A DNA stretch of 64,000 bases from contig CM059560.1 in the NCBI GenBank assembly GCA_030386875.1, forward strand, positions 41,706,757 to 41,770,756. Reading direction: 5' to 3'. Shown piece after piece: positions 1-64,000 of this stretch. This stretch comes from Morinoia aosen. Its lineage: Eukaryota; Arthropoda; Malacostraca; Amphipoda; Talitridae. Below the pieces are notes generated by a model. The model was given only the letters and a program-made list of their open reading frames with translations, ran no database searches and had not been told where the DNA came from. The position numbers and the translations under genes are program-made. The number at the start of each line of letters is the position of its first letter. Position 1 is the first letter of the stretch.

Positions 1-260
1 GATAATTGCTACATAATTTGGGATAATTGCTACATAATTGGGTATAATTGCTGCATAATTGGGGATAATTGCTACACAATTGGGTATAATTATTTCATAA
101 TTGGTTAAAATTACCATATAATTAGTTAAAATTACCACATAGTTGGATATAATTGCTTCATAATTGTGTATAATTGCTTCATAATATGGTATAATTTCTT
201 TAAAGATGGGTAGAGTTGCTTTAGAAAGCGAGTGTCGTTGCATTGAAAATGTACGGAATT
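1..260. repeat. 21-bp AT-rich tandem repeat
   Basis: About twelve consecutive units of about 21 bp built on the core ATAATTGCTACATAATTGG. The first units are well conserved. From about 200 onward they decay (for example TAATTTCTTTAAAGATGG) and fade into the flanking sequence. The array runs off the left edge of the window. No coding content is seen. Confidence 0.85.
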
Positions 261-659
261 GAGTCCAAAAATCTATGGATGATTAACGCACGAAGTAAGT
301 AGAATAACTTCTAAATTGCGCTGAAGTGTTCTCAAAGTCAGATGATTGGCTTTAAATATGGGAATAATTTATTCAAAAATGTGTAAAATTGGTCCAAAGA
401 ATGTGGAGAGTTATTTCTTTTGAGAAATTTCATTAGAAGTGAGCCAAATTCCATACAAATAAGGGAAATATTTTCACAAATTGCCAAAATTAACTGAACA
501 ACGACTCGAAACATAAATTTCTGGAGCCGCTCTAAGCCATCGTTAATGATACGTAGAAATATATCTAACAGCGTCATTAAGTACATGCGTTTAAGTACTT
601 GCAAAAAACTCATATGTTAAACTAATCGTTGGAAATATTTTTGTGCCATTGTTAATTTA
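261..659. other. Degenerate AT-rich spacer
   Basis: AT-rich sequence between two clearer stretches of the 21/22-bp repeat. It holds scattered remnants such as AAATGGGNT-like words but no clean periodicity. A 91-codon minus-strand open frame at 338-613 has no recognisable domain and is probably chance. Confidence 0.5.
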
Positions 660-1292
660 TGTCAAAACTGTTATGAAATTAGTTGAATAGCAAAGTGAAA
701 TGAGCAGAATGGCACAATAAAATGAGTTCAAAAACTTAACAGGATTGAATGGCACCATGAATTGGGCTTAATAAAATAACAAAATGGGTTGGTTGGAGTC
801 GAGTTTGTTAACAATGTAGAAATGGTTAAGCGGCATTGTGTAGGGGAGACTGTTTTTTGAAATGAGTTGAAAGGCATGAATAAATTGGTGAAATAGTATT
901 AGGTTAGATAATGTTATGAAATGAGTTAAAGGGCTTTATCAAATGAGATAATAGCTAATTTAAATGGGTAGAATTTATGAATGAAAGGATTCAAATGGCT
1001 AGTTAAGATGGATCCACTAGGTGAAACTAATTAAATGGTTTTATGAAATGCCTTATATTACTTTATGAAATGCCTTAATGAATTCGGTTAAATGGCTTAA
1101 TGAAATGGGCTAAATGGCTCAATGAAATGGGCTAAATGGCTCAATGAAATGGGCTAAATGGCTCAATGAAATGGGGTAAATGGCTCAATGAAATGGGTTA
1201 AATGGCTTAATAAAATGGCTTAAATAGATTAATGAATTGAGTTAAATGGCTCAATGAAATGGGCTAAATGGCTCAATGAAATGGGCTAAATG
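660..1292. repeat. 22-bp tandem repeat
   Basis: Repeats of a 22-bp unit containing AATGGGCTAAATGGCTCAAT. They are nearly perfect at 1103-1290 and progressively diverged leftward to about 660, where TTAAATGGCTTAATGAA-like words persist. The gradient from degenerate to homogeneous suggests that recent homogenisation was confined to the right end. The unit shares AT-rich composition and near-identical length with the array at 1-260, so the two may be one old array. Confidence 0.8.
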
Positions 1293-1748
1293 GCCGAGCT
1301 GGAGTGTGCACCACATGCAGGCCGTGTCGGTGTCTTGCCTCCTTGCTGGGTGCAGCTATGCGAGTGCAACTGTGTATTGGGAGAAATGGAGGACACAGGT
1401 AAGGAAACGAACAATAGGATGAGCATTTCGATTGTTTTTTTTTCATTTCAGTGGCGTTTTCCATTCGATAAGCGGGTGAAAGTTATTAAAAACATGGTTT
1501 TAATATCATAAAATTTGAAGTTTCACGAAAGTGTACTAACAGGTTTTCAGTATCGGTTACTAAAAATACTGCTCAAAGAAAACGGTTGGATCAATACTTC
1601 TGAAATTTTGCACAGAGATGGGACAAATGTTAATAAACAAAATGTAATTTTTCAATTTTTTGTAAGTTTAATAGTTTCTGAATAACAGCTCTTAAAATTT
1701 GTGTATCGTTTTTTTGGGGACGCCCGGTACATGAAACAAATATCCAAA
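1293..1748. other. Unique AT-rich sequence
   Basis: Non-repetitive sequence after the end of the 22-bp array. The first 110 bases are more GC-rich and carry short overlapping open frames on both strands, none with a recognisable domain. Nothing else is supported. Confidence 0.5.
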
Positions 1749-1935
1749 TTAACACATTGACTGCGATAGGTTAAACTTAAGCTCAATATTCAACATAAAT
1801 ATAAATTCAAAAGAGGCTAGAAATTTGTCAATTAGCAAACATTAACTGGGTAGCTTAAGTGCTATTAATTTAAAAAAATTGGTAAAAAAATTTCAAACTA
1901 CCCATCGATGGGTCGTATCACAAGCAGCGCGTTAA
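1749..1935. mobile_element. TTAA-flanked MITE, family 1, copy 1
   Basis: An element of about 187 bp bounded by TTAA on both sides. The left end reads TTAACACATTGACTGCGATA. The right end read on the opposite strand is TTAACGCGCTGCTTGTGATA, an imperfect terminal inverted repeat. A subterminal palindrome (CCCATCGATGGG) lies at about 1901-1912. The interior aligns with 3751-3980 (shared words CAAACATTAACTGGG and AGCTCAATATTCAAC). TTAA target sites are the hallmark of piggyBac-type transposition, so this is inferred to be a non-autonomous piggyBac-like element. There is no coding capacity. Confidence 0.75.
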
Positions 1936-3750
1936 GAAATACGTGTTCGTGAACACAGCTGTTGTGATGAAGATAATGGTGCTCCATAGTATTAAAATAA
2001 ATATTATATCTGAGTATGGGAAGCATGAAGATGTATTATGTGAGTGATTTTTTGAATCGATGTTTTTTTAATGTTATTAATTAATTGTTTTATGCAAATA
2101 TTAGGTAACTAGGTACGTTTGGAATGAATAGGTGTGTGCATGGGAGTCGCGGTAGACCAAGTTCTTAAATCCGCATTAGTCATTTTCAAAGAGTATTCGT
2201 TAATTATAGGTGGTGTGAGGTCATTTGATATTGAACGTGAGGAAAGACAAAAGTCAAAGTCGATGTTTATTTGGTCATTACCAATATGATGAGCAAATCT
2301 GTCTATTATAACACGCACTTCGTTGTTTGACGGAAATGAGGTGCGTAAAAATGAGTTGAACGAGTTTGTTTACAACATAAAATTGGTTGAATGGCATTTC
2401 ATAAGACTTGTGAAATTGACATACCAACTTACCAGCTAAGCTTGGTTGAGATTTCCGATCATTTTGCCGAATTTGACATTAGCTACGAAGGTTTTCGTGG
2501 AACAGTCTTCACTCAGAACATTCCCATCGAATATAGAGTTGGTTTTGAAGATAATCGGCGTTGATTAGAGATATCAGACATCAATATATTTGATTGAGAC
2601 GGACGGTCATCGGACGATGAAGTGCTACTCTTTTCCGGCGCGGGCAAAATGGCGCTCTACATGGCACCCTGGAAACCAAGATGTGGTCGGCCATTTTTTC
2701 TTGGATTCCATGCCGACTGTGGCGAGGCCGGACACCGGCGGCCTGCGTCTCAGCTTTGTCTGTTCTCTCGACCGAGCGGTGAAGGCTGACTCGTATTGCC
2801 GCGAGACACTTAGCCTTAGCTCAGATATATCTGATTCTGTCTCTTTTGTAGCTGAGTTATCCGTAGCACTTCTACCCCAGATTTGACACATTTAACTTGT
2901 AAATGAATGCGAAGACTTAGGTACATGCTATCTTCAAGTAAAGTTCATTGTTGCGGCAGTTTTGCGTGCAATACTTACAAACTTCGTATGTGTCTGTGCG
3001 ACGCATAGTTCGCAGCACCCCTACTGGTTGTGCAAAGAAATCAGGAAGTAAAGGGTTAATTCAAGTCTGTACAAATGTTTTACACGTAGCTGGCATCATG
3101 TACCACTCAGCTAAATCTTCCTCGGGCAAGGGCCCATAGCTCATAACGTTGTTTTTACAACATGGGTTGTGGATCCTCATTCTGACCGCATTCCTAATTC
3201 CGAAACTGATCGCGCTCATTCTGGGAGTAAATTGTAAACACCTCTTGAGATGTACGTGTACATGGCGCAGCGGCTCTTGTAATTTTAACACAAACTGCCC
3301 CCAAAATCGGGATCCTAGTTATAGCACATAGCTGGCAACTGAGTGAATCCCAACAGGTCAGCGTGAAGGCTGTAGAGCCACGCAAGGACAGCAAGAAGTA
3401 ATGGCAACAGACAGCAGCTGCTGGACATCCTCAGCATCGCGAAACTGGACGAGCGACGTTACGTACGTGTCTGCCGCCTTCAGGTAAGGTCGTCTTTGAC
3501 TTCATTTGTCTCACGTTGCTGCAACTCGCCTAGCTTTGAGGGATTCTTTGTTGATAACTATTTATAATTTAAGCATCGCACTTTTTTGGCTAATTTGTTT
3601 GCATAATTATCGTCAGCTGCGTTTTTTCATGTCTGCCTTGAGGTAAGACTATCTTCGTTTTTACAAAAGATTTCTCAGACTTCTTCAAGTGAAAAATTAA
3701 ACTATAATATCATTTCTTCGACGTCTGTTTAATAAAGGGAGTACATGGCT
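1936..3750. other. Unique sequence with a GC-rich island
   Basis: Mostly AT-rich. A GC-richer block at about 2590-2890 has open frames on both strands (98 codons plus, 88 codons minus) with no recognisable domain. Around 3080-3400 there are more short overlapping frames. Two partly similar stretches with TCTGCC...AGGTAAG occur at about 3470 and 3630. No gene can be supported. Confidence 0.4.
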
Positions 3751-3980
3751 TTAACACGTTAGTTGCGATGGGTTAAACCGAAGTTCAATATTCAACTTGA
3801 ATTTAAAGTCAAAAGTGATAAGCAAATTTGTAAATATCAAACATTAACTGGGCCTGTTAAATACCACTAATTTAGAAAGGTTGTTAGAATTTTTTAAAAC
3901 GACCCATCGATGGGTCGTTTCGCAGCAGGAAAAACCTAAGCACGACCCACCGGTGGGTCGTGTCGCAGTCAACGTGTTAA
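3751..3980. mobile_element. TTAA-flanked MITE, family 1, copy 2
   Basis: A 230-bp element with TTAA at both ends. The left terminus is TTAACACGTTAGTTGCGATG and the right terminus on the opposite strand is TTAACACGTTGACTGCGACA, a clear imperfect inverted repeat. Near the right end are two perfect palindromes, ACGACCCATCGATGGGTCGT and CACGACCCACCGGTGGGTCG plus its closing base, about 40 bp apart. The copy at 1749-1935 has only one such block, so the palindrome-bearing segment was duplicated here or lost there. Inferred piggyBac-like MITE; no transposase is present. Confidence 0.82.
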
Positions 3981-4928
3981 GTGCCTGATACGAACCGACC
4001 ATGCATAGCAACGGTGGTTTGTATTCCTTTAACTTCATTTACGAATGATTTCTTAGACGCATTGCAGTGTTTGTTGCTCAAAAGATGGAGGCACCCGACA
4101 ACCGGCTTGTCGTGTTCCTCCCAACTCGCCCGTACATGTGCAGCAGGAGTGCAAATAGCGAGTAGAATATGTGACTGCTTTCTAAGCGAGTCCGACATAA
4201 CCCTTGCTATCATATTTTTGTTTCTGTTATCAATTTCTAGTCAATAGTTCGATTGATTTTAGTCAATCAGTAAGGTAAAATTGGTTTTACGTCATTTGTG
4301 ATGTGTGAGAGGTACGAATGTGCCGGGGTCACACGAAAGGAAAAAATAAGTTCTTCCCGATCATCGGCCACACGTACCGATCTCACAGACGCCGGACTGC
4401 AGGAGCGCTGTAGAGGGACAATTTCAATCCAATCCTGAACTAATTTCACTGTTCAAGTAGCTCTGCTATGCTAACTATAGAGGTTAAAATTTATTGATTT
4501 ATTTATCTATTAATATGATCGTTTATTCAGGATAATTAAATAAAAATACAGAGAAGTTATAGTCCAAAAATATCCATGCAATATGACGAGTGTAATTTTT
4601 CTAAATTGATTGTCTGTGACATATGTTTACATACATATGCTCAAGCGCCTGCTCTTCTCAAATGTTGTATCTCGCTTGTATTCTGTTTCATTTTGTTTTG
4701 TGTGACAGTTTGTCTAAAATTCTTATTCGTTTTTCACACGATTTAAATTCAAGAGACTGAAAATGTAATCAGACTCACTGAATATTTACAACATTGGCTA
4801 CTCGCTCATACATGCATCCTTTGTGTCAATAGAGGACGAATTTCACTAGCAGAGCAACACAAACGGTTTCGTTTTCCGCGTATTTAATTCCAGCTTCTCG
4901 TAACATAGTGTGACCAACCATGCATAGC
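3981..4928. other. Unique sequence before the 42-bp array
   Basis: AT-rich single-copy-looking sequence. Short frames on both strands at 3977-4450 lack recognisable domains. The last 50 bases grade directly into the minisatellite at 4929. Confidence 0.5.
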
Positions 4929-5413
4929 AAACACAGCACACTGAAGACACAACATCATAAGTTCACAACCCAGCACACTGAAGACACAACATAAGTTCAC
5001 AACACAACACAGCACAGCACACTGAAGACAAAACATCATAAGTTCACAACACAACACAGCACACTGAAGACACAACATCATAAGTTCACAACACAGCACA
5101 CTGACGACACAACATAAGTTCACAACACAACACAGCACACTGAAGACACAACATCATAAGTTCACAACCCAACACAGCACACTGAAGACACAACATCATA
5201 AGTTCACAACACAACACAGCACACTGAAGACACAACATCATAAGTTCACAACACAACACAGCACACTGAAGACACAACATCATAAGTTCACAACACAACA
5301 CAGCACACTGAAGACACAACATCATAAGTTCACAACACAACACAGCACACTGAAGACACAACATCATAAGTTCACAACACAACACAGCACACTGAAGACA
5401 CAACACCATAAGT

Positions 5414-6024
5414 TCACAACACAGCACACTGAAGACACAACATAAGTTCACAACACAACACAGCACACAGAAGACACAACATCATAAGTTCACAACACAA
5501 CACAGCACACTGAAGACACAACATCATAAGTTCACAACACAACACAGCACACTGAAGACATAACATCATAAGTTCACAACACAGCACACTGAAGACACAA
5601 CATAAGTTCACAACACAACACAGCACACAGAAGACACAACATCATAAGTTCACAACACAACACAGCACACTGAAGACACAACATCATAAGTTCACAACAC
5701 AACACAGCACACTGAAGACATAACATCATAAGTTCACAACACAGCACACTGAAGACACAACATAAGTTCACAACACAACACAGCACACTGAAGACACAAC
5801 ATCATAAGTTCACAACACAACACAGCACACTGAAGACACAACATCATAAGTTCACAACACAACACAGCACACTGAAGACATAACATCATAAGTTCACAAC
5901 ACAGCACACTGAAGACACAACATAAGTTCACAACACAACACAGCACACTGAAGACACAACATAAGTTCACAACACAACACAGCACACTGAAGACACAACA
6001 TAAGTTCACAACACAACACAGCAC
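5414..6024. repeat. 160-bp higher-order unit in the array
   Basis: Blocks of four subunits (about 39+42+42+37 bp) repeat with a 160-bp period. The run of length variants at 5414-5573 recurs at 5574-5733 and continues partly to 6024. This shows duplication of multi-unit blocks, as expected from unequal exchange. Confidence 0.75.
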
Positions 6025-6419
6025 ACAGAAGACACAACATCATAAGTTCACAACACAACACAGCACACTGAAGACACAACATAAGTTCACAACACAACAC
6101 AGCACACTGAAGACACAACATCATAAGTTCACAACACAACACAGCACACTGAAGACATAACATCATAAGTTCACAACACAGCACACTGAAGACACAACAT
6201 AAGTTCACAACACAACACAGCACACTGAAGACATAACATCATAAGTTCACAACACAGCACACTGAAGACACAACATAAGTTCACAACACAACACAACACA
6301 CAGAAGACACAACATCATAAGTTCACAACACAACACAGCACACTGAAGACACAACATCATAAGTTCACAACACAACACAGCACACTGAAGACATAACATC
6401 ATAAGTTCACAACACAGCA

Positions 6420-6890
6420 CACTGAAGACACAACATAAGTTCACAACACAACACAGCACACTGAAGACACAACATCATAAGTTCACAACACAACACAACA
6501 CAGCACACAGAAGACACAACATCATAAGTTCACAACACAACACAACACAGCACACAGAAGACACAACATCATAAGTTCACAACACAACACAACACAGCAC
6601 ACTGAAGACACAACATAAGTTCACAACACAACACAGCACACTGAAGACACAACATCATAAGTTCACAACACAACACAACACAGCACACTGAAGACACAAC
6701 ATAAGTTCACAACACAACACAGCACACTGAAGACAAAACATCATAAGTTCACAACACAACACAGCACACTGAAGACAAAACATCATAAGTTCACAACACA
6801 ACACAGCACACTGAAGACACAACATCATAAGTTCACAACACAACACAACACAGCACACTGAAGACACAACATAAGTTCACAACACAACAC
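6420..6890. repeat. Segment duplicated at 7856-8326
   Basis: An ordered run of variants recurs about 1,436 bp further right, at about 7856-8326. It includes two consecutive 47-bp units and two units with AAGACAAAACATC. The order of variants is the same, so this is a large block duplication inside the array, not chance reuse of single variants. Confidence 0.75.
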
Positions 6891-9800
6891 AGCACACAGA
6901 AGACACAACATCATAAGTTCACAACACAACACAGCACACAGAAGACACAACATCATAAGTTCACAACACAACACAGCACACAGAAGACACAACATCATAA
7001 GTTCACAACACAACACAGCACACAGAAGACACAACATCATAAGTTCACAACACAACACAGCACACTGAAGACACAACATAAGTTCACAACACAACACAGC
7101 ACACTGAAGACACAACATCATAAGTTCACAACACAACACAGCACACTGAAGACACAACATAAGTTCACAACACAACACAGCACACAGAAGACACAACATC
7201 ATAAGTTCACAACACAACACAGCACACTGAAGACACAACATAAGTTCACAACACAACACAGCACACTGAAGACACAACATCATAAGTTCACAACACAACA
7301 CAGCACACTGAAGACATAACATCATAAGTTCACAACACAGCACACTGAAGACACAACATAAGTTCACAACACAACACAGCACACTGAAGACATAACATCA
7401 TAAGTTCACAACACAGCACACTGAAGACACAACATAAGTTCACAACACAACACAACACACAGAAGACACAACATCATAAGTTCACAACACAACACAGCAC
7501 ACTGAAGACACAACATAAGTTCACAACACAACACAGCACACTGAAGACACAACATCATAAGTTCACAACACAACACAGCACACTGAAGACACAACATAAG
7601 TTCACAACACAACACAGCACACTGAAGACATAACATCATAAGTTCACAACACAGCACACTGAAGACACAACATAAGTTCACAACACAACACAACACACAG
7701 AAGACACAACATCATAAGTTCACAACACAACACAGCACACTGAAGACACAACATAAGTTCACAACACAACACAGCACACTGAAGACACAACATCATAAGT
7801 TCACAACACAACACAGCACACTGAAGACATAACATCATAAGTTCACAACACAGCACACTGAAGACACAACATAAGTTCACAACACAACACAGCACACTGA
7901 AGACACAACATCATAAGTTCACAACACAACACAACACAGCACACAGAAGACACAACATCATAAGTTCACAACACAACACAACACAGCACACAGAAGACAC
8001 AACATCATAAGTTCACAACACAACACAACACAGCACACTGAAGACACAACATAAGTTCACAACACAACACAGCACACTGAAGACACAACATCATAAGTTC
8101 ACAACACAACACAACACAGCACACTGAAGACACAACATAAGTTCACAACACAACACAGCACACTGAAGACAAAACATCATAAGTTCACAACACAACACAG
8201 CACACTGAAGACAAAACATCATAAGTTCACAACACAACACAGCACACTGAAGACACAACATCATAAGTTCACAACACAACACAACACAGCACACTGAAGA
8301 CACAACATAAGTTCACAACACAACACAGCACACAGAAGACACAACATCATAAGTTCACAACACAACACAGCACACAGAAGACACAACATCATAAGTTCAC
8401 AACACAACACAGCACACAGAAGACACAACATAAGTTCACAACACAACACAGCACACAGAAGACACAACATCATAAGTTCACAACACAACACAGCACACAG
8501 AAGACACAACATAAGTTCACAACACAACACAGCACACAGAAGACACAACATCATAAGTTCACAACACAACACAGCACACAGAAGACACAACATCATAAGT
8601 TCACAACACAACACAGCACACTTAAGACACAACATCATAAGTTCACAACACAACACAGCACACAGAAGACACAACATCATAAGTTCACAACACAACACAG
8701 CACACAGAAGACACAACATCATAAGTTCACAACACAACACAGCACACTGAAGACACAACATAAGTTCACAACACAACACAGCACACAGAAGACACCACAT
8801 CATAAGTTCACAACCCAACACAGCACACAGAAGACACCACATCATAAGTTCACAACACAACACAGCACACAGAAGACACAACATCATAAGTTCACAACAC
8901 AACACAGCACACAGAAGACACAACATCATAAGTTCACAACACAACATAGCACACAGAAGACACAACATCATAAGTTCACAACACAACACAGCACACTGAA
9001 GACACAACATCATAAGTTCACAACACAACACAGCACACAGAAGACACAACATCATAAGTTCACAACACAACACAGCACACTGAAGACACAACATCATAAG
9101 TTCACAACACAACACAGCACACAGAAGACACAACATCATAAGTTCACAACACAACACAGCACACTGAAGACACAACATCATAAGTTCACAACACAACACA
9201 GCACACAGAAGACACAACATCATAAGTTCACAACACAACACAGCACACTGAAGACACAACATCATAAGTTCACAACACAACACAGCACACAGAAGACACA
9301 ACATCATAAGTTCACAACACAACACAGCACACTGAAGACACAACATCATAAGTTCACAACACAACATAGCACACAGAAGACACAACATCATAAGTTCACA
9401 ACACAACACAGCACACAGAAGACACAACATCATAAGTTCACAACACAACACAGCACACAGAAGACACAACATCATAAGTTCACAACACAACACAGCACAC
9501 TGAAGACACAACATCATAAGTTCACAACACAACACAGCACACAGAAGACACAACATCATAAGTTCACAACACAACACAGCACACTTAAGACACAACATCA
9601 TAAGTTCACAACACAACACAGCACACAGAAGACACAACATCATAAGTTCACAACACAACTCAGCACACAGAAGACACAACATCATAAGTTCACAACACAA
9701 CACAGCACACAGAAGACACAACATCATAAGTTCACAACACAACACAGCACACTGAAGACACAACATCATAAGTTCACAACACAACACAGCACACAGAAGA

Positions 9801-12800
9801 CACAACATCATAAGTTCACAACACAACACAGCACACAGAAGACACAACATCATAAGTTCACAACACAACACAGCACACTGAAGACACAACATCATAAGTT
9901 CACAACACAACACAGCACACAGAAGACACAACATCATAAGTTCACAACACAACACAGCACACAGAAGACACAACATCATAAGTTCACAACACAACACAGC
10001 ACACAGAAGACACAACATCATAAGTTCACAACACAACACAGCACACAGAAGACACAACATCATAAGTTCACAACACAACACAGCACACAGAAGACACAAC
10101 ATCATAAGTTCACAACACAACACAGCACACAGAAGACACAACATCATAAGTTCACAACACAACACAGCACACAGAAGACACAACATCATAAGTTCACAAC
10201 CCAACACAGCACACAGAAGACACAACATCATAAGTTCACAACCCAACACAGCACACAGAAGACACAACATCATAAGTTCACAACACAACACAGCACACAG
10301 AAGACACAACATCATAAGTTCACAACACAACACAGCACACAGAAGACACAACATCATAAGTTCACAACACAACACAGCACACTGAAGACACAACATCATA
10401 AGTTCACAACACAACACAGCACACTGAAGACACAACATCATAAGTTCACAACACAACACAGCACACAGAAGACACAACATCATAAGTTCACAACACAACA
10501 CAGCACACAGAAGACACAACATCATAAGTTCACAACACAGCACAGCACACAGAAGACACAACATCATAAGTTCACAACACAACACAGCACACAGAAGACA
10601 CAACATCATAAGTTCACAACACAACACAGCACACAGAAGACACAACATCATAAGTTCACAACACAACACAGCACACAGAAGACACAACATCATAAGTTCA
10701 CAACACAACACAGCACACAGAAGACACAACATAAGTTCACAACACAACACAGCACACAGAAGACACAACATCATAAGTTCACAACCCAACACAGCACACA
10801 GAAGACACCACATCATAAGTTCACAACACAACACAGCACACAGAAGACACCACATCATAAGTTCACAACACAACACAGCACACAGAAGACACAACATCAT
10901 AAGTTCACAACCCAACACAGCACACAGAAGACACCACATCATAAGTTCACAACACAACACAGCACACAGAAGACACAACATCATAAGTTCACAACACAAC
11001 ACAGCACACAGAAGACACAACATCATAAGTTCACAACACAACACAGCACACAGAAGACACCACATCATAAGTTCACAACACAACACAGCACACTGAAGAC
11101 ACAACATCATAAGTTCACAACACAACACAGCACACAGAAGACACCACATCATAAGTTCACAACACAACACAGCACACAGAAGACACAACATCATAAGTTC
11201 ACAACACAACACAGCACACAGAAGACACCACATCATAAGTTCACAACACAACACAGCACACAGAAGACACAACATCATAAGTTCACAACCCAACACAGCA
11301 CACAGAAGACACCACATCATAAGTTCACAACACAACACAGCACACAGAAGACACAACATCATAAGTTCACAACACAACACAGCACACAGAAGACACAACA
11401 TCATAAGTTCACAACACAACACAGCACACAGAAGACACCACATCATAAGTTCACAACACAACACAGCACACAGAAGACACCACATCATAAGTTCACAACA
11501 CAACACAGCACACAGAAGACACAACATCATAAGTTCACAACACAACACAGCACACAGAAGACACCACATCATAAGTTCACAACACAACACAGCACACAGA
11601 AGACACAACATCATAAGTTCACAACCCAACACAGCACACAGAAGACACCACATCATAAGTTCACAACACAACACAGCACACAGAAGACACAACATCATAA
11701 GTTCACAACACAACACAGCACACAGAAGACACAACATCATAAGTTCACAACACAACACAGCACACAGAAGACACAACATCATAAGTTCACAACACAACAC
11801 AGCACACAGAAGACACAACATCATAAGTTCACAACACAACACAGCACACAGAAGACACAACATCATAAGTTCACAACACAACACAGCACACAGAAGACAC
11901 CACATCATAAGTTCACAACACAACACAGCACACTGAAGACACAACATCATAAGTTCACAACACAACACAGCACACAGAAGACACAACATCATAAGTTCAC
12001 AACACAACTCAGCACACAGAAGACACAACATCATAAGTTCACAACACAACACAGCACACAGAAGACACAACATAAGTTCACAACACAACACAGCACACAG
12101 AAGACACAACATCATAAGTTCACAACACAACACAGCACACAGAAGACACAACATCATAAGTTCACAACACAACACAGCACACTGAAGACACAACATCATA
12201 AGTTCACAACACAACACAGCACACAGAAGACACAACATCATAAGTTCACAACACAACTCAGCACACAGAAGACACAACATCATAAGTTCACAACACAACA
12301 CAGCACACTGAAGACACAACATCATAAGTTCACAACACAACACAGCACACAGAAGACACAACATCATAAGTTCACAACACAACACAGCACACAGAAGACA
12401 CAACATCATAAGTTCACAACACAACACAGCACAGCACACTGAAGACACAACATCATAAGTTCACAACACAACACAGCACACAGAAGACACAACATCATAA
12501 GTTCACAACACAACACAGCACACTGAAGACACAACATCATAAGTTCACAACACAACACAGCACACTGAAGACACAACATCATAAGTTCACAACACAGCAC
12601 AGCACACAGAAGACACAACATCATAAGTTCACAACACAACACAGCACACAGAAGACACAACATCATAAGTTCACAACACAACACAGCACAGCACACTGAA
12701 GACACAACATCATAAGTTCACAACACAACACAGCACACAGAAGACACAACATCATAAGTTCACAACACAACACAGCACACAGAAGACACAACATCATAAG

Positions 12801-13039
12801 TTCACAACACAACACAGCACACAGAAGACACAACATCATAAGTTCACAACACAACACAGCACACAGAAGACACAACATCATAAGTTCACAACACAACACA
12901 GCACACAGAAGACACAACATCATAAGTTCACAACACAACACAGCACACAGAAGACACAACATCATAAGTTCACAACACAACACAGCACACAGAAGACACA
13001 ACATCATAAGTTCACAACACAACACAGCACACAGAAGAC

Positions 13040-14245
13040 ACATCATAAGTTCACAACACAACACAGCACACAAGATACAACATCGTATGTTCACAACACA
13101 GCACAGCACACAGAAGACACAACATCATAAGTTCACAACACAACACAGCACACTGAAAACACAACATCGTATGTTCATAACACAACACAGCACACAGAAG
13201 ACACAACATCATAAGTTCACAGCACAACATAGCACACAGAAGACACAACATCATAAGTTCACAACACAACATAGCACACAGAAGACACAACATCATAAGT
13301 TCACAACACAACATGCACACAGGAGACACAACATCATAAGTTCACAACACAACACAGCACACAGAAGACACAACATCATAAGTTCACAACACAACACAGC
13401 ACACAGAAGACACAACATCATAAGTTCACAACACAACATAGCACACAGAAGACACAACATCATAAGTTCACAACACAACATGCACACAGGAGACACAACA
13501 TCATAAGTTCACAACACAACACAGCACACAGAAGACACAACATCATAAGTTCACAACACAACACAGCACACAGAAGACACGTCATAAGTTCACAACACAA
13601 CATAGCACACAGAAGACACAACATCATAAGTTCACAACACAACATGCACACAGGAGACACAACATCATAAGTTCACAACACAACACAGCACACAGAAGAC
13701 ACAACATCATAAGTTCACAGCACAACATAGCACACAGAAGACACAACATCATAAGTTCACAACACAACACAGCACACAGAAGACACAACATCATAAGTTC
13801 ACAACACAACATGCACACAGGAGACACAACATCATAAGTTCACAACACAACATAGCACACAGAAGACACAACATCATAAGTTCACAACACAACACAGCAC
13901 ACAGAAGACACAACATCATAAGTTCACAACACAACACAGCACACAGAAGACACATCATAAGTTCACAACACAACACAGCACACAAGATACAACATCGTAT
14001 GTTCACAACACAGCACAGCACACAGAAGACACAACATCATAAGTTCACAACACAACACAGCACACTGAAAACACAACATCGTATGTTCATAACACAACAC
14101 AGCACACAGAAGACACAACATCATAAGTTCACAACACAACACAGCACACAGAAGACACAACATCATAAGTTCACAACACAACATAGCACACAGAAGACAC
14201 AACATCATAAGTTCACAACACAACATGCACACAGGAGACACAACA
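13040..14245. repeat. 912-bp higher-order duplication
   Basis: The distinctive block at about 13040-13330 (ACAAGATACAACATCGTATG, then CACTGAAAACACAACATCGT) is repeated at about 13952-14242, 912 bp further on, with a few differences. Between them ATGCACACAGGAG variants recur every 164-167 bp (about 13310, 13480, 13640, 13810), a second, shorter higher-order period. Confidence 0.75.
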
Positions 14246-14395
14246 TCGTAAGTTCACAACACAACACAGCACACAGAAGACATCATAAGTTCACAACACA
14301 ACACAGCACACAGAAGACACAACCTAACAAATTCCCAACACACGGAAGCACAACAGACGACCCATGAGACACAACCTAATAAGTTCACAGCAGAT

Positions 14396-14440
14396 ACACA
14401 CTCACACACACACACACACTCACACACACACACACAATGT
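14396..14440. repeat. Interrupted CA microsatellite
   Basis: A CA repeat of about 40 bp with two CT interruptions, directly at the right edge of the CA-rich 42-bp array. Confidence 0.85.
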
Positions 14441-14737
14441 CTAGCGCGCCACAAGCACCATAACGCGGGAGGCGAATTTCACGCGCGCCCTGCATTTCCG
14501 CCGAGCCGCGCGGCAGCGCACGCACGCAGTAATCCATCGCGCCTCATTCAAACGCTTTTTACGCTTGATCGATGAAGCGAACGTCAATCGTTTACCCAAT
14601 GATACAACCCTGCGGAAAGTGTTGATCGTTTCCGGGGATAATTAAAACGACAGTGTTGGAACAACAAACTTAATGGCTAATACGGTCCCGCTTTAATGTG
14701 GGGGACACGCTTTGGTGCCGCCGCCGCCCGTTTGACC
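14441..14737. other. GC-rich spacer between two minisatellites
   Basis: About 300 bp of non-repetitive sequence, much more GC- and CpG-rich than its surroundings (for example GCCGAGCCGCGCGGCAGCGC). It separates the 42-bp and 38-bp arrays. No coding frame or RNA structure is recognised. Confidence 0.5.
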
Positions 14738-16045
14738 AGCCCGTTATTGGGGCCCGGCCTGGCTGGTTGGAGTGGGGTGAGTGGGGCCCGGCCTGGCTGG
14801 TTGGAGTGGGGTGTGTGTGGGGCCCGTTACTGGGTCCCGAACTGGCTGGTTAGTGTGGGGTGTATGGGGTCCGGCCTATATAGCTTGTTGGAGTGGGGTG
14901 TGTGGGGTCCGGCCTATATAGCTGGTTAGAGTGGGGTGTGTGGGGTCCGGCCTATATAGCTGGTTAGAGTGGGGTGTATGGGGTCCGGCCTATATAGCTG
15001 GTTAGAGTGGGGTGTGTGGGGTCCGGCCAATATAGCTGGTTGGAGTGGAGTGTGTGGGGCCCGGCATAGCTGGTTAGTGTTGGGTGTGTGGGGTCCGGCC
15101 AATATAGCTGGTTGGAGTGGGGGTGTGTGTGGGGTCCGGCCAATATAGAGCTGGTTGGAGTGGGGTGTGTGGGGTCCGGCCAATATAGCTGGTTGGAGGG
15201 GGATGTGTGGGGCCCGGCATAGCTGGTTAGTGTGGGGTGTGTGGGGTCCGGCCAATATAGCTGGTTTGAGTGGAGTGTGTTGGGTCTGGCCTATATAGCT
15301 GGTTGGAGTGGGGTGTTTGAGGTCCAGCCTATATAGCTGGTTGGAGTGGGGTGTTTGGGGTCCGGCCTATATAGCTGGTTGGAGTGGGGTGTGTGGGGTC
15401 CGGCCTATATAGCTGGTTGGAGTGGGGTGTGTGGGGTTCGGCCTATATAGCTGGTTGGAGTGGGGTGTGTGGGGTCCGGCCTATATAGCTGGTTAGAGTG
15501 GGGTGTATGGGGTCCGGCCTATATAGCTGGTTGGAGTGGGGTGTGTGGGGTCCGGCCTATATAGCTGGTTAGAGTGGGGTGTGTGGGGTCCGGCCTATAT
15601 AGCTGGTTGGAGTGGGGTGTGTGGGGTCCGGCCTATATAGCTGGTTGGAGTGGGGTGTGTGGGGTCCGGCCTATATAGCTGGTTAGAGTGGGGTGTGTGG
15701 GGTCCGGCCTATATAGCTGGGAGGAGTGGGGTGTATGGGGCCCGGCCTATATAGCTGGTTGGAGTGGGGTGTGTGGGGTCCGGCCTATATATCTGGTTGG
15801 AGTGGGGTGTGTGGGGTCCGGCCTATATAGCTGGTTGGAGTGGGGTGTGTGGGGTCCGGCCTATATAGCTGGTTGGAGTGGGGTGTGTGGGGTCCGGCCT
15901 ATATAGCTGGTTGGAGTGGGGTGTGTGGGGTCCGGCCTATATAGCTGGTTAGAGTGGGGTGTGTGGGGTCCGGCCTATATAGCTGGGAGGAGTGGGGTGT
16001 ATGGGGCCCGGCCTAGCTGGTTCGAGTGGGGTGTGTGGGGCCTGT
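14738..16045. repeat. 38-bp G-rich minisatellite with TATATAG
   Basis: About 34 units of 38 bp composed of GGTCCGGCCTATATAGCTGG followed by TTGGAGTGGGGTGTGTGG. The first units (14738-14870) and a few later ones lack TATATA. Units at about 15010-15260 have AATATAG instead. The plus strand has runs of three to four G in every unit, compatible with G-quadruplex formation. The period is not a multiple of three, and the short frames seen in it are repeat by-products. Confidence 0.95.
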
Positions 16046-16326
16046 TATTGAGACCCGCTTTTACTTGTTTTTGAATTGACTAAATTTTTGAAGCTTTTCG
16101 TTCGGCTCAATGAGAGGCAATTATTCAAAAATCTGGTTGTATAGCCATTCCTTTCATGCAATTTATATCGATTTTGAAATAAGTGAAAACTTGACACGTC
16201 GTTAAGAAAGACGGAATTCACTCCTGAATTTTAACTGCATCAAATAAATAAATACTTTCATACGTGTCATTACGATGCTCCTGCGAAGTTATCCGGTAGA
16301 AACAATAAATCATTCTCGAGGCATTG
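16046..16326. other. Unique AT-rich spacer
   Basis: Non-repetitive sequence between the 38-bp array and the first copy of the dispersed 370-bp family. Nothing further recognised. Confidence 0.5.
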
Positions 16327-16710
16327 GGATACAACTATTAAGTCTATGGGAAACCTCTCGTGGGGGTAAAAATATTGTATCTATGAGAATTAACACTCCC
16401 AAGGAGAAACAGTGTGAGGGCCCGAGCTGAAAGTTAGGTAAGCCTTCTTTTTGTTTATATTGAATTTTTTCTTATGTTAAAGCCCACCTTTTTTCGGTTC
16501 ACTGCTGTCCTGTTAGTCAACCCCTGCTACTTTCTTTTTCAACTTTTAGCTTGTTTCATTAAATTTTTCTCAATTTATTGTTACTATGCTTCTTCTGCAT
16601 AGATTCCGCGTTCCCTTATCTCCACACTGAATGGTGCTTTCCTCCTTCCTCTCTTCGGAACGCCTTTTTTTAGCAGTTACGGAAGCTTAAACTAACATTT
16701 TATCTAATCT
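16327..16710 (+). repeat. Dispersed 370-bp family, copy A
   Basis: The 5' end matches other copies (GGATACAACTATT). The core has CCCGAGCTGAAAGTTAGGTA, a pyrimidine-rich middle (GGTTCACTGCTGTCC) and a 3' part with TTCCTCTCTTCGGAACGCC and CTTAAACTAAC. GTAAG at 16438-16442 is a canonical splice-donor-like word. This copy has an extra insertion of about 36 bp near its 5' end. Like copy C it lacks the segment carrying the acceptor-like CAGGAGAT, so A and C form a deletion subfamily. No protein is encoded. Confidence 0.8.
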
Positions 16711-17123
16711 CGTGTCATTGAGAAATAATTCTGCTTCAAGCGCTCCTTTTTTGCGTTGAAAACTTTGGCTAAAGAGCTTTAAAGTTCTGATTAATCATAC
16801 ATAGTACGCACAAAATTTCGATTAAATTCCATGCATTGTATTTAAATGCTGCTGAAATTATATTTTAATACGTTTTTCAGCATCATCCTAGAAAAAATTC
16901 AGGGAATATTTTCTCGAACTGACGTCATGAAGCTCTCATGTAAGCCTTTAACGTGAACTTTTTTTTACCCATATTAGCGTCACAACAACCGCCGTCATTA
17001 GTCTGGTACTGGCATAAGGTTGTCACCGACGTCTGGATGAGGGAGAGTCCGGCACTCGTTAGTGAACTTCTTAGAGCACATTGAGGATCAAATTGAGCAA
17101 ATGATACAATATATCATACATAT
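16711..17123. other. Unique AT-rich spacer
   Basis: Low-complexity AT-rich sequence with no recognised feature. Confidence 0.4.
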
Positions 17124-17142
17124 AAAAAAAAAAAAAAAAAAA
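17124..17142. repeat. Poly-A tract
   Basis: Nineteen consecutive A residues. It lies about 70 bp from the 3' side of the minus-strand SINE but reads as T on that strand, so it is not the SINE's own A-tail. Confidence 0.9.
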
Positions 17143-17214
17143 GGTTAACATCGGCATCTTTGGGATGCTTTATTTCCAATCAAGCCTGATACATATGATC
17201 TTAGCATTGGTTTT

Positions 17215-17430
17215 TCAAATGTCTTATAACTAAGCCTATATATAGGACACCATGACGGTTCCCCCGTAAAGCCGGTACCCATTTCCGACACCTGGGTTGA
17301 GTGGGGTATTGTGCTTGAGCTTTCCCTTATACCCAACGGGGAAAATCTTCGCGCCAGCGCTGGGAACGAACCCGCGACTTCCAGCATACAAGTCCGATCC
17401 CTTAACCGCTGTGCCACGGAGAGCACTTCA
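17215..17430 (-). mobile_element. tRNA-derived SINE
   Basis: On the minus strand, a Pol III A box (TGGCACAGCGG, at 17406-17416) is followed about 34 bp later by a B box (GGTTCGTTCCC, at 17362-17372). The segment between resembles a tRNA anticodon arm. The acceptor stem cannot be paired, so it is not a functional tRNA. Downstream on the same strand is a tRNA-unrelated body (GTGTCGGAAATGGGTACCGG). This fits a tRNA-derived SINE, which is transcribed by RNA polymerase III and mobilised by a LINE. A diagnostic 3' tail and target duplications are not obvious, so the 3' boundary is approximate. Confidence 0.75.
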
Positions 17431-17556
17431 AAATAGGGTGTGTATTTAAAGGAGGACTGAATAGTCCTCAAAAAAGATATATACAACATATTAAGCATTC
17501 TATATGCAGTATATACTTAAAGGACTAAATAGTCCTCTTGAACGTTAAAGGGTTAA
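17431..17556 (-). mobile_element. TTAA MITE, family 2, partial
   Basis: Read on the minus strand, the end at 17556 is TTAACCCTTTAACGTTCAAG followed by the palindromic word GGACTATTTAGTCC. The element at 59287-59515 has the same order: TTAACCCTTTAACGCCCAAG, then GGACTGTACGGTCC. A second GGACTATTCAGTCC lies at about 17455-17470. The other terminus is missing; the SINE sits where it would be expected. Inferred truncated piggyBac-like MITE. Confidence 0.65.
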
Positions 17557-18772
17557 GCAAGCACTTTTAGTCGTAATCGAGACTACTTGGAACCCTTGGT
17601 AAGGCCCTGGCATATCTGATCTTTTTGTCATAATGAAGGAACCGTTCAGCTACATGCAATATCGCTGTATTTTGATCTGTTAAATATCATGTACCCAATT
17701 TAGTCTATAACTTGAATTACAATCGTTTGTTCTCCTAGTTCTTAACCCCATCCCAGAAACAAGTCGTCTCCGAGTAGAAACATCACAAAACTCGTCTGAT
17801 TTGAACATGGGATCCATGCTGCATTGTTCCCTCACAACACTTACAACATAGGTATTATTACCGCGGAGGAGACTTTTCCGCCCTTATCTGCCTGGAAATT
17901 AAGCTCGAACACTCAACAACTGAAACATTCCGCCCAGACACACGGGATGGAACGCTAGTCTCGGCATATCGAGCATCGATTGAGAGCTGCACAACGCGGC
18001 TATTGCTCTACGTACGGCGGAACAGCCTGATTATTGACCGCTAATTTCAGCTCTCTATAATTAACACTAAATCGATCTCTGCAGCTTCCTTTATTTACGA
18101 CTCGTTACTATGTGAAGGATCCGTTGTAGCTGCTTCACCGGCTGTCTGTAATGCTTGAAACCATTGTATAAATTTTCGTACTGAAAGTAGTAGTGAGGCT
18201 TCTGATCTTTTTGTCGAACCGTGTTTTGAACTCTTTAGAGTTGTATGAAACTGCTACTCGTTACTCAAATTCACATTCTTCTTTTTTGCATTCTCCTCAA
18301 AAGCTTTTCGAGGAAGAGCAACGCTTGAATTTTTTCCAAAATGCTCCTTTAAAACAACATAGTAAATATGTCTGTTTATTTTTTACAAAATGAAAAGAAA
18401 AATTTGCTCTATTCAATTTTTCAACTTATGGAGAAGGTCATGCCCACAGAAATTTGACGAGAGATATGTTGTTTGAGCCACAATAACCAGAGCGAGAAAT
18501 ACGTACGAGGCTCGAGTCTGATATTTGTGTATCTCTTGCCCCCAATGCTCGCTGTTTCACGAGGATTTTTCGAGCAAACCTCTTTTGCCTTGCATGGAAC
18601 CGGTGCCGTTCTGATAAGGCTCTTTCCTCGTGGTATTTAGGAGACAAAAAAATAAAGTGACTTTCTTCCCTCGTTCCTAGAGTTCATTTTTGCTAAGCAT
18701 GGGATAGTAGGCACCCTTAAACCCCCTTTACGACCCTCGTAGATTAGTGACACTCCTTAAAAATGTCGAGAT
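17557..18772. other. Unique sequence, nothing recognised
   Basis: AT-rich with a slightly GC-richer stretch around 17860-18010. Open frames of up to about 70 codons on both strands lack recognisable domains. Confidence 0.4.
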
Positions 18773-18827
18773 GTGCCTCAAATTGACTCCCTAAAAAATA
18801 CGCCGGTGTTCAGTAGGGCTCTTCTCC

Positions 18828-18855
18828 CTGCATGCCGCCAGCTCGCGGCATGCAG
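18828..18855. other. Perfect 11-bp hairpin
   Basis: CTGCATGCCGC and GCGGCATGCAG form a perfect 11-bp stem around a 6-nt loop (CAGCTC). It lies just upstream of a tandem duplication in a GC-rich patch. Role unknown. Confidence 0.8.
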
Positions 18856-18923
18856 GCGTGCATGCTGCGCTCGCCTCACAGCGTTCGTTTTGTGCGGCGA
18901 GAGCTGCGTTGGCTCGACTAGCT

Positions 18924-19117
18924 TTGCTTTGCAGTGTCTGGAGTTGCCTTTCTCCAGTTTGGATACATTGGATTTGTGCGCTCTTGATTCTAAAGTTGAA
19001 CGTTTACGTGTAGCGATTGCTTTGCTTGCAGTGTCTGGAGTTGTCTTTCTCCAGTTTGGATATATTGGATTTGTGCCCTCTAGCTTCTAGAGTTGAACGT
19101 TTACGTGTAGCGATTCT
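18924..19117. repeat. 97-bp tandem duplication
   Basis: Two adjacent copies with a 97-bp period. GCAGTGTCTGGAGTTG occurs at 18931 and 19028, and GTTGAACGTTTACGTGTAGC closes each copy. Differences are few (for example gcctttctcc versus gtctttctcc), suggesting a fairly recent event. Confidence 0.9.
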
Positions 19118-19406
19118 CTTCCACGGAGATTGCGAGTTGTAGTAACGTCTGGGATTACTGCAGCCTTGCTTCTACATTTGGGTCTTGTGGTTTAGGTTAA
19201 TTCGAAATTTTCTGTCATTATCTCAGCAATAAAATGCCTTCAAAGCTTAAACCCTTTTTAAGCATTAAAATTTTTGTTTTACAAAGAAAATAACAAGCTC
19301 ATTATGTGAACAATGTCATGGCGTACAAAACTCAACCGATATACCGTAGTGAGGATCAAAACCGCACATTCTTTAAACTGACACACTTGGAAATAATCTT
19401 TTTATT
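19118..19406. other. Unique AT-rich spacer
   Basis: No feature recognised between the 97-bp duplication and copy B of the dispersed family. Confidence 0.4.
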
Positions 19407-19755
19407 CCATTACTCTACCGATGGAAATAAGCTCTCCCAGAGGGAAAATGGTGAGGTCCCGAGCTGAAAGTTCGGTAGGTTTTTTTGCTGAAATAAAATG
19501 TTTTTGTTTTGTTAAAAACCATCTTTTTTCGATTCACTAGTGTACTGTTTTTCAGCCCCTCTGATTTTTTTCTTCGAATTTTATCGTGTTTCCTAACCTT
19601 CTTTCTCAGCTAACTGTTTCAATTCGCAGGAGATTCAGTGCGGGAATACACCTTGGAGCATAGGTTCCGCGTGTTCTTAACTCCACACTAAACGGTGCCT
19701 TCATCCTTCCTCTCTTTGAACATTTTTGTTGTAAGAGAAGCTGGAACGCACTTCA
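19407..19755 (+). repeat. Dispersed 370-bp family, copy B
   Basis: Carries GGTCCCGAGCTGAAAGTTCG, the pyrimidine-rich core and the 3' block TTCCTCTCTTTGAACA. A donor-like GTAGG begins at 19475 and an acceptor-like CAG ends at 19629 before GAGATT, giving an intron-like core of 155 nt. No open frame is shared with other copies. Confidence 0.82.
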
Positions 19756-21619
<1,864 letters not shown>

Positions 21620-22049
21620 GCTCCCTTACTACCTCAGAGCGTGTTTTAAAAAAATGCAAGAAACGGAGTCGGATTCGACTCCGTTGGGTCGGACTCAACT
21701 CCAACGGCCGTAATCGACTCCCGACAGGTTTTCCTCGACTCTGATGAGTCGGACTCGACTCAGAAGTGTTTGAATCGACTTAGAAGAGTCTTTTTCGATT
21801 CAACAGAGTATTTTCCGACTCAGATAAGTATTTTTCGACTCAAAGAAGACTTTTCCGACTCAGTAGGTCCAGACTCGACTCAGAGGAGTCGGACACTCGA
21901 CTCAGAAGAGTCGGACGAGACTCAGATAATTCAGATTTGACTCAGGAAGGGTGAATCTTAACCTCCTTCTAACTGCCATTTTGTGGCTCCCTTACTACCT
22001 CAGTGTGTGTTTTAAAAAAATGCAAGTAACGGAGTCGGACTCGACTCGG
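21620..22049. repeat. Degenerate 20-bp satellite with 366-bp duplication
   Basis: Diverged units of the neighbouring GACTC/GAGTC satellite fill about 21665-21950. The leader CTCCCTTACTACCTCAG plus GTTTTAAAAAAATGCAAG occurs at 21620-21665 and again at 21986-22031, offset 366 bp, each time followed by ACGGAGTCGGA. The array-plus-leader block was therefore duplicated before one side was homogenised. Confidence 0.8.
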
Positions 22050-23935
22050 ATGCGAGTCAGACTCGACTCGGACGGGTCAGACTCGACTCGGACGGGTCAG
22101 ACTCGACTCGGACGGGTCAGACTCGACTCGGACGGGTCAGACTCGACTCGGACGAGTCAGACTCGACTCGGACGGGTCAGACTCGACTCGGACGGGTCAG
22201 ACTCGACTCGGACGAGTCAGACTCGACTCGGACGAGTCAGACTCGACTCGGACGGGTCAGACTCGGCTCGGACGGGTCAGACTCGGCTCGGACGGGTCAG
22301 ACTCGACTCGGACGGGTCAGACTCGACTCGGACGGGTCAGACTCGACTCGGACGGGTCAGACTCGACTCGGACGGGTCAGACTCGACTCGGACGGGTCAG
22401 ACTCGACTCGGACGGGTCAGACTCGACTCGGACGGGTCAGACTCGACTCGGACGGGTCAGACTCGACTCGGACGGGTCAGACTCGACTCGGACGGGTCAG
22501 ACTCGACTCGGACGGGTCAGACTCGACTCGGACGGGTCAGACTCGACTCGGACGGGTCAGACTCGACTCGGACGGGTCAGACTCGACTCGGACGGGTCAG
22601 ACTCGACTCGGACGGGTCAGACTCGACTCGGACGGGTCAGACTCGACTCGGACGGGTCAGACTCGACTCGGACGGGTCAGACTCGACTCGGACGGGTCGG
22701 ACTCGACTCGGACGGGTCGGACTCGACTCGGACGGGTCGGACTCGACTCGGACGGGTCGGACTCGACTCGGACGGGTCGGACTCGACTCGGACGGGTCGG
22801 ACTCGACTCGGACGGGTCGGACTCGACTCGGACGGGTCGGACTCGACTCGGACGGGTCGGACTCGACTCGGACGGGTCGGACTCGACTCGGACGGGTCGG
22901 ACTCGACTCGGACGGGTCGGACTCGACTCGGACGGGTCGGACTCGACTCGGACGAGTCGGACTCGACTCGGACGAGTCGGACTCGACTCGGACGAGTCGG
23001 ACTCGACTCGGACGAGTCGGACTCGACTCGGACGAGTCGGACTCGACTCGGACGAGTCGGACTCGACTCGGACGAGTCGGACTCGACTCAGACGAGTCGG
23101 ACTCGACTCAGACGAGTCTGACTCGACTCAGACGAGTCGGACTCGACTCAGACGACTCGGACTCGACTCAGACGACTCGGACTCGACTCAGACGACTCGG
23201 ACTCCGAGTCGGACCCGACTCAGACGAGTCGGACCCGACTCAGACGAGTCGGACCCGACTCAGACGAGTCGGACCCGACTCAGACGAGTCGGACTCGACT
23301 CAGACGAGTCGGACTCGACTCAGACGAGTCGGACTCGACTCAGACGAGTCGGACTCGACTCAGACGAGTCGGACTCGACTCAGACGAGTCGGACTCGACT
23401 CAGACGAGTCGGACTCGACTCAGACGAGTCGGACTCGACTCAGACGAGTCGGACTCGACTCAGACGAGTCGGACTCGACTCAGACGAGTCGGACTCGACT
23501 CAGACGAGTCGGACTCGACTCAGACGAGTCGGACTCGACTCAGACGAGTCGGACTTGACTCAGACGAGTCGGACTCGACTCAGACGAGTCGGACTCGACT
23601 CAGACAAGTCGGACTCGACTCAGACGAGTCGGACTCGACTCAGACGAGTCGGACTCGACTCAGACGAGTCGGACTCGACTCAGACAAGTCGGACTCGACT
23701 CAGACGAGTCGGACTCGACTCAGACGAGTCGGACTCGACTCAGACGAGTCGGACTCGACTCAGACAAGTCGGACTCGACTCAGACAAGTCGGACTCGACT
23801 CAGACGAGTCGGACTCGACTCAGACGAGTCGGACTCGACTCAGACGAGTCGGACTCGACTCAGACGAGTCGGACTCGACTCAGACGAGTCGGACTCGACT
23901 CAGACGAGTCGGACTCGACTCAGACGAGTCGGATA
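22050..23935. repeat. 20-bp GACTC/GAGTC satellite
   Basis: About 95 units of 20 bp. Variants are strictly zoned: ACTCGACTCGGACGGGTCAG to about 22690; ...GGGTCGG to 22950; ...GAGTCGG to 23080; then ACTCGACTCAGACGAGTCGG. A register break at about 23205-23220 (ACTCCGAGTCGGACCCGACT) is followed by four GGACCCGACT units and then uniform repeats. In the last two zones each unit is self-complementary (CGACTC...GAGTCG), so single strands can fold into serial hairpins. The unit lacks stops in all three plus frames, which explains the 535- and 131-codon Ser/Asp/Arg-rich frames; these are not treated as genes. Confidence 0.96.
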
Positions 23936-23937
23936 AA

Positions 23938-24265
23938 ACCCTTACACTAAACTGAAGAAGAATACATCAAATTCCATACTAAAAACACAAAACCCCACTC
24001 TAAACTGAAGAAGAATACATCAAATTTCATACTAAAAAGATATACTCCACACTAAACTGAATAAAAATTAACTAAATTCCATACTGAAAATAAATACCCC
24101 ACACAAAACTGAAGAAAAATGAAGTAAATGCCATGTTTAAAATAAATTTCACATACTAAAATGAAGGGAAATACACTGAATTTCATACTGATTAGATATA
24201 TCCCACACTAAACTGAAAAAAATGAACTAAATTCCATGCTTAAAAGAAATATACCACATTTTACA
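23938..24265. repeat. Degenerate 54-bp tandem repeat
   Basis: Six diverged units of about 54 bp, each with ACTAAACTGAAGAAAAAT-like and AATTCCATACTAAAA-like words. It sits directly between the 20-bp satellite and the 313-bp satellite, so three unrelated arrays are contiguous. Confidence 0.8.
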
Positions 24266-24435
24266 GAGTGGGAGCGTGGTGACGAACAGGTAAGAAGTGA
24301 ACGTAAAATTTACGAGTGCCAAAAATCAAAGCCTGACCTAAGTCACAAGTAAAAATTCTCTGCGTTATATCTTTTGTATTGAATATACTGTAAAATTTAT
24401 GCATGTTTGTGCTATTTTAATTCCTAGGCCTAATT
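24266..24435. other. Short unique spacer
   Basis: AT-rich sequence between two arrays; no feature recognised. Confidence 0.4.
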
Positions 24436-26450
24436 AAATTTTTGGCAAATTTTCAGAACACAAAAATAAATTTTCAAATTTTTTTTGCTTGAACAATGTT
24501 AACAAAAACAAAATAAACAACTTTTCATCTATGCAATTTCCATCACAAATGAGTATTTAATATGGTAGAGCTGTAACTAACTTGAATTCAACTCAACAGG
24601 TAAATTTTCAGAAGAAAACCCGAGATTTGGAAATTTTTCTTGCTTGCACAATGTGAATTGCAACAAAATAAACAACTTTTCTTCTATGCACTTTCACTTG
24701 CAAGTAAATATTTACCGAGTTAGAGCTGGAAATAACTTGAATCTAACTCAACAGGTAAATTTTCAGAACACCCGAAGATATATTCATATTTTTGTAGCTT
24801 GCATGTTGTTAATTACAACAAAATAAACAACTTTTCTTCCATGCACTTTCCATCACAAATGAGTATATAACAAGTTAGAGCTGTAACTAACTTGAATTTA
24901 ACTTGCCGGGTAAATTTTCAGAAGAACACCCAAAGAGATTTGGAAATTTTTCTTGCTTGCACAATGTCAATTGCAACAAAATAAACAACTTTTCTTCTAT
25001 GCTTTTTCACTTGCAAGTGAATATTTACCGAGTTAGAGCTGGAAATAACTTGAATCTAACTCAACAGGTAAATTTTCAGAACACCCGAAGGGATATTCAA
25101 ATTTTTGTAGCTTGCATGTTGTTAATTACAACAAAATAAACAACTATTCTTCCATGCACTTTCCATCACAAATGAGTATATAACAAGTTAGAGCTGTAAC
25201 TAACTTGAATTTAACTTGCCGGGTAAATTTTCGGAAGAACACCTAATGAGATTTGGAAATTTTTCTTGCTTGCACAATGTGAATTGCAACAAAATAAACA
25301 ACTTTTCTTCTATGCACTTTCACTTGCAAGTAAATATTTACCGAGTTAGAGCTGGAAATAACTTGAATCTAACTCAACAGGTAAATTTTCAGAACACCCG
25401 AAGATATATTCATATTTTTGTAGCTTGCATGTTGTTAATTACAACAAAATAAACAACTATTCTTCCATGCACTTTCCATCACAAATGAGTATATAACAAG
25501 TTAGAGCTGTAACTAACTTGAATTTAACTTGCCGGGTAAATTTTCAGAAGAACACCCAATGAGATTTGGAAATTTTTCTTGCTTGCAAAATGTTAATTGC
25601 AACAAAATAAACAACTTTTCTTCTATGCACTTTCACTTGCAAGTGAATATTTACCGAGTTAGAGCTGGAAATAACTTGAATCTAACTCAACAGGTAAATT
25701 TTCAGAACACCCGAAGGGATATTCAAATTTTTGTGGCTTGCATGTTGTTAATTACAACAAAATGAACAACTTTTCTTCTATGCACTTTCCATCACAAATG
25801 AGTATATAACTAGTTAGAGCTGTAACTAACTTGAATTTAACTTGCCGGGTAAATTTTTGGCAGAACACCCAATGAGATTTGGAAATTTTTCTTGCTTGCA
25901 CAATGTTGATTGCAACAAAATAAACAACTTTTCTTCTATGCACTTTCACTTGCAAGTGAATATTTACCGAGTTAGAGCTGGAAATAACTTGAATCTAACT
26001 CAACAGGTAAATTTTCAGAACACCCAAAGGGATATTCAAATTTTTGTAGCTTGCATGTTGTTAATTACAACGAAATAAACAACTTTTCTTCGATGCACTT
26101 TCCATCACAAATGAGTATATAACAAGTTAGAGCTGTAACTTACTTGAATTTAACTTGCCGGGTAAATTTTCAGAATAACACTAATGAGATTTGGAAATTT
26201 TTCTTGCTTGCACAATGTTAATTGCAACAAAATGAACAACTTTTCTTCTATGCACTTTCACTTGCAAGTGAATATTTACCGAGTTAGAGCTGGAAATATC
26301 TTGAATCTAACTCAACAGGTAAATTTTCAGAACACCCAAACAGAGATTCAAATTTTTGTTGCTTGCATAAGGTTAATTACAACAAATTATACCACTTTTC
26401 TTATATGCACTTTCCGTCACATATGAGTATATAACAAGGTTCATCTAGAT
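24436..26450. repeat. 313-bp dimeric satellite
   Basis: About six and a half copies of a 313-bp unit. Each unit is a dimer of related monomers of about 156 and 157 bp. Monomer a has CTTTCACTTGCAAGTAAATA and GAGCTGGAAATAACTTGAAT. Monomer b has CTTTCCATCACAAATGAGTA and GAGCTGTAACTAACTTGAAT. Both share CAACAAAATAAACAACTTTT and GGTAAATTTTCAG. Dimers are much more alike than monomers, the classic higher-order satellite pattern. The recurring 78-codon frames are repeat by-products. Confidence 0.95.
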
Positions 26451-26590
26451 GATGTCCCAGTTTAGAAAACTTGCTAGGTTCATTTAAATAAAAACCCACA
26501 TATTAGCAAATTTGTCCTCATGTAATGAAAAACCTGCTAAAAACTTTCACTGCCAAGAAAATAACTAGCTAGAGCTGTTTTATTATCCTA
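26451..26590. repeat. Decayed edge monomer of the 313-bp satellite
   Basis: Retains ACTTTCACTGCCAAGAAAAT and GCTAGAGCTGTTTTA, alignable with the satellite monomers but heavily diverged, as expected at an array edge. Confidence 0.55.
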
Positions 26591-27730
26591 AGCATAGAAA
26601 TAAAATATTTTCAATTGCGGGTGGGAATGAACACAATGCATTTACATTAGCTATCACTATGTTCACAAAATGTTAACGGTTCTATGGCTGATAAATGCAT
26701 GAATCTTGGTCATTTTCTTGCAAGAATTCACTGTTAATATGTAAACCAATTTTCAGACTTGACCGCACTCGATCTCTTATACATAACGCAAAAACTGTCA
26801 TCTGCTAATCGAAACACTCATTTAAGAAATTACTACCTTAAATAAGGTAACTACAGAAACAAATCTTTGAAACGAACCTAGATCACAACGACAGCTGACC
26901 GACTAAGTCGAAATTATCCCCAGATCGCTTGTTTACATCTAGCTGTTACCCTGAAGTTGGCGAAATTAAGGATAAGTACGATTACGATTTTATTTCGATT
27001 AACGGTCAACGAAAATTGAAATTTTTCCTGAAGTTTTACCCTACGAAAAAATGATATTTACTTCATCACACATAATTTTTAAAAGCCAAATTAGATAGAA
27101 AAAAACCTTTGATCCACCATAATTAATCAAGAAATAAACTTTGTGAAAGTTTGAACGCAAACCATTGCGGAATAAAATTTTTAAATAAAAGTTTCATTGT
27201 TCTTTGGAGCTGGAAAAGGTATTATATATAATTCTTATGACTCTAAAAGATGAAAATATACAAATAAAGACAACAAATATAGATATTAAGTAATTAAGTT
27301 GCCTTGAAACGCTTGAACAAACGAAAATAACGCCATAGTGCTGCGTCTGTTTGAAGAAAGCCATATATCTTTGACAAATGGAAACTTTCAAAGTTCAAAC
27401 TTTCACAAAACATGTCTTGTAGATCAAGAAACTACCATTCAAAATTTCATTGGAATCTTTTTTGTTTGAAAAAAATACGAGACCAAAAACACGTTTTTTA
27501 CACATAATGGAATTAAAAGCAAACAAAATCGAATTACGAAACCAACTGCACTTCAAAAGATTGTCATGTGCACAAGCTATCTATTTCACATAGTGTAAAC
27601 TTGATAATAATTAGTTTTATATATTTTTTTTCCAAATTAAGGCGGTAGTACAGTAGCAATGTGTTCCCCGTACTACGTATTTCAATCGCGAATATCTCAT
27701 GAAAAAAATTTTTTTTTAAGCTGAAAATTT
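26591..27730. other. Unique AT-rich sequence
   Basis: AT-rich with no supported gene. A short inverted repeat (TGTGAAAGTTTGAAC near 27142 and GTTCAAACTTTCACA near 27393) brackets about 250 bp, but the arms are too short to call an element. Confidence 0.4.
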
Positions 27731-27782
27731 TACACAACTCTCCCATGAAGATGTAGTACACAACTCTCCCATGAAGATGTAG
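27731..27782. repeat. Perfect 26-bp tandem duplication
   Basis: TACACAACTCTCCCATGAAG plus ATGTAG occurs twice in immediate succession. Confidence 0.95.
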
Positions 27783-28059
27783 ATGCTTGGTACCAAATAT
27801 CAAAAATCTATAAAATTACCCTCATCAGTTATTAAAAATTGCCCTTTAAGCGCAGTCAGTGTGTGCGTTCTGCTTAGCGCAAAAGGTTTAAGAGTATTAG
27901 TAGAGTTTCAGTACGGTCTTCTTCTCCCAAATTTCAAACACATTACACAGGCCACACACATAGGCCTAAAAAGTTATTTCGAAGGAAAATGAGGGGGCAC
28001 ACGTGTATAGGCCTATTCCTGAGGCAAAAATAGGCTTTTTAGGGGACGTGACTCTGATG
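27783..28059. other. Unique AT-rich spacer
   Basis: No feature recognised. A 69-codon plus-strand frame at 27783-27992 has no known domain. Confidence 0.4.
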
Positions 28060-28257
28060 CTGCTCCCCGACTACCTCAGACCACGTTTTAAAAAAAAAGC
28101 AGAAAAACCCCTAGCAGGAAAATTTCCAAACTTTGTTTACGTGTTCTCTGGAGCCTAAGAAGTATACGAAAAATATTTATTTTAGATTTTGAAACATAAT
28201 TTTGCATTTTCTGAAGAGCTTAAAAAAAGGTAGTCGGGGAGGCAGTTTTATGAATAT

Positions 28258-28258
<1 letters not shown>
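28060..28258. mobile_element. Small inverted-repeat element beside AC tract
   Basis: Arms CTGCTCCCCGACTACCT (28060-28076) and, on the opposite strand, CTGCCTCCCCGACTACCT (28228-28245) enclose about 150 bp. The left arm continues into a GTTTTAAAAAAAAAGCA leader like that at 21620 and 21986. The right end (TATATTCATAAAACTGCC on the minus strand) is like the sequence after the long AC tract. Non-coding; the superfamily cannot be assigned because target duplications are not visible. Confidence 0.6.

Positions 28259-28260
<2 letters not shown>

Positions 28261-28312
<52 letters not shown>
28261..28312. repeat. (AC)26 microsatellite
   Basis: A perfect 52-bp AC repeat, two bases after the end of the small inverted-repeat element. 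Confidence 0.97.
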
Positions 28313-28316
<4 letters not shown>

Positions 28317-31006
28317 TAGACAGGCAGGCACGCAGGGAGTGAGAGAAGGAGTGTGAGTGCCACCACCTCGTAATTGGGTCCCTGGAGTGCCTCAGGGAAC
28401 AGCCCTACGGCCAGACCTCAACTCGCATTTCCATATTTATTTGCATGGCTTGTCAAAAATCCCAAGGTTATTGACTACTTAGCCCGAGTTATCCTCGACA
28501 ATCCCTGCGATGATGAGGCGCCCTGCCTCTGCCGACACTAAAAAACTCTCGTCAAGAGGAGTTGTGTCGGAGAAATTACGATGAGTCTCAGTACGATGTC
28601 CAACAACACCTCAAGCCCTGTTGCTCCCTAACTGATTTGTGAGCTCGGCAAATGCTTCCCTGCCCTCACTTTTATGCTCCGCGCACAAAGGAAATGTTGT
28701 TCTTATATGGAAATTGAATACCGCCTAGTAACTCAACGTCCCATGATGACATGGTCTCAGAAAACAGGTAGTTGGATTGTTCGTTGAGGTGTTGATTTAC
28801 AGCCACCTCACCTTCTAATAAATTCGAAACTTATACTAAGCTAATTTTGGAAGTTCTGGGTTATTTTTGGATCATCAGAAAAACCTTCAAACAATTATAC
28901 TTTTCGATGATGCTCAGAGTACAATTTTATCTGAGTAGAGAACATGGCACGGTTAATATAGCTCTTTTTCAGTACCTTAAGCTTTAGGGAATTTACTTGA
29001 GAGTGCATTAAATGTAAGCCTTATTTCAAAAGATTTATTCGTGAAAACACTCATTAGATGGTAATGTATGCATAATTACTTGAAATCAAAATTTTGTTAT
29101 GGAATATTATGAAAACAGACTCAAATCATTTTCGAATCAAAAAAGGACGTTCGAAAATCTTGTAATTTTTTGGCGCTGCACGGAAGACTTTCAAGCATTT
29201 CGAGCTTCCCTGTCATCAAATTTGGAGTTTTTATACGCAGGTTTTCATGTTGTGTCAAGTAAATGACTAAGAGCTATATATGCTCAATAGCTAGACATCA
29301 TTTTTTGATACGTTTTTTCCATACACGCTTTGCATCAGCATCGTAAAAAGCCTTTGCGCTTGTCCAAATGCAGCTTCTTTCGCAGTTTCTCCGAGCTTTT
29401 ATCACTCATCATTTATTGGTACGATACGTGTATCAAAAGATTGAGATCATAAAAATATATTCCTATAAAGTCACCATAGAAATGTAAGGCGAGGTAATGA
29501 GTCCTTGATAACAGATTCGTACGACTCTTGATAGTGTGGAAAATTTCATTCGAAAAACATCTGATTTACTGGCACGAAAGAGTTATGATGTTAAGCAAAC
29601 CTTTGTGATATTTAAAAACACTTGGATCGGTAACTGGAAGTCTGCGTACTATCTCAACGAGCAGAAGTTCTCATCCTTCTTGATAGACTGAGCTGACTGC
29701 GATACGAAAACGGAGTGCGCCAGACAAGTGTGGACCGACGAGAAGAAGGAAAAAGAAGCAAGGTTACCTCGGCGCCGAGATGTTGGGTCGTAAAGCAGAG
29801 AATGGAGGTCGTTTGCATGGTAGAGGCTCAGAGGCCTGGCTCTGTCACGAAACACTCGCCTCTGTGATATGACCTGGAAACTTTTGATTGGCCATACGCT
29901 CTCACTGCGCCCTTTAGTCTTGTTCCATTTTCGGTCGCTCGAGTTGGTCGAGCCCTCGCTCACTGAAGCCCTCGCCGGGTTTTGTTCAGAGTCTCTGCCA
30001 TTTGAAGTTACATTGCTGCTCGCTAAATTTTCCGTTCAGGTTTTGTTCTAAGAACTTCTATTAATGCTGTGGACATTTTCTCAGCTTGGTAACGTGGCTT
30101 TGGCATTTGAGTCACTTTCTAAGGCCGACCTGTGATTAAATTTTAATTCATTTTGAGGATGAAGATTTTTTGGTGTGTTTTTATGAGCAGCTGTCAGGAT
30201 CTTTTGATTTTAAATATTTGTTAACAAAATTATGACCAAGAACCCCATACAATCTTGCAATACGAAAATATCAGCAGGTGTTTGTCTTTCCGATATCAAT
30301 ACTGTGGTATCATGATCGCAGCATCGTATACTCAACTACCGAGTCGCTTTTGCATAATACATGGAGCCCTGACATTTTAGCGTTAACTCCATGCTTCTTC
30401 AAGTCTCTTGAGTACATTTTTGTCCCCACAACCTTCAGCATGTGTGCGCTATCAATGCTTAGTTTCCAATGGCACATTCTATGAGCAGATTTGAGCTAAA
30501 TCTACAACAAAGATCAAGTTTCAGGGTAATGTAGAATTTTTGCGACTACTGTTGAACATAACTCAACAACGTGTCGCTCGTACAAGCATGCATGCATTAA
30601 ATGTTCAAGTTTAAGGATTCATGTAGTTACTTCTAGCTCTTAGTGTGTTATTTTTACTTCCTTAAGTGAAAAAAAATCAGCTGCGAACATTTAAATTTTT
30701 TTAAATATTTTGTGACGGATTAGGTTAAAATTAAGCCGGGCACAATTTTTTTCAAAATTTCATTTTTAGCTTTCATTGCGATTGCCACTATCGAACTTTG
30801 GTTTATATGATTTTCAAACAGCTGCGGACGACGCTTTTGCATATCGCAAAAGTGGAATGATTTCGCTTTTTTTCGCACAGGAAAGGCTGCTTACTTTTTT
30901 CGTGAATTGTGCAACAAATGTCGAAGAAATAAAATGAAATAGCGTCAGAAGAACAAAACTTCGTGAGCTGACTGCTGAGCTAGCCATGAATTACTTTTGA
31001 ACCATT
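28313..31006. other. Unique sequence, nothing recognised
   Basis: Mostly AT-rich. A GC-richer patch at about 29640-30010 carries overlapping open frames on both strands (104 codons minus at 29649-29963, 60 codons plus), none with a recognisable domain. No RNA gene or repeat is evident. Confidence 0.35.
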
Positions 31007-31150
31007 TTAACACTTCGACCGAAATTGGTTAAGCTCAAGTTCAATTTTCAACTCGAATTCTATGTCAACTGCTGTAAGCAATTATGAAAATAGCAAACAT
31101 TAACTTGATCATGCCTTCATTTAGCTTCGATTAAGTAATAATGAAAATTG
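31007..31150. mobile_element. TTAA MITE, family 1, truncated copy 3
   Basis: Starts TTAACACTTCGACCGAAATT and continues with AAGCTCAAGTTCAATTTTCA, then AGCAAACATTAACT, in the same order as copies at 1749 and 3751. The palindrome-bearing right end is absent. Confidence 0.6.
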
Positions 31151-32053
31151 AGAGTGAGTACTGGTCGGTCAGCAGCCCTATGGAAATCCCATCTGTGGTC
31201 ACCGGTGGCGTTCGTTGAAGTGTATGCTCCAATTCCCCGTATTACCGTGGAGAAACCCGCCAACAGAGATACAGACAGGAGCCTCGTGATTTAGAAGACA
31301 TTTTATTTAGGCAGAGACATTCTTGCCACCGTTATAGATGTACTCGTGTCGTTTTAGATCTCGGTACACACACTTTCAGGCATTTCCTTCCTTCTTTGTG
31401 ACGATAGCGCCAAATTATGAAGCCCATAGGCACTTTCCCCACTTTGGGTGTTTAAGCAAACAAGCGAACGCAAACCAGGCCAAGCCCACGCACTTTATTT
31501 TCTCGGCTCAACTTCGGGGTTTTGTGTGGTCCACTCTCCAGCAATTTTACTTCTACCTTACAATTTCGGAGCTGTTCTTGCGCGCCAAGTTCATGTGAAA
31601 TTCATGCTTGGATTTCATTAAAAAAATTTACTTGAGTTTAAGATTTTCGATTCTGGAACCTATTTGCTTAATTTGCCATCTACATTTCAGACGTTGATAA
31701 CTCTGGCATAATTCAGAGCAATTATTTTGTAACCATTTGGATGGATTTAGGCTTTAATTGTGCGATGAACATGCGCCCCAAAAAATTCCAGCCTTCAAAG
31801 TTTTTGAGTAAATTTGATATTTCGCTCAATACTTGATTATTTTGGTTTAGTAATTTTTCCGACTGTTACGGTAATGCTGAATTAAGAGCTTGAAAATATT
31901 CCAGAAAAATCCCCTCTTGATAGTTTCAAATAAAACCCTGGTAAGTAATTGCTACTAATTTCAACGCCACATTCTTTTTAATACTCAAATAATAATTTAT
32001 ATCAAACAGCTTCCGAAGACGCTTTTGATCTAAGAAAATTTTTCCCCTCAGTG
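31151..32053. other. Unique AT-rich sequence
   Basis: No gene recognised; an 86-codon plus frame at 31338-31598 has no known domain. Confidence 0.4.
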
Positions 32054-32400
32054 GGATACAACTAGTGTGTTAATGGGTAATGGCAGTCCCAGGGGGGAAA
32101 TGTGTGAGAGCCCGATCTGAAAGTTGGGTAGGCCTTCTTTTTGTTGAAATGAAATGTTTTTTGTTATGTTAAGGACCACTTTTTTTGGTTCACTGCTGAC
32201 CTGATATTCAGCACCTACTACTTTCTTCTTCGACTTTAAACTTGTTTTATAATCTTTTTTCTCGACTTACTGTTTTTATGCCCTTTCTGCAAAGATTCCT
32301 CGTTCCCTTAACTCCATACTAAATGGTGCTTTTCTCCTTCCTCTCTTTGGATCGCTTTTATGGCGGATAGGGAGGCTTAAACTAACGAATAATCGAACCT
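32054..32400 (+). repeat. Dispersed 370-bp family, copy C
   Basis: Nearly full length: GGATACAACTAGTG, then CCCGATCTGAAAGTTGGGTA, GGCCTTCTTTTTGTTGAAAT, GGTTCACTGCTGACC, TCCTTCCTCTCTTTGGA and GGAGGCTTAAACTAACG. Like copy A it lacks the acceptor-like CAGGAGAT segment. Confidence 0.85.
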
Positions 32401-32444
32401 AATTTAAGAAATTTTTCTACCGCGAAATTTTTCTACTTAGTGAA

Positions 32445-32575
32445 ATTATTAACAATTTAGTTGCAAATAAGAGGAATATGAACACTTTTGGATTTGTTAT
32501 GCTGTTCTGACACAACCTTCAAAAAAGTATCATTCTACCAAAGTTTTCCCTGTATTCTTCAAAAGTAATAATAAT
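32445..32575. repeat. Low-copy dispersed repeat, copy 1
   Basis: About 130 bp alignable with 33811-33945. The best-matched part is TTTTGGATTTGTTATGCTGT followed by TCTGACACAACCTTCAAAAA. The nature of the repeat is unknown. Confidence 0.5.
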
Positions 32576-33474
32576 GACTGCTCCATTAAGAGTTCAGCAG
32601 TTATCAAGTCAACGACGTGAAGCAAAAAAAAATGGCTCAGCCATGATTTAAAATCTCAAGTTTTTATGAATACGTGAATGGTTCGGGTTACGAAAGGATT
32701 AGTTGTGGCTGCAGTTCAGGTATTCGAATCTTCCAATAATTGGGAGAGTGCAGCAGTTCAGATAAGGGCCAAGCTTCAGCACTTCCAGGGCTTCAAAGAA
32801 TTTTATTTTATATTTGTTCATACTCTCGTGACCTAAGGTAACTTGACTGCACCTAAACCAACTAACCCAGACCTAAATTGATTGCTTGATACTTTTTATA
32901 ACTGATCTTGCATAGCAAGAGGTCCCTTATTGCCTACCTGGAACAGTGCATGTAGAGTTTTTCATTCGTGCATAATTTTCTCATCCGTTTAGGTATTTTT
33001 CTATTATATGTAAAAAGTATCGGAATCCCATCGAAACAAAGTGGATACACACATTTCCAATGATAATTAGACACAAAAAAAGGGGCTTCAAAAAAGTTCT
33101 GAAATTATGCTGGCCCCTATAATACTTGTAGCATACAGAGGAAAAAGACCTTAGCTGGTAATTGCCAGTTAAAATGTTTGTTGTCGTCTGGTCACACGAG
33201 ACGAAGCTCGAGCTTTCGGATACAAACATGTTGCATGTTTGATAAAAATAAGATTAAGTTTTTAAGCTCAAGAAACACTATTTCAACCTCAAAACAAACT
33301 GGTAATTTTTATGGCTTGTGATGCTCCTCGGCCAATGGTAGTGAGAATCTTTTTAAATTCAAGGAAATAATGAATATTGATCAATAAATCACAATTCTTT
33401 ACAATCTGATGCTCACAGGCACATGTGTTAGAAAAGGTTAGCAAATAACAGTCTTAATGCCAACCTAAAGCACG
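32576..33474. other. Unique AT-rich sequence
   Basis: No gene or structured repeat recognised. Confidence 0.4.
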
Positions 33475-33600
33475 GGTTTGAACCCAACTGAGACCTCAGC
33501 ATAATTTTTAAGAAGAATATCAACGCTAGAATACCAAGAAGTTTTTAGAAATATAATTCTAACTGCTGAAGAGAAGTGGATTTATGCCTGCAAGTATCGG
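33475..33600. repeat. Low-copy repeat related to 35798-35925
   Basis: Shares GGTTTGAACCCA / GGTTTGAATCCA and GAGAAGTGGAT / AAGAAGTGGAC in the same order over about 125 bp with 35798-35925. Diverged, unclassified repeat pair. Confidence 0.45.
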
Positions 33601-33810
33601 CCTGAATCGTGATATAAGAAAGGGTCTGAAGCAAATCAGTTTTAATAGTTGCACTATATTAAAAAATAAGAATAATTATAAACTTGTTATTTTCTTCTTT
33701 GTCACTTATTTAATGAAATAAATTATTTTTTGTGACATTTTTACCTCGATAGCTTTTTGAATACCTTAAAAGGCGCAAAAATTACCTTACGTCGAAGTAA
33801 CCAAGTGTTA

Positions 33811-33945
33811 TGGGAAATATTACCAATTAAGTTGTCAGTAAATGGAATGTGAATAGTTTTGGATGTGCTTATTGTTCTGATACAACCTTTGAAAAAAGTT
33901 TCAGCTGAGAATGCTTCGGTAAATGCGTCAAGAAATTCTTCTGTA
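33811..33945. repeat. Low-copy dispersed repeat, copy 2
   Basis: Counterpart of 32445-32575, with TTTTGGATGTGCTTATTGTT and TGATACAACCTTTGAAAAAA. A minus-strand open frame of 69-92 codons crosses it but no protein family is recognised. Confidence 0.5.
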
Positions 33946-34147
33946 AACATCGATTCGTGATTGTTTTTCGTTGATTGAAATTGGATAAAAAAACGCTTTT
34001 AGAAATCAGCCCGTTTCTATGGTTCACTAGTTTGTTCCTCGCGTTCATCAAAAGCATCCTTAGCGCTCTTTTCCTGAACTTTCGCGACGCTGCTTGGTGA
34101 CTTCCGCTCTTACGAAGTACCACATCCCCTTCACGTTTGTCCCTCAC

Positions 34148-34400
34148 GAGACATACAACTATGGGAACTAGCGCTCCAATGGGGAAAATGTGAGGTCCTC
34201 AGATGCGAGTTAAGTATACCTTCCATGTGTTGAAATGAAATTAGGATTTTTTTATTAATGGTTATCCTTTTTGGTTCACAGCTGTCCTCTTTCAGCACCT
34301 TTGACTTTCTTATTCAGCTTTTATTTATCTGGTTTCATAAACTGTTTTCTTAAATTACTCTTTTTATGCACAGGGAATCTTGTGTGGGAACAAATCACTT
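34148..34400 (+). repeat. Dispersed 370-bp family, copy D
   Basis: The 5' part (GACATACAACTATGG), core and acceptor-like region (TTTATGCACAG then GGAATCTTGTGTGGGAACAA) are present. The 3' third is missing. Confidence 0.75.
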
Positions 34401-34778
34401 TTATCACTTTTCAGGTTTTATCACTTTTCTAGCTAACTAATATCATGAAAAATTTTAATGCAATGATATATTTCTCGTCATTCATTTAGTGTTAAATTTC
34501 ACTCAGATACTTAAAATATACCATGCGTTCTCTTTTTCAGGTGCAATTCTAAAAAATTCGATTCAAACTTCGAATAGCTAGCATTGCATCATATGCCGTT
34601 TAAGCCACACTTCCGCTCATCACATCACACGAAGCTGCATCACATACTAGGTTATATCAAAAGTATATACCACTAAATCATAATTGGACTTACCATCACA
34701 CAGACTGACAAACAGTGCGTATACCTTTACCCAAGCTGATACGACATCAAGAAAAATTCTCAGTTCATTAGTAAAATG
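34401..34778. other. Unique AT-rich spacer
   Basis: No feature recognised. Confidence 0.4.
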
Positions 34779-35041
34779 AATTGGAGGGCAAATATGCAGA
34801 GTGTCCTAACCAACAAATCACAGAATTTTAGGACACAAGTTAGAGGCTTGGTGTTCATTGCAGGGTTGCCAAACTGGCCTTTCCTAGCCAAGTTACTGAC
34901 TAGGAACTGAACTAGGAACTAGCCTACTCTGCCTGAAAGATATCTACGCCGCTATGAGGTGAAATTATCACTTGATCTACTCTCCAGTTTTGACCTCTGA
35001 TTTGTGCGCTATAGGACACTCTGCATATTTGCCCTCCAATT
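34779..35041. mobile_element. MITE with perfect 30-bp inverted repeats
   Basis: 34779-34808 (AATTGGAGGGCAAATATGCA then GAGTGTCCTA) is repeated exactly in inverted orientation at 35012-35041, enclosing about 200 bp. Perfect arms suggest a young insertion. The outermost AATT is palindromic and could be either a 4-bp target duplication or part of the arm, so the superfamily is left open. Non-coding. Confidence 0.88.
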
Positions 35042-37189
35042 ATTGCTTCACCTGCAAGTTACGCATACGTAATAAATTATTCCAACACCAACGCTTGTGA
35101 GTTAAATTAGATTTTGCTACAAATATATATTGCACCTGTGAGGCTGATGTGATCGCACCTACAGTAAGCAAATAGCTGTCTCTGTAGTTCTCCTCCAAGC
35201 TAATCAATTCAGAACCTCTGCCCGTGTCCCGATCATCACGGAACTTTGTAATGAGTAACACTCTTGCTCTGTCACGCGCTCCAAATTCTCAAATAATGTC
35301 CGAAGAAGTCGCCTAAATTCCTGCCTCCACAACAATGGCATTCCTCATGTAAATAATGCTTAAACTGCTCAATTTTACGTGGTCTTTCGAAATTGAGAAA
35401 CTCGTAACTCTCTTTTTTGGATAACAGTAGTATTTGTCCCGGGTTAGGTTTCGCTGATTTGTGATTCAGTCTAGTTGGATTTGTTTTTGGAATGTTTCTT
35501 CTCGTGGTTAATTATGGAAAGTTCACTTGTTTGACCCTATCATCGAGGAAACAACTGTACCGTTATTGTATAATGTATTTACTCAACAGTGATTTATGTT
35601 TAACATAGCTTATACGATACCGGTACCTATACATAAATACTCAATTCAAGTTTTTTTGCTGTGTATAAACTGGTCAAATTATCTCCAATTAGAAATGAGT
35701 CTTCAATACAATAAATATATAGCCATGTTCACTGAATTCAACACCTTCATTTTAATTTTCTAGCAAGCATATTTCTTATTAAGAAGATCATGTAGCCCAG
35801 GTTTGAATCCAGTCAAAAACCTGAGAAGAATTTCCAAGATGAATGTTAACGCGGGAACGTCAAGAAATCTTGATAAATTAGGATATAACTACAGAAAAGA
35901 AGTGGACCAGCATTCCTGTGAATGTTTGCATGACTCTTGTTGTGTATTGCAACAAATTATTACAAACGAGTTTTTTAACCGAAAAATTGTAACCACCATA
36001 CATCACCACGGTAAATTCTCCGTTGCTCAAAAGTCTACGCTGCGTGTCTCCATGTTTGGGCGTCACCATGAGTTGTCAGCTGAAGAAACCTGAGCCTCTG
36101 AGTCGTGCTTCGGCATAGCTTCCTGGAGAAGGGATGATTGTGGTTTAACTTTACTCAACAGTTCATCTCAGCATAACGGCGTTGTTACCAAAATACTCTC
36201 ATAACCTTCAGTTGCATTTTATTGACCAGCAATAACATTTTTTCTGGAGCTCACCACTAAATCTCGCCTGACGTTTAGCTCAGGGATTCGAATATATAGG
36301 TTAATTCAATCGACTGGCTCAAAGTGAGGTGTAATTCGATGCTTGTTTCGTGAGTGCAAGAACAATGCTGGAGCAGCCCTCCCTGCAAATGCTGGCAGAA
36401 TTATCAGCTCAACAAATGTTATGAACCATCTCAGGCTTCCACAACAACTTGCTGTTATGTGAAGCTCCCCATACAAATGTGTGCTGGTGCGGCGCACTTC
36501 ACATTACTTCAGAGTCTGCCTCGCTTACGTGACCAAAGCTGGTCAAATTACAATTACAATTACAACGCGGACATTTTATGAGATCAAGGATAAATGCCAA
36601 GTGTTTTCCTAAGAAAACAAAACGTGATAAACCTGAAATATCTCACCTAATCTCCATTGATATGTTAAATGTTATACCACTGGTCGCTTTAAAAATATCA
36701 TTGTTTTCTTAATGTTATAATCTTGTTCCTGTACAACTTCTCAAACATTCATCTTTAACATGGGGGTCAACTATAATTACGTATCTTTAATTACTGACCG
36801 TAGGAATCTCTTCATTCGTTGAAACATTAGCTTAGAAGTTACCATTCTTAGAATTTGATGTAGACTTCGAGTGTTTTTGAAATTGGGTTTCTCTCTCTCT
36901 CTTTCCGGCTTAATTAAAAGGAATTTCCGACATTATTTTAATTAGTTGTATTTTTAATCTTTTAAGGTTGGATTAATTAATTAACCTATGCTTACTTCTG
37001 TTTCTCATTTTAGTTCGATCTAATGACTGATTAGGAATATGTATTTGCGGATATCGAGCACTTTATTTGCGAGTGTAAATGATTTCTAAGATTTTTTAAT
37101 GCGTCATTATTATAGAATTTAATGAATTAATTTCGTCAAACCCATACCCATATTTATCTTTATTTTGCTGGAACTGTAAATCAACCTGT
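35042..37189. other. Unique sequence with one low-copy repeat
   Basis: Contains the 35798-35925 repeat (partner of 33475-33600). Otherwise no supported feature. Open frames up to 96 codons (35803-36093 plus) have no recognised domain. Confidence 0.35.
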
Positions 37190-37867
37190 CCCAACATAGA
37201 TGTAATAAATTCTACCGTAGCTGAATTAAACTGTAACTCTGGCATCATAAGCTTCACTGCATGAAAGGTAGCCAGATGACTTGTGGAGAGGCACGATTCA
37301 AACGGAAAACTGTACTGGGTACCATTCACTGCTACAAAATGTACGTCGTGGAGGCGTAAGGGCGCCTATGTATAAACGTGTGGTCACGATTAATTTCAAA
37401 TTCTACCGCACACGATGATCCTACAGAAGCCCTCGTCATTTATTATCAGAAAATGAGAGGCACGTGTTTGGTTATACACAGTAAAAATAGACAGTATGGA
37501 CACTACGCCCTGGCGTCTACCTTTCAAGGCTAAACTAAATAATACTGTAGTACCATTCGATATGTCACACCACCAGGATGTAATCATTTTTACAGATTTC
37601 AACTTTATTCTTCCCAAGTATGGAAACGGCGAAAACATCTAACCTTTTAAATACTACGCACCCTGTTATCACCAAGCCTTCAGGATCTCTCCAGGCTCTG
37701 TCACGCTTCTTGAAAATATATTCTTGACAGACCCAACTGACTTCCTCACAGGAGTGCGAAATTTTGATTCATCATACCATTTTCTAGTATTTCTTGTAAA
37801 AAAATGTTTTCAATACGGGCGTCTCACTGCAGGCACTGATATCGGCGTGAGGAGGAAATTACGCTAG
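37190..37867 (+). pseudogene. Decayed LINE endonuclease domain
   Basis: Broken frames on the plus strand match the APE-type endonuclease of Jockey/CR1-like non-LTR retrotransposons. In order: SGIISFTA (about 37238-37261, the family's PDIIxxTE stretch); GYHSLLQNVRRGGVRAPMYK (about 37317-37376, the PGY...RGGGVALYI stretch); DVIIFTDFNFIL (from 37577, the GDFN motif, with T for G); FRISPGSVTLLENIF (37679-37723, the TRITxxSATLIDNIF block); and SSYHFLVF (the SDHxPxF motif, with the Asp replaced by Tyr). At least two frameshifts and in-frame stops (for example TAA at 37640) show it is dead. It would have nicked target DNA for target-primed reverse transcription. Clade assignment is uncertain. Confidence 0.85.
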
Positions 37868-38239
37868 GAAAATGCTTGGTGTTATAGTTGATCTTATTCC
37901 CCTTATGAATATCGCTGATCAAAAAGGCATTGATGCAAAGAACCATCTCAATGCAAAGTTTTATCCATCAAATACAACAAATAAAATACATAATCGATGC
38001 CATCCAATCATCATTCGCAGAATCCCACCGCAGAACAAACAAAAGCCTTGTGTGATTCAAGACATTGTAAACATTAAAAGCATCATTCATACTTCATATC
38101 AATTACTTAATTACTTAAGTAATTACAATTACTTAATTTTGCTCATTCAAAATTGACATTTAAAACCTGGCGTCTATATTTGTTCATTAACCAAATGAAA
38201 ATACTGCTACAAAAATCTGATTTATTGTTCAGAAAAATA

Positions 38240-38410
38240 CAACTTACCGGAAACAAAAGGCAATGCAAATCTTTTCAATTATACCTTTGTTAACATTGGC
38301 ATAACTCCAGCTGAAAATATCCCAACTGATTCAAGTTAACTAATAAAATTCTTTGAGCAAATTCAAGTAAATAATATCTCTTTTATATCAAATTTTCAGT
38401 CCATAACATA
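38240..38410 (+). pseudogene. LINE linker between endonuclease and RT
   Basis: The plus-strand frame from 38259 reads GNANLFNYTFVNIGITPAEN and then IPTDSS, a stop, and IKFFEQIQVNNISFISN. This resembles the conserved FNxxFxNIGxxLAxxIP segment that precedes the reverse transcriptase in Jockey/CR1-like LINEs. Its distance from the endonuclease end (about 370 bp) fits an intact element layout. Confidence 0.75.
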
Positions 38411-38470
38411 CGAAAATTATTTATTCGAAAATAATTTATTTGAAAATAATTCGTATGAAAATAATTCATA
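38411..38470. repeat. 15-bp tandem repeat, four units
   Basis: Four units of the type CGAAAATAATTTATT in direct succession, inside the decayed LINE. Confidence 0.85.
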
Positions 38471-38494
38471 TATATTGATACCATCTCTTCATCC

Positions 38495-38880
38495 GGATAC
38501 AACTATTTTATCAATGGGAATTAGCGCTCTCTAGAGAGAAAATTAGAGAGAAAATATGAGTCCCGAACTGAATGGTAGGTAGGCCTTATTTGTTGAAACT
38601 ACGTTTTGGTTTTGTTACCGACCATCTTTTTTCCGGTTCACTGCTGTTCTGCTTTTCAGAACCTCTGACTTTCTTCTTCAACTTTTAACTTTTCTCATAA
38701 ACTTGTTTCTCTACTTACTGCTGTTTCTATGTGTAGGAGATCTTATGTGGAAGCACTCCTCAATTGTGCATGGATGCAGAGTTCCCCTATCTCCATACTT
38801 AATAGAGCCTTCCTTCTTCCTATCCTTGGAACGCCTTTGTTGTGGTATGAGAGACATCTAAATTAACTTATCTAAATCTA
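38495..38880 (+). repeat. Dispersed 370-bp family, copy E, inside the LINE
   Basis: Full length: GGATACAACTATTTTATCAA, CCCGAACTGAATGGTAGGTA, GGTTCACTGCTGTTC, TATGTGTAGGAGATC, TTGGAACGCCTTTGTTGTGG. The donor-like GTAGG starts at 38579 and TAG ends at 38736, an intron-like core of 158 nt. It lies between the LINE linker and RT pieces, so it was added to, or inserted within, the LINE. A target-site duplication is not evident. Confidence 0.85.
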
Positions 38881-38929
38881 GTTTTGAATTCGCTCCTATT
38901 GAAAATAATATTTTACGTAGCTAATTTAG

Positions 38930-39185
38930 TATCTCTGATTCTATAAGATGAATTATTCATTGGCTTTCCTTGGTTATTTTTGCAGGTAATCGGAAAATTT
39001 AGAGAGTACCTCTCATTTTCAAAAATGGTGATAAAGCCTGTGTTAACAACTATAGACTAGTTCCTATATAGTCGATTTTCAGGAAAATCAATTTTCAGTG
39101 TATAGTCAATTCATTGGTTGAAAAGAACATTTTATCTTCAAACAAAAATCACTACTCTGTAATAAACAGTATGGCCTCCGATCGT
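38930..39185 (+). pseudogene. LINE reverse transcriptase N-terminal fragment
   Basis: The frame from 39006 reads VPLIFKNGDKACVNNYRLVP, a clear version of the PIFKxGDKxxxxNYRPIS block that opens the RT domain of Jockey/CR1-like elements. It continues after one stop as SIFRKINFQCIVNSLVEKNI and then LSSNKN, equivalent to the SKIxEKxxxxRLxxFLxxNxILxxxQ segment. The catalytic palm motifs (including YADD) are absent: the copy ends near 39185, where the dispersed family resumes. Confidence 0.88.
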
Positions 39186-39215
39186 GAAAATCGTGGTTCG
39201 GTTTCAAAAGTAGCA

Positions 39216-39610
39216 ATGTATGGGGACATATTGCGCATAGATTCCCTATTCCCTCAATTCCAAACTGAATGGTGCCTTCTTCCTTCCTCTTTTGGGGCCC
39301 CTCAAAGGTCTCGAGCGGGAGATTAGGCGGGCCTTATTTTATAAAAAAATTGGATTTTGTTTTATTCCCGCACACCTTTTCGCGGTTCATTGTCTTTTTT
39401 TCAGAACCTTCTACAATCATCTTCAATTTTTAGCTCGGTTCATCAACTCGCTTCCTAATTTGCTGTATTTATACGCAGTGATCTTCTGTGGGAGAACACC
39501 TCGTGCATAGATTTCCCGTTCCCTTAACTCGTCACTAAATGGTTCATTCTTCTTTCCTTTTTTTTTTTTGAACGCTTTTATTGTAGTTCAGCAGGCCCAA
39601 ACTAGCGTGA
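39216..39610 (+). repeat. Dispersed 370-bp family, copies F1 and F2
   Basis: F1 (about 39216-39295) is only a 3' part (GCGCATAGATTCCCTATTCC, ACTGAATGGTGCC). It is followed directly by F2 (about 39305-39610), which has GGGAGATTAGGCGGGCC, the pyrimidine-rich core, TATACGCAGTGATCTT, AACACCTCGTGCATAG and CCCAAACTAGCG. This head-to-tail arrangement suggests tandem duplication or two insertions at one site. Confidence 0.75.
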
Positions 39611-40610
39611 GATCTATTTACAGCTCGCAAAAGCGCAATCCATATTCCTTAATATATAGGAAACATCAGAAATTCATCACTAGCTCTAGGTTTTTGGTCT
39701 TTTCGAGTTTGAGAGTTAGAAAATCACTCATTATTCGAGTTAATTTGAGGCGTACGCAGCCCGTCACTCCCGACACCCACTACACCATGTGAAGGGCTTG
39801 AGCGCATTATTCATTCATATATTCAAATATCGACGAAGACATAAAAGAGTGAAGACGGTGCGTGGCCGCCGCTTGCTTCCGTAGCTTACGCGCTTTTCAT
39901 TACGGTTTTAAGACACGGTATTTTCGGGCAAATGGTTTTCCTTCTTAATTACTTGATAATAAAGTTTGATAAACGCATGTAAAGTTCGTCATAAAATGCT
40001 CCCTATCGCCACCATCGCCACCAGCTCAGAAACGCGTAAAGTCAGTTTAGCCAGCTCGCGAAATTCTTTGCTTTCCGCTTTTTTGCGCTTAAACTTGAGC
40101 ACCCGAACGCGATGAGGAATTAACGACGAGTTTTAAACGCTCTCGAAAATGAGCTGGTTTCATGCATTTCACTTCCTGCAATTCACATGAAACTTTTGCT
40201 TCTTCCAGTAATCCGCTTGCGTTCGAGCCCCTCGGCTCGCTCTCGTCATAGCACAGAGTAATGTCTGCTCAGATTCAAGTTTTATATGTTGTTCGTTCGA
40301 AAATTGTGCGTTTTTTATTTTTGGTCTTTATTGCTTTTTGAGTTTTTGATCTCGGTCGTTCAAACATGAAGATTTCATGCATTTTGCTGCATTTTGTCGA
40401 CTAGCATCTCGCTAATGTAGGCACATGCAACAATCCAAACTACGCTAAAATGTTTTTTTCCTTCATGCATCCTCGAAATAATATCGCGTGTCTATCTGTG
40501 TGTTTCTCGCTCGTATAGCCCACTCCCAATGGACCGCAATTCTAACAATGAATATTCTTTTGTCATTCTCACCCGGTAATTGCATTGAGATGAGCAATAA
40601 AACTGAAGTT
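39611..40610. other. Unique sequence, nothing recognised
   Basis: AT-rich to moderate composition; short frames without recognisable domains. Confidence 0.35.
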
Positions 40611-40619
40611 GCAGGAACG

Positions 40620-40960
40620 CAGGGACGAAATAAAACGAAGCGTCACATTCATTGCTAGGCGGCGCGCGCTCGTTACGGCCGCCCAATAGCACGGGAGAGC
40701 TTTGTCTCTTGCACGCGTGCGCGAGACGCGCTTGCTCTCCGCCGCTTCAATATGATGCACTTTACGATCCTTTTATGAGCACGTCTGTTGAAACAATTTG
40801 CCAGATGAGTTTACACAACTTGTCGATTTTTCTCGACGTATCAGATTGAAGGGTTGCCGAGGTTTTATCGTCTTCGTGTGTAATTAGACAAGTTCGTCTT
40901 GGGGCCGAGAGCCAGGGTCCCTCATGCCGGCTGGGACTGTTTGCAGGTTCTCGAGGCCGC
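40620..40960. other. CpG-rich island with a long interrupted hairpin
   Basis: GC- and CpG-rich relative to its surroundings. At 40694-40740 nested inverted words form a hairpin: GGAGAGC (40694) pairs with GCTCTCC (40734), GTCTC (40704) pairs with GAGAC (40723), and the centre GCACGCGTGC (40711-40720) is a perfect palindrome. It could be a promoter-associated island or a structured transcript; no adjacent gene is identified. Confidence 0.5.
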
Positions 40961-43149
40961 TGAAACCTCATGCTTTGTATCATACTTTCCTAGAACAACA
41001 GGTATGCAAATAAACGCTAAATTGATTATTCAGTTTTGAAAATGGCATGTCTTAAGTGTCCAAGTGCTTGAAAAAGTTATTCAGTTGTACTAGAAAATCC
41101 AACTTTTCGAACATACATGTAATTTAATGCTATCAACGCAGTTGATTAGGACACTAACTGCCTGGGCACCAGTAGCGTCATGGAAATTCTAGTATTACAA
41201 AAAAAGCTGTAACATAAGGGGGGGGAGTGGGTTTGGCCAAAAACTGATGTTCAATTGGGAATCTTGATTAATCTGATTCGATTTTTAACGACCCTATTTT
41301 TTAACGTTTGTAATGCTCTCCTCTGTGGCAATTTTCAGGTAAGGTCGGCTTTAATTTTTGCATTTCAGGTTCAATTTTTTGGTGTCTCATGAGGTATTTT
41401 CTTTACTAAAATTTATTGTTTGAATGTTGAAATAAAGCAAACGTCCTTTAGACCCAAAACATAAAGTTGAGCAGTTTTTGCTCAAATGAATCATTAGCTT
41501 TAACTATAAGTAGCACGCCATAAAAACAGGATCATTTTTAGCGAGGGGAAGGACGTGCAATTTGTATGAGTAGCCATTTTGAGCTCCCTGCACCACCTCT
41601 CCGGGCAATAATTAAAATAAGCGTTGTCACTTCGCTCAAAAATGTGGAAGCTTCGCATTTTTGAGTTTGTTTTGGTTGCTTCACGATCGCAGTTTTTCAC
41701 CGGGCGCTTTGGTGTGGTGTCCGTGCGCCGTGACTTTTTCAGGCGAGTTCTTTTACTGGTTGTGCAATGGCGCATGGTTCGTGCGTTTAAGTTTCATGCT
41801 CAGGAAAGACCATTAGCCAAACAAGACATTCCTGGAAAACCAACAAAAGATCTTCGCGCTTGGTGACGGCCATCCACTTCGCTGGAGGAACAGTGCGAAA
41901 AACTGGACGTCGTTTGACTTCTCGACGATGAAAAGCCTTCAAAAAAGCCTCGATTGGATGTCCGCGAGACAATGAAGAGGACACCGGCGCAGAGACGCAG
42001 GCGTGACGAGCTGCGACTTGGGAGGTTCTTCGTCACCGTCCTAACGAGACCGCCACTTCTGGGTAACCTTTCCCCTCGGTAATGCTGGCGTTCACTCGAC
42101 CAGTTGGGACGAATATCAAACTATATTTGCTATCAGAAAACGAGGAGTGACTTTCAACGCCAGAGGTTTCGTTGAATACCTGTACACTGTAACCAACTTA
42201 TTAATGCTCAAATAATTCAGAAATCAATATCAATATATGATTTGACAATACTCAAGTTTCAGAATTTAAAAAATAATCAGTCTCATATTTAGTACGTTAC
42301 AATTGACCAATTGCTCTGACAGTAGCTGTATAGCATAGCTTGTGGTAGATGAAATTTCTTGAGAACTGAAATGCTCTGCACAACAGAAATGTCAGCCAAG
42401 TGTTTAAATGATGAATATTGTATTCCATAATACCCTACGTAACACTAGTCATTAGAGAGTCAGTCTCACCAAGACACTAGCGCAACTGGAGAATCGCCTG
42501 CCGATGATTTCGTGAACTTCAGAATTCATGACTTGGGGAATCGAACATCTGTAAATTTAGAGACGTTGGACTTCAATGACATTCGTGTATAATTTGAAAG
42601 GGACTTCGGGTCAGGACTAATTTAGAAGTTTCAGAAAAGAAAAATTGAACCCAATGGTACTTGGTAAGTTTTCTCGGTAAAATTAAAATTCTTGAACATC
42701 TCACTGGAAGGAGAGGGAAGTACTGCTGATACTGTAGCACTGGTTGTAATCTGTTGGGGATTAGTTTTGAGATATATATCCTTGTTCACACTATTTATCC
42801 ATTTTCTCGTGAGAATGATTTTCATCCAGTAACTTTTGGCTCGACTACAATGACTTCCGTGTTTCACACCTTCTTTTTTAGATATTTAAACGATAAAATA
42901 GGTTTTTTAGTACGGTGAGAGTACCACTTACAACACACAATGCACCATCCTTGTGCAAGATGCTAATAACTGCATGCCGACGGTCACCGTCTGGTTGTGC
43001 AACGTTACCATGAGATAACACAGAGGCATGCGTAACACATGCTGTCATCCAAATAACTTCCTCTTCACTACTGATGCCAATTTTTATCCCCTCACAGGGC
43101 ATAGGATATGCAATAAGATTAGGTTTGTTTATCCTATGCTACGGAGCCT
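40961..43149. other. Unique sequence with GC-richer patch
   Basis: A GC-richer patch at about 41640-42070 carries overlapping open frames on both strands (80 codons plus at 41624-41866; 65 and 78 codons minus) without recognisable domains. No other feature. Confidence 0.35.
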
Positions 43150-43405
43150 GGCATCCCCAGAGGAGATACTCTTAGGTTCATTTGGGACTTCTATCTTTCG
43201 TGCCTACTCTACTTTTTTTCCGTTTCTATATCTTCTTCATCTCTTTTCTGTATTTTTCTTCCTCTTCCTTCTTAAGCTGTTTTTATGAGGAGGGTTTTAT
43301 CCGTGGGATCACACCTTGTGCATAGATTCCCTTCCCCAGCCAATGGTCCCTTCTTTCTGCTCTCATGAGATCGCCTTTGCTATTGCTAGGGGGTCGTTGA
43401 CTAAC
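43150..43405 (+). repeat. Dispersed 370-bp family, copy G (decayed)
   Basis: The 3' part is recognisable (GGGATCACACCTTGTGCATA, then GATTCCCTTCCC and TGAGATCGCCTTTGCT). The 5' part is replaced by a degenerate pyrimidine-rich run. Most diverged copy in the window. Confidence 0.55.
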
Positions 43406-45336
43406 ATAATTTTACCAATTTTCAATGTCTTTCTTTCATTCAATTCCGCTTTGTTTCACGATCAATACATTTTTTGCTTTTGCATTCTTTGCACGTCACA
43501 CATTTTTGTTCAAGAAAAATTACAGCTGCAAAATTTTCGTATGCAATGCTAATTAGTGAACGATTGCCAGTGCTGTAATAAACTTAATTTGTTTTTAAAA
43601 TAAGTTTTGATTTTATGTTTACCATGTGCACAGAATCTTTCCTTATTCTGCATTCCTCCAATGAGTGAGAGAAGCATAAAGAAGTATGAGACGTGTGTGT
43701 TCTAATCATTTGCTTTTACAATGATCGATCTGTGCAAGTTTTTATGCTTAGTATATTTTTTGTAGCCCCATATAACCTCTATGTGTTCTCTACAAGATAT
43801 TGTATGTTTCTTTTGCGCCTGATAAATAAATTCAAGCTTTTATTCATTTGTTGTGTGACGCACGTGTGTGTACGTGAACGAGTTTATACATATCGTCATG
43901 GGTAACACACGTTTATAAAACGCGAGAAATAACGCAGTAAATAGTATTCTGGTGAAATTTATATTACCATGCCTCTCATACTTTCGGTCTAATTTTCGAA
44001 GGCTACAAACACTGCATTAAATAAAGACAACAAAAATGTATCCGGTATAATTTGAAGTACACAGATACCATGCACTCCCATTCAGTAACTAAGTCGATTT
44101 TCTTTCAATATTGAGAAGACGAGGAATACACCTCGTCAAATTACGAGTATTTGAAGAGTGACAAGCCGTCGTTGGTTCAATGGTGGCACTGATTTATCCC
44201 AAATGAGACTCTCTTTAACGGCGCGCTGTGTGTGGATGAATGCTGCAGTCACCAGAACATCTGCAGCCTTGTGCGCCGGTCCTTCTTTTGCCAGGAATTA
44301 GAGCACTTAGTAAACAAATCCTCGTGTATTGATCTTTTGCTTTAAGCGAGACTTTTGCCTTCTATGAAAGGTGTTTGAGCAGCCCATAAAATGTGTAATG
44401 ATAGAGCGCCAAGTGCACGAGCTCATACACACCCGAGTTAAAGTGTTTGTTTAAAGATTATGTACGCACAACATACCTGGTTGTGAAGCGCGCATCTATA
44501 ATGACTTCACTTGACTTCTGATGTGTGACTCGGACTCGAGAAAACATATCATGTCAGATTCAAACTCTTGGAGGTTGTTGCCGAATCTGGAGTACTGCAA
44601 TTCGGAGCAAGGAGTCGAAACGTCGTGAACTTTCATATGACTCAGTTTTATTTCAATTTCGGACTGATGAACATCTTTCCGCTAGCGTAATACCACAAAT
44701 TTAGTCACATTTCACGTATGGCGTAAGAATATTGAGTTCATTTGACAAATTTACCTGCCGTGCGTGGGCTGCATTGTAATACAGTAGAAATTGAGATCAT
44801 TTACAGTCAATACGCACGGTATGTTCCAGCGCTCACTTACTCCCAAACAAACACATACCACTGCTAACAGCGCATGTGAATGTGTCAATCACACATTTCC
44901 CGGAATATGAAATTACGATATCGTCGACTGTGAAATCTTCCACTTGAGTTTGCAGGTTGTCCTAAAATGCGTGTTGAATTCCGACTGGAGTGTTTAGGTG
45001 TCTCACGGCTGGAAAGCTAACTGATCTCGAGCTAGAAACGGGCCCATCTAAAAATAAATATTCACCTCGTTGGGTCTGGTGCTCTTGCACCTCTTTTCAA
45101 AAAGTCAGAACTGAGGGACGTCAATTTGTGAGCAAATAAACATTATGTAGATCACCTGTGCGTGCTTCTATTTAGGTGAAAATTCTAATGAAAAATTTGA
45201 GATCGCGGCAATTTCTACTTCTGCAATCCTATTTATAGCTCTTGTATTCGTACTCGAAAAGTATGTGTGTTCCTGCAGTGTACCTTTCTAGATCTGTAGT
45301 ATTTTTTCAAAAAAGGTAAGTTTTATTTAAGAAAAG
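43406..45336. other. Unique AT-rich sequence
   Basis: No gene, RNA or structured repeat recognised. Confidence 0.4.
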
Positions 45337-45864
45337 TATCAGGCTGGACAAAAGGTTTGTTCGTTTTTTGAATGTCATTTTTTGACGTTTTTAAAGACGT
45401 TTCATCTGACTTCTTAAATATCGTTTTTATGTTCTTATTCTCTTTATCCTGAATTCCGTAGAGCGAGTGTGTTCACGTCAGAGTGCAATATATCTCCAAA
45501 CATGAATTTTTAACATTTTTGCTTGCAGTCAAGTCCTTGAAATGGTGGACCAAGCAGAGCACTACCAACATCTAATGCTTTTCCACTTCAGAAAAAGAAA
45601 GAAAGCAACGGAATCTACCCCATTCATACAAGATATATTTCTTTAAGCTTTTGTTGATTTCTTTCTTTTTCTGAAGAAAAAAGTATTAGATGTCGATAGT
45701 TCTCAGCTTGGTCTACCATTTCAAGGACTTGACTGCAAGCAAAAATGTTAGAAATTCTCTATTTGAAGACTTATCACAATCCTGACGTAAATAATATATA
45801 ACTATTTTTATTAGAGAGTAGAAAAGATGACATTTAAAAAACGAACGCTTTGGCCAACTCAATA
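45337..45864. mobile_element. Mariner-type fold-back MITE, 528 bp
   Basis: Two long arms, about 45337-45610 and 45651-45864, are inverted copies of each other. Shared words include TTGCTTGCAGTCAAGTCCTT and TCAGAAAAAGAAAGAAA. The outer ends are TATCAGGCTGGACAAAAGGT on the left and TATTGAGTTGGCCAAAGCGT on the right (opposite strand). Both begin with TA and resemble the GTTGGCCAAAAxGTTCGTTTT terminus of mariner elements. The centre is a short loop with no transposase. RNA from either strand would fold into a long hairpin of more than 200 bp. Confidence 0.85.
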
Positions 45865-46199
45865 TTTATTTCACAACTTGCAAAGGGAGAGAAGAGAGCA
45901 CGAGGATATTCTTAGGTTTTTTTACGTTTCTGTCAAAAAATTAAGCTTTACTCTCTGATTTGCTGTTTTTGGTACGATTAGTTTCGCAATTCAAATGAGC
46001 CACATATCTCTTAGACCCTATACAAACACTCATTCACTATCACCGAAATTAAGTTCAAAATTTTCCTATATTGCATGGAACTCTCTTTTTATCACACCTG
46101 TCACCCACTGAAGCATTTACACATTCCGAAATATTAACATCCTATTTTTCTATACGTTCCCCCCAATATATTAACATGAATTCACAGTCTATCTTCAAT
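45865..46199. other. Unique AT-rich spacer
   Basis: No feature recognised. Confidence 0.4.
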
Positions 46200-46740
46200 T
46201 TTCAGTGGTGAAGGAAGACTTTCTTTAGCCAGCGCTGGCGAGCCATTAGGTCGGATGCTGAAGAGACCATCAGAGACGCTGGAACGCCTGGCTCGTGCAC
46301 CTAATGACAGCGCGCAGTCGCATCAAAACCAACAAGGCGTCTGCGAACTCTTTCATTTGTGGCAGCTCTCCTGCCCATTGAGTTCTCGAATGAGTTAATG
46401 GCAGTGCAACAAGTGAGAGAACGGCCTTTCAATTATGCAAAGACGACCAACTTGGGTAATTCTCATGCCATTCAAACGAATTACTACACGGAATGGGAGG
46501 ATAGAAAGACGTCCAAACCAGATGTCCATTTGTCTATCTGCGGACGGCATCAGTCGGAACGCCTTTGTCCGCACCTGCGGCGTGAACCTCCGCACAATGG
46601 GCCAAGAGGAGCGAGAACTTGTTCAATTGACTGTAGAAATTGTTACCTGTGCGAACCCCCCCAGACGATGGTTGTTTCCAGTTCTGACCGACGCTGTGCT
46701 TTGAAATTACCCACTCGCTAGACCCTGTTTGCGGCCGCTT
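46200..46740. other. GC-richer island with open frames
   Basis: More GC-rich than its surroundings, with overlapping open plus frames (120 codons at 46359-46721, lacking an ATG at its listed start, and 89 codons at 46435-46704) plus a 66-codon minus frame. Several Cys and His residues occur in the first, but no family is recognised. It could be an exon fragment; more probably chance. Confidence 0.25.
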
Positions 46741-49712
46741 GTAGCTGAGAGCAGAAGTATAACCTCAGTTATTTGTATTTCATTTGTATGCATTTTGCGA
46801 GTGCCATCCTCGGATTTAGTTCTTCAAAATCAAGCCACGTTTTGCACACATGCAAGTTTGGACCCATAGAGCAGTCGACCTCATTCCTTGGAGATAGTTT
46901 TCCATTTCGAAGTTGATTTTTCTTGCCCAGCTTTGGCACTTCAAGCGCCGTGATGTGCATTTGGACGAGTATTTGAAGAATGGCTTTCAGATGACCGAGG
47001 CAGATTCTTTTGAGAGAGTTTCAGATTTTAAGCTGCGGAGCCTGCTTCGAAGGCTCTCTGGAATGCTCTTGAGCTCAAAGAAACCGTGTTCATGGATATT
47101 ATGATCATTTTATTAGCAGGTGAGAGGGTTTCTTTTCACAGCTTAGGACTGTGTTTGAATGCCCAACACTGGCTTCTAAAACCAAACAGAGACTCAAGTT
47201 CAATAGCCCTTGCCGGCAACTGTAGAACAAAAGAGCCTCGTTTTGCTTCAGTCAAACTCGTGAGTCTCAGAACTTGCTCTTCGGAATATGCTGTTGCGCA
47301 AAACGTTCTCTCTATTCTGGTTTTCAGGTCGAGTTTTCCACAAGATCTAAATAATGGATCTTCGAGACCCATCATTACATGAATTTGATGCTTTTAACCA
47401 TAACTCAGTTCCTATTATTACCCAAGAATTAAGGTGCACTGTGGAAAAGGAAACAATTAAAATACTTTATTTGAACGTTTTCCTATTGATTAACGCATCT
47501 AGAAGTAATAAATGAAAACGAACATTGTACAGAACTAATCAACAAAAATATCAATAGCTGTTCGAAGAAGTGATCCCAGTATCTTCATTATATCTATGCT
47601 ATGCTATTTCTTAAATTGCACTCAAGAAAGAGTGCACGCACTAGCCACTGTTATACTGAGTACATTGCAAGAAAAATCAATGCAACAAGGGCTTAATTTA
47701 CTACCAAAACGCTCTTTAGAATTGTTCCTACTTTAAGAGTAACTTTACATCGGTTTAATCCTGAACAAGGAGCACTAGACACCTTATTTTGCTTTTTGGG
47801 GCCATACAAGCGCTCTTCTTTAGTATAGATATACACCATAAAATCTGTATTGTATAAATTACAAATGTGAAGAATTCGCTGCTCTCGTCCATTAGTTGAA
47901 TCAGCACATCAATGACTACATTTTGAAGCTTATCTTCGTGTGATAGATGCTTACGACCTAATTTAAATGTTTCAGTAACTTTGTTTTGCAATTTACTTAC
48001 CTTTAATGATTAGCTCTTAAATTTATCTTTCGGCCGCAAACGACATGCGTAGAAGGGAGCAGCAAAGGACCCGTATCCGTGCTTTAATGTTGATTGTATC
48101 AGTGTTCAACACCATTATTATTATTATTTTGAGAGCTTGGAATACAGTGCAAGTAAAAATAAATTAGGTTACCCAATTAATGTGAGGATCTCTAGCTGCT
48201 CCTAATATCAGTATGGGATTTGATGAAATAAAGAAATCACAAGCAAAAATATCATGTCATCTCAACACCACTGTACAGGCCACAAGACTTACAGTTTGCA
48301 TTGCTCGCTGCGAGCGCTTATGCGGTGCGCGTGATGGTGAAGTCTCCCAAAGTGTTAATTAAGATCTACGTATGCTTTGTTACTAATAACTCGTATTTAT
48401 TACGATCCATAGCTACCACCCCTGAATACTTCCCACGACGCCTTTCACGTTTAATTTTTTACTTCCTCGATATCACAGTGCCGGTTTCAAATGTAATACT
48501 AAATGATTATTGACGAAAATTGGATGAGAAAGAACAATGCAAATACGATTATGGTATTTCATCAAAATGTAATTATATTTATGGTACAATAACCACAATG
48601 TCAAGTAAGTTTTGACCTCTCGCAGTGAGGACGCGATACTGTACAGCACTGATGAGTCGTCTCCAGTCAGAGACCGCATCCCCTTCTTGCTCAACAAACA
48701 CTCGCGCCGCAGCGAGCGCTATTGAACCGTTTGTAGAAGTTCCACACCAATTCAAAGTTGAGATTGGTGGTCGTTTCGACCCATTACCCTCACAAAGGTG
48801 GCGACGACAACTCTTTAGTGGCGTTCCAATTGTCGGCCCTGCGTTGCGTCCAAACTAATGCGTTTCATGCATCGCTATCGACGACGACTTGTGTACTGCT
48901 CGATGGAGACATGAGTGATTTTGGCTTGCGCAGCTGCAAGGTCACGTATATGTAAAAATTCCCGCCTATTGTGTACTTCGTTTAGTAGTTGTAGGGTTGA
49001 CGTAGGTCTGACGGCTCTTTTTTACGAATATAGAGGTACAAGTCGAGTATTTTGATGGCTCTCATTACATTCGAATGAATCTTTCGCGGTGGTCGAATGG
49101 CTCACTAAAGAAAATATAAACAAAACATTTTCTTTCAACGGTATGTTGGGCTGACTTTAATTATTTTTTTGGGCGGTAGGGGAATATTAGTACTATGCTT
49201 AAAAAACTACGGATATTTATGAACATTCAGTTTTTCAGCAAGAATAGAATGTGATAAAAAGAACGAAGTGAATGGCCCATTCCCGCCATTGCCACTAAAC
49301 TTTGAGGCTGTGAAGATACCAATCAGGCAATAATATATTCGCTTAACACAATAATAATATATGCTCGAAAAAAGTTCTCGTAGTGATTTCACCAGTTAAT
49401 TATTTTTATATACACCGTTTCTTAAACACCACTCATGAGCAGAGCTATATAAGGCAATTAGTGGTTCCTCTTTGAATTATTTTAAGCTATGTTAGTCACA
49501 CGTACGAGCAAGCTAATTTGATACTGGGCGGTGCAAAAGAAGTGGAGGTGCACATCTAGAAGGCGTTCGCGCAGGCAGAACTCTATCAGAGCAACGCATT
49601 TCTTCTTTCAGGGAACACTGATCATCCTTTTAGGAATGATAACTCTGATATTTTGGGTTTAGCCCACATGCAGCGCGTCTCACCTCTGATTTCAGAGACG
49701 TACTAACCCTCA
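46741..49712. other. Unique sequence with one GC-richer patch
   Basis: AT-rich overall. A patch at about 48610-48950 has two overlapping plus frames (77 and 65 codons) with no recognisable domain. A 98-codon plus frame at 47086-47382 is mirrored by a minus frame. No gene is supported. Confidence 0.35.
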
Positions 49713-50063
49713 GGGATGTATAACTACTCTGGAAATCAGTGTTCCTCTGGGAAAATGTGAGGCACTGAGCTGAGGGTTAGGTAGGCAGTCTTTATATGTT
49801 AAAACAAAATAGGTTTTTGTTTTTTACGGGCCTTTTTTCGGCTCACTGCAGTCTTATATCTCAGCACCTATTGCTTTTTCATCTTATCCTTGAACTCTCT
49901 TCTTAACTTATTGTTCCTATGCGCGGGGAATCTTGCGTGAGAACACATCTTGTGTACAGATTTTCAGTTCTCTTAAAGCCATACCCAATGGTGTTTTCAT
50001 CATTCCTCTCTTTGGAACACAATTGTTGAGGTTAGGCTCAAACTAACTTGTAATAAAATCCGG
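49713..50063 (+). repeat. Dispersed 370-bp family, copy H
   Basis: Full length: GGATGTATAACTACT, GGGAAAATGTGAGGCACTGA, GTTAGGTAGGCAG, GGCTCACTGCAGTC, TCCTATGCGCGGGGAATCTT, AACACATCTTGTG, TTCCTCTCTTTGGAACAC, GCTCAAACTAAC. The donor-like GTAGG is kept but the acceptor-like AG has become GG. Confidence 0.85.
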
Positions 50064-51989
50064 TCTAATCTTTTTCATTCAATTCGATTTTATAGGAACA
50101 TTTTAAACAGTTCTAATTAAATTTTTCTACTAAATTTTAGTTTTGTTTAGGTACTCATTTCATGTGATTTTATTCGGATTTTCCAAAACGTTGGATATTC
50201 ACGGACGACTATGAAGTCCGAAACGCTTGTTTTCAGCTGAACGTTTTTAGTGGCCGTGGTTCTTCTTTGTATCTATCCTCCTACTTTTGCTCCAGAAAGT
50301 GACCATTTCTCAGATGTTTGGTCCATGATCGTGGACAAGATTTTCTGCCCTGTCAGTAGCTCTATACAGAGCCGTTACTTATGTCCTTTTCTCTCGTACT
50401 AAATTATGTTAATGTTATTTCTTGTGGAGGAACTATATCGAGGGCATCGTAAATATATAATAAAGATGCTGTCTCACTTGGCCTAAACAATTGCGCTCAT
50501 CCTTTTTTCCCCTTCCAATATTGGTGTTGAATTTCATTCAACTCTAGGTATAGTAATTTCAAGTTTGGGATTGCGTGCTCTGAATGGGTCAAGATGAGTT
50601 TTAAGAGTACCACTTAGCCAGAGAGACCTACATTTTTCGGTAGCTAGATGATATATGAGAAAGGAATTTAGAACTTGTTATATCCTTATATGTTCATTTT
50701 TACTCATTTCTGACCATTATTTAGGCTACAACAACGTGCTTGTAGTGCATTAATTAAAATAATAAATTCACTGTTTTGTTGCGCATAAGTTTTTAAAAAC
50801 AACCAATATTGAGAGGAAAACGTAGAACTATTGTATATTCAATTGTTTGTTCGTGATTGCAGAGCTTTGAACCTATTTCACGAATTAACATGATTAAAAT
50901 GTAATCACGTAGGCATTGCTTCCCACTGTGAGAGTAAACTTCGGCGTGTCCTCGGGACGTAGTAATTGCTGAAATCTTTCTTCTACATAACACCGCCGTA
51001 CTCTTATACAACTTTTCCCTTTGGCGAGACAATGTTTGTCTTCATAACCTTTATTTCATCAGAAAACTTTCAGCTGAATATGAGTCATCAACATCCTCTG
51101 GGGCAATGAATGAATGTATGTAGGTGAGTTGGTAGGCGTTATCCTTCTTTTCCCGGTTCTATTTTTGTATTCACTTCGCTCAAAAGGAAAAGAAAGAAAA
51201 GAAAAACACTTTAGTTCCAACAAAGATGATACAAAAAGCTCATCACTGGATTTTAAAATATATTTTAAAGGGTTCTTATATGCCACACACACACACAATC
51301 AGTATCGTAATACCCATGTCACTAGTCGAAATAAATGACTGAGATGATCCGCTATGTGAACATTGTCTAATTTCTTGAACACCGCAAAATGAAAATTCAA
51401 CTTTTAAACAATTATGACATCCACAATATTTAATGGAGAACGATTCGGTTAAGTTATACAGTATGGATGATAATGTAAGTAAGTCACGCATATAACCTAG
51501 GGAAAGGAAGGAAATACTTGGTTTTGTGTCCGTAGATTTTTTGCGAGTGAGATGCCCAGGAGTCCGCAACCGAAATGCCGTTGTGGCGGCAGGAGGTCGA
51601 GTGACGAAGCTTGTCGCAGCGGAGGCATAGAGAACCCGACTACATAAATAACGCGCACTTGTAGCAAGCCGTCCGTTTGTGGCTGTCCACAGCTAGCGGA
51701 GAAGAATTTACAGATGAAATGATGAGCATTTAATAATAATTTGGGTCATCAACGCTTATGTGACTGCGGTGGTAAAACCAGGAATATAATAATAATAATA
51801 ATTGGTTCGTCTTTTATTGTGATGGGTGAGAAATCATTTTGAGGCCACCAAAATTATAATGTTTACGTTTGTACGCTTGCGTGTCAACATACTGAGTTTA
51901 ACGAGCGCCAACAATGCTGCTTGCGTATTTTGAAGCCTATAGGGATTGTCGCATTTCATATTTTTAATTTGGTATGCAGATTATTTTAA
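50064..51989. other. Unique AT-rich sequence
   Basis: Includes an AAT microsatellite of about six units near 51788. No gene recognised. Confidence 0.4.
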
Positions 51990-52420
51990 AATTCTTGCAT
52001 TCTCCTACCCTTCACTCTGTATACTAAGCTTCCCTTTTTACGCACTACATTTCACTAACTCCCCATTTTTTTCTCTCGACTTTTTCTTGCTCTTTTCTTC
52101 ATTTCTGTTGCTTTTTCTTCCTTCCTATTTTTCTTTTCTTTAGGCATTCTTTTTACATCCATTTTCATTTCTGTTTATCTTCTTTCTAATTTTAGCTTCT
52201 TCCAACCAACGCCCCCTGTCCCCGCTCTTTTTGTATTCCTATCGTTTTTTTCCTCATTCTCTCCCTCGTCCTTTAATTCTATACCCCTCGTTATATCGTC
52301 TTTCCCTCCCCTCTCCATCTATATTTCGTTCTCTCTCCATATTTCGTTTTCTCTTTATTTCCATGTCTTTATCCGTCCCTTATTTCTTCTGCCTGCCCTA
52401 CTCTATACAGGCTGCATCTC
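51990..52420. repeat. Long pyrimidine-rich tract
   Basis: About 430 bp in which the plus strand is dominated by C and T (for example TTTTTCTTGCTCTTTTCTTC, CTTTCCCTCCCCTCTCCATC). Low-complexity polypyrimidine DNA that could form H-DNA in places; its strand asymmetry is strong. Confidence 0.75.
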
Positions 52421-52814
52421 CTCCACTCCTACTGTACGACCACTCCTACAATTGTAACGACCAGGTGATGTGCTCTGAACACAAACCTGCAACCATGAAA
52501 ATAAACAGCACTAAACTTAAACTTGATCACGGAAACCCGTGATGTATATGGCATGACTGAACTTTTTACTTGTTGTAGGCCCACAAGCCCTGCTTCATCG
52601 ATCATTAGATGATCCGCAATGTGATCCTGCGAACGACCTGCAATGGCACTGCTGACACAGCACTTTCTGGGCAAACATTGACTTCACCTACCAGGATATT
52701 GCTTTGGAAACTCAAGTCCCGCCGGCGCTCGCAAGGCAAACTCGCCATTCGGATTCGCCGTGACCGCGCAGTTCCCTCTGCAGCGTGTCCCGGCATGTGG
52801 GTGTCGCCGTCATT
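52421..52814. other. Unique sequence with GC-richer patch
   Basis: 52610-52810 is GC-richer, with 92-codon open frames on both strands at nearly the same coordinates and no recognisable domain. Confidence 0.3.
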
Positions 52815-53120
52815 ACGGTATGGTGCGGGTTCCATGACAGCAATTTTGTCATTAACTTTCAATACCGCTATTAAATGTTTCATCTAAAATGAAGTTCATG
52901 TGCATAATTTCAGGCTTTTTACAAAATATTATGGTGGATATGGTGTGAATGCCATAACCGCACTCTTATCACAAACTTTCAATCCCGCCATTATATGGTT
53001 CCACTAAAATAAATTTCAGGGGTTAAATATCGGGATTTTTAAGCATTTTCCATGTTATGGTGGACCTTCCATATTTTTCGTCGTTATCAATAACCTTTTC
53101 AACAAGTTCTCCACAAAAGT
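52815..53120. repeat. Diverged ~120-bp tandem repeat
   Basis: Two and a partial third unit. ACTTTCAATACCGCTATTAA and ACTTTCAATCCCGCCATTAT lie about 120 bp apart, each followed by a CTAAAATGAAG/CTAAAATAAAT word and a T-rich stretch, with ATGGTG before each. Unclassified. Confidence 0.65.
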
Positions 53121-55367
53121 GTGATTCAGATATTAATTTTCTCCTATATTTCATTTTTCAAGCCATTGTGCGCATTCCAGTATTTCAGACTAGGTGTAAA
53201 TCACCTCTGTTTCATTTCTCCTCCCGCCGTTCAAAACAGCAAGGCATACTGAATCGTTTTAAAATCCTTGCTTAAACAATGCGGAAGTACTCCTGTGCAT
53301 GATTACTGCACATGAAATGAATTCAGAACGCGCGTCTGGAACCGAAGAATTCACCTCCTGGTGAACACCTAAGGAAAAGAGTGGGGAACTACAGGAACAT
53401 GTACATCCGATCCGACTCATCACATCTGCGGAATGTAGGCTACATGTCATTCTCTCATGTAACGCTGCTGGTGCTAACGTCTGCTGCTCTTTTCTCATTC
53501 GCATAAATCAGTGACCTGATATTTAAACGATTTCGTGAAACCTGAAGTTTGCGACTATGGTTTCGTTTGGTTTACCGTAAGAGCAAATTTGTCTATCAAT
53601 TTCGATAGAAATTTACCCGGTTTGTTTATTGAAGAAAATTTTACAGATCGACTATGGTGAACGTAATTCCGAAAATTTTTAATTTTCTGTTCCACGTATG
53701 CTAATGTACTGTATTATTTCTCACGATCACAGTGTTCATACGCACGGTTATGTCGAAATATTTAGCCGCTCTTGGTCTGCGAGTAGAGCGATACTCAATT
53801 CGTATTCTTTGGAGTTACAATTATAACAGTTCATTGCACCATGAGGAGACCTATACGGAACGAATCTCTTCTTCATCGCTGCTTCAAACTTTCTTTTCGT
53901 AGACACAGCTGTGAACGAGTTTGGTACGTTTCTGTTGTAACCATACTCAAAATATCATAAGAGATAGACTTAGTGGACGATAGGGTATGGATACGAATCG
54001 AACCATTCAAAATAAATTATCAGGAAACCGCATAAATGCGATTGAGTTGTCAACTTCAAGGACGACTGGGAGATGCCAACTTTGATAGCCAGTCACGCCA
54101 TGCTCTAGAATGCTGGTATTCCTCTACTTACCTGTAATGCGTCGAGACAAGGCGCTCGCATAGTGACGGAGTTCTCATGTTCAACTGACATCTCGGAGAC
54201 TCGCATCAGACTGCGAGAGGTGCCCGCTTATCCTGTCTTGTCATGGTGCACTGTAGTAAGTAGCTCACTCCTGGCTCTATTTCGCACGCAGAGGCAGAAC
54301 AAAGGAGGAGTTTGTGCACTGCACTGACGGCTAATTGAGCCATGCATGCAACTACACAGGCAGACTTCAGCTTCAATACGTACATGCATATACATATAGG
54401 TATTTAGAGAGAGGCTCCTTCATAATGAGATGGACGCCTGTCGAGCTTCCTATAGGAATAGCTTGCCTTTGTCCCTCCATCCTTTGAAGGCTTTGGTCTG
54501 GTCCATCTTCGAGCCGTGATATCATTGTCCAGAGGCGTCTTTGACCGAACGCCCGGCCGTGTCGAGTCAAATTCTGCTTTGTCCTACGACGTTCCTCTAG
54601 CGTTATATTTGAAAATGGCAATAAGGCCAAGGCATTTTTAATTAACCAAGCCAAATTTTGTTACCTCTGTAATTGTTAACATTGTGGACGATCGAACACA
54701 TGTATTCCTACGGTAAATTTTCGGATTCTATCATTCTTAATTGACGAAGAATTTGAAGTATCTGCAATAAACCCTCATGTGTAAAGCGCCAGATGGTGAG
54801 CAATTCAGTTTTATTCCCGACGTCTATTATCCAAAATGAAATGTGCGCAAATTCTCCGCAATTATACAAACTAGAGAATTTTGCACCCACACGTGAGAAC
54901 GGATAGAAATATTCTCAAAAGTATAGAGTCGCTCACGAAATCTAGCGCTTCTTTTCTATTTTTTTTTTTTAATTTCTCTATATTGGCTGGAAGTCCTCTG
55001 AAGAAAAATAGAATTTAGTAATATTTTGTACACTTTAAAATATTCCATGAATAAGTATTTGAAAACAATAAGTTTCAAAATTATAAATATACCTTGATCT
55101 TCACTTCACCAAGACCAATTACGTCTAATGTGGGAAAAAATTTCATTTTCTCGTTCTCTTTTCAGTGGGTGTATTCTTTCATCACGAAATTGCATGATTT
55201 ACCTACTCACTGAAATTTCAATCGACAAAAAGCTCTAAATTGTCCCTAAAACACTATATGAAACGTAAATTGGCCGACACTGACTTGTATGTTGTATATG
55301 TTAATAAATTATACCCAATCCTTACGTAACGACAAAACTATTCACTTTGCCCCTTCATGGACTTCAT
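53121..55367. other. Unique sequence, nothing recognised
   Basis: AT-rich; open frames up to 93 codons (54373-54654 minus) without recognisable domains. Confidence 0.35.
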
Positions 55368-56665
55368 GGAGACATAACTATTGTTTTCATGTGAGTTAGT
55401 GCCCCCATGAGAAAAATCCCAGTCGAAAATTAGCGCAGTTGGGCGGGAGAATTTTGGCAGTTTTTCGCAGTGATCATAGTTTTAAGACGAATTCCAGCAG
55501 TTCACCGCAGACAAATGCGTGGGAGTCAATTCTAATAGCGTTTTTTGGCAGACCTCAGCAGTAATCGTCTACAGTCGAATTGAAGCAGATAGTTCTCTGT
55601 TGGCCTTCGTCGTTCGCAGCAGTAAATGCCTCGGTCGAAAACAGGCAGTAACAGATGTGCTTCTACCTTTGGCCCGCTGTACATTTACTTCAGTTAGCCC
55701 TCAAGTTTTATTTGTATTATATTTCAACATCCTTACATTAGTCTGATTACCTAGCAAAATAGCACAAATATTCTACACGTAGTTTTACGTGTTTTTGTTG
55801 TGTTACGCAATAGTTTGTTTATGCGCGTTATTTTCGCAAAAAAAAATAAATTACTCTATTGGTTGAAATGTATCTATTTCAGGCGGGCGGTAAAGGTATT
55901 TTAAGTGATAGACGGTAATAACTCGTTAAAAGTAGCCCTGAATTCAATATACGAGACGGTGAGTTCGATTGGACACCCTCGAATGGAGCTTTTGGCTGGA
56001 AAATAGTAGGGAAAACATTTTGTTACAAAAGTTGCTCTTGAAGAAAGATATGTTGTAGATCAGTGAATCAGGAATAATCTTGAGATTTAAATTATTGTTT
56101 GCAATTATCTATTGTTGACAGTCGATTTTTAAATGGTACAAGGATTTTAAAATTATGTAAGCCGCATAACAATGTAGAGCAGTTCCAGGCAGATCTAAGC
56201 AGACGTTCTCGCGAGTGCCGCCGACAGCCTCGGCAGAGATAGTCGTCCCTAAAGCGGACCTAGCGACCGCTGCACTGCGCTGTCACTGCGCTGCGACGCC
56301 ACTAACTTCAGCCAAAAACGTCAAGAAACTGCCAAAAAACTGCGCTGATTTTCAACTGGGATGTGAGGTTTCAAGCTGAGAGTTATCCGAAGGCGTTTTT
56401 TTTTTGTTGATACAGAATAAGTTTTTGGTTTGTTACGGACCATCATTTTCCGGTTCACTGCTGTCCTTTTTTTTAGCAGCTTTTACTATCTTCTTCAATT
56501 TTCTTGAACTTCCTTTCTTACTGGCTATTTCTATGCGCAGGAGATCATGAGTGGAAACACACCTGGTCTATAGATTTAACCCTATATAATAACAGTGCCT
56601 TCATCCTTCCTCTTTTTGAAACATCTTTGTTGTGGTTGGGAAAGCTTGAACTTTCTCATAATCGA
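55368..56665 (+). repeat. Dispersed 370-bp family, copy I, split by an insertion
   Basis: The 5' piece (55368-55417, GACATAACTATTGTTTTCAT then GTTAGTGCCCCCATGAGAAA) and the remainder (56361-56665, ATGTGAGGTTTCAAGCTGAG, GGTTCACTGCTGTCC, TATGCGCAGGAGATCATGAG, TTGTTGTGG) are separated by the 943-bp element at 55418-56360. Joined across the gap, the pieces match the order of intact copies. Confidence 0.85.
55418..56360. mobile_element. 943-bp non-autonomous inverted-repeat transposon
   Basis: Termini CCCAGTCGAAAATTAGCGCA (left) and, on the opposite strand, CCCAGTTGAAAATCAGCGCA (right) match at 18 of 20 positions and continue into CAGTT. The flanks are AT on each side. The interrupted host repeat has one AT there, so a 2-bp AT duplication is inferred. 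Both subterminal regions are packed with GCAG/CTGC words (about eleven in 55436-55655), like transposase-binding subterminal repeats. A 75-codon frame inside (55519-55746) has no recognisable transposase domain. Superfamily uncertain. Confidence 0.8.
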
Positions 56666-57013
56666 ATCAAATCGAAACATTTTTCCAAAGTCAAGTCATT
56701 TCTTTCGATATTTCAAAGCTTGCATAACGCTTGCAACTGCACAAATATGTTCCGTGTGCGGGAGCATAATTTAAGAATTTATTTATTTATGAATTTATGT
56801 TATGCGTGTTTCGCAGCGCAGACAACTTCTGAAACATATACAGAACTCAGAAAATAAAATTAAACCGTTCAATATAACTATGCCTGCAGTTCTACCTATA
56901 AGCAACCATAATTAACTACGCAACATATTGTTCTGCCAAATAAAATGGTGCGATCTATTTTTCAATCTGTGGAAAAATTTGGGGTTAATAAATAACTCTG
57001 TGACCGATGAAAA
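56666..57013. other. Unique AT-rich spacer
   Basis: No feature recognised. Confidence 0.4.
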
Positions 57014-57380
57014 GGATACAACTATTGTATTTGTAACAATTGGAGCTTCTTGAGGACGAATGTGAGGTCACAACCTGAAGGCTAGTTAAGCCTTCTTTTT
57101 GTTAGAATAAAATAAGTTTTTATTTTCCTACAGACTTTCTTTTTCCGATTCTCTGGTGTTTTTTTAAACATATTTATTTTTCAATTTATATTTTTTTCCA
57201 TAAACTTTAGTCAGTCATACTATTTCTGTGCGCAGGATGAGGAGACAACTTATACATAGATTCCCCTTCTCTTAATTAAATCCATTCTAAACGTCTCTTT
57301 CTTCCATCCTCTCTTGGGAACCATATTACTGTAATTAGAGAGGCTTAAACTAACGTATAATCTTAAACTAACGTATAAAC
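57014..57380 (+). repeat. Dispersed 370-bp family, copy J
   Basis: Full length: GGATACAACTATTGTATTTG, GGTCACAACCTGAAGGCTAG, TTCTGTGCGCAGGATGAGG, TATACATAGATTCCCC, GAGGCTTAAACTAACGTATA. The last motif is duplicated (CTTAAACTAACGTATAA twice, about 20 bp apart). Confidence 0.82.
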
Positions 57381-59250
57381 TAAGTTTACGATAATGCAGA
57401 TTTGTACAGTAAACATTTCAGTAGATTTTTAGCTCGTTCGGTACAGTGGAGTGAATAATCTCCAGCGCATTCGTAATTCAATCCAATATCAATTTTCAAT
57501 CCATTCTATAAGATTTCATCTAAAAATGAAACTGTAACGGCATCTGAAATAGTAGTCTCGATGCACACAAAGCAAACCTACGCATCACACGCGATGGTCG
57601 TGTACCAAGATCCGTTCCAAGTTCCAGCACACGCTGGCAGCGCCCAAGTGCAGTACAGTATCTCGCGTTCCATCTCCGTTTTAGGCCTCGGAAGCGCTGA
57701 GCAAACTGGGCCCTGCAAAACAGAGCTATTGCTCACGGCTCTTGTCAATACCGCCCTCCCGGACAACCGAGGAAATTTTCTACGCCGTTATTCTCGAGAG
57801 AAATTTTCTTGCAAGCTTTGTGAAGCGCTTCTGCCATTCCCGCTGAGCGGCCTCTTCTGCGGGGCGCTGGCACGCATCCGCTGCCATGGTCTCATGTGCA
57901 GGGATGTGTCGGGATTCTGCTCTAACATGCCTAACTCCCAAGAGGCTATTGGAATATTTATATCATTATAGGACAACAATAGCGCTTCAACAAAATTCTC
58001 AGTATGATGCCGTTGTCCATTACCACCGATGTTTTTCAGTTTCTACTTATAGCTGCAACCCTCTGTAGCACATCTATGCATCTCTTACTTAAACATGTCG
58101 CAACGTATTTATTAGGTATTTGCCTTGAATTTGAAGCCATTTCGTGGCGTTCAAATGAGTTACCTCGAAGAATTTGTTGCTCCTGAAACTCGTCATGATT
58201 GAGTTCACCAAGAAGTACTTTTTTCAGTTGGGCGTACAGTCTTCAACATAATTAAATTCATCAATAACCTGATTCATTAATACTAGCGACAAGCATTTCA
58301 TACACATATGTCACCATAAGTAGAAACGATGCATGACTTTGCTTCTCCACTCGCATCATGCATGAATAACTGTTTTCCTCGAATTCAAGGGAAATGCGGT
58401 ACTGATAAAACTGATTTTTTCCTGTTCCAAGAAATTTCTTTAGACTTCACATTGGAGATCGGAGAGTCGCGGATCCATATAGCCGATACGTCTTGCTTTG
58501 CTAGCCTCGCCATTGGTCTCTGACGACAGACTGCCACTGGAGAGAGGGTTGAGAGTGCGAGTGAGAGGGTCCAAGTAAAGCGGGGTGGAGAGGGTCATAC
58601 ACAGCGAGGGAGACGATCGAAGCGAGAGAGAGAGGGAGAGTGAGAGACAGAAGCAGAAGAAGGAGAAGAAGGAGGACGCAGTATCGGCATGGTTCTCTTT
58701 GTATTGCAGCTGGAGCTCGAATCCCTTGAGACGAATTGCTAGCTCGGGCGCCATTTTGCTCGAGGCGACTATCAAAGAGATAAATTGAATCGAGGGCATG
58801 CATTTGGCACTGCGACGCTATTGGATCTCAAGAAGCTTTGAGAGCGACGGGCTCGAGAGCTTATACTTGCATGCCTTCATCGAACGTGCTAGGATTTCCT
58901 ATAAAATCGAGTCGCGAAAATATTTCCCAGAAATATCGCTCGCCTCCAGATTCCTCTCAAAATAGCGAATAAAGTTCCATGACGTTATATGTAGCAAATT
59001 AGCAAAATATGAAGTTATTTTCGAGTGCCTATCGCTGTGGTTCTTTTCATCACGGGGCTGCTGAAAGACATGACCAGCCTTGACTCAAAATTACTTCAAA
59101 GATCTTCAAGTTCAGCTGTGACTTATCTTGGACTCTGTAACACGAACACAAACGAGAACTTATCGGTCAACCACAGATGTCGGGCGAAATTTGCTTTCAC
59201 ACCTTAGAACTACGTCGTTCTATATATGGTCACTGGAATCCCCTGAGGAA
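57381..59250. other. Unique sequence with two GC-richer patches
   Basis: 57560-57930 contains the longest non-repetitive ATG-initiated open frame in the window (136 codons, plus, 57561-57971). It is Cys-rich toward its end but has no recognisable domain, and minus frames overlap it. 58600-58680 is a GA-rich microsatellite-like tract. No gene is supported. Confidence 0.3.
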
Positions 59251-59825
59251 GGTATAACCATCCGTTACCATCGTATGTACGGATAATTAACCCTTTAACG
59301 CCCAAGTGGACTGTACGGTCCTCTTTCAAAAATAACAATAATATATTGTATTTCTTATTCAATTTGTTCACTAATGTGTCCTTTGAACTCCACTGCCGAG
59401 TGGCAGTTCCTTCCACATCTTGATAACAGTGACTACCTATTGCCAGTGTCGGTTTAGTGATAGTGGTTGTGGTAACGGTAATATGAGTATAAAAATGTGG
59501 GCGTTAAAGGGTTAAGCCCCCAATAGGAAAATGTGAAGTCCCGAGCTGAAAGCCCTCGTTAAAATAGAACAGGTTATTATTTCATTACAGCCTTTCTTCC
59601 TTCGGTTCACTAGCTGTTGCTCTTTTTCAGCATCTTTTACTTTCTTCAACTCTCGTCTTGCTCCATATACGCTTCTTCCAGTCTCGTTGTTCGAATACGC
59701 AGTGTGTGGGGTTACCTTGTGAATAGATTCGCCGTTCCTATTCCCATGCTAAGGGGACTTCTTTTCTTTCTCTTTTGTGAACGCCTTTCTAGTGGTAAGG
59801 GAAGCCTGAATGATTTTGGTTTCCT
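59251..59825 (+). repeat. Dispersed 370-bp family, copy K, split by a MITE
   Basis: The 5' piece (59251-59286, GGTATAACCATCC, TACGGATAA) and the 3' piece (59516-59825, GAAAATGTGAAGTCCCGAGC, TCGGTTCACTAGCTG, AATACGCAGTGTGTGGGG, GTGAATAGATTCGCCG, TGTGAACGCCTTTC) flank the TTAA element at 59287-59515. Confidence 0.8.
59287..59515. mobile_element. TTAA MITE, family 2, complete
   Basis: A 229-bp element with perfect 18-bp terminal inverted repeats that include the TTAA (TTAACCCTTTAACGCCCA at 59287-59304; its exact complement ends at 59515). A subterminal palindrome-like GGACTGTACGGTCC follows the left arm. It interrupts copy K of the dispersed family at a TTAA site. Inferred piggyBac-like, non-autonomous; a relative lies at 17431-17556. 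Confidence 0.9.
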
Positions 59826-60669
59826 GAATTATTTTGTTTTTGAAATCCACGCTCAGTCACGCTCTCGATTTCGAACTGTTCGTTATATTGTTCATGATTT
59901 CGCATATCTTTTATACAACGCATCAATTTGGTCAGGGGGACTCCTCAAACTGCCAGAAATCATATAGTCACAGCGAAAAAGCCGTACATTCCAGAGGAGG
60001 TCTGTGTTTATTCTATAGCTGAGGTGCGTACTTTCACACACGCAGACTCAATGTATGGTTTTCTTGGAAATATGGAAAATACAGAGCACGATCAGCGATG
60101 CATATTGCCTGCCTCAAGAGTTACTGTTCTATAGCTGTTCATTTTCCTCTGACTACATTTTCCTCGGACTACATTTTCCTCGGTATGATAACGAATTCAT
60201 CTTGAATTTTGCGGAAGAATTCTTCATGATCTGCAGTGGTCTTCTTGTTCAAGCGAAATTTAGAATATCCTCGATACTTGAGCGACCACAGCACAATGTA
60301 GGATTTATGCAGCACTGAATCAGGGGACATCATTACTAGATGTTGACTCGCTCTGAAAACGGTATACTTCATCAGCAGCATTGATTTAACCTGTGCAACA
60401 CTTAGATACTGAACGTACGATCGAGTAAGTGCTCGACAGCCAAATACTTCAGCAGTTCTATCCTGCTGTATATTCTCCTAACATCTATATATATAGTTTC
60501 CGTGCATTACACCCTCACCATTGCGTTCTCTGATGACTGTCCTTTTCCTGCTTTTCCCTTAAGCACAACTATTCCTTTCTCCTCCAATTTTGCCTTTCCA
60601 TGCAATGTTCGATCCCATGCATCATTATTCCCTGCACTATGTCATTACTTTTCAATTTTTCCTTCCAAT
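59826..60669. other. Unique sequence before the terminal array
   Basis: A small tandem TTTTCCTCGGACTACA-type duplication occurs near 60145-60182. Otherwise no feature is recognised. Confidence 0.4.
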
Positions 60670-63600
60670 GTTTACTTAACTGCTTCTTTATTGCTGTACA
60701 ACTTCTCCCCTGCATCACTTTACTGCTGTACAACTTCTCCCCTGCGTCACTTTACTGCTGTACAACTCTCCCTGCAGTACTTCACTGCTGTACAACTTCT
60801 CCCCTGCGTCACTTTACTGCTGCACAACTTCTCCCCTGCGTCACTTTACTGCTGTACAACTCTCCCTGCAGTACTTCACTGCTTTACAACTTCTCCCCTG
60901 CGTCACTTTACTGCTGCACAACTCTCCCTGCAGTACTTCACTGCTGTAAAATTTCTCCCCTGCGTCACTTTACTGCTGTACAACTCTCCCTGCAGTACTT
61001 CACTGCTTTACAACTTCTCCCCTGCGTCACTTTACTGCTGCACAACTCTCCCTGCAGTACTTCACTGCTGTAAAATTTCTCCCCTGCGTCACTTTACTGC
61101 TGTACAACTCTCCCTGCAGTACTTCACTGCTTTACAACTTCTCCCCTGCGTCACTTTACTGCTGTACAACTTCTCCCCTGCGTCACTTTACTGCTGTACA
61201 ACTTCTCCCCAGCGCCAATTTACTGCTGTACACCTCTCCCTGCAGTACTTCACTGCTGTACAACTTCTCCCCTGCGTCACTTTACTGCTGCACAACTCTC
61301 CCTGCAGTACTTCACTGCTGTAAAATTTCTCCCCTGCGTCACTTTACTGCTGTACAACTCTCCCTGCAGTACTTCACTGCTTTACAACTTCTCCCCTGCG
61401 TCACTTTACTGCTGCACAACTTCTCCCCTGCGTCACTTTACTGCTGTACAACTCTCCCTGCAGTACTTCACTGCTTTACAACTTCTCCCCTGCGTCACTT
61501 TACTGCTGCACAACTCTCCCTGCAGTACTTCACTGCTGTAAAATTTCTCCCCTGCGTCACTTTACTGCTGTACAACTCTCCCTGCAGTACTTCACTGCTT
61601 TACAACTTCTCCCCTGCGTCACTTTACTGCTGTACAACTTCTCCCCTGCGTCACTTTACTGCTGCACAACTCTCCCTGCAGTACTTCACTGCTGTAAAAT
61701 TTCTCCCCTGCGTCACTTTACTGCTGTACAACTCTCCCTGCAGTACTTCACTGCTTTACAACTTCTCCCCTGCGTCACTTTACTGCTGCACAACTTCTCC
61801 CCTGCGTCACTTTACTGCTGTACAACTCTCCCTGCAGTACTTCACTGCTTTACAACTTCTCCCCTGCGTCACTTTACTGCTGCACAACTTCTCCCCTGCG
61901 TCACTTTACTGCTGTACAACTCTCCCTGCAGTACTTCACTGCTTTACAACTTCTCCCCTGCGTCACTTTACTGCTGTACAACTCTCCCTGCAGTACTTCA
62001 CTGCTTTACAACTTCTCCCCTGCGTCACTTTACTGCTGCACAACTCTCCCTGCAGTACTTCACTGCTGTAAAATTTCTCCCCTGCGTCACTTTACTGCTG
62101 CACAACTCTCCCTGCAGTACTTCACTGCTGTAAAATTTCTCCCCTGCGTCACTTTACTGCTGTACAACTCTCCCTGCAGTACTTCACTGCTTTACAACTT
62201 CTCCCCTGCGTCACTTTACTGCTGTACAACTTCTCCCCTGCGTCACTTTACTGCTGCACAACTCTCCCTGCAGTACTTCACTGCTGTAAAATTTCTCCCC
62301 TGCGTCACTTTACTGCTGTACAACTCTCCCTGCAGTACTTCACTGCTTTACAACTTCTCCCCTGCGTCACTTTACTGCTGCACAACTTCTCCCCTGCGTC
62401 ACTTTACTGCTGTACAACTCTCCCTGCAGTACTTCACTGCTTTACAACTTCTCCCCTGCGTCACTTTACTGCTGCACAACTTCTCCCCTGCGTCACTTTA
62501 CTGCTGTACAACTCTCCCTGCAGTACTTCACTGCTTTACAACTTCTCCCCTGCGTCACTTTACTGCTGCACAACTCTCCCTGCAGTACTTCACTGCTGTA
62601 AAATTTCTCCCCTGCGTCACTTTACTGCTGTACAACTCTCCCTGCAGTACTTCACTGCTTTACAACTTCTCCCCTGCGTCACTTTACTGCTGCACAACTC
62701 TCCCTGCAGTACTTCACTGCTGTAAAATTTCTCCCCTGCGTCGCTTTACTGCTGTACAACTCTCCCTGCAGTACTTCACTGCTTTACAACTTCTCCCCTG
62801 CGTCACTTTACTGCTGTACAACTTCTCCCCTGCGTCACTTTACTGCTGTACAACTTCTCCCCAGCGCCAATTTACTGCTGTACACCTCTCCCTGCAGTAC
62901 TTCACTGCTGTACAACTTCTCCCCTGCGTCACTTTACTGCTGCACAACTCTCCCTGCAGTACTTCACTGCTGTAAAATTTCTCCCCTGCGTCACTTTACT
63001 GCTGTACAACTCTCCCTGCAGTACTTCACTGCTGTACAACTTCTCCCCTGCGTCACTTTACTGCTGTACAACTTCTCCCCTGCGTCACTTTACTGCTGTA
63101 CAACTTCTCCCCTGCATCACTTTACTGCTGTACAACTCTCCCTGCAGTACTTCACTGCTGTACAACTTCTCCCCTGCGTCACTTTACTGCTGTACAACTT
63201 TTCCCTGCACCACTGTACTGCTGTACAACTTCTCCCCTGCATCACTTTACTGCTGTACAACTCTCCCTGCAGTACTTCACTGCTGTACAACTTCTCCCCT
63301 GCGTCACTTCACTGCTGTACAACTTCTCCCCAGCGCCAATTTACTGCTGTACACCTCTCCCTGCAGTACTTCACTGCTGTACAACTTCTCCCCTGCGTCA
63401 CTTTACTGCTGTACAACTTCTCCCCTGCGTCACTTTACTGCTGTACAACTTCTCCCCTGCATCACTTTACTGCTGTACAACTCTCCCTGCAGTACTTCAC
63501 TGCTGTACAACTTCTCCACTGCGTCACTTTACTGCTGTACAACTTCTCCCCTGCGTCACTTTACTGCTGTACAACTCTCCCTGCAGTACTTCACTGCTTT

Positions 63601-64000
63601 ACAACTTCTCCCCTGCGTCACTTTACTGCTGTACAACTTCTCCCCTGCGTCACTTTACTGCTGCACAACTCTCCCTGCAGTACTTCACTGCTGTAAAATT
63701 TCTCCCCTGCGTCACTTTACTGCTGTACAACTCTCCCTGCAGTACTTCACTGCTTTACAACTTCTCCCCTGCGTCACTTTACTGCTGCACAACTTCTCCC
63801 CTGCGTCACTTTACTGCTGTACAACTCTCCCTGCAATACTTCACTGCTTTACAACTTCTCCCCTGCGTCACTTTACTGCTGCACAACTTCTCCCCTGCGT
63901 CACTTTACTGCTGTACAACTCTCCCTGCAGTACTTCACTGCTTTACAACTTCTCCCCTGCGTCACTTTACTGCTGCACAACTCTCCCTGCAGTACTTCAC
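60670..64000. repeat. 30/32-bp compound minisatellite, truncated at window end
   Basis: Two related subunits alternate. Type A (32 bp) has CTTCTCCCCTGCGTCACTTT then ACTGCTGTACAA. Type B (30 bp) has CTCTCCCTGCAGTACTTCAC then TGCTGTACAA, with a PstI-type CTGCAG. Common higher-order order is A-B-A-B (124 bp), in which B ends alternately TGTAAAAT or TTTACAA, with extra A units inserted. A rare A variant (CCAGCGCCAATT) recurs at about 61210, 62862 and 63331, marking larger duplicated blocks. Frames of 157 and 273 codons are repeat by-products. Confidence 0.95.

Follow-up and report, generated by a model that had tools for sequence, protein, structure and literature searches.

Local strand uniformity of a SINE-like retroposon family in the amphipod Morinoia aosen and its agreement with the sense of host genes

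A 64,000-nucleotide stretch of the Morinoia aosen genome (contig CM059560.1, positions 41,706,757 to 41,770,756; here called the window) contains many copies of a dispersed repeat, raising the question of why all of them point the same way. The initial annotation had described a dozen intron-like copies in one orientation, with none on the minus strand. Both statements on strand hold. An nhmmer search (E < 0.001) with an HMM trained on seven copies from another contig placed 13 of 13 window matches on the plus strand, and the sole minus-strand row had an E value of 5.4. The coordinates of the dozen also agree, with one match overlooked, and one insertion may account for more than one match. 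The motif CCGAGCTGAAAGTTAGGTAG, quoted in the initial annotation, has five matches with up to 3 mismatches versus none in 100 shuffles.

The best-scoring match, at positions 32044..32396 (E 3.3e-100), is a full copy with an imperfect target-site duplication (TSD), ATCTAAGAAAATTTT/ATTTAAGAAATTTTT. Near-full copies lie at 16356..16706 (E 1.9e-84; HMM positions 3-352), 19409..19758 (E 9.8e-64), 38493..38871 (E 7.7e-63), 49707..50055 (E 5.1e-49), and 57013..57363 (E 5.3e-38). The copy at 34143..34370 (E 1.3e-35; HMM 4-238) lacks its 3' third, the one at 39299..39616 (E 4.7e-33) lacks the first ~54 bp and adjoins a 3' fragment at 39227..39297 (E 1.2e-11; HMM 237-307), and the overlooked match at 56360..56665 (E 1.6e-37) lacks the first ~55 bp. 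A partial copy at 43184..43408 (E 2.1e-10; HMM 127-349) was delimited by a second HMM that also takes in the window copies, the first model seeing only 43312-43408 (E 1.5e-5). A 5' fragment of 56 to 71 bp at 55363..55433 was found by both models (E 0.00019 and 3.2e-6, respectively). The match at 59488..59810 (E 7.7e-28) forms the bulk of a copy interrupted by a MITE (59285-59521), which separates it from a 5' piece starting at ~59251 that was identified by eye. All of these are on the plus strand, as is a weak 14th row of the first model at 16326-16361 (E 0.017), a duplicated 5' piece ahead of the 16356 copy.

The family is a non-autonomous, target-primed, SINE-like retroposon of ~355 bp. Its 354-bp consensus (38% T, 22% A) has its putative 5' end at CCCTCAGG, carries a 3' GGGAGGCTTAAACTAAC-TAATC tail of short repeats, and has no open reading frame, the longest stop-free frame being 48 codons. 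TSDs were found at 9 of 25 near-full copies, versus 18 of 600 pairings of flanks taken from different copies; the other 16 had none that passed. The element is thus a short non-autonomous retroposon with TSDs of variable length (9 to 15 bp), and it resembles the LINE-mobilized SINEs with tRNA, 7SL, or 5S heads in length, copy number, lack of an open reading frame, presence on several contigs, and short-repeat tail. It differs from them in showing neither recognizable Pol III A and B boxes nor a match to such a head: the best B-box candidate has 3 mismatches, two A-box-like strings (1 mismatch) have no B box downstream, and T-runs of 4 to 6 lie inside the element. ARAGORN found no tRNA, and none of six weak Rfam matches (E ≤ 5, four loci) is a tRNA, 5S, or 7SL model. 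A MITE was rejected as a candidate because the first 20 bases agree with the reverse-complemented end at only 4 of 20 positions, leaving no terminal inverted repeats. That the sequence belongs to no known family is borne out within Rfam, which gave nothing at gathering scores in the window, and within the literature text searched, where three short stretches of the element had no match and no account of the family appeared among the matches listed.

The 5' RNA may form three helices with four base pairs changed on both sides, a result reached by 6 of 500 shuffles, whereas the consensus alone folds about as well as its shuffled versions (z = −0.16). Release from host co-transcripts is described, in portions of PMC4035085, for retroelements that carry HDV-like 5' ribozymes, and the lack of a detected promoter together with a 5' end that may be structured would accord with such a release here. 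Unlike in those elements, no known ribozyme family was found among Rfam matches at E ≤ 5 in four loci (L001, L002, L004, and L006), although a fold of a new kind is possible.

The description "intron-like" is apt for the splice-like motifs on the sense strand. With a rough PWM, the best acceptor scores +4.7 on the sense strand versus −2.0 on the antisense strand, and the best donor 3.1 versus 5.2; GAAGAA occurs once in the antisense consensus and not in the sense one. The one predicted spliced junction has no genome match at up to 3 mismatches, and retroposition of spliced copies was rejected for that junction. The copies share with introners, as portrayed in extracts of PMC9860276, dispersal, a transposable-element-like character, splice-like motifs, and sense orientation to genes. 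However, introners create introns in genes and have TSDs of 3 to 9 bp, whereas the TSDs here are longer and the copies lie within long inter-exon gaps or in stretches where no exon was found, which does not support an element that is itself the intron interrupting a coding exon.

Roughly equal orientation genome-wide, which the initial annotation had named beforehand as the outcome that would count against it, is what tabulation returned: about 62,600 matches divide 30,942/31,682 between the strands, and further counts gave 17,301/17,615 and 7,590/7,921. The family occurs on each of five contigs among the matches listed. A global strand bias is thereby excluded, and the suggested strand-biased insertion or retention survives only relative to the local transcription unit. 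Locally, adjacent copies 3 to 50 kb apart share a strand in 77 of 98 pairs of a union list (0 of 100,000 shuffles) and in 43 of 47 pairs of one list alone. Among pairs of exact matches, a strand is shared by 15 of 17 lying less than 130 kb apart and by 42 of 86 at greater distances. Strand runs have a z of −5.23, versus −0.26 for a control SINE of tRNA type on the same contig, whose pairs agree in 7 of 13 cases at 3 to 50 kb; a control MITE agrees in 4 of 9 pairs below 50 kb. The strength of co-orientation is uneven from region to region. One run has 21 copies over 742 kb, exceeding most genes in length. In the first 7.2 Mb of contig C1, 21 of 22 pairs of the union list agree at 3 to 10 kb and no more than 22 of 40 do so at 10 to 50 kb, showing that long uniform domains are not universal. 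The order at C1:4.632-4.684 Mb is +++-+-.

The initial annotation had also offered segmental duplication as the means of spread, and local multiplication by segmental or tandem duplication does occur at some loci: a rare variant of locus L006 reappears 252 kb off, and a tract near the window is repeated. As the source of the shared strand it is highly improbable. Nine copies have their own, differing TSDs, for which local duplication is refuted; a masked self-comparison joined the flanks of window copies by no pair, except through a separate MITE family; and copies from one locality are no closer kin than others (permutation p = 0.995, 31 copies).

The orientation of copies tends to follow that of nearby genes. 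In six genes, the copies lying between exons are all sense, apart from one inverted 90-bp piece: RPSA, the C20 and C3 channel genes, and the C1 WD40 gene on the minus strand, and the C7 channel gene and the C18 fn3 gene on the plus strand, the C18 gene being defined by just two fn3 exons 122 kb apart. Another five genes or clusters have their nearest listed copy within 30 kb, and there too its strand agrees with that of the gene (5 of 5), giving 11 of 11 sense (two-sided p = 0.001), or 11 of 12 (p = 0.006) when an RRM gene with a copy at 35.8 kb is added. Farther away, agreement is 1 of 2 at 30 to 60 kb and 0 of 2 at 60 to 100 kb (1 of 4 overall).

Widening the search to 264 kb around the window (w, window coordinate) revealed 20 matches, all plus, spread over ~100 kb from w16 to w117 kb, whereas the 100 kb left of the window contain no match to the family. 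Three minus matches follow at 122.6-127.7 kb, inside the minus-strand gene RPSA, so that the strand switches within ~5 kb (w117.3k to w122.6k). Beyond them, two identical plus fragments lie in the duplicated tract (w132-164 kb). Base skew suggests that the domain of ~16-117 kb is transcribed on the plus strand. Of 13 gene stretches, 12 have more T than A on the coding strand and one is at zero; the sign of plus-strand coding is seen in 11 of 11 bins of 8 kb between w28k and w116k, with RPSA opposite. In the bin at w20-28k, which is mostly satellite, the skew is reversed (+0.075), and across eight 3-kb loci (L001-L008) the skew is negative in five (pooled −0.014, s.e. 0.011). No exon was found in the domain by Pfam scans of plus frames (three of w94-114k, two of w27.5-42.5k) and by codon-usage ranking elsewhere. 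Target composition alone was rejected as a cause: T- or pyrimidine-rich sites are only 1.12 to 1.47 times commoner on the plus strand of the domain, and the probability of 20 of 20 plus matches is then at most 3.1e-5, taking the matches as independent.

The reading we favor, with a probability of about 0.53, is that copies tend toward the sense of the host transcription unit, that insertion is the main source of the bias, and that the window domain is transcribed on the plus strand. Copies of one unit would then share a strand, which would flip where units meet, and the window copies would be plus because the stretch of ~16-117 kb is transcribed that way. Helper machinery may exploit nicks in the transcribed (template) strand or be tethered to elongating Pol II, either of which would leave the sense strand of the element on the coding strand. 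A more specific version, offered tentatively, is a family-specific, transcription-coupled retroposition in which the insertion machinery of a promoter-less element carried in Pol II introns primes on the transcribed strand; nearly all new copies would then enter genes in sense and could be remade from the host transcript.

Most of these data can also be explained by selection. Insertion may be unbiased and antisense copies removed from transcription units, since an antisense element would be purine-rich, bearing donor-like sites together with the splicing enhancer GAAGAA, and so be exonized, while a sense element would be U-rich and intron-like. The T-rich consensus, the single antisense GAAGAA, and the top donor score on the antisense strand fit this possible but doubtful account. 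Published parallels exist: portions of PMC3088655 describe a sense bias of human SINEs 20 to 200 bp away from exons and attribute it to a cryptic acceptor within antisense Alu, and parts of PMC10901741 describe GAAGAA as an enhancer, with same-strand L1 and Tigger insertions exonized upon SAFB loss. Like human Alu near exons, the family shows a sense excess inside genes, and antisense copies would be harmful. The best acceptors, however, are on the sense strand, and co-orientation is present already among near-consensus copies. The human bias is stronger near exons, in the same portions of PMC3088655, whereas the family is uniform over a 100-kb domain; with 20 of 20 matches on one strand and no exon found there, selection near exons is hard-pressed as the cause. 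It is quite unlikely that orientation tracks replication-fork direction, itself correlated with transcription. Very long runs such as that of 742 kb do resemble replication domains, but the switch into RPSA takes ~5 kb and the tRNA-type SINE on the same contig forms no runs. Purging of copies that would form inverted pairs in the same transcript or region (through dsRNA, hairpins, or instability) accounts for local co-orientation, and in the 3- to 6-kb loci read, opposite-strand matches occur only beside a copy (L003, L040). It is very unlikely nonetheless, as it predicts gene strand to be irrelevant, contrary to the sense orientation at all 11 genes or clusters, and the tRNA-type SINE shows no co-orientation.

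In mammals, intronic LINEs and LTR elements are mostly antisense and human SINEs are sense biased only near exons, as far as those portions of PMC3088655 go; the present family differs from its own genome's tRNA-type SINE in showing gene-sense orientation. Tens of thousands of copies, a 100-kb strand-uniform domain, and a second SINE with random orientation provide a natural experiment for deciding whether insertion or selection sets the orientation of retroposons. The family perhaps marks the direction of transcription in unannotated DNA, and if transcription-coupled retroposition is true, its strand runs would preserve, as a fossil map, the direction of transcription in the germline.

A profile was built from seven copies on contig C1 that an exact 20-mer had picked; as the window is on C5, none of them comes from it. 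This profile retrieved 13 matches to the SINE-like family in the window at E<0.001, every one on the plus strand; an eighth locus, L003, had been excluded from it for its only partial match. A second profile that included window copies returned the same 13. This number is an upper bound for the insertions, since one insertion may account for more than one match. The single orientation described in the initial annotation is therefore confirmed with a profile made elsewhere, and its list of copies is right in substance, except that it lacked the plus-strand match at 56360-56665 and that its plus-strand entries at 43150 and 55368 are fragments. The copy at 59251-59810 carries, within its 5' part, a ~237-bp MITE (59285-59521, ends TTAACCCTTTAACGCCC) with relatives at 16940 and, outside the window, at w69509, 79915 and 89541 (w, window coordinates continued into the flanks).

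The family consensus is 354 bp long. Young copies start with CCCCTCAGGGGGATACAACTATTGTATC and end with GGCTTAAACTAACT-A-TAATC; in some of them, TAATC-type repeats come next. Best-match identities between copies span 0.63 to 0.94, showing that they differ in age. Flanking duplications whose end falls no more than 8 bp from the start of the element were found in 9 of 25 near-full copies (L001, L006, L007, L008 and L039 among the loci sampled elsewhere, and w32045, w107930, w114312 and w116071) versus 18 of 600 control pairings, which combined the flanks of different copies; the other 16 had none by this definition. Those of L006 (TTTCTTTTCGAGC), w107930 (ATTTCCTCAGTGT/ATTTCTTCAGTGT) and w116071 (TCCATGCTTTTGA/TCCAGGCTTTTGA) are examples, and the duplications point to spread by target-primed retroposition. 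Inverted fragments adjoin a copy at L003:1310-1653 and L040:399-667, as if cDNA had folded back during insertion. Locus L006 (C1:28561337-28564356) holds 12 full and partial matches within 3 kb, all on the plus strand, and seems duplicated, because C1:28.816 Mb has the same rare core variant.

The consensus has no stop-free frame above 48 codons, and the element contains no B-box at up to two mismatches and six T-runs of four or more. The family is filed as SINE-like, because its hallmarks fit a SINE yet no Pol III promoter was recognized. It fits neither MITEs nor introners, as far as the relevant passages of PMC9860276 describe the latter. In the window, Rfam yielded no match that reached its gathering score; at E≤5, four loci gave six matches, each under its gathering score, the best being isrG (E 4.2e-6), outside the element, and another, CrcZ (E 0.37), overlapping an element fragment in L006. 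The 5' head may be structured: columns 2-54 of the copy alignment (A1), the first ~54 bases of the element, contain the hairpins GATACAA-TTGTATC and TGGGA-TCCCA, and CCCCT-GGGGG as a possible closing helix, and these show a few compensatory changes. Among the papers listed by literature searches, none described the family sequence or any SINE family forming strand runs of this kind; these searches covered papers, and the family may already be catalogued in Dfam or Repbase.

Across the 1.99-Gb genome, the 20-mer CCGAGCTGAAAGTTAGGTAG with up to three mismatches has 30,942 forward and 31,682 reverse matches (21/22 for the reversed pattern as control), TTCAGCANCTNNNACTTT 17,301/17,615 (control 57/81) and ATACAACTATTGTATCTATG 7,590/7,921 (control 0/0). 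Because these counts are near equal, the family has no global strand preference, and the polarity that the initial annotation saw in the window does not extend genome-wide. Locally, the copies are co-oriented. Among the first 100 matches listed for TTCAGCANCTNNNACTTT, spanning 7.2 Mb of C1, 50 of 65 adjacent pairs closer than 50 kb share a strand, which 3 of 200,000 shuffles reach. The first 100 listed for ATACAACTATTGTATCTATG, spanning 13.8 Mb, form 25 strand runs versus 51 expected (z -5.23), including runs of 21, 14 and 13 copies, with a shared strand in 43 of 47 pairs at 3-50 kb. In the union of both lists (180 copies), adjacent pairs at 3-50 kb agree in 77 of 98 cases (0/100,000 shuffles), and among the exact matches listed on C1-C5, 15 of 17 pairs within 130 kb share a strand versus 42 of 86 above. 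The effect is uneven across C1, the long runs lying at 10.7-13.8 Mb. In its first 7.2 Mb, 15/15 pairs below 3 kb and 21/22 at 3-10 kb agree in the union, but only 22/40 at 10-50 kb; the series +++-+- at C1:4.632-4.684 Mb is one of the counter-examples.

Two other families served as controls. A SINE at 17201-17440 of the window, in reverse orientation, appears from its sequence to be tRNA-type; ARAGORN called no tRNA in the window. Its core has 7,111 exact matches genome-wide (3,590/3,521), and among those listed it forms 49 runs versus 50.3 expected, with 7/13 pairs agreeing at 3-50 kb and 2/2 below 3 kb. A TTAA-flanked MITE (735/753 matches) agrees in 4/9 listed pairs below 50 kb, 7/8 at 50-100 kb and 10/13 at 100-200 kb. 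Measured against the nearest listed copy of the SINE-like family, the strand of the tRNA-type SINE agrees in 5/12 cases and that of the MITE in 4/7. The SINE-like family differs from the tRNA-type SINE (43/47 versus 7/13, p 0.004) and from the MITE (p 0.002 with 48/52 from the ATACAACTATTGTATCTATG list, 0.037 with 77/98 from the union), so that, on small control samples, strand runs at close range are a trait of this family.

The orientation of the copies tends to follow that of nearby genes. Within 100 kb on each side of the window, the left flank holds a dachshund gene on the minus strand (Ski_Sno_DHD, E 3.6e-34; PDB 1l8r) with no family match over its ~70 kb or more (w-97000 to -24500). From w16,356 to w117,276 all 20 family matches are on the plus strand. 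A minus-strand RPSA/uS2 gene follows at w118-125 kb. Three minus matches come next, two of them lying between RPSA exons (w122,614, E 0.0037, and w123,480) and one at w127,404. Further along C5, w151120-164000 contains a 5.7-kb stretch with LTR-retroelement frames and, 7.2 kb further, a second copy at 99.98% identity.

Thirteen intron stretches of 5-6 kb were sampled from genes located by Pfam; eight had no family match. In the other five, the matches in two stretches (L031, L039) of a minus-strand channel gene on C20 and a 3' fragment in another such gene on C3 (L037) are minus, the match in a plus-strand channel gene on C7 (L038) is plus, and a plus-strand fn3 gene on C18 (L040), assigned from two exons 122 kb apart, has four plus matches and one 90-bp minus piece, head to head with a plus copy and probably a foldback of one insertion. 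In a minus-strand WD40 gene (C1:16.886-16.892 Mb), an exact match at 16,888,169 (minus) lies between two exons. With RPSA, copies between exons are thus sense in 6/6 genes (two-sided p 0.03), where exons were assigned to one gene by order and strand. Further, anchors for genes of four families on C1-C5 (59 after merging by hand, the WD40 gene among them) were compared with the exact-match lists and part of the ATACAACTATTGTATCTATG list; 52 have no listed copy within 100 kb. Among the matches listed, strands agree in 3/3 cases within 10 kb, 4/4 within 30 kb, 5/5 within 60 kb and 5/7 within 100 kb. Of 18 RRM_1 anchors compared, four clustered minus-strand hits (C1:4.26-4.31 Mb) have minus nearest copies (3.3-12.4 kb), a C2 gene agrees with a copy at 21.8 kb, and a plus hit at C1:4.236 Mb disagrees with its nearest copy, minus, at 35.8 kb. 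Overall, where a gene or cluster has a copy lying between its exons or at most 30 kb away, a limit set after the distances were seen, the two agree in 11/11 cases (p 0.001), or in 11/12 (p 0.006) once the disagreeing RRM_1 gene is added; at 30-100 kb agreement is 1/4.

Base skew, measured with tandem repeats and family copies masked, suggests that the window domain is itself transcribed on the plus strand. T exceeds A on the coding strand in 12 of the 13 gene stretches (down to -0.124), the thirteenth being at zero. The skew is not due to the SINE-like family, because the eight stretches without a match average -0.080 versus -0.048 in the five with one. From w28k to w116k, 11/11 8-kb bins are negative (-0.009 to -0.072); the w20-28k bin, mostly satellite, is at +0.075, the dachshund region at +0.021 and the RPSA region at +0.084. 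Pfam, on part of the plus frames, and codon ranking gave no exon in the domain, so the unit may be a gene for a non-coding RNA or one whose exons escaped these scans. The window also holds a 9.4-kb array of a 42-bp unit (4930-14342), a perfect (AC)615 array (20197-21426) and tandem arrays of the 20-bp GAGTCGGACTCGACTCGGAC (22032-23933), of 155/313 bp (24447-26438) and of 62/94/156 bp (60686-63987).

T- and pyrimidine-rich motifs are 1.1-1.5-fold commoner on the plus strand within the domain, too small an excess for target composition to cause 20/20. Local hopping is disfavoured, as copies of one locality are no closer relatives than others. Selection would act against antisense copies in transcription units: read in antisense, the element is rich in purines and contains GAAGAA and donor-like sites, which passages of PMC10901741 link to exonisation in mammals, and those of PMC3088655 describe antisense Alu as disfavoured near exons. 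However, the domain is uniform in strand although no exon was found in it, and near-consensus copies are already strand-biased. Insertion bias is thus tentatively placed somewhat ahead of selection, with confidence slightly lowered by the weak agreement at 10-50 kb in the first 7.2 Mb of C1. In the usual target-primed scheme, the transcribed strand has to be nicked first for an insertion to be sense. Nicks on that strand, exposed by transcription or arising from repair, could lead to sense insertion of the SINE-like family, and a different helper LINE may leave the tRNA-type SINE without strand bias.
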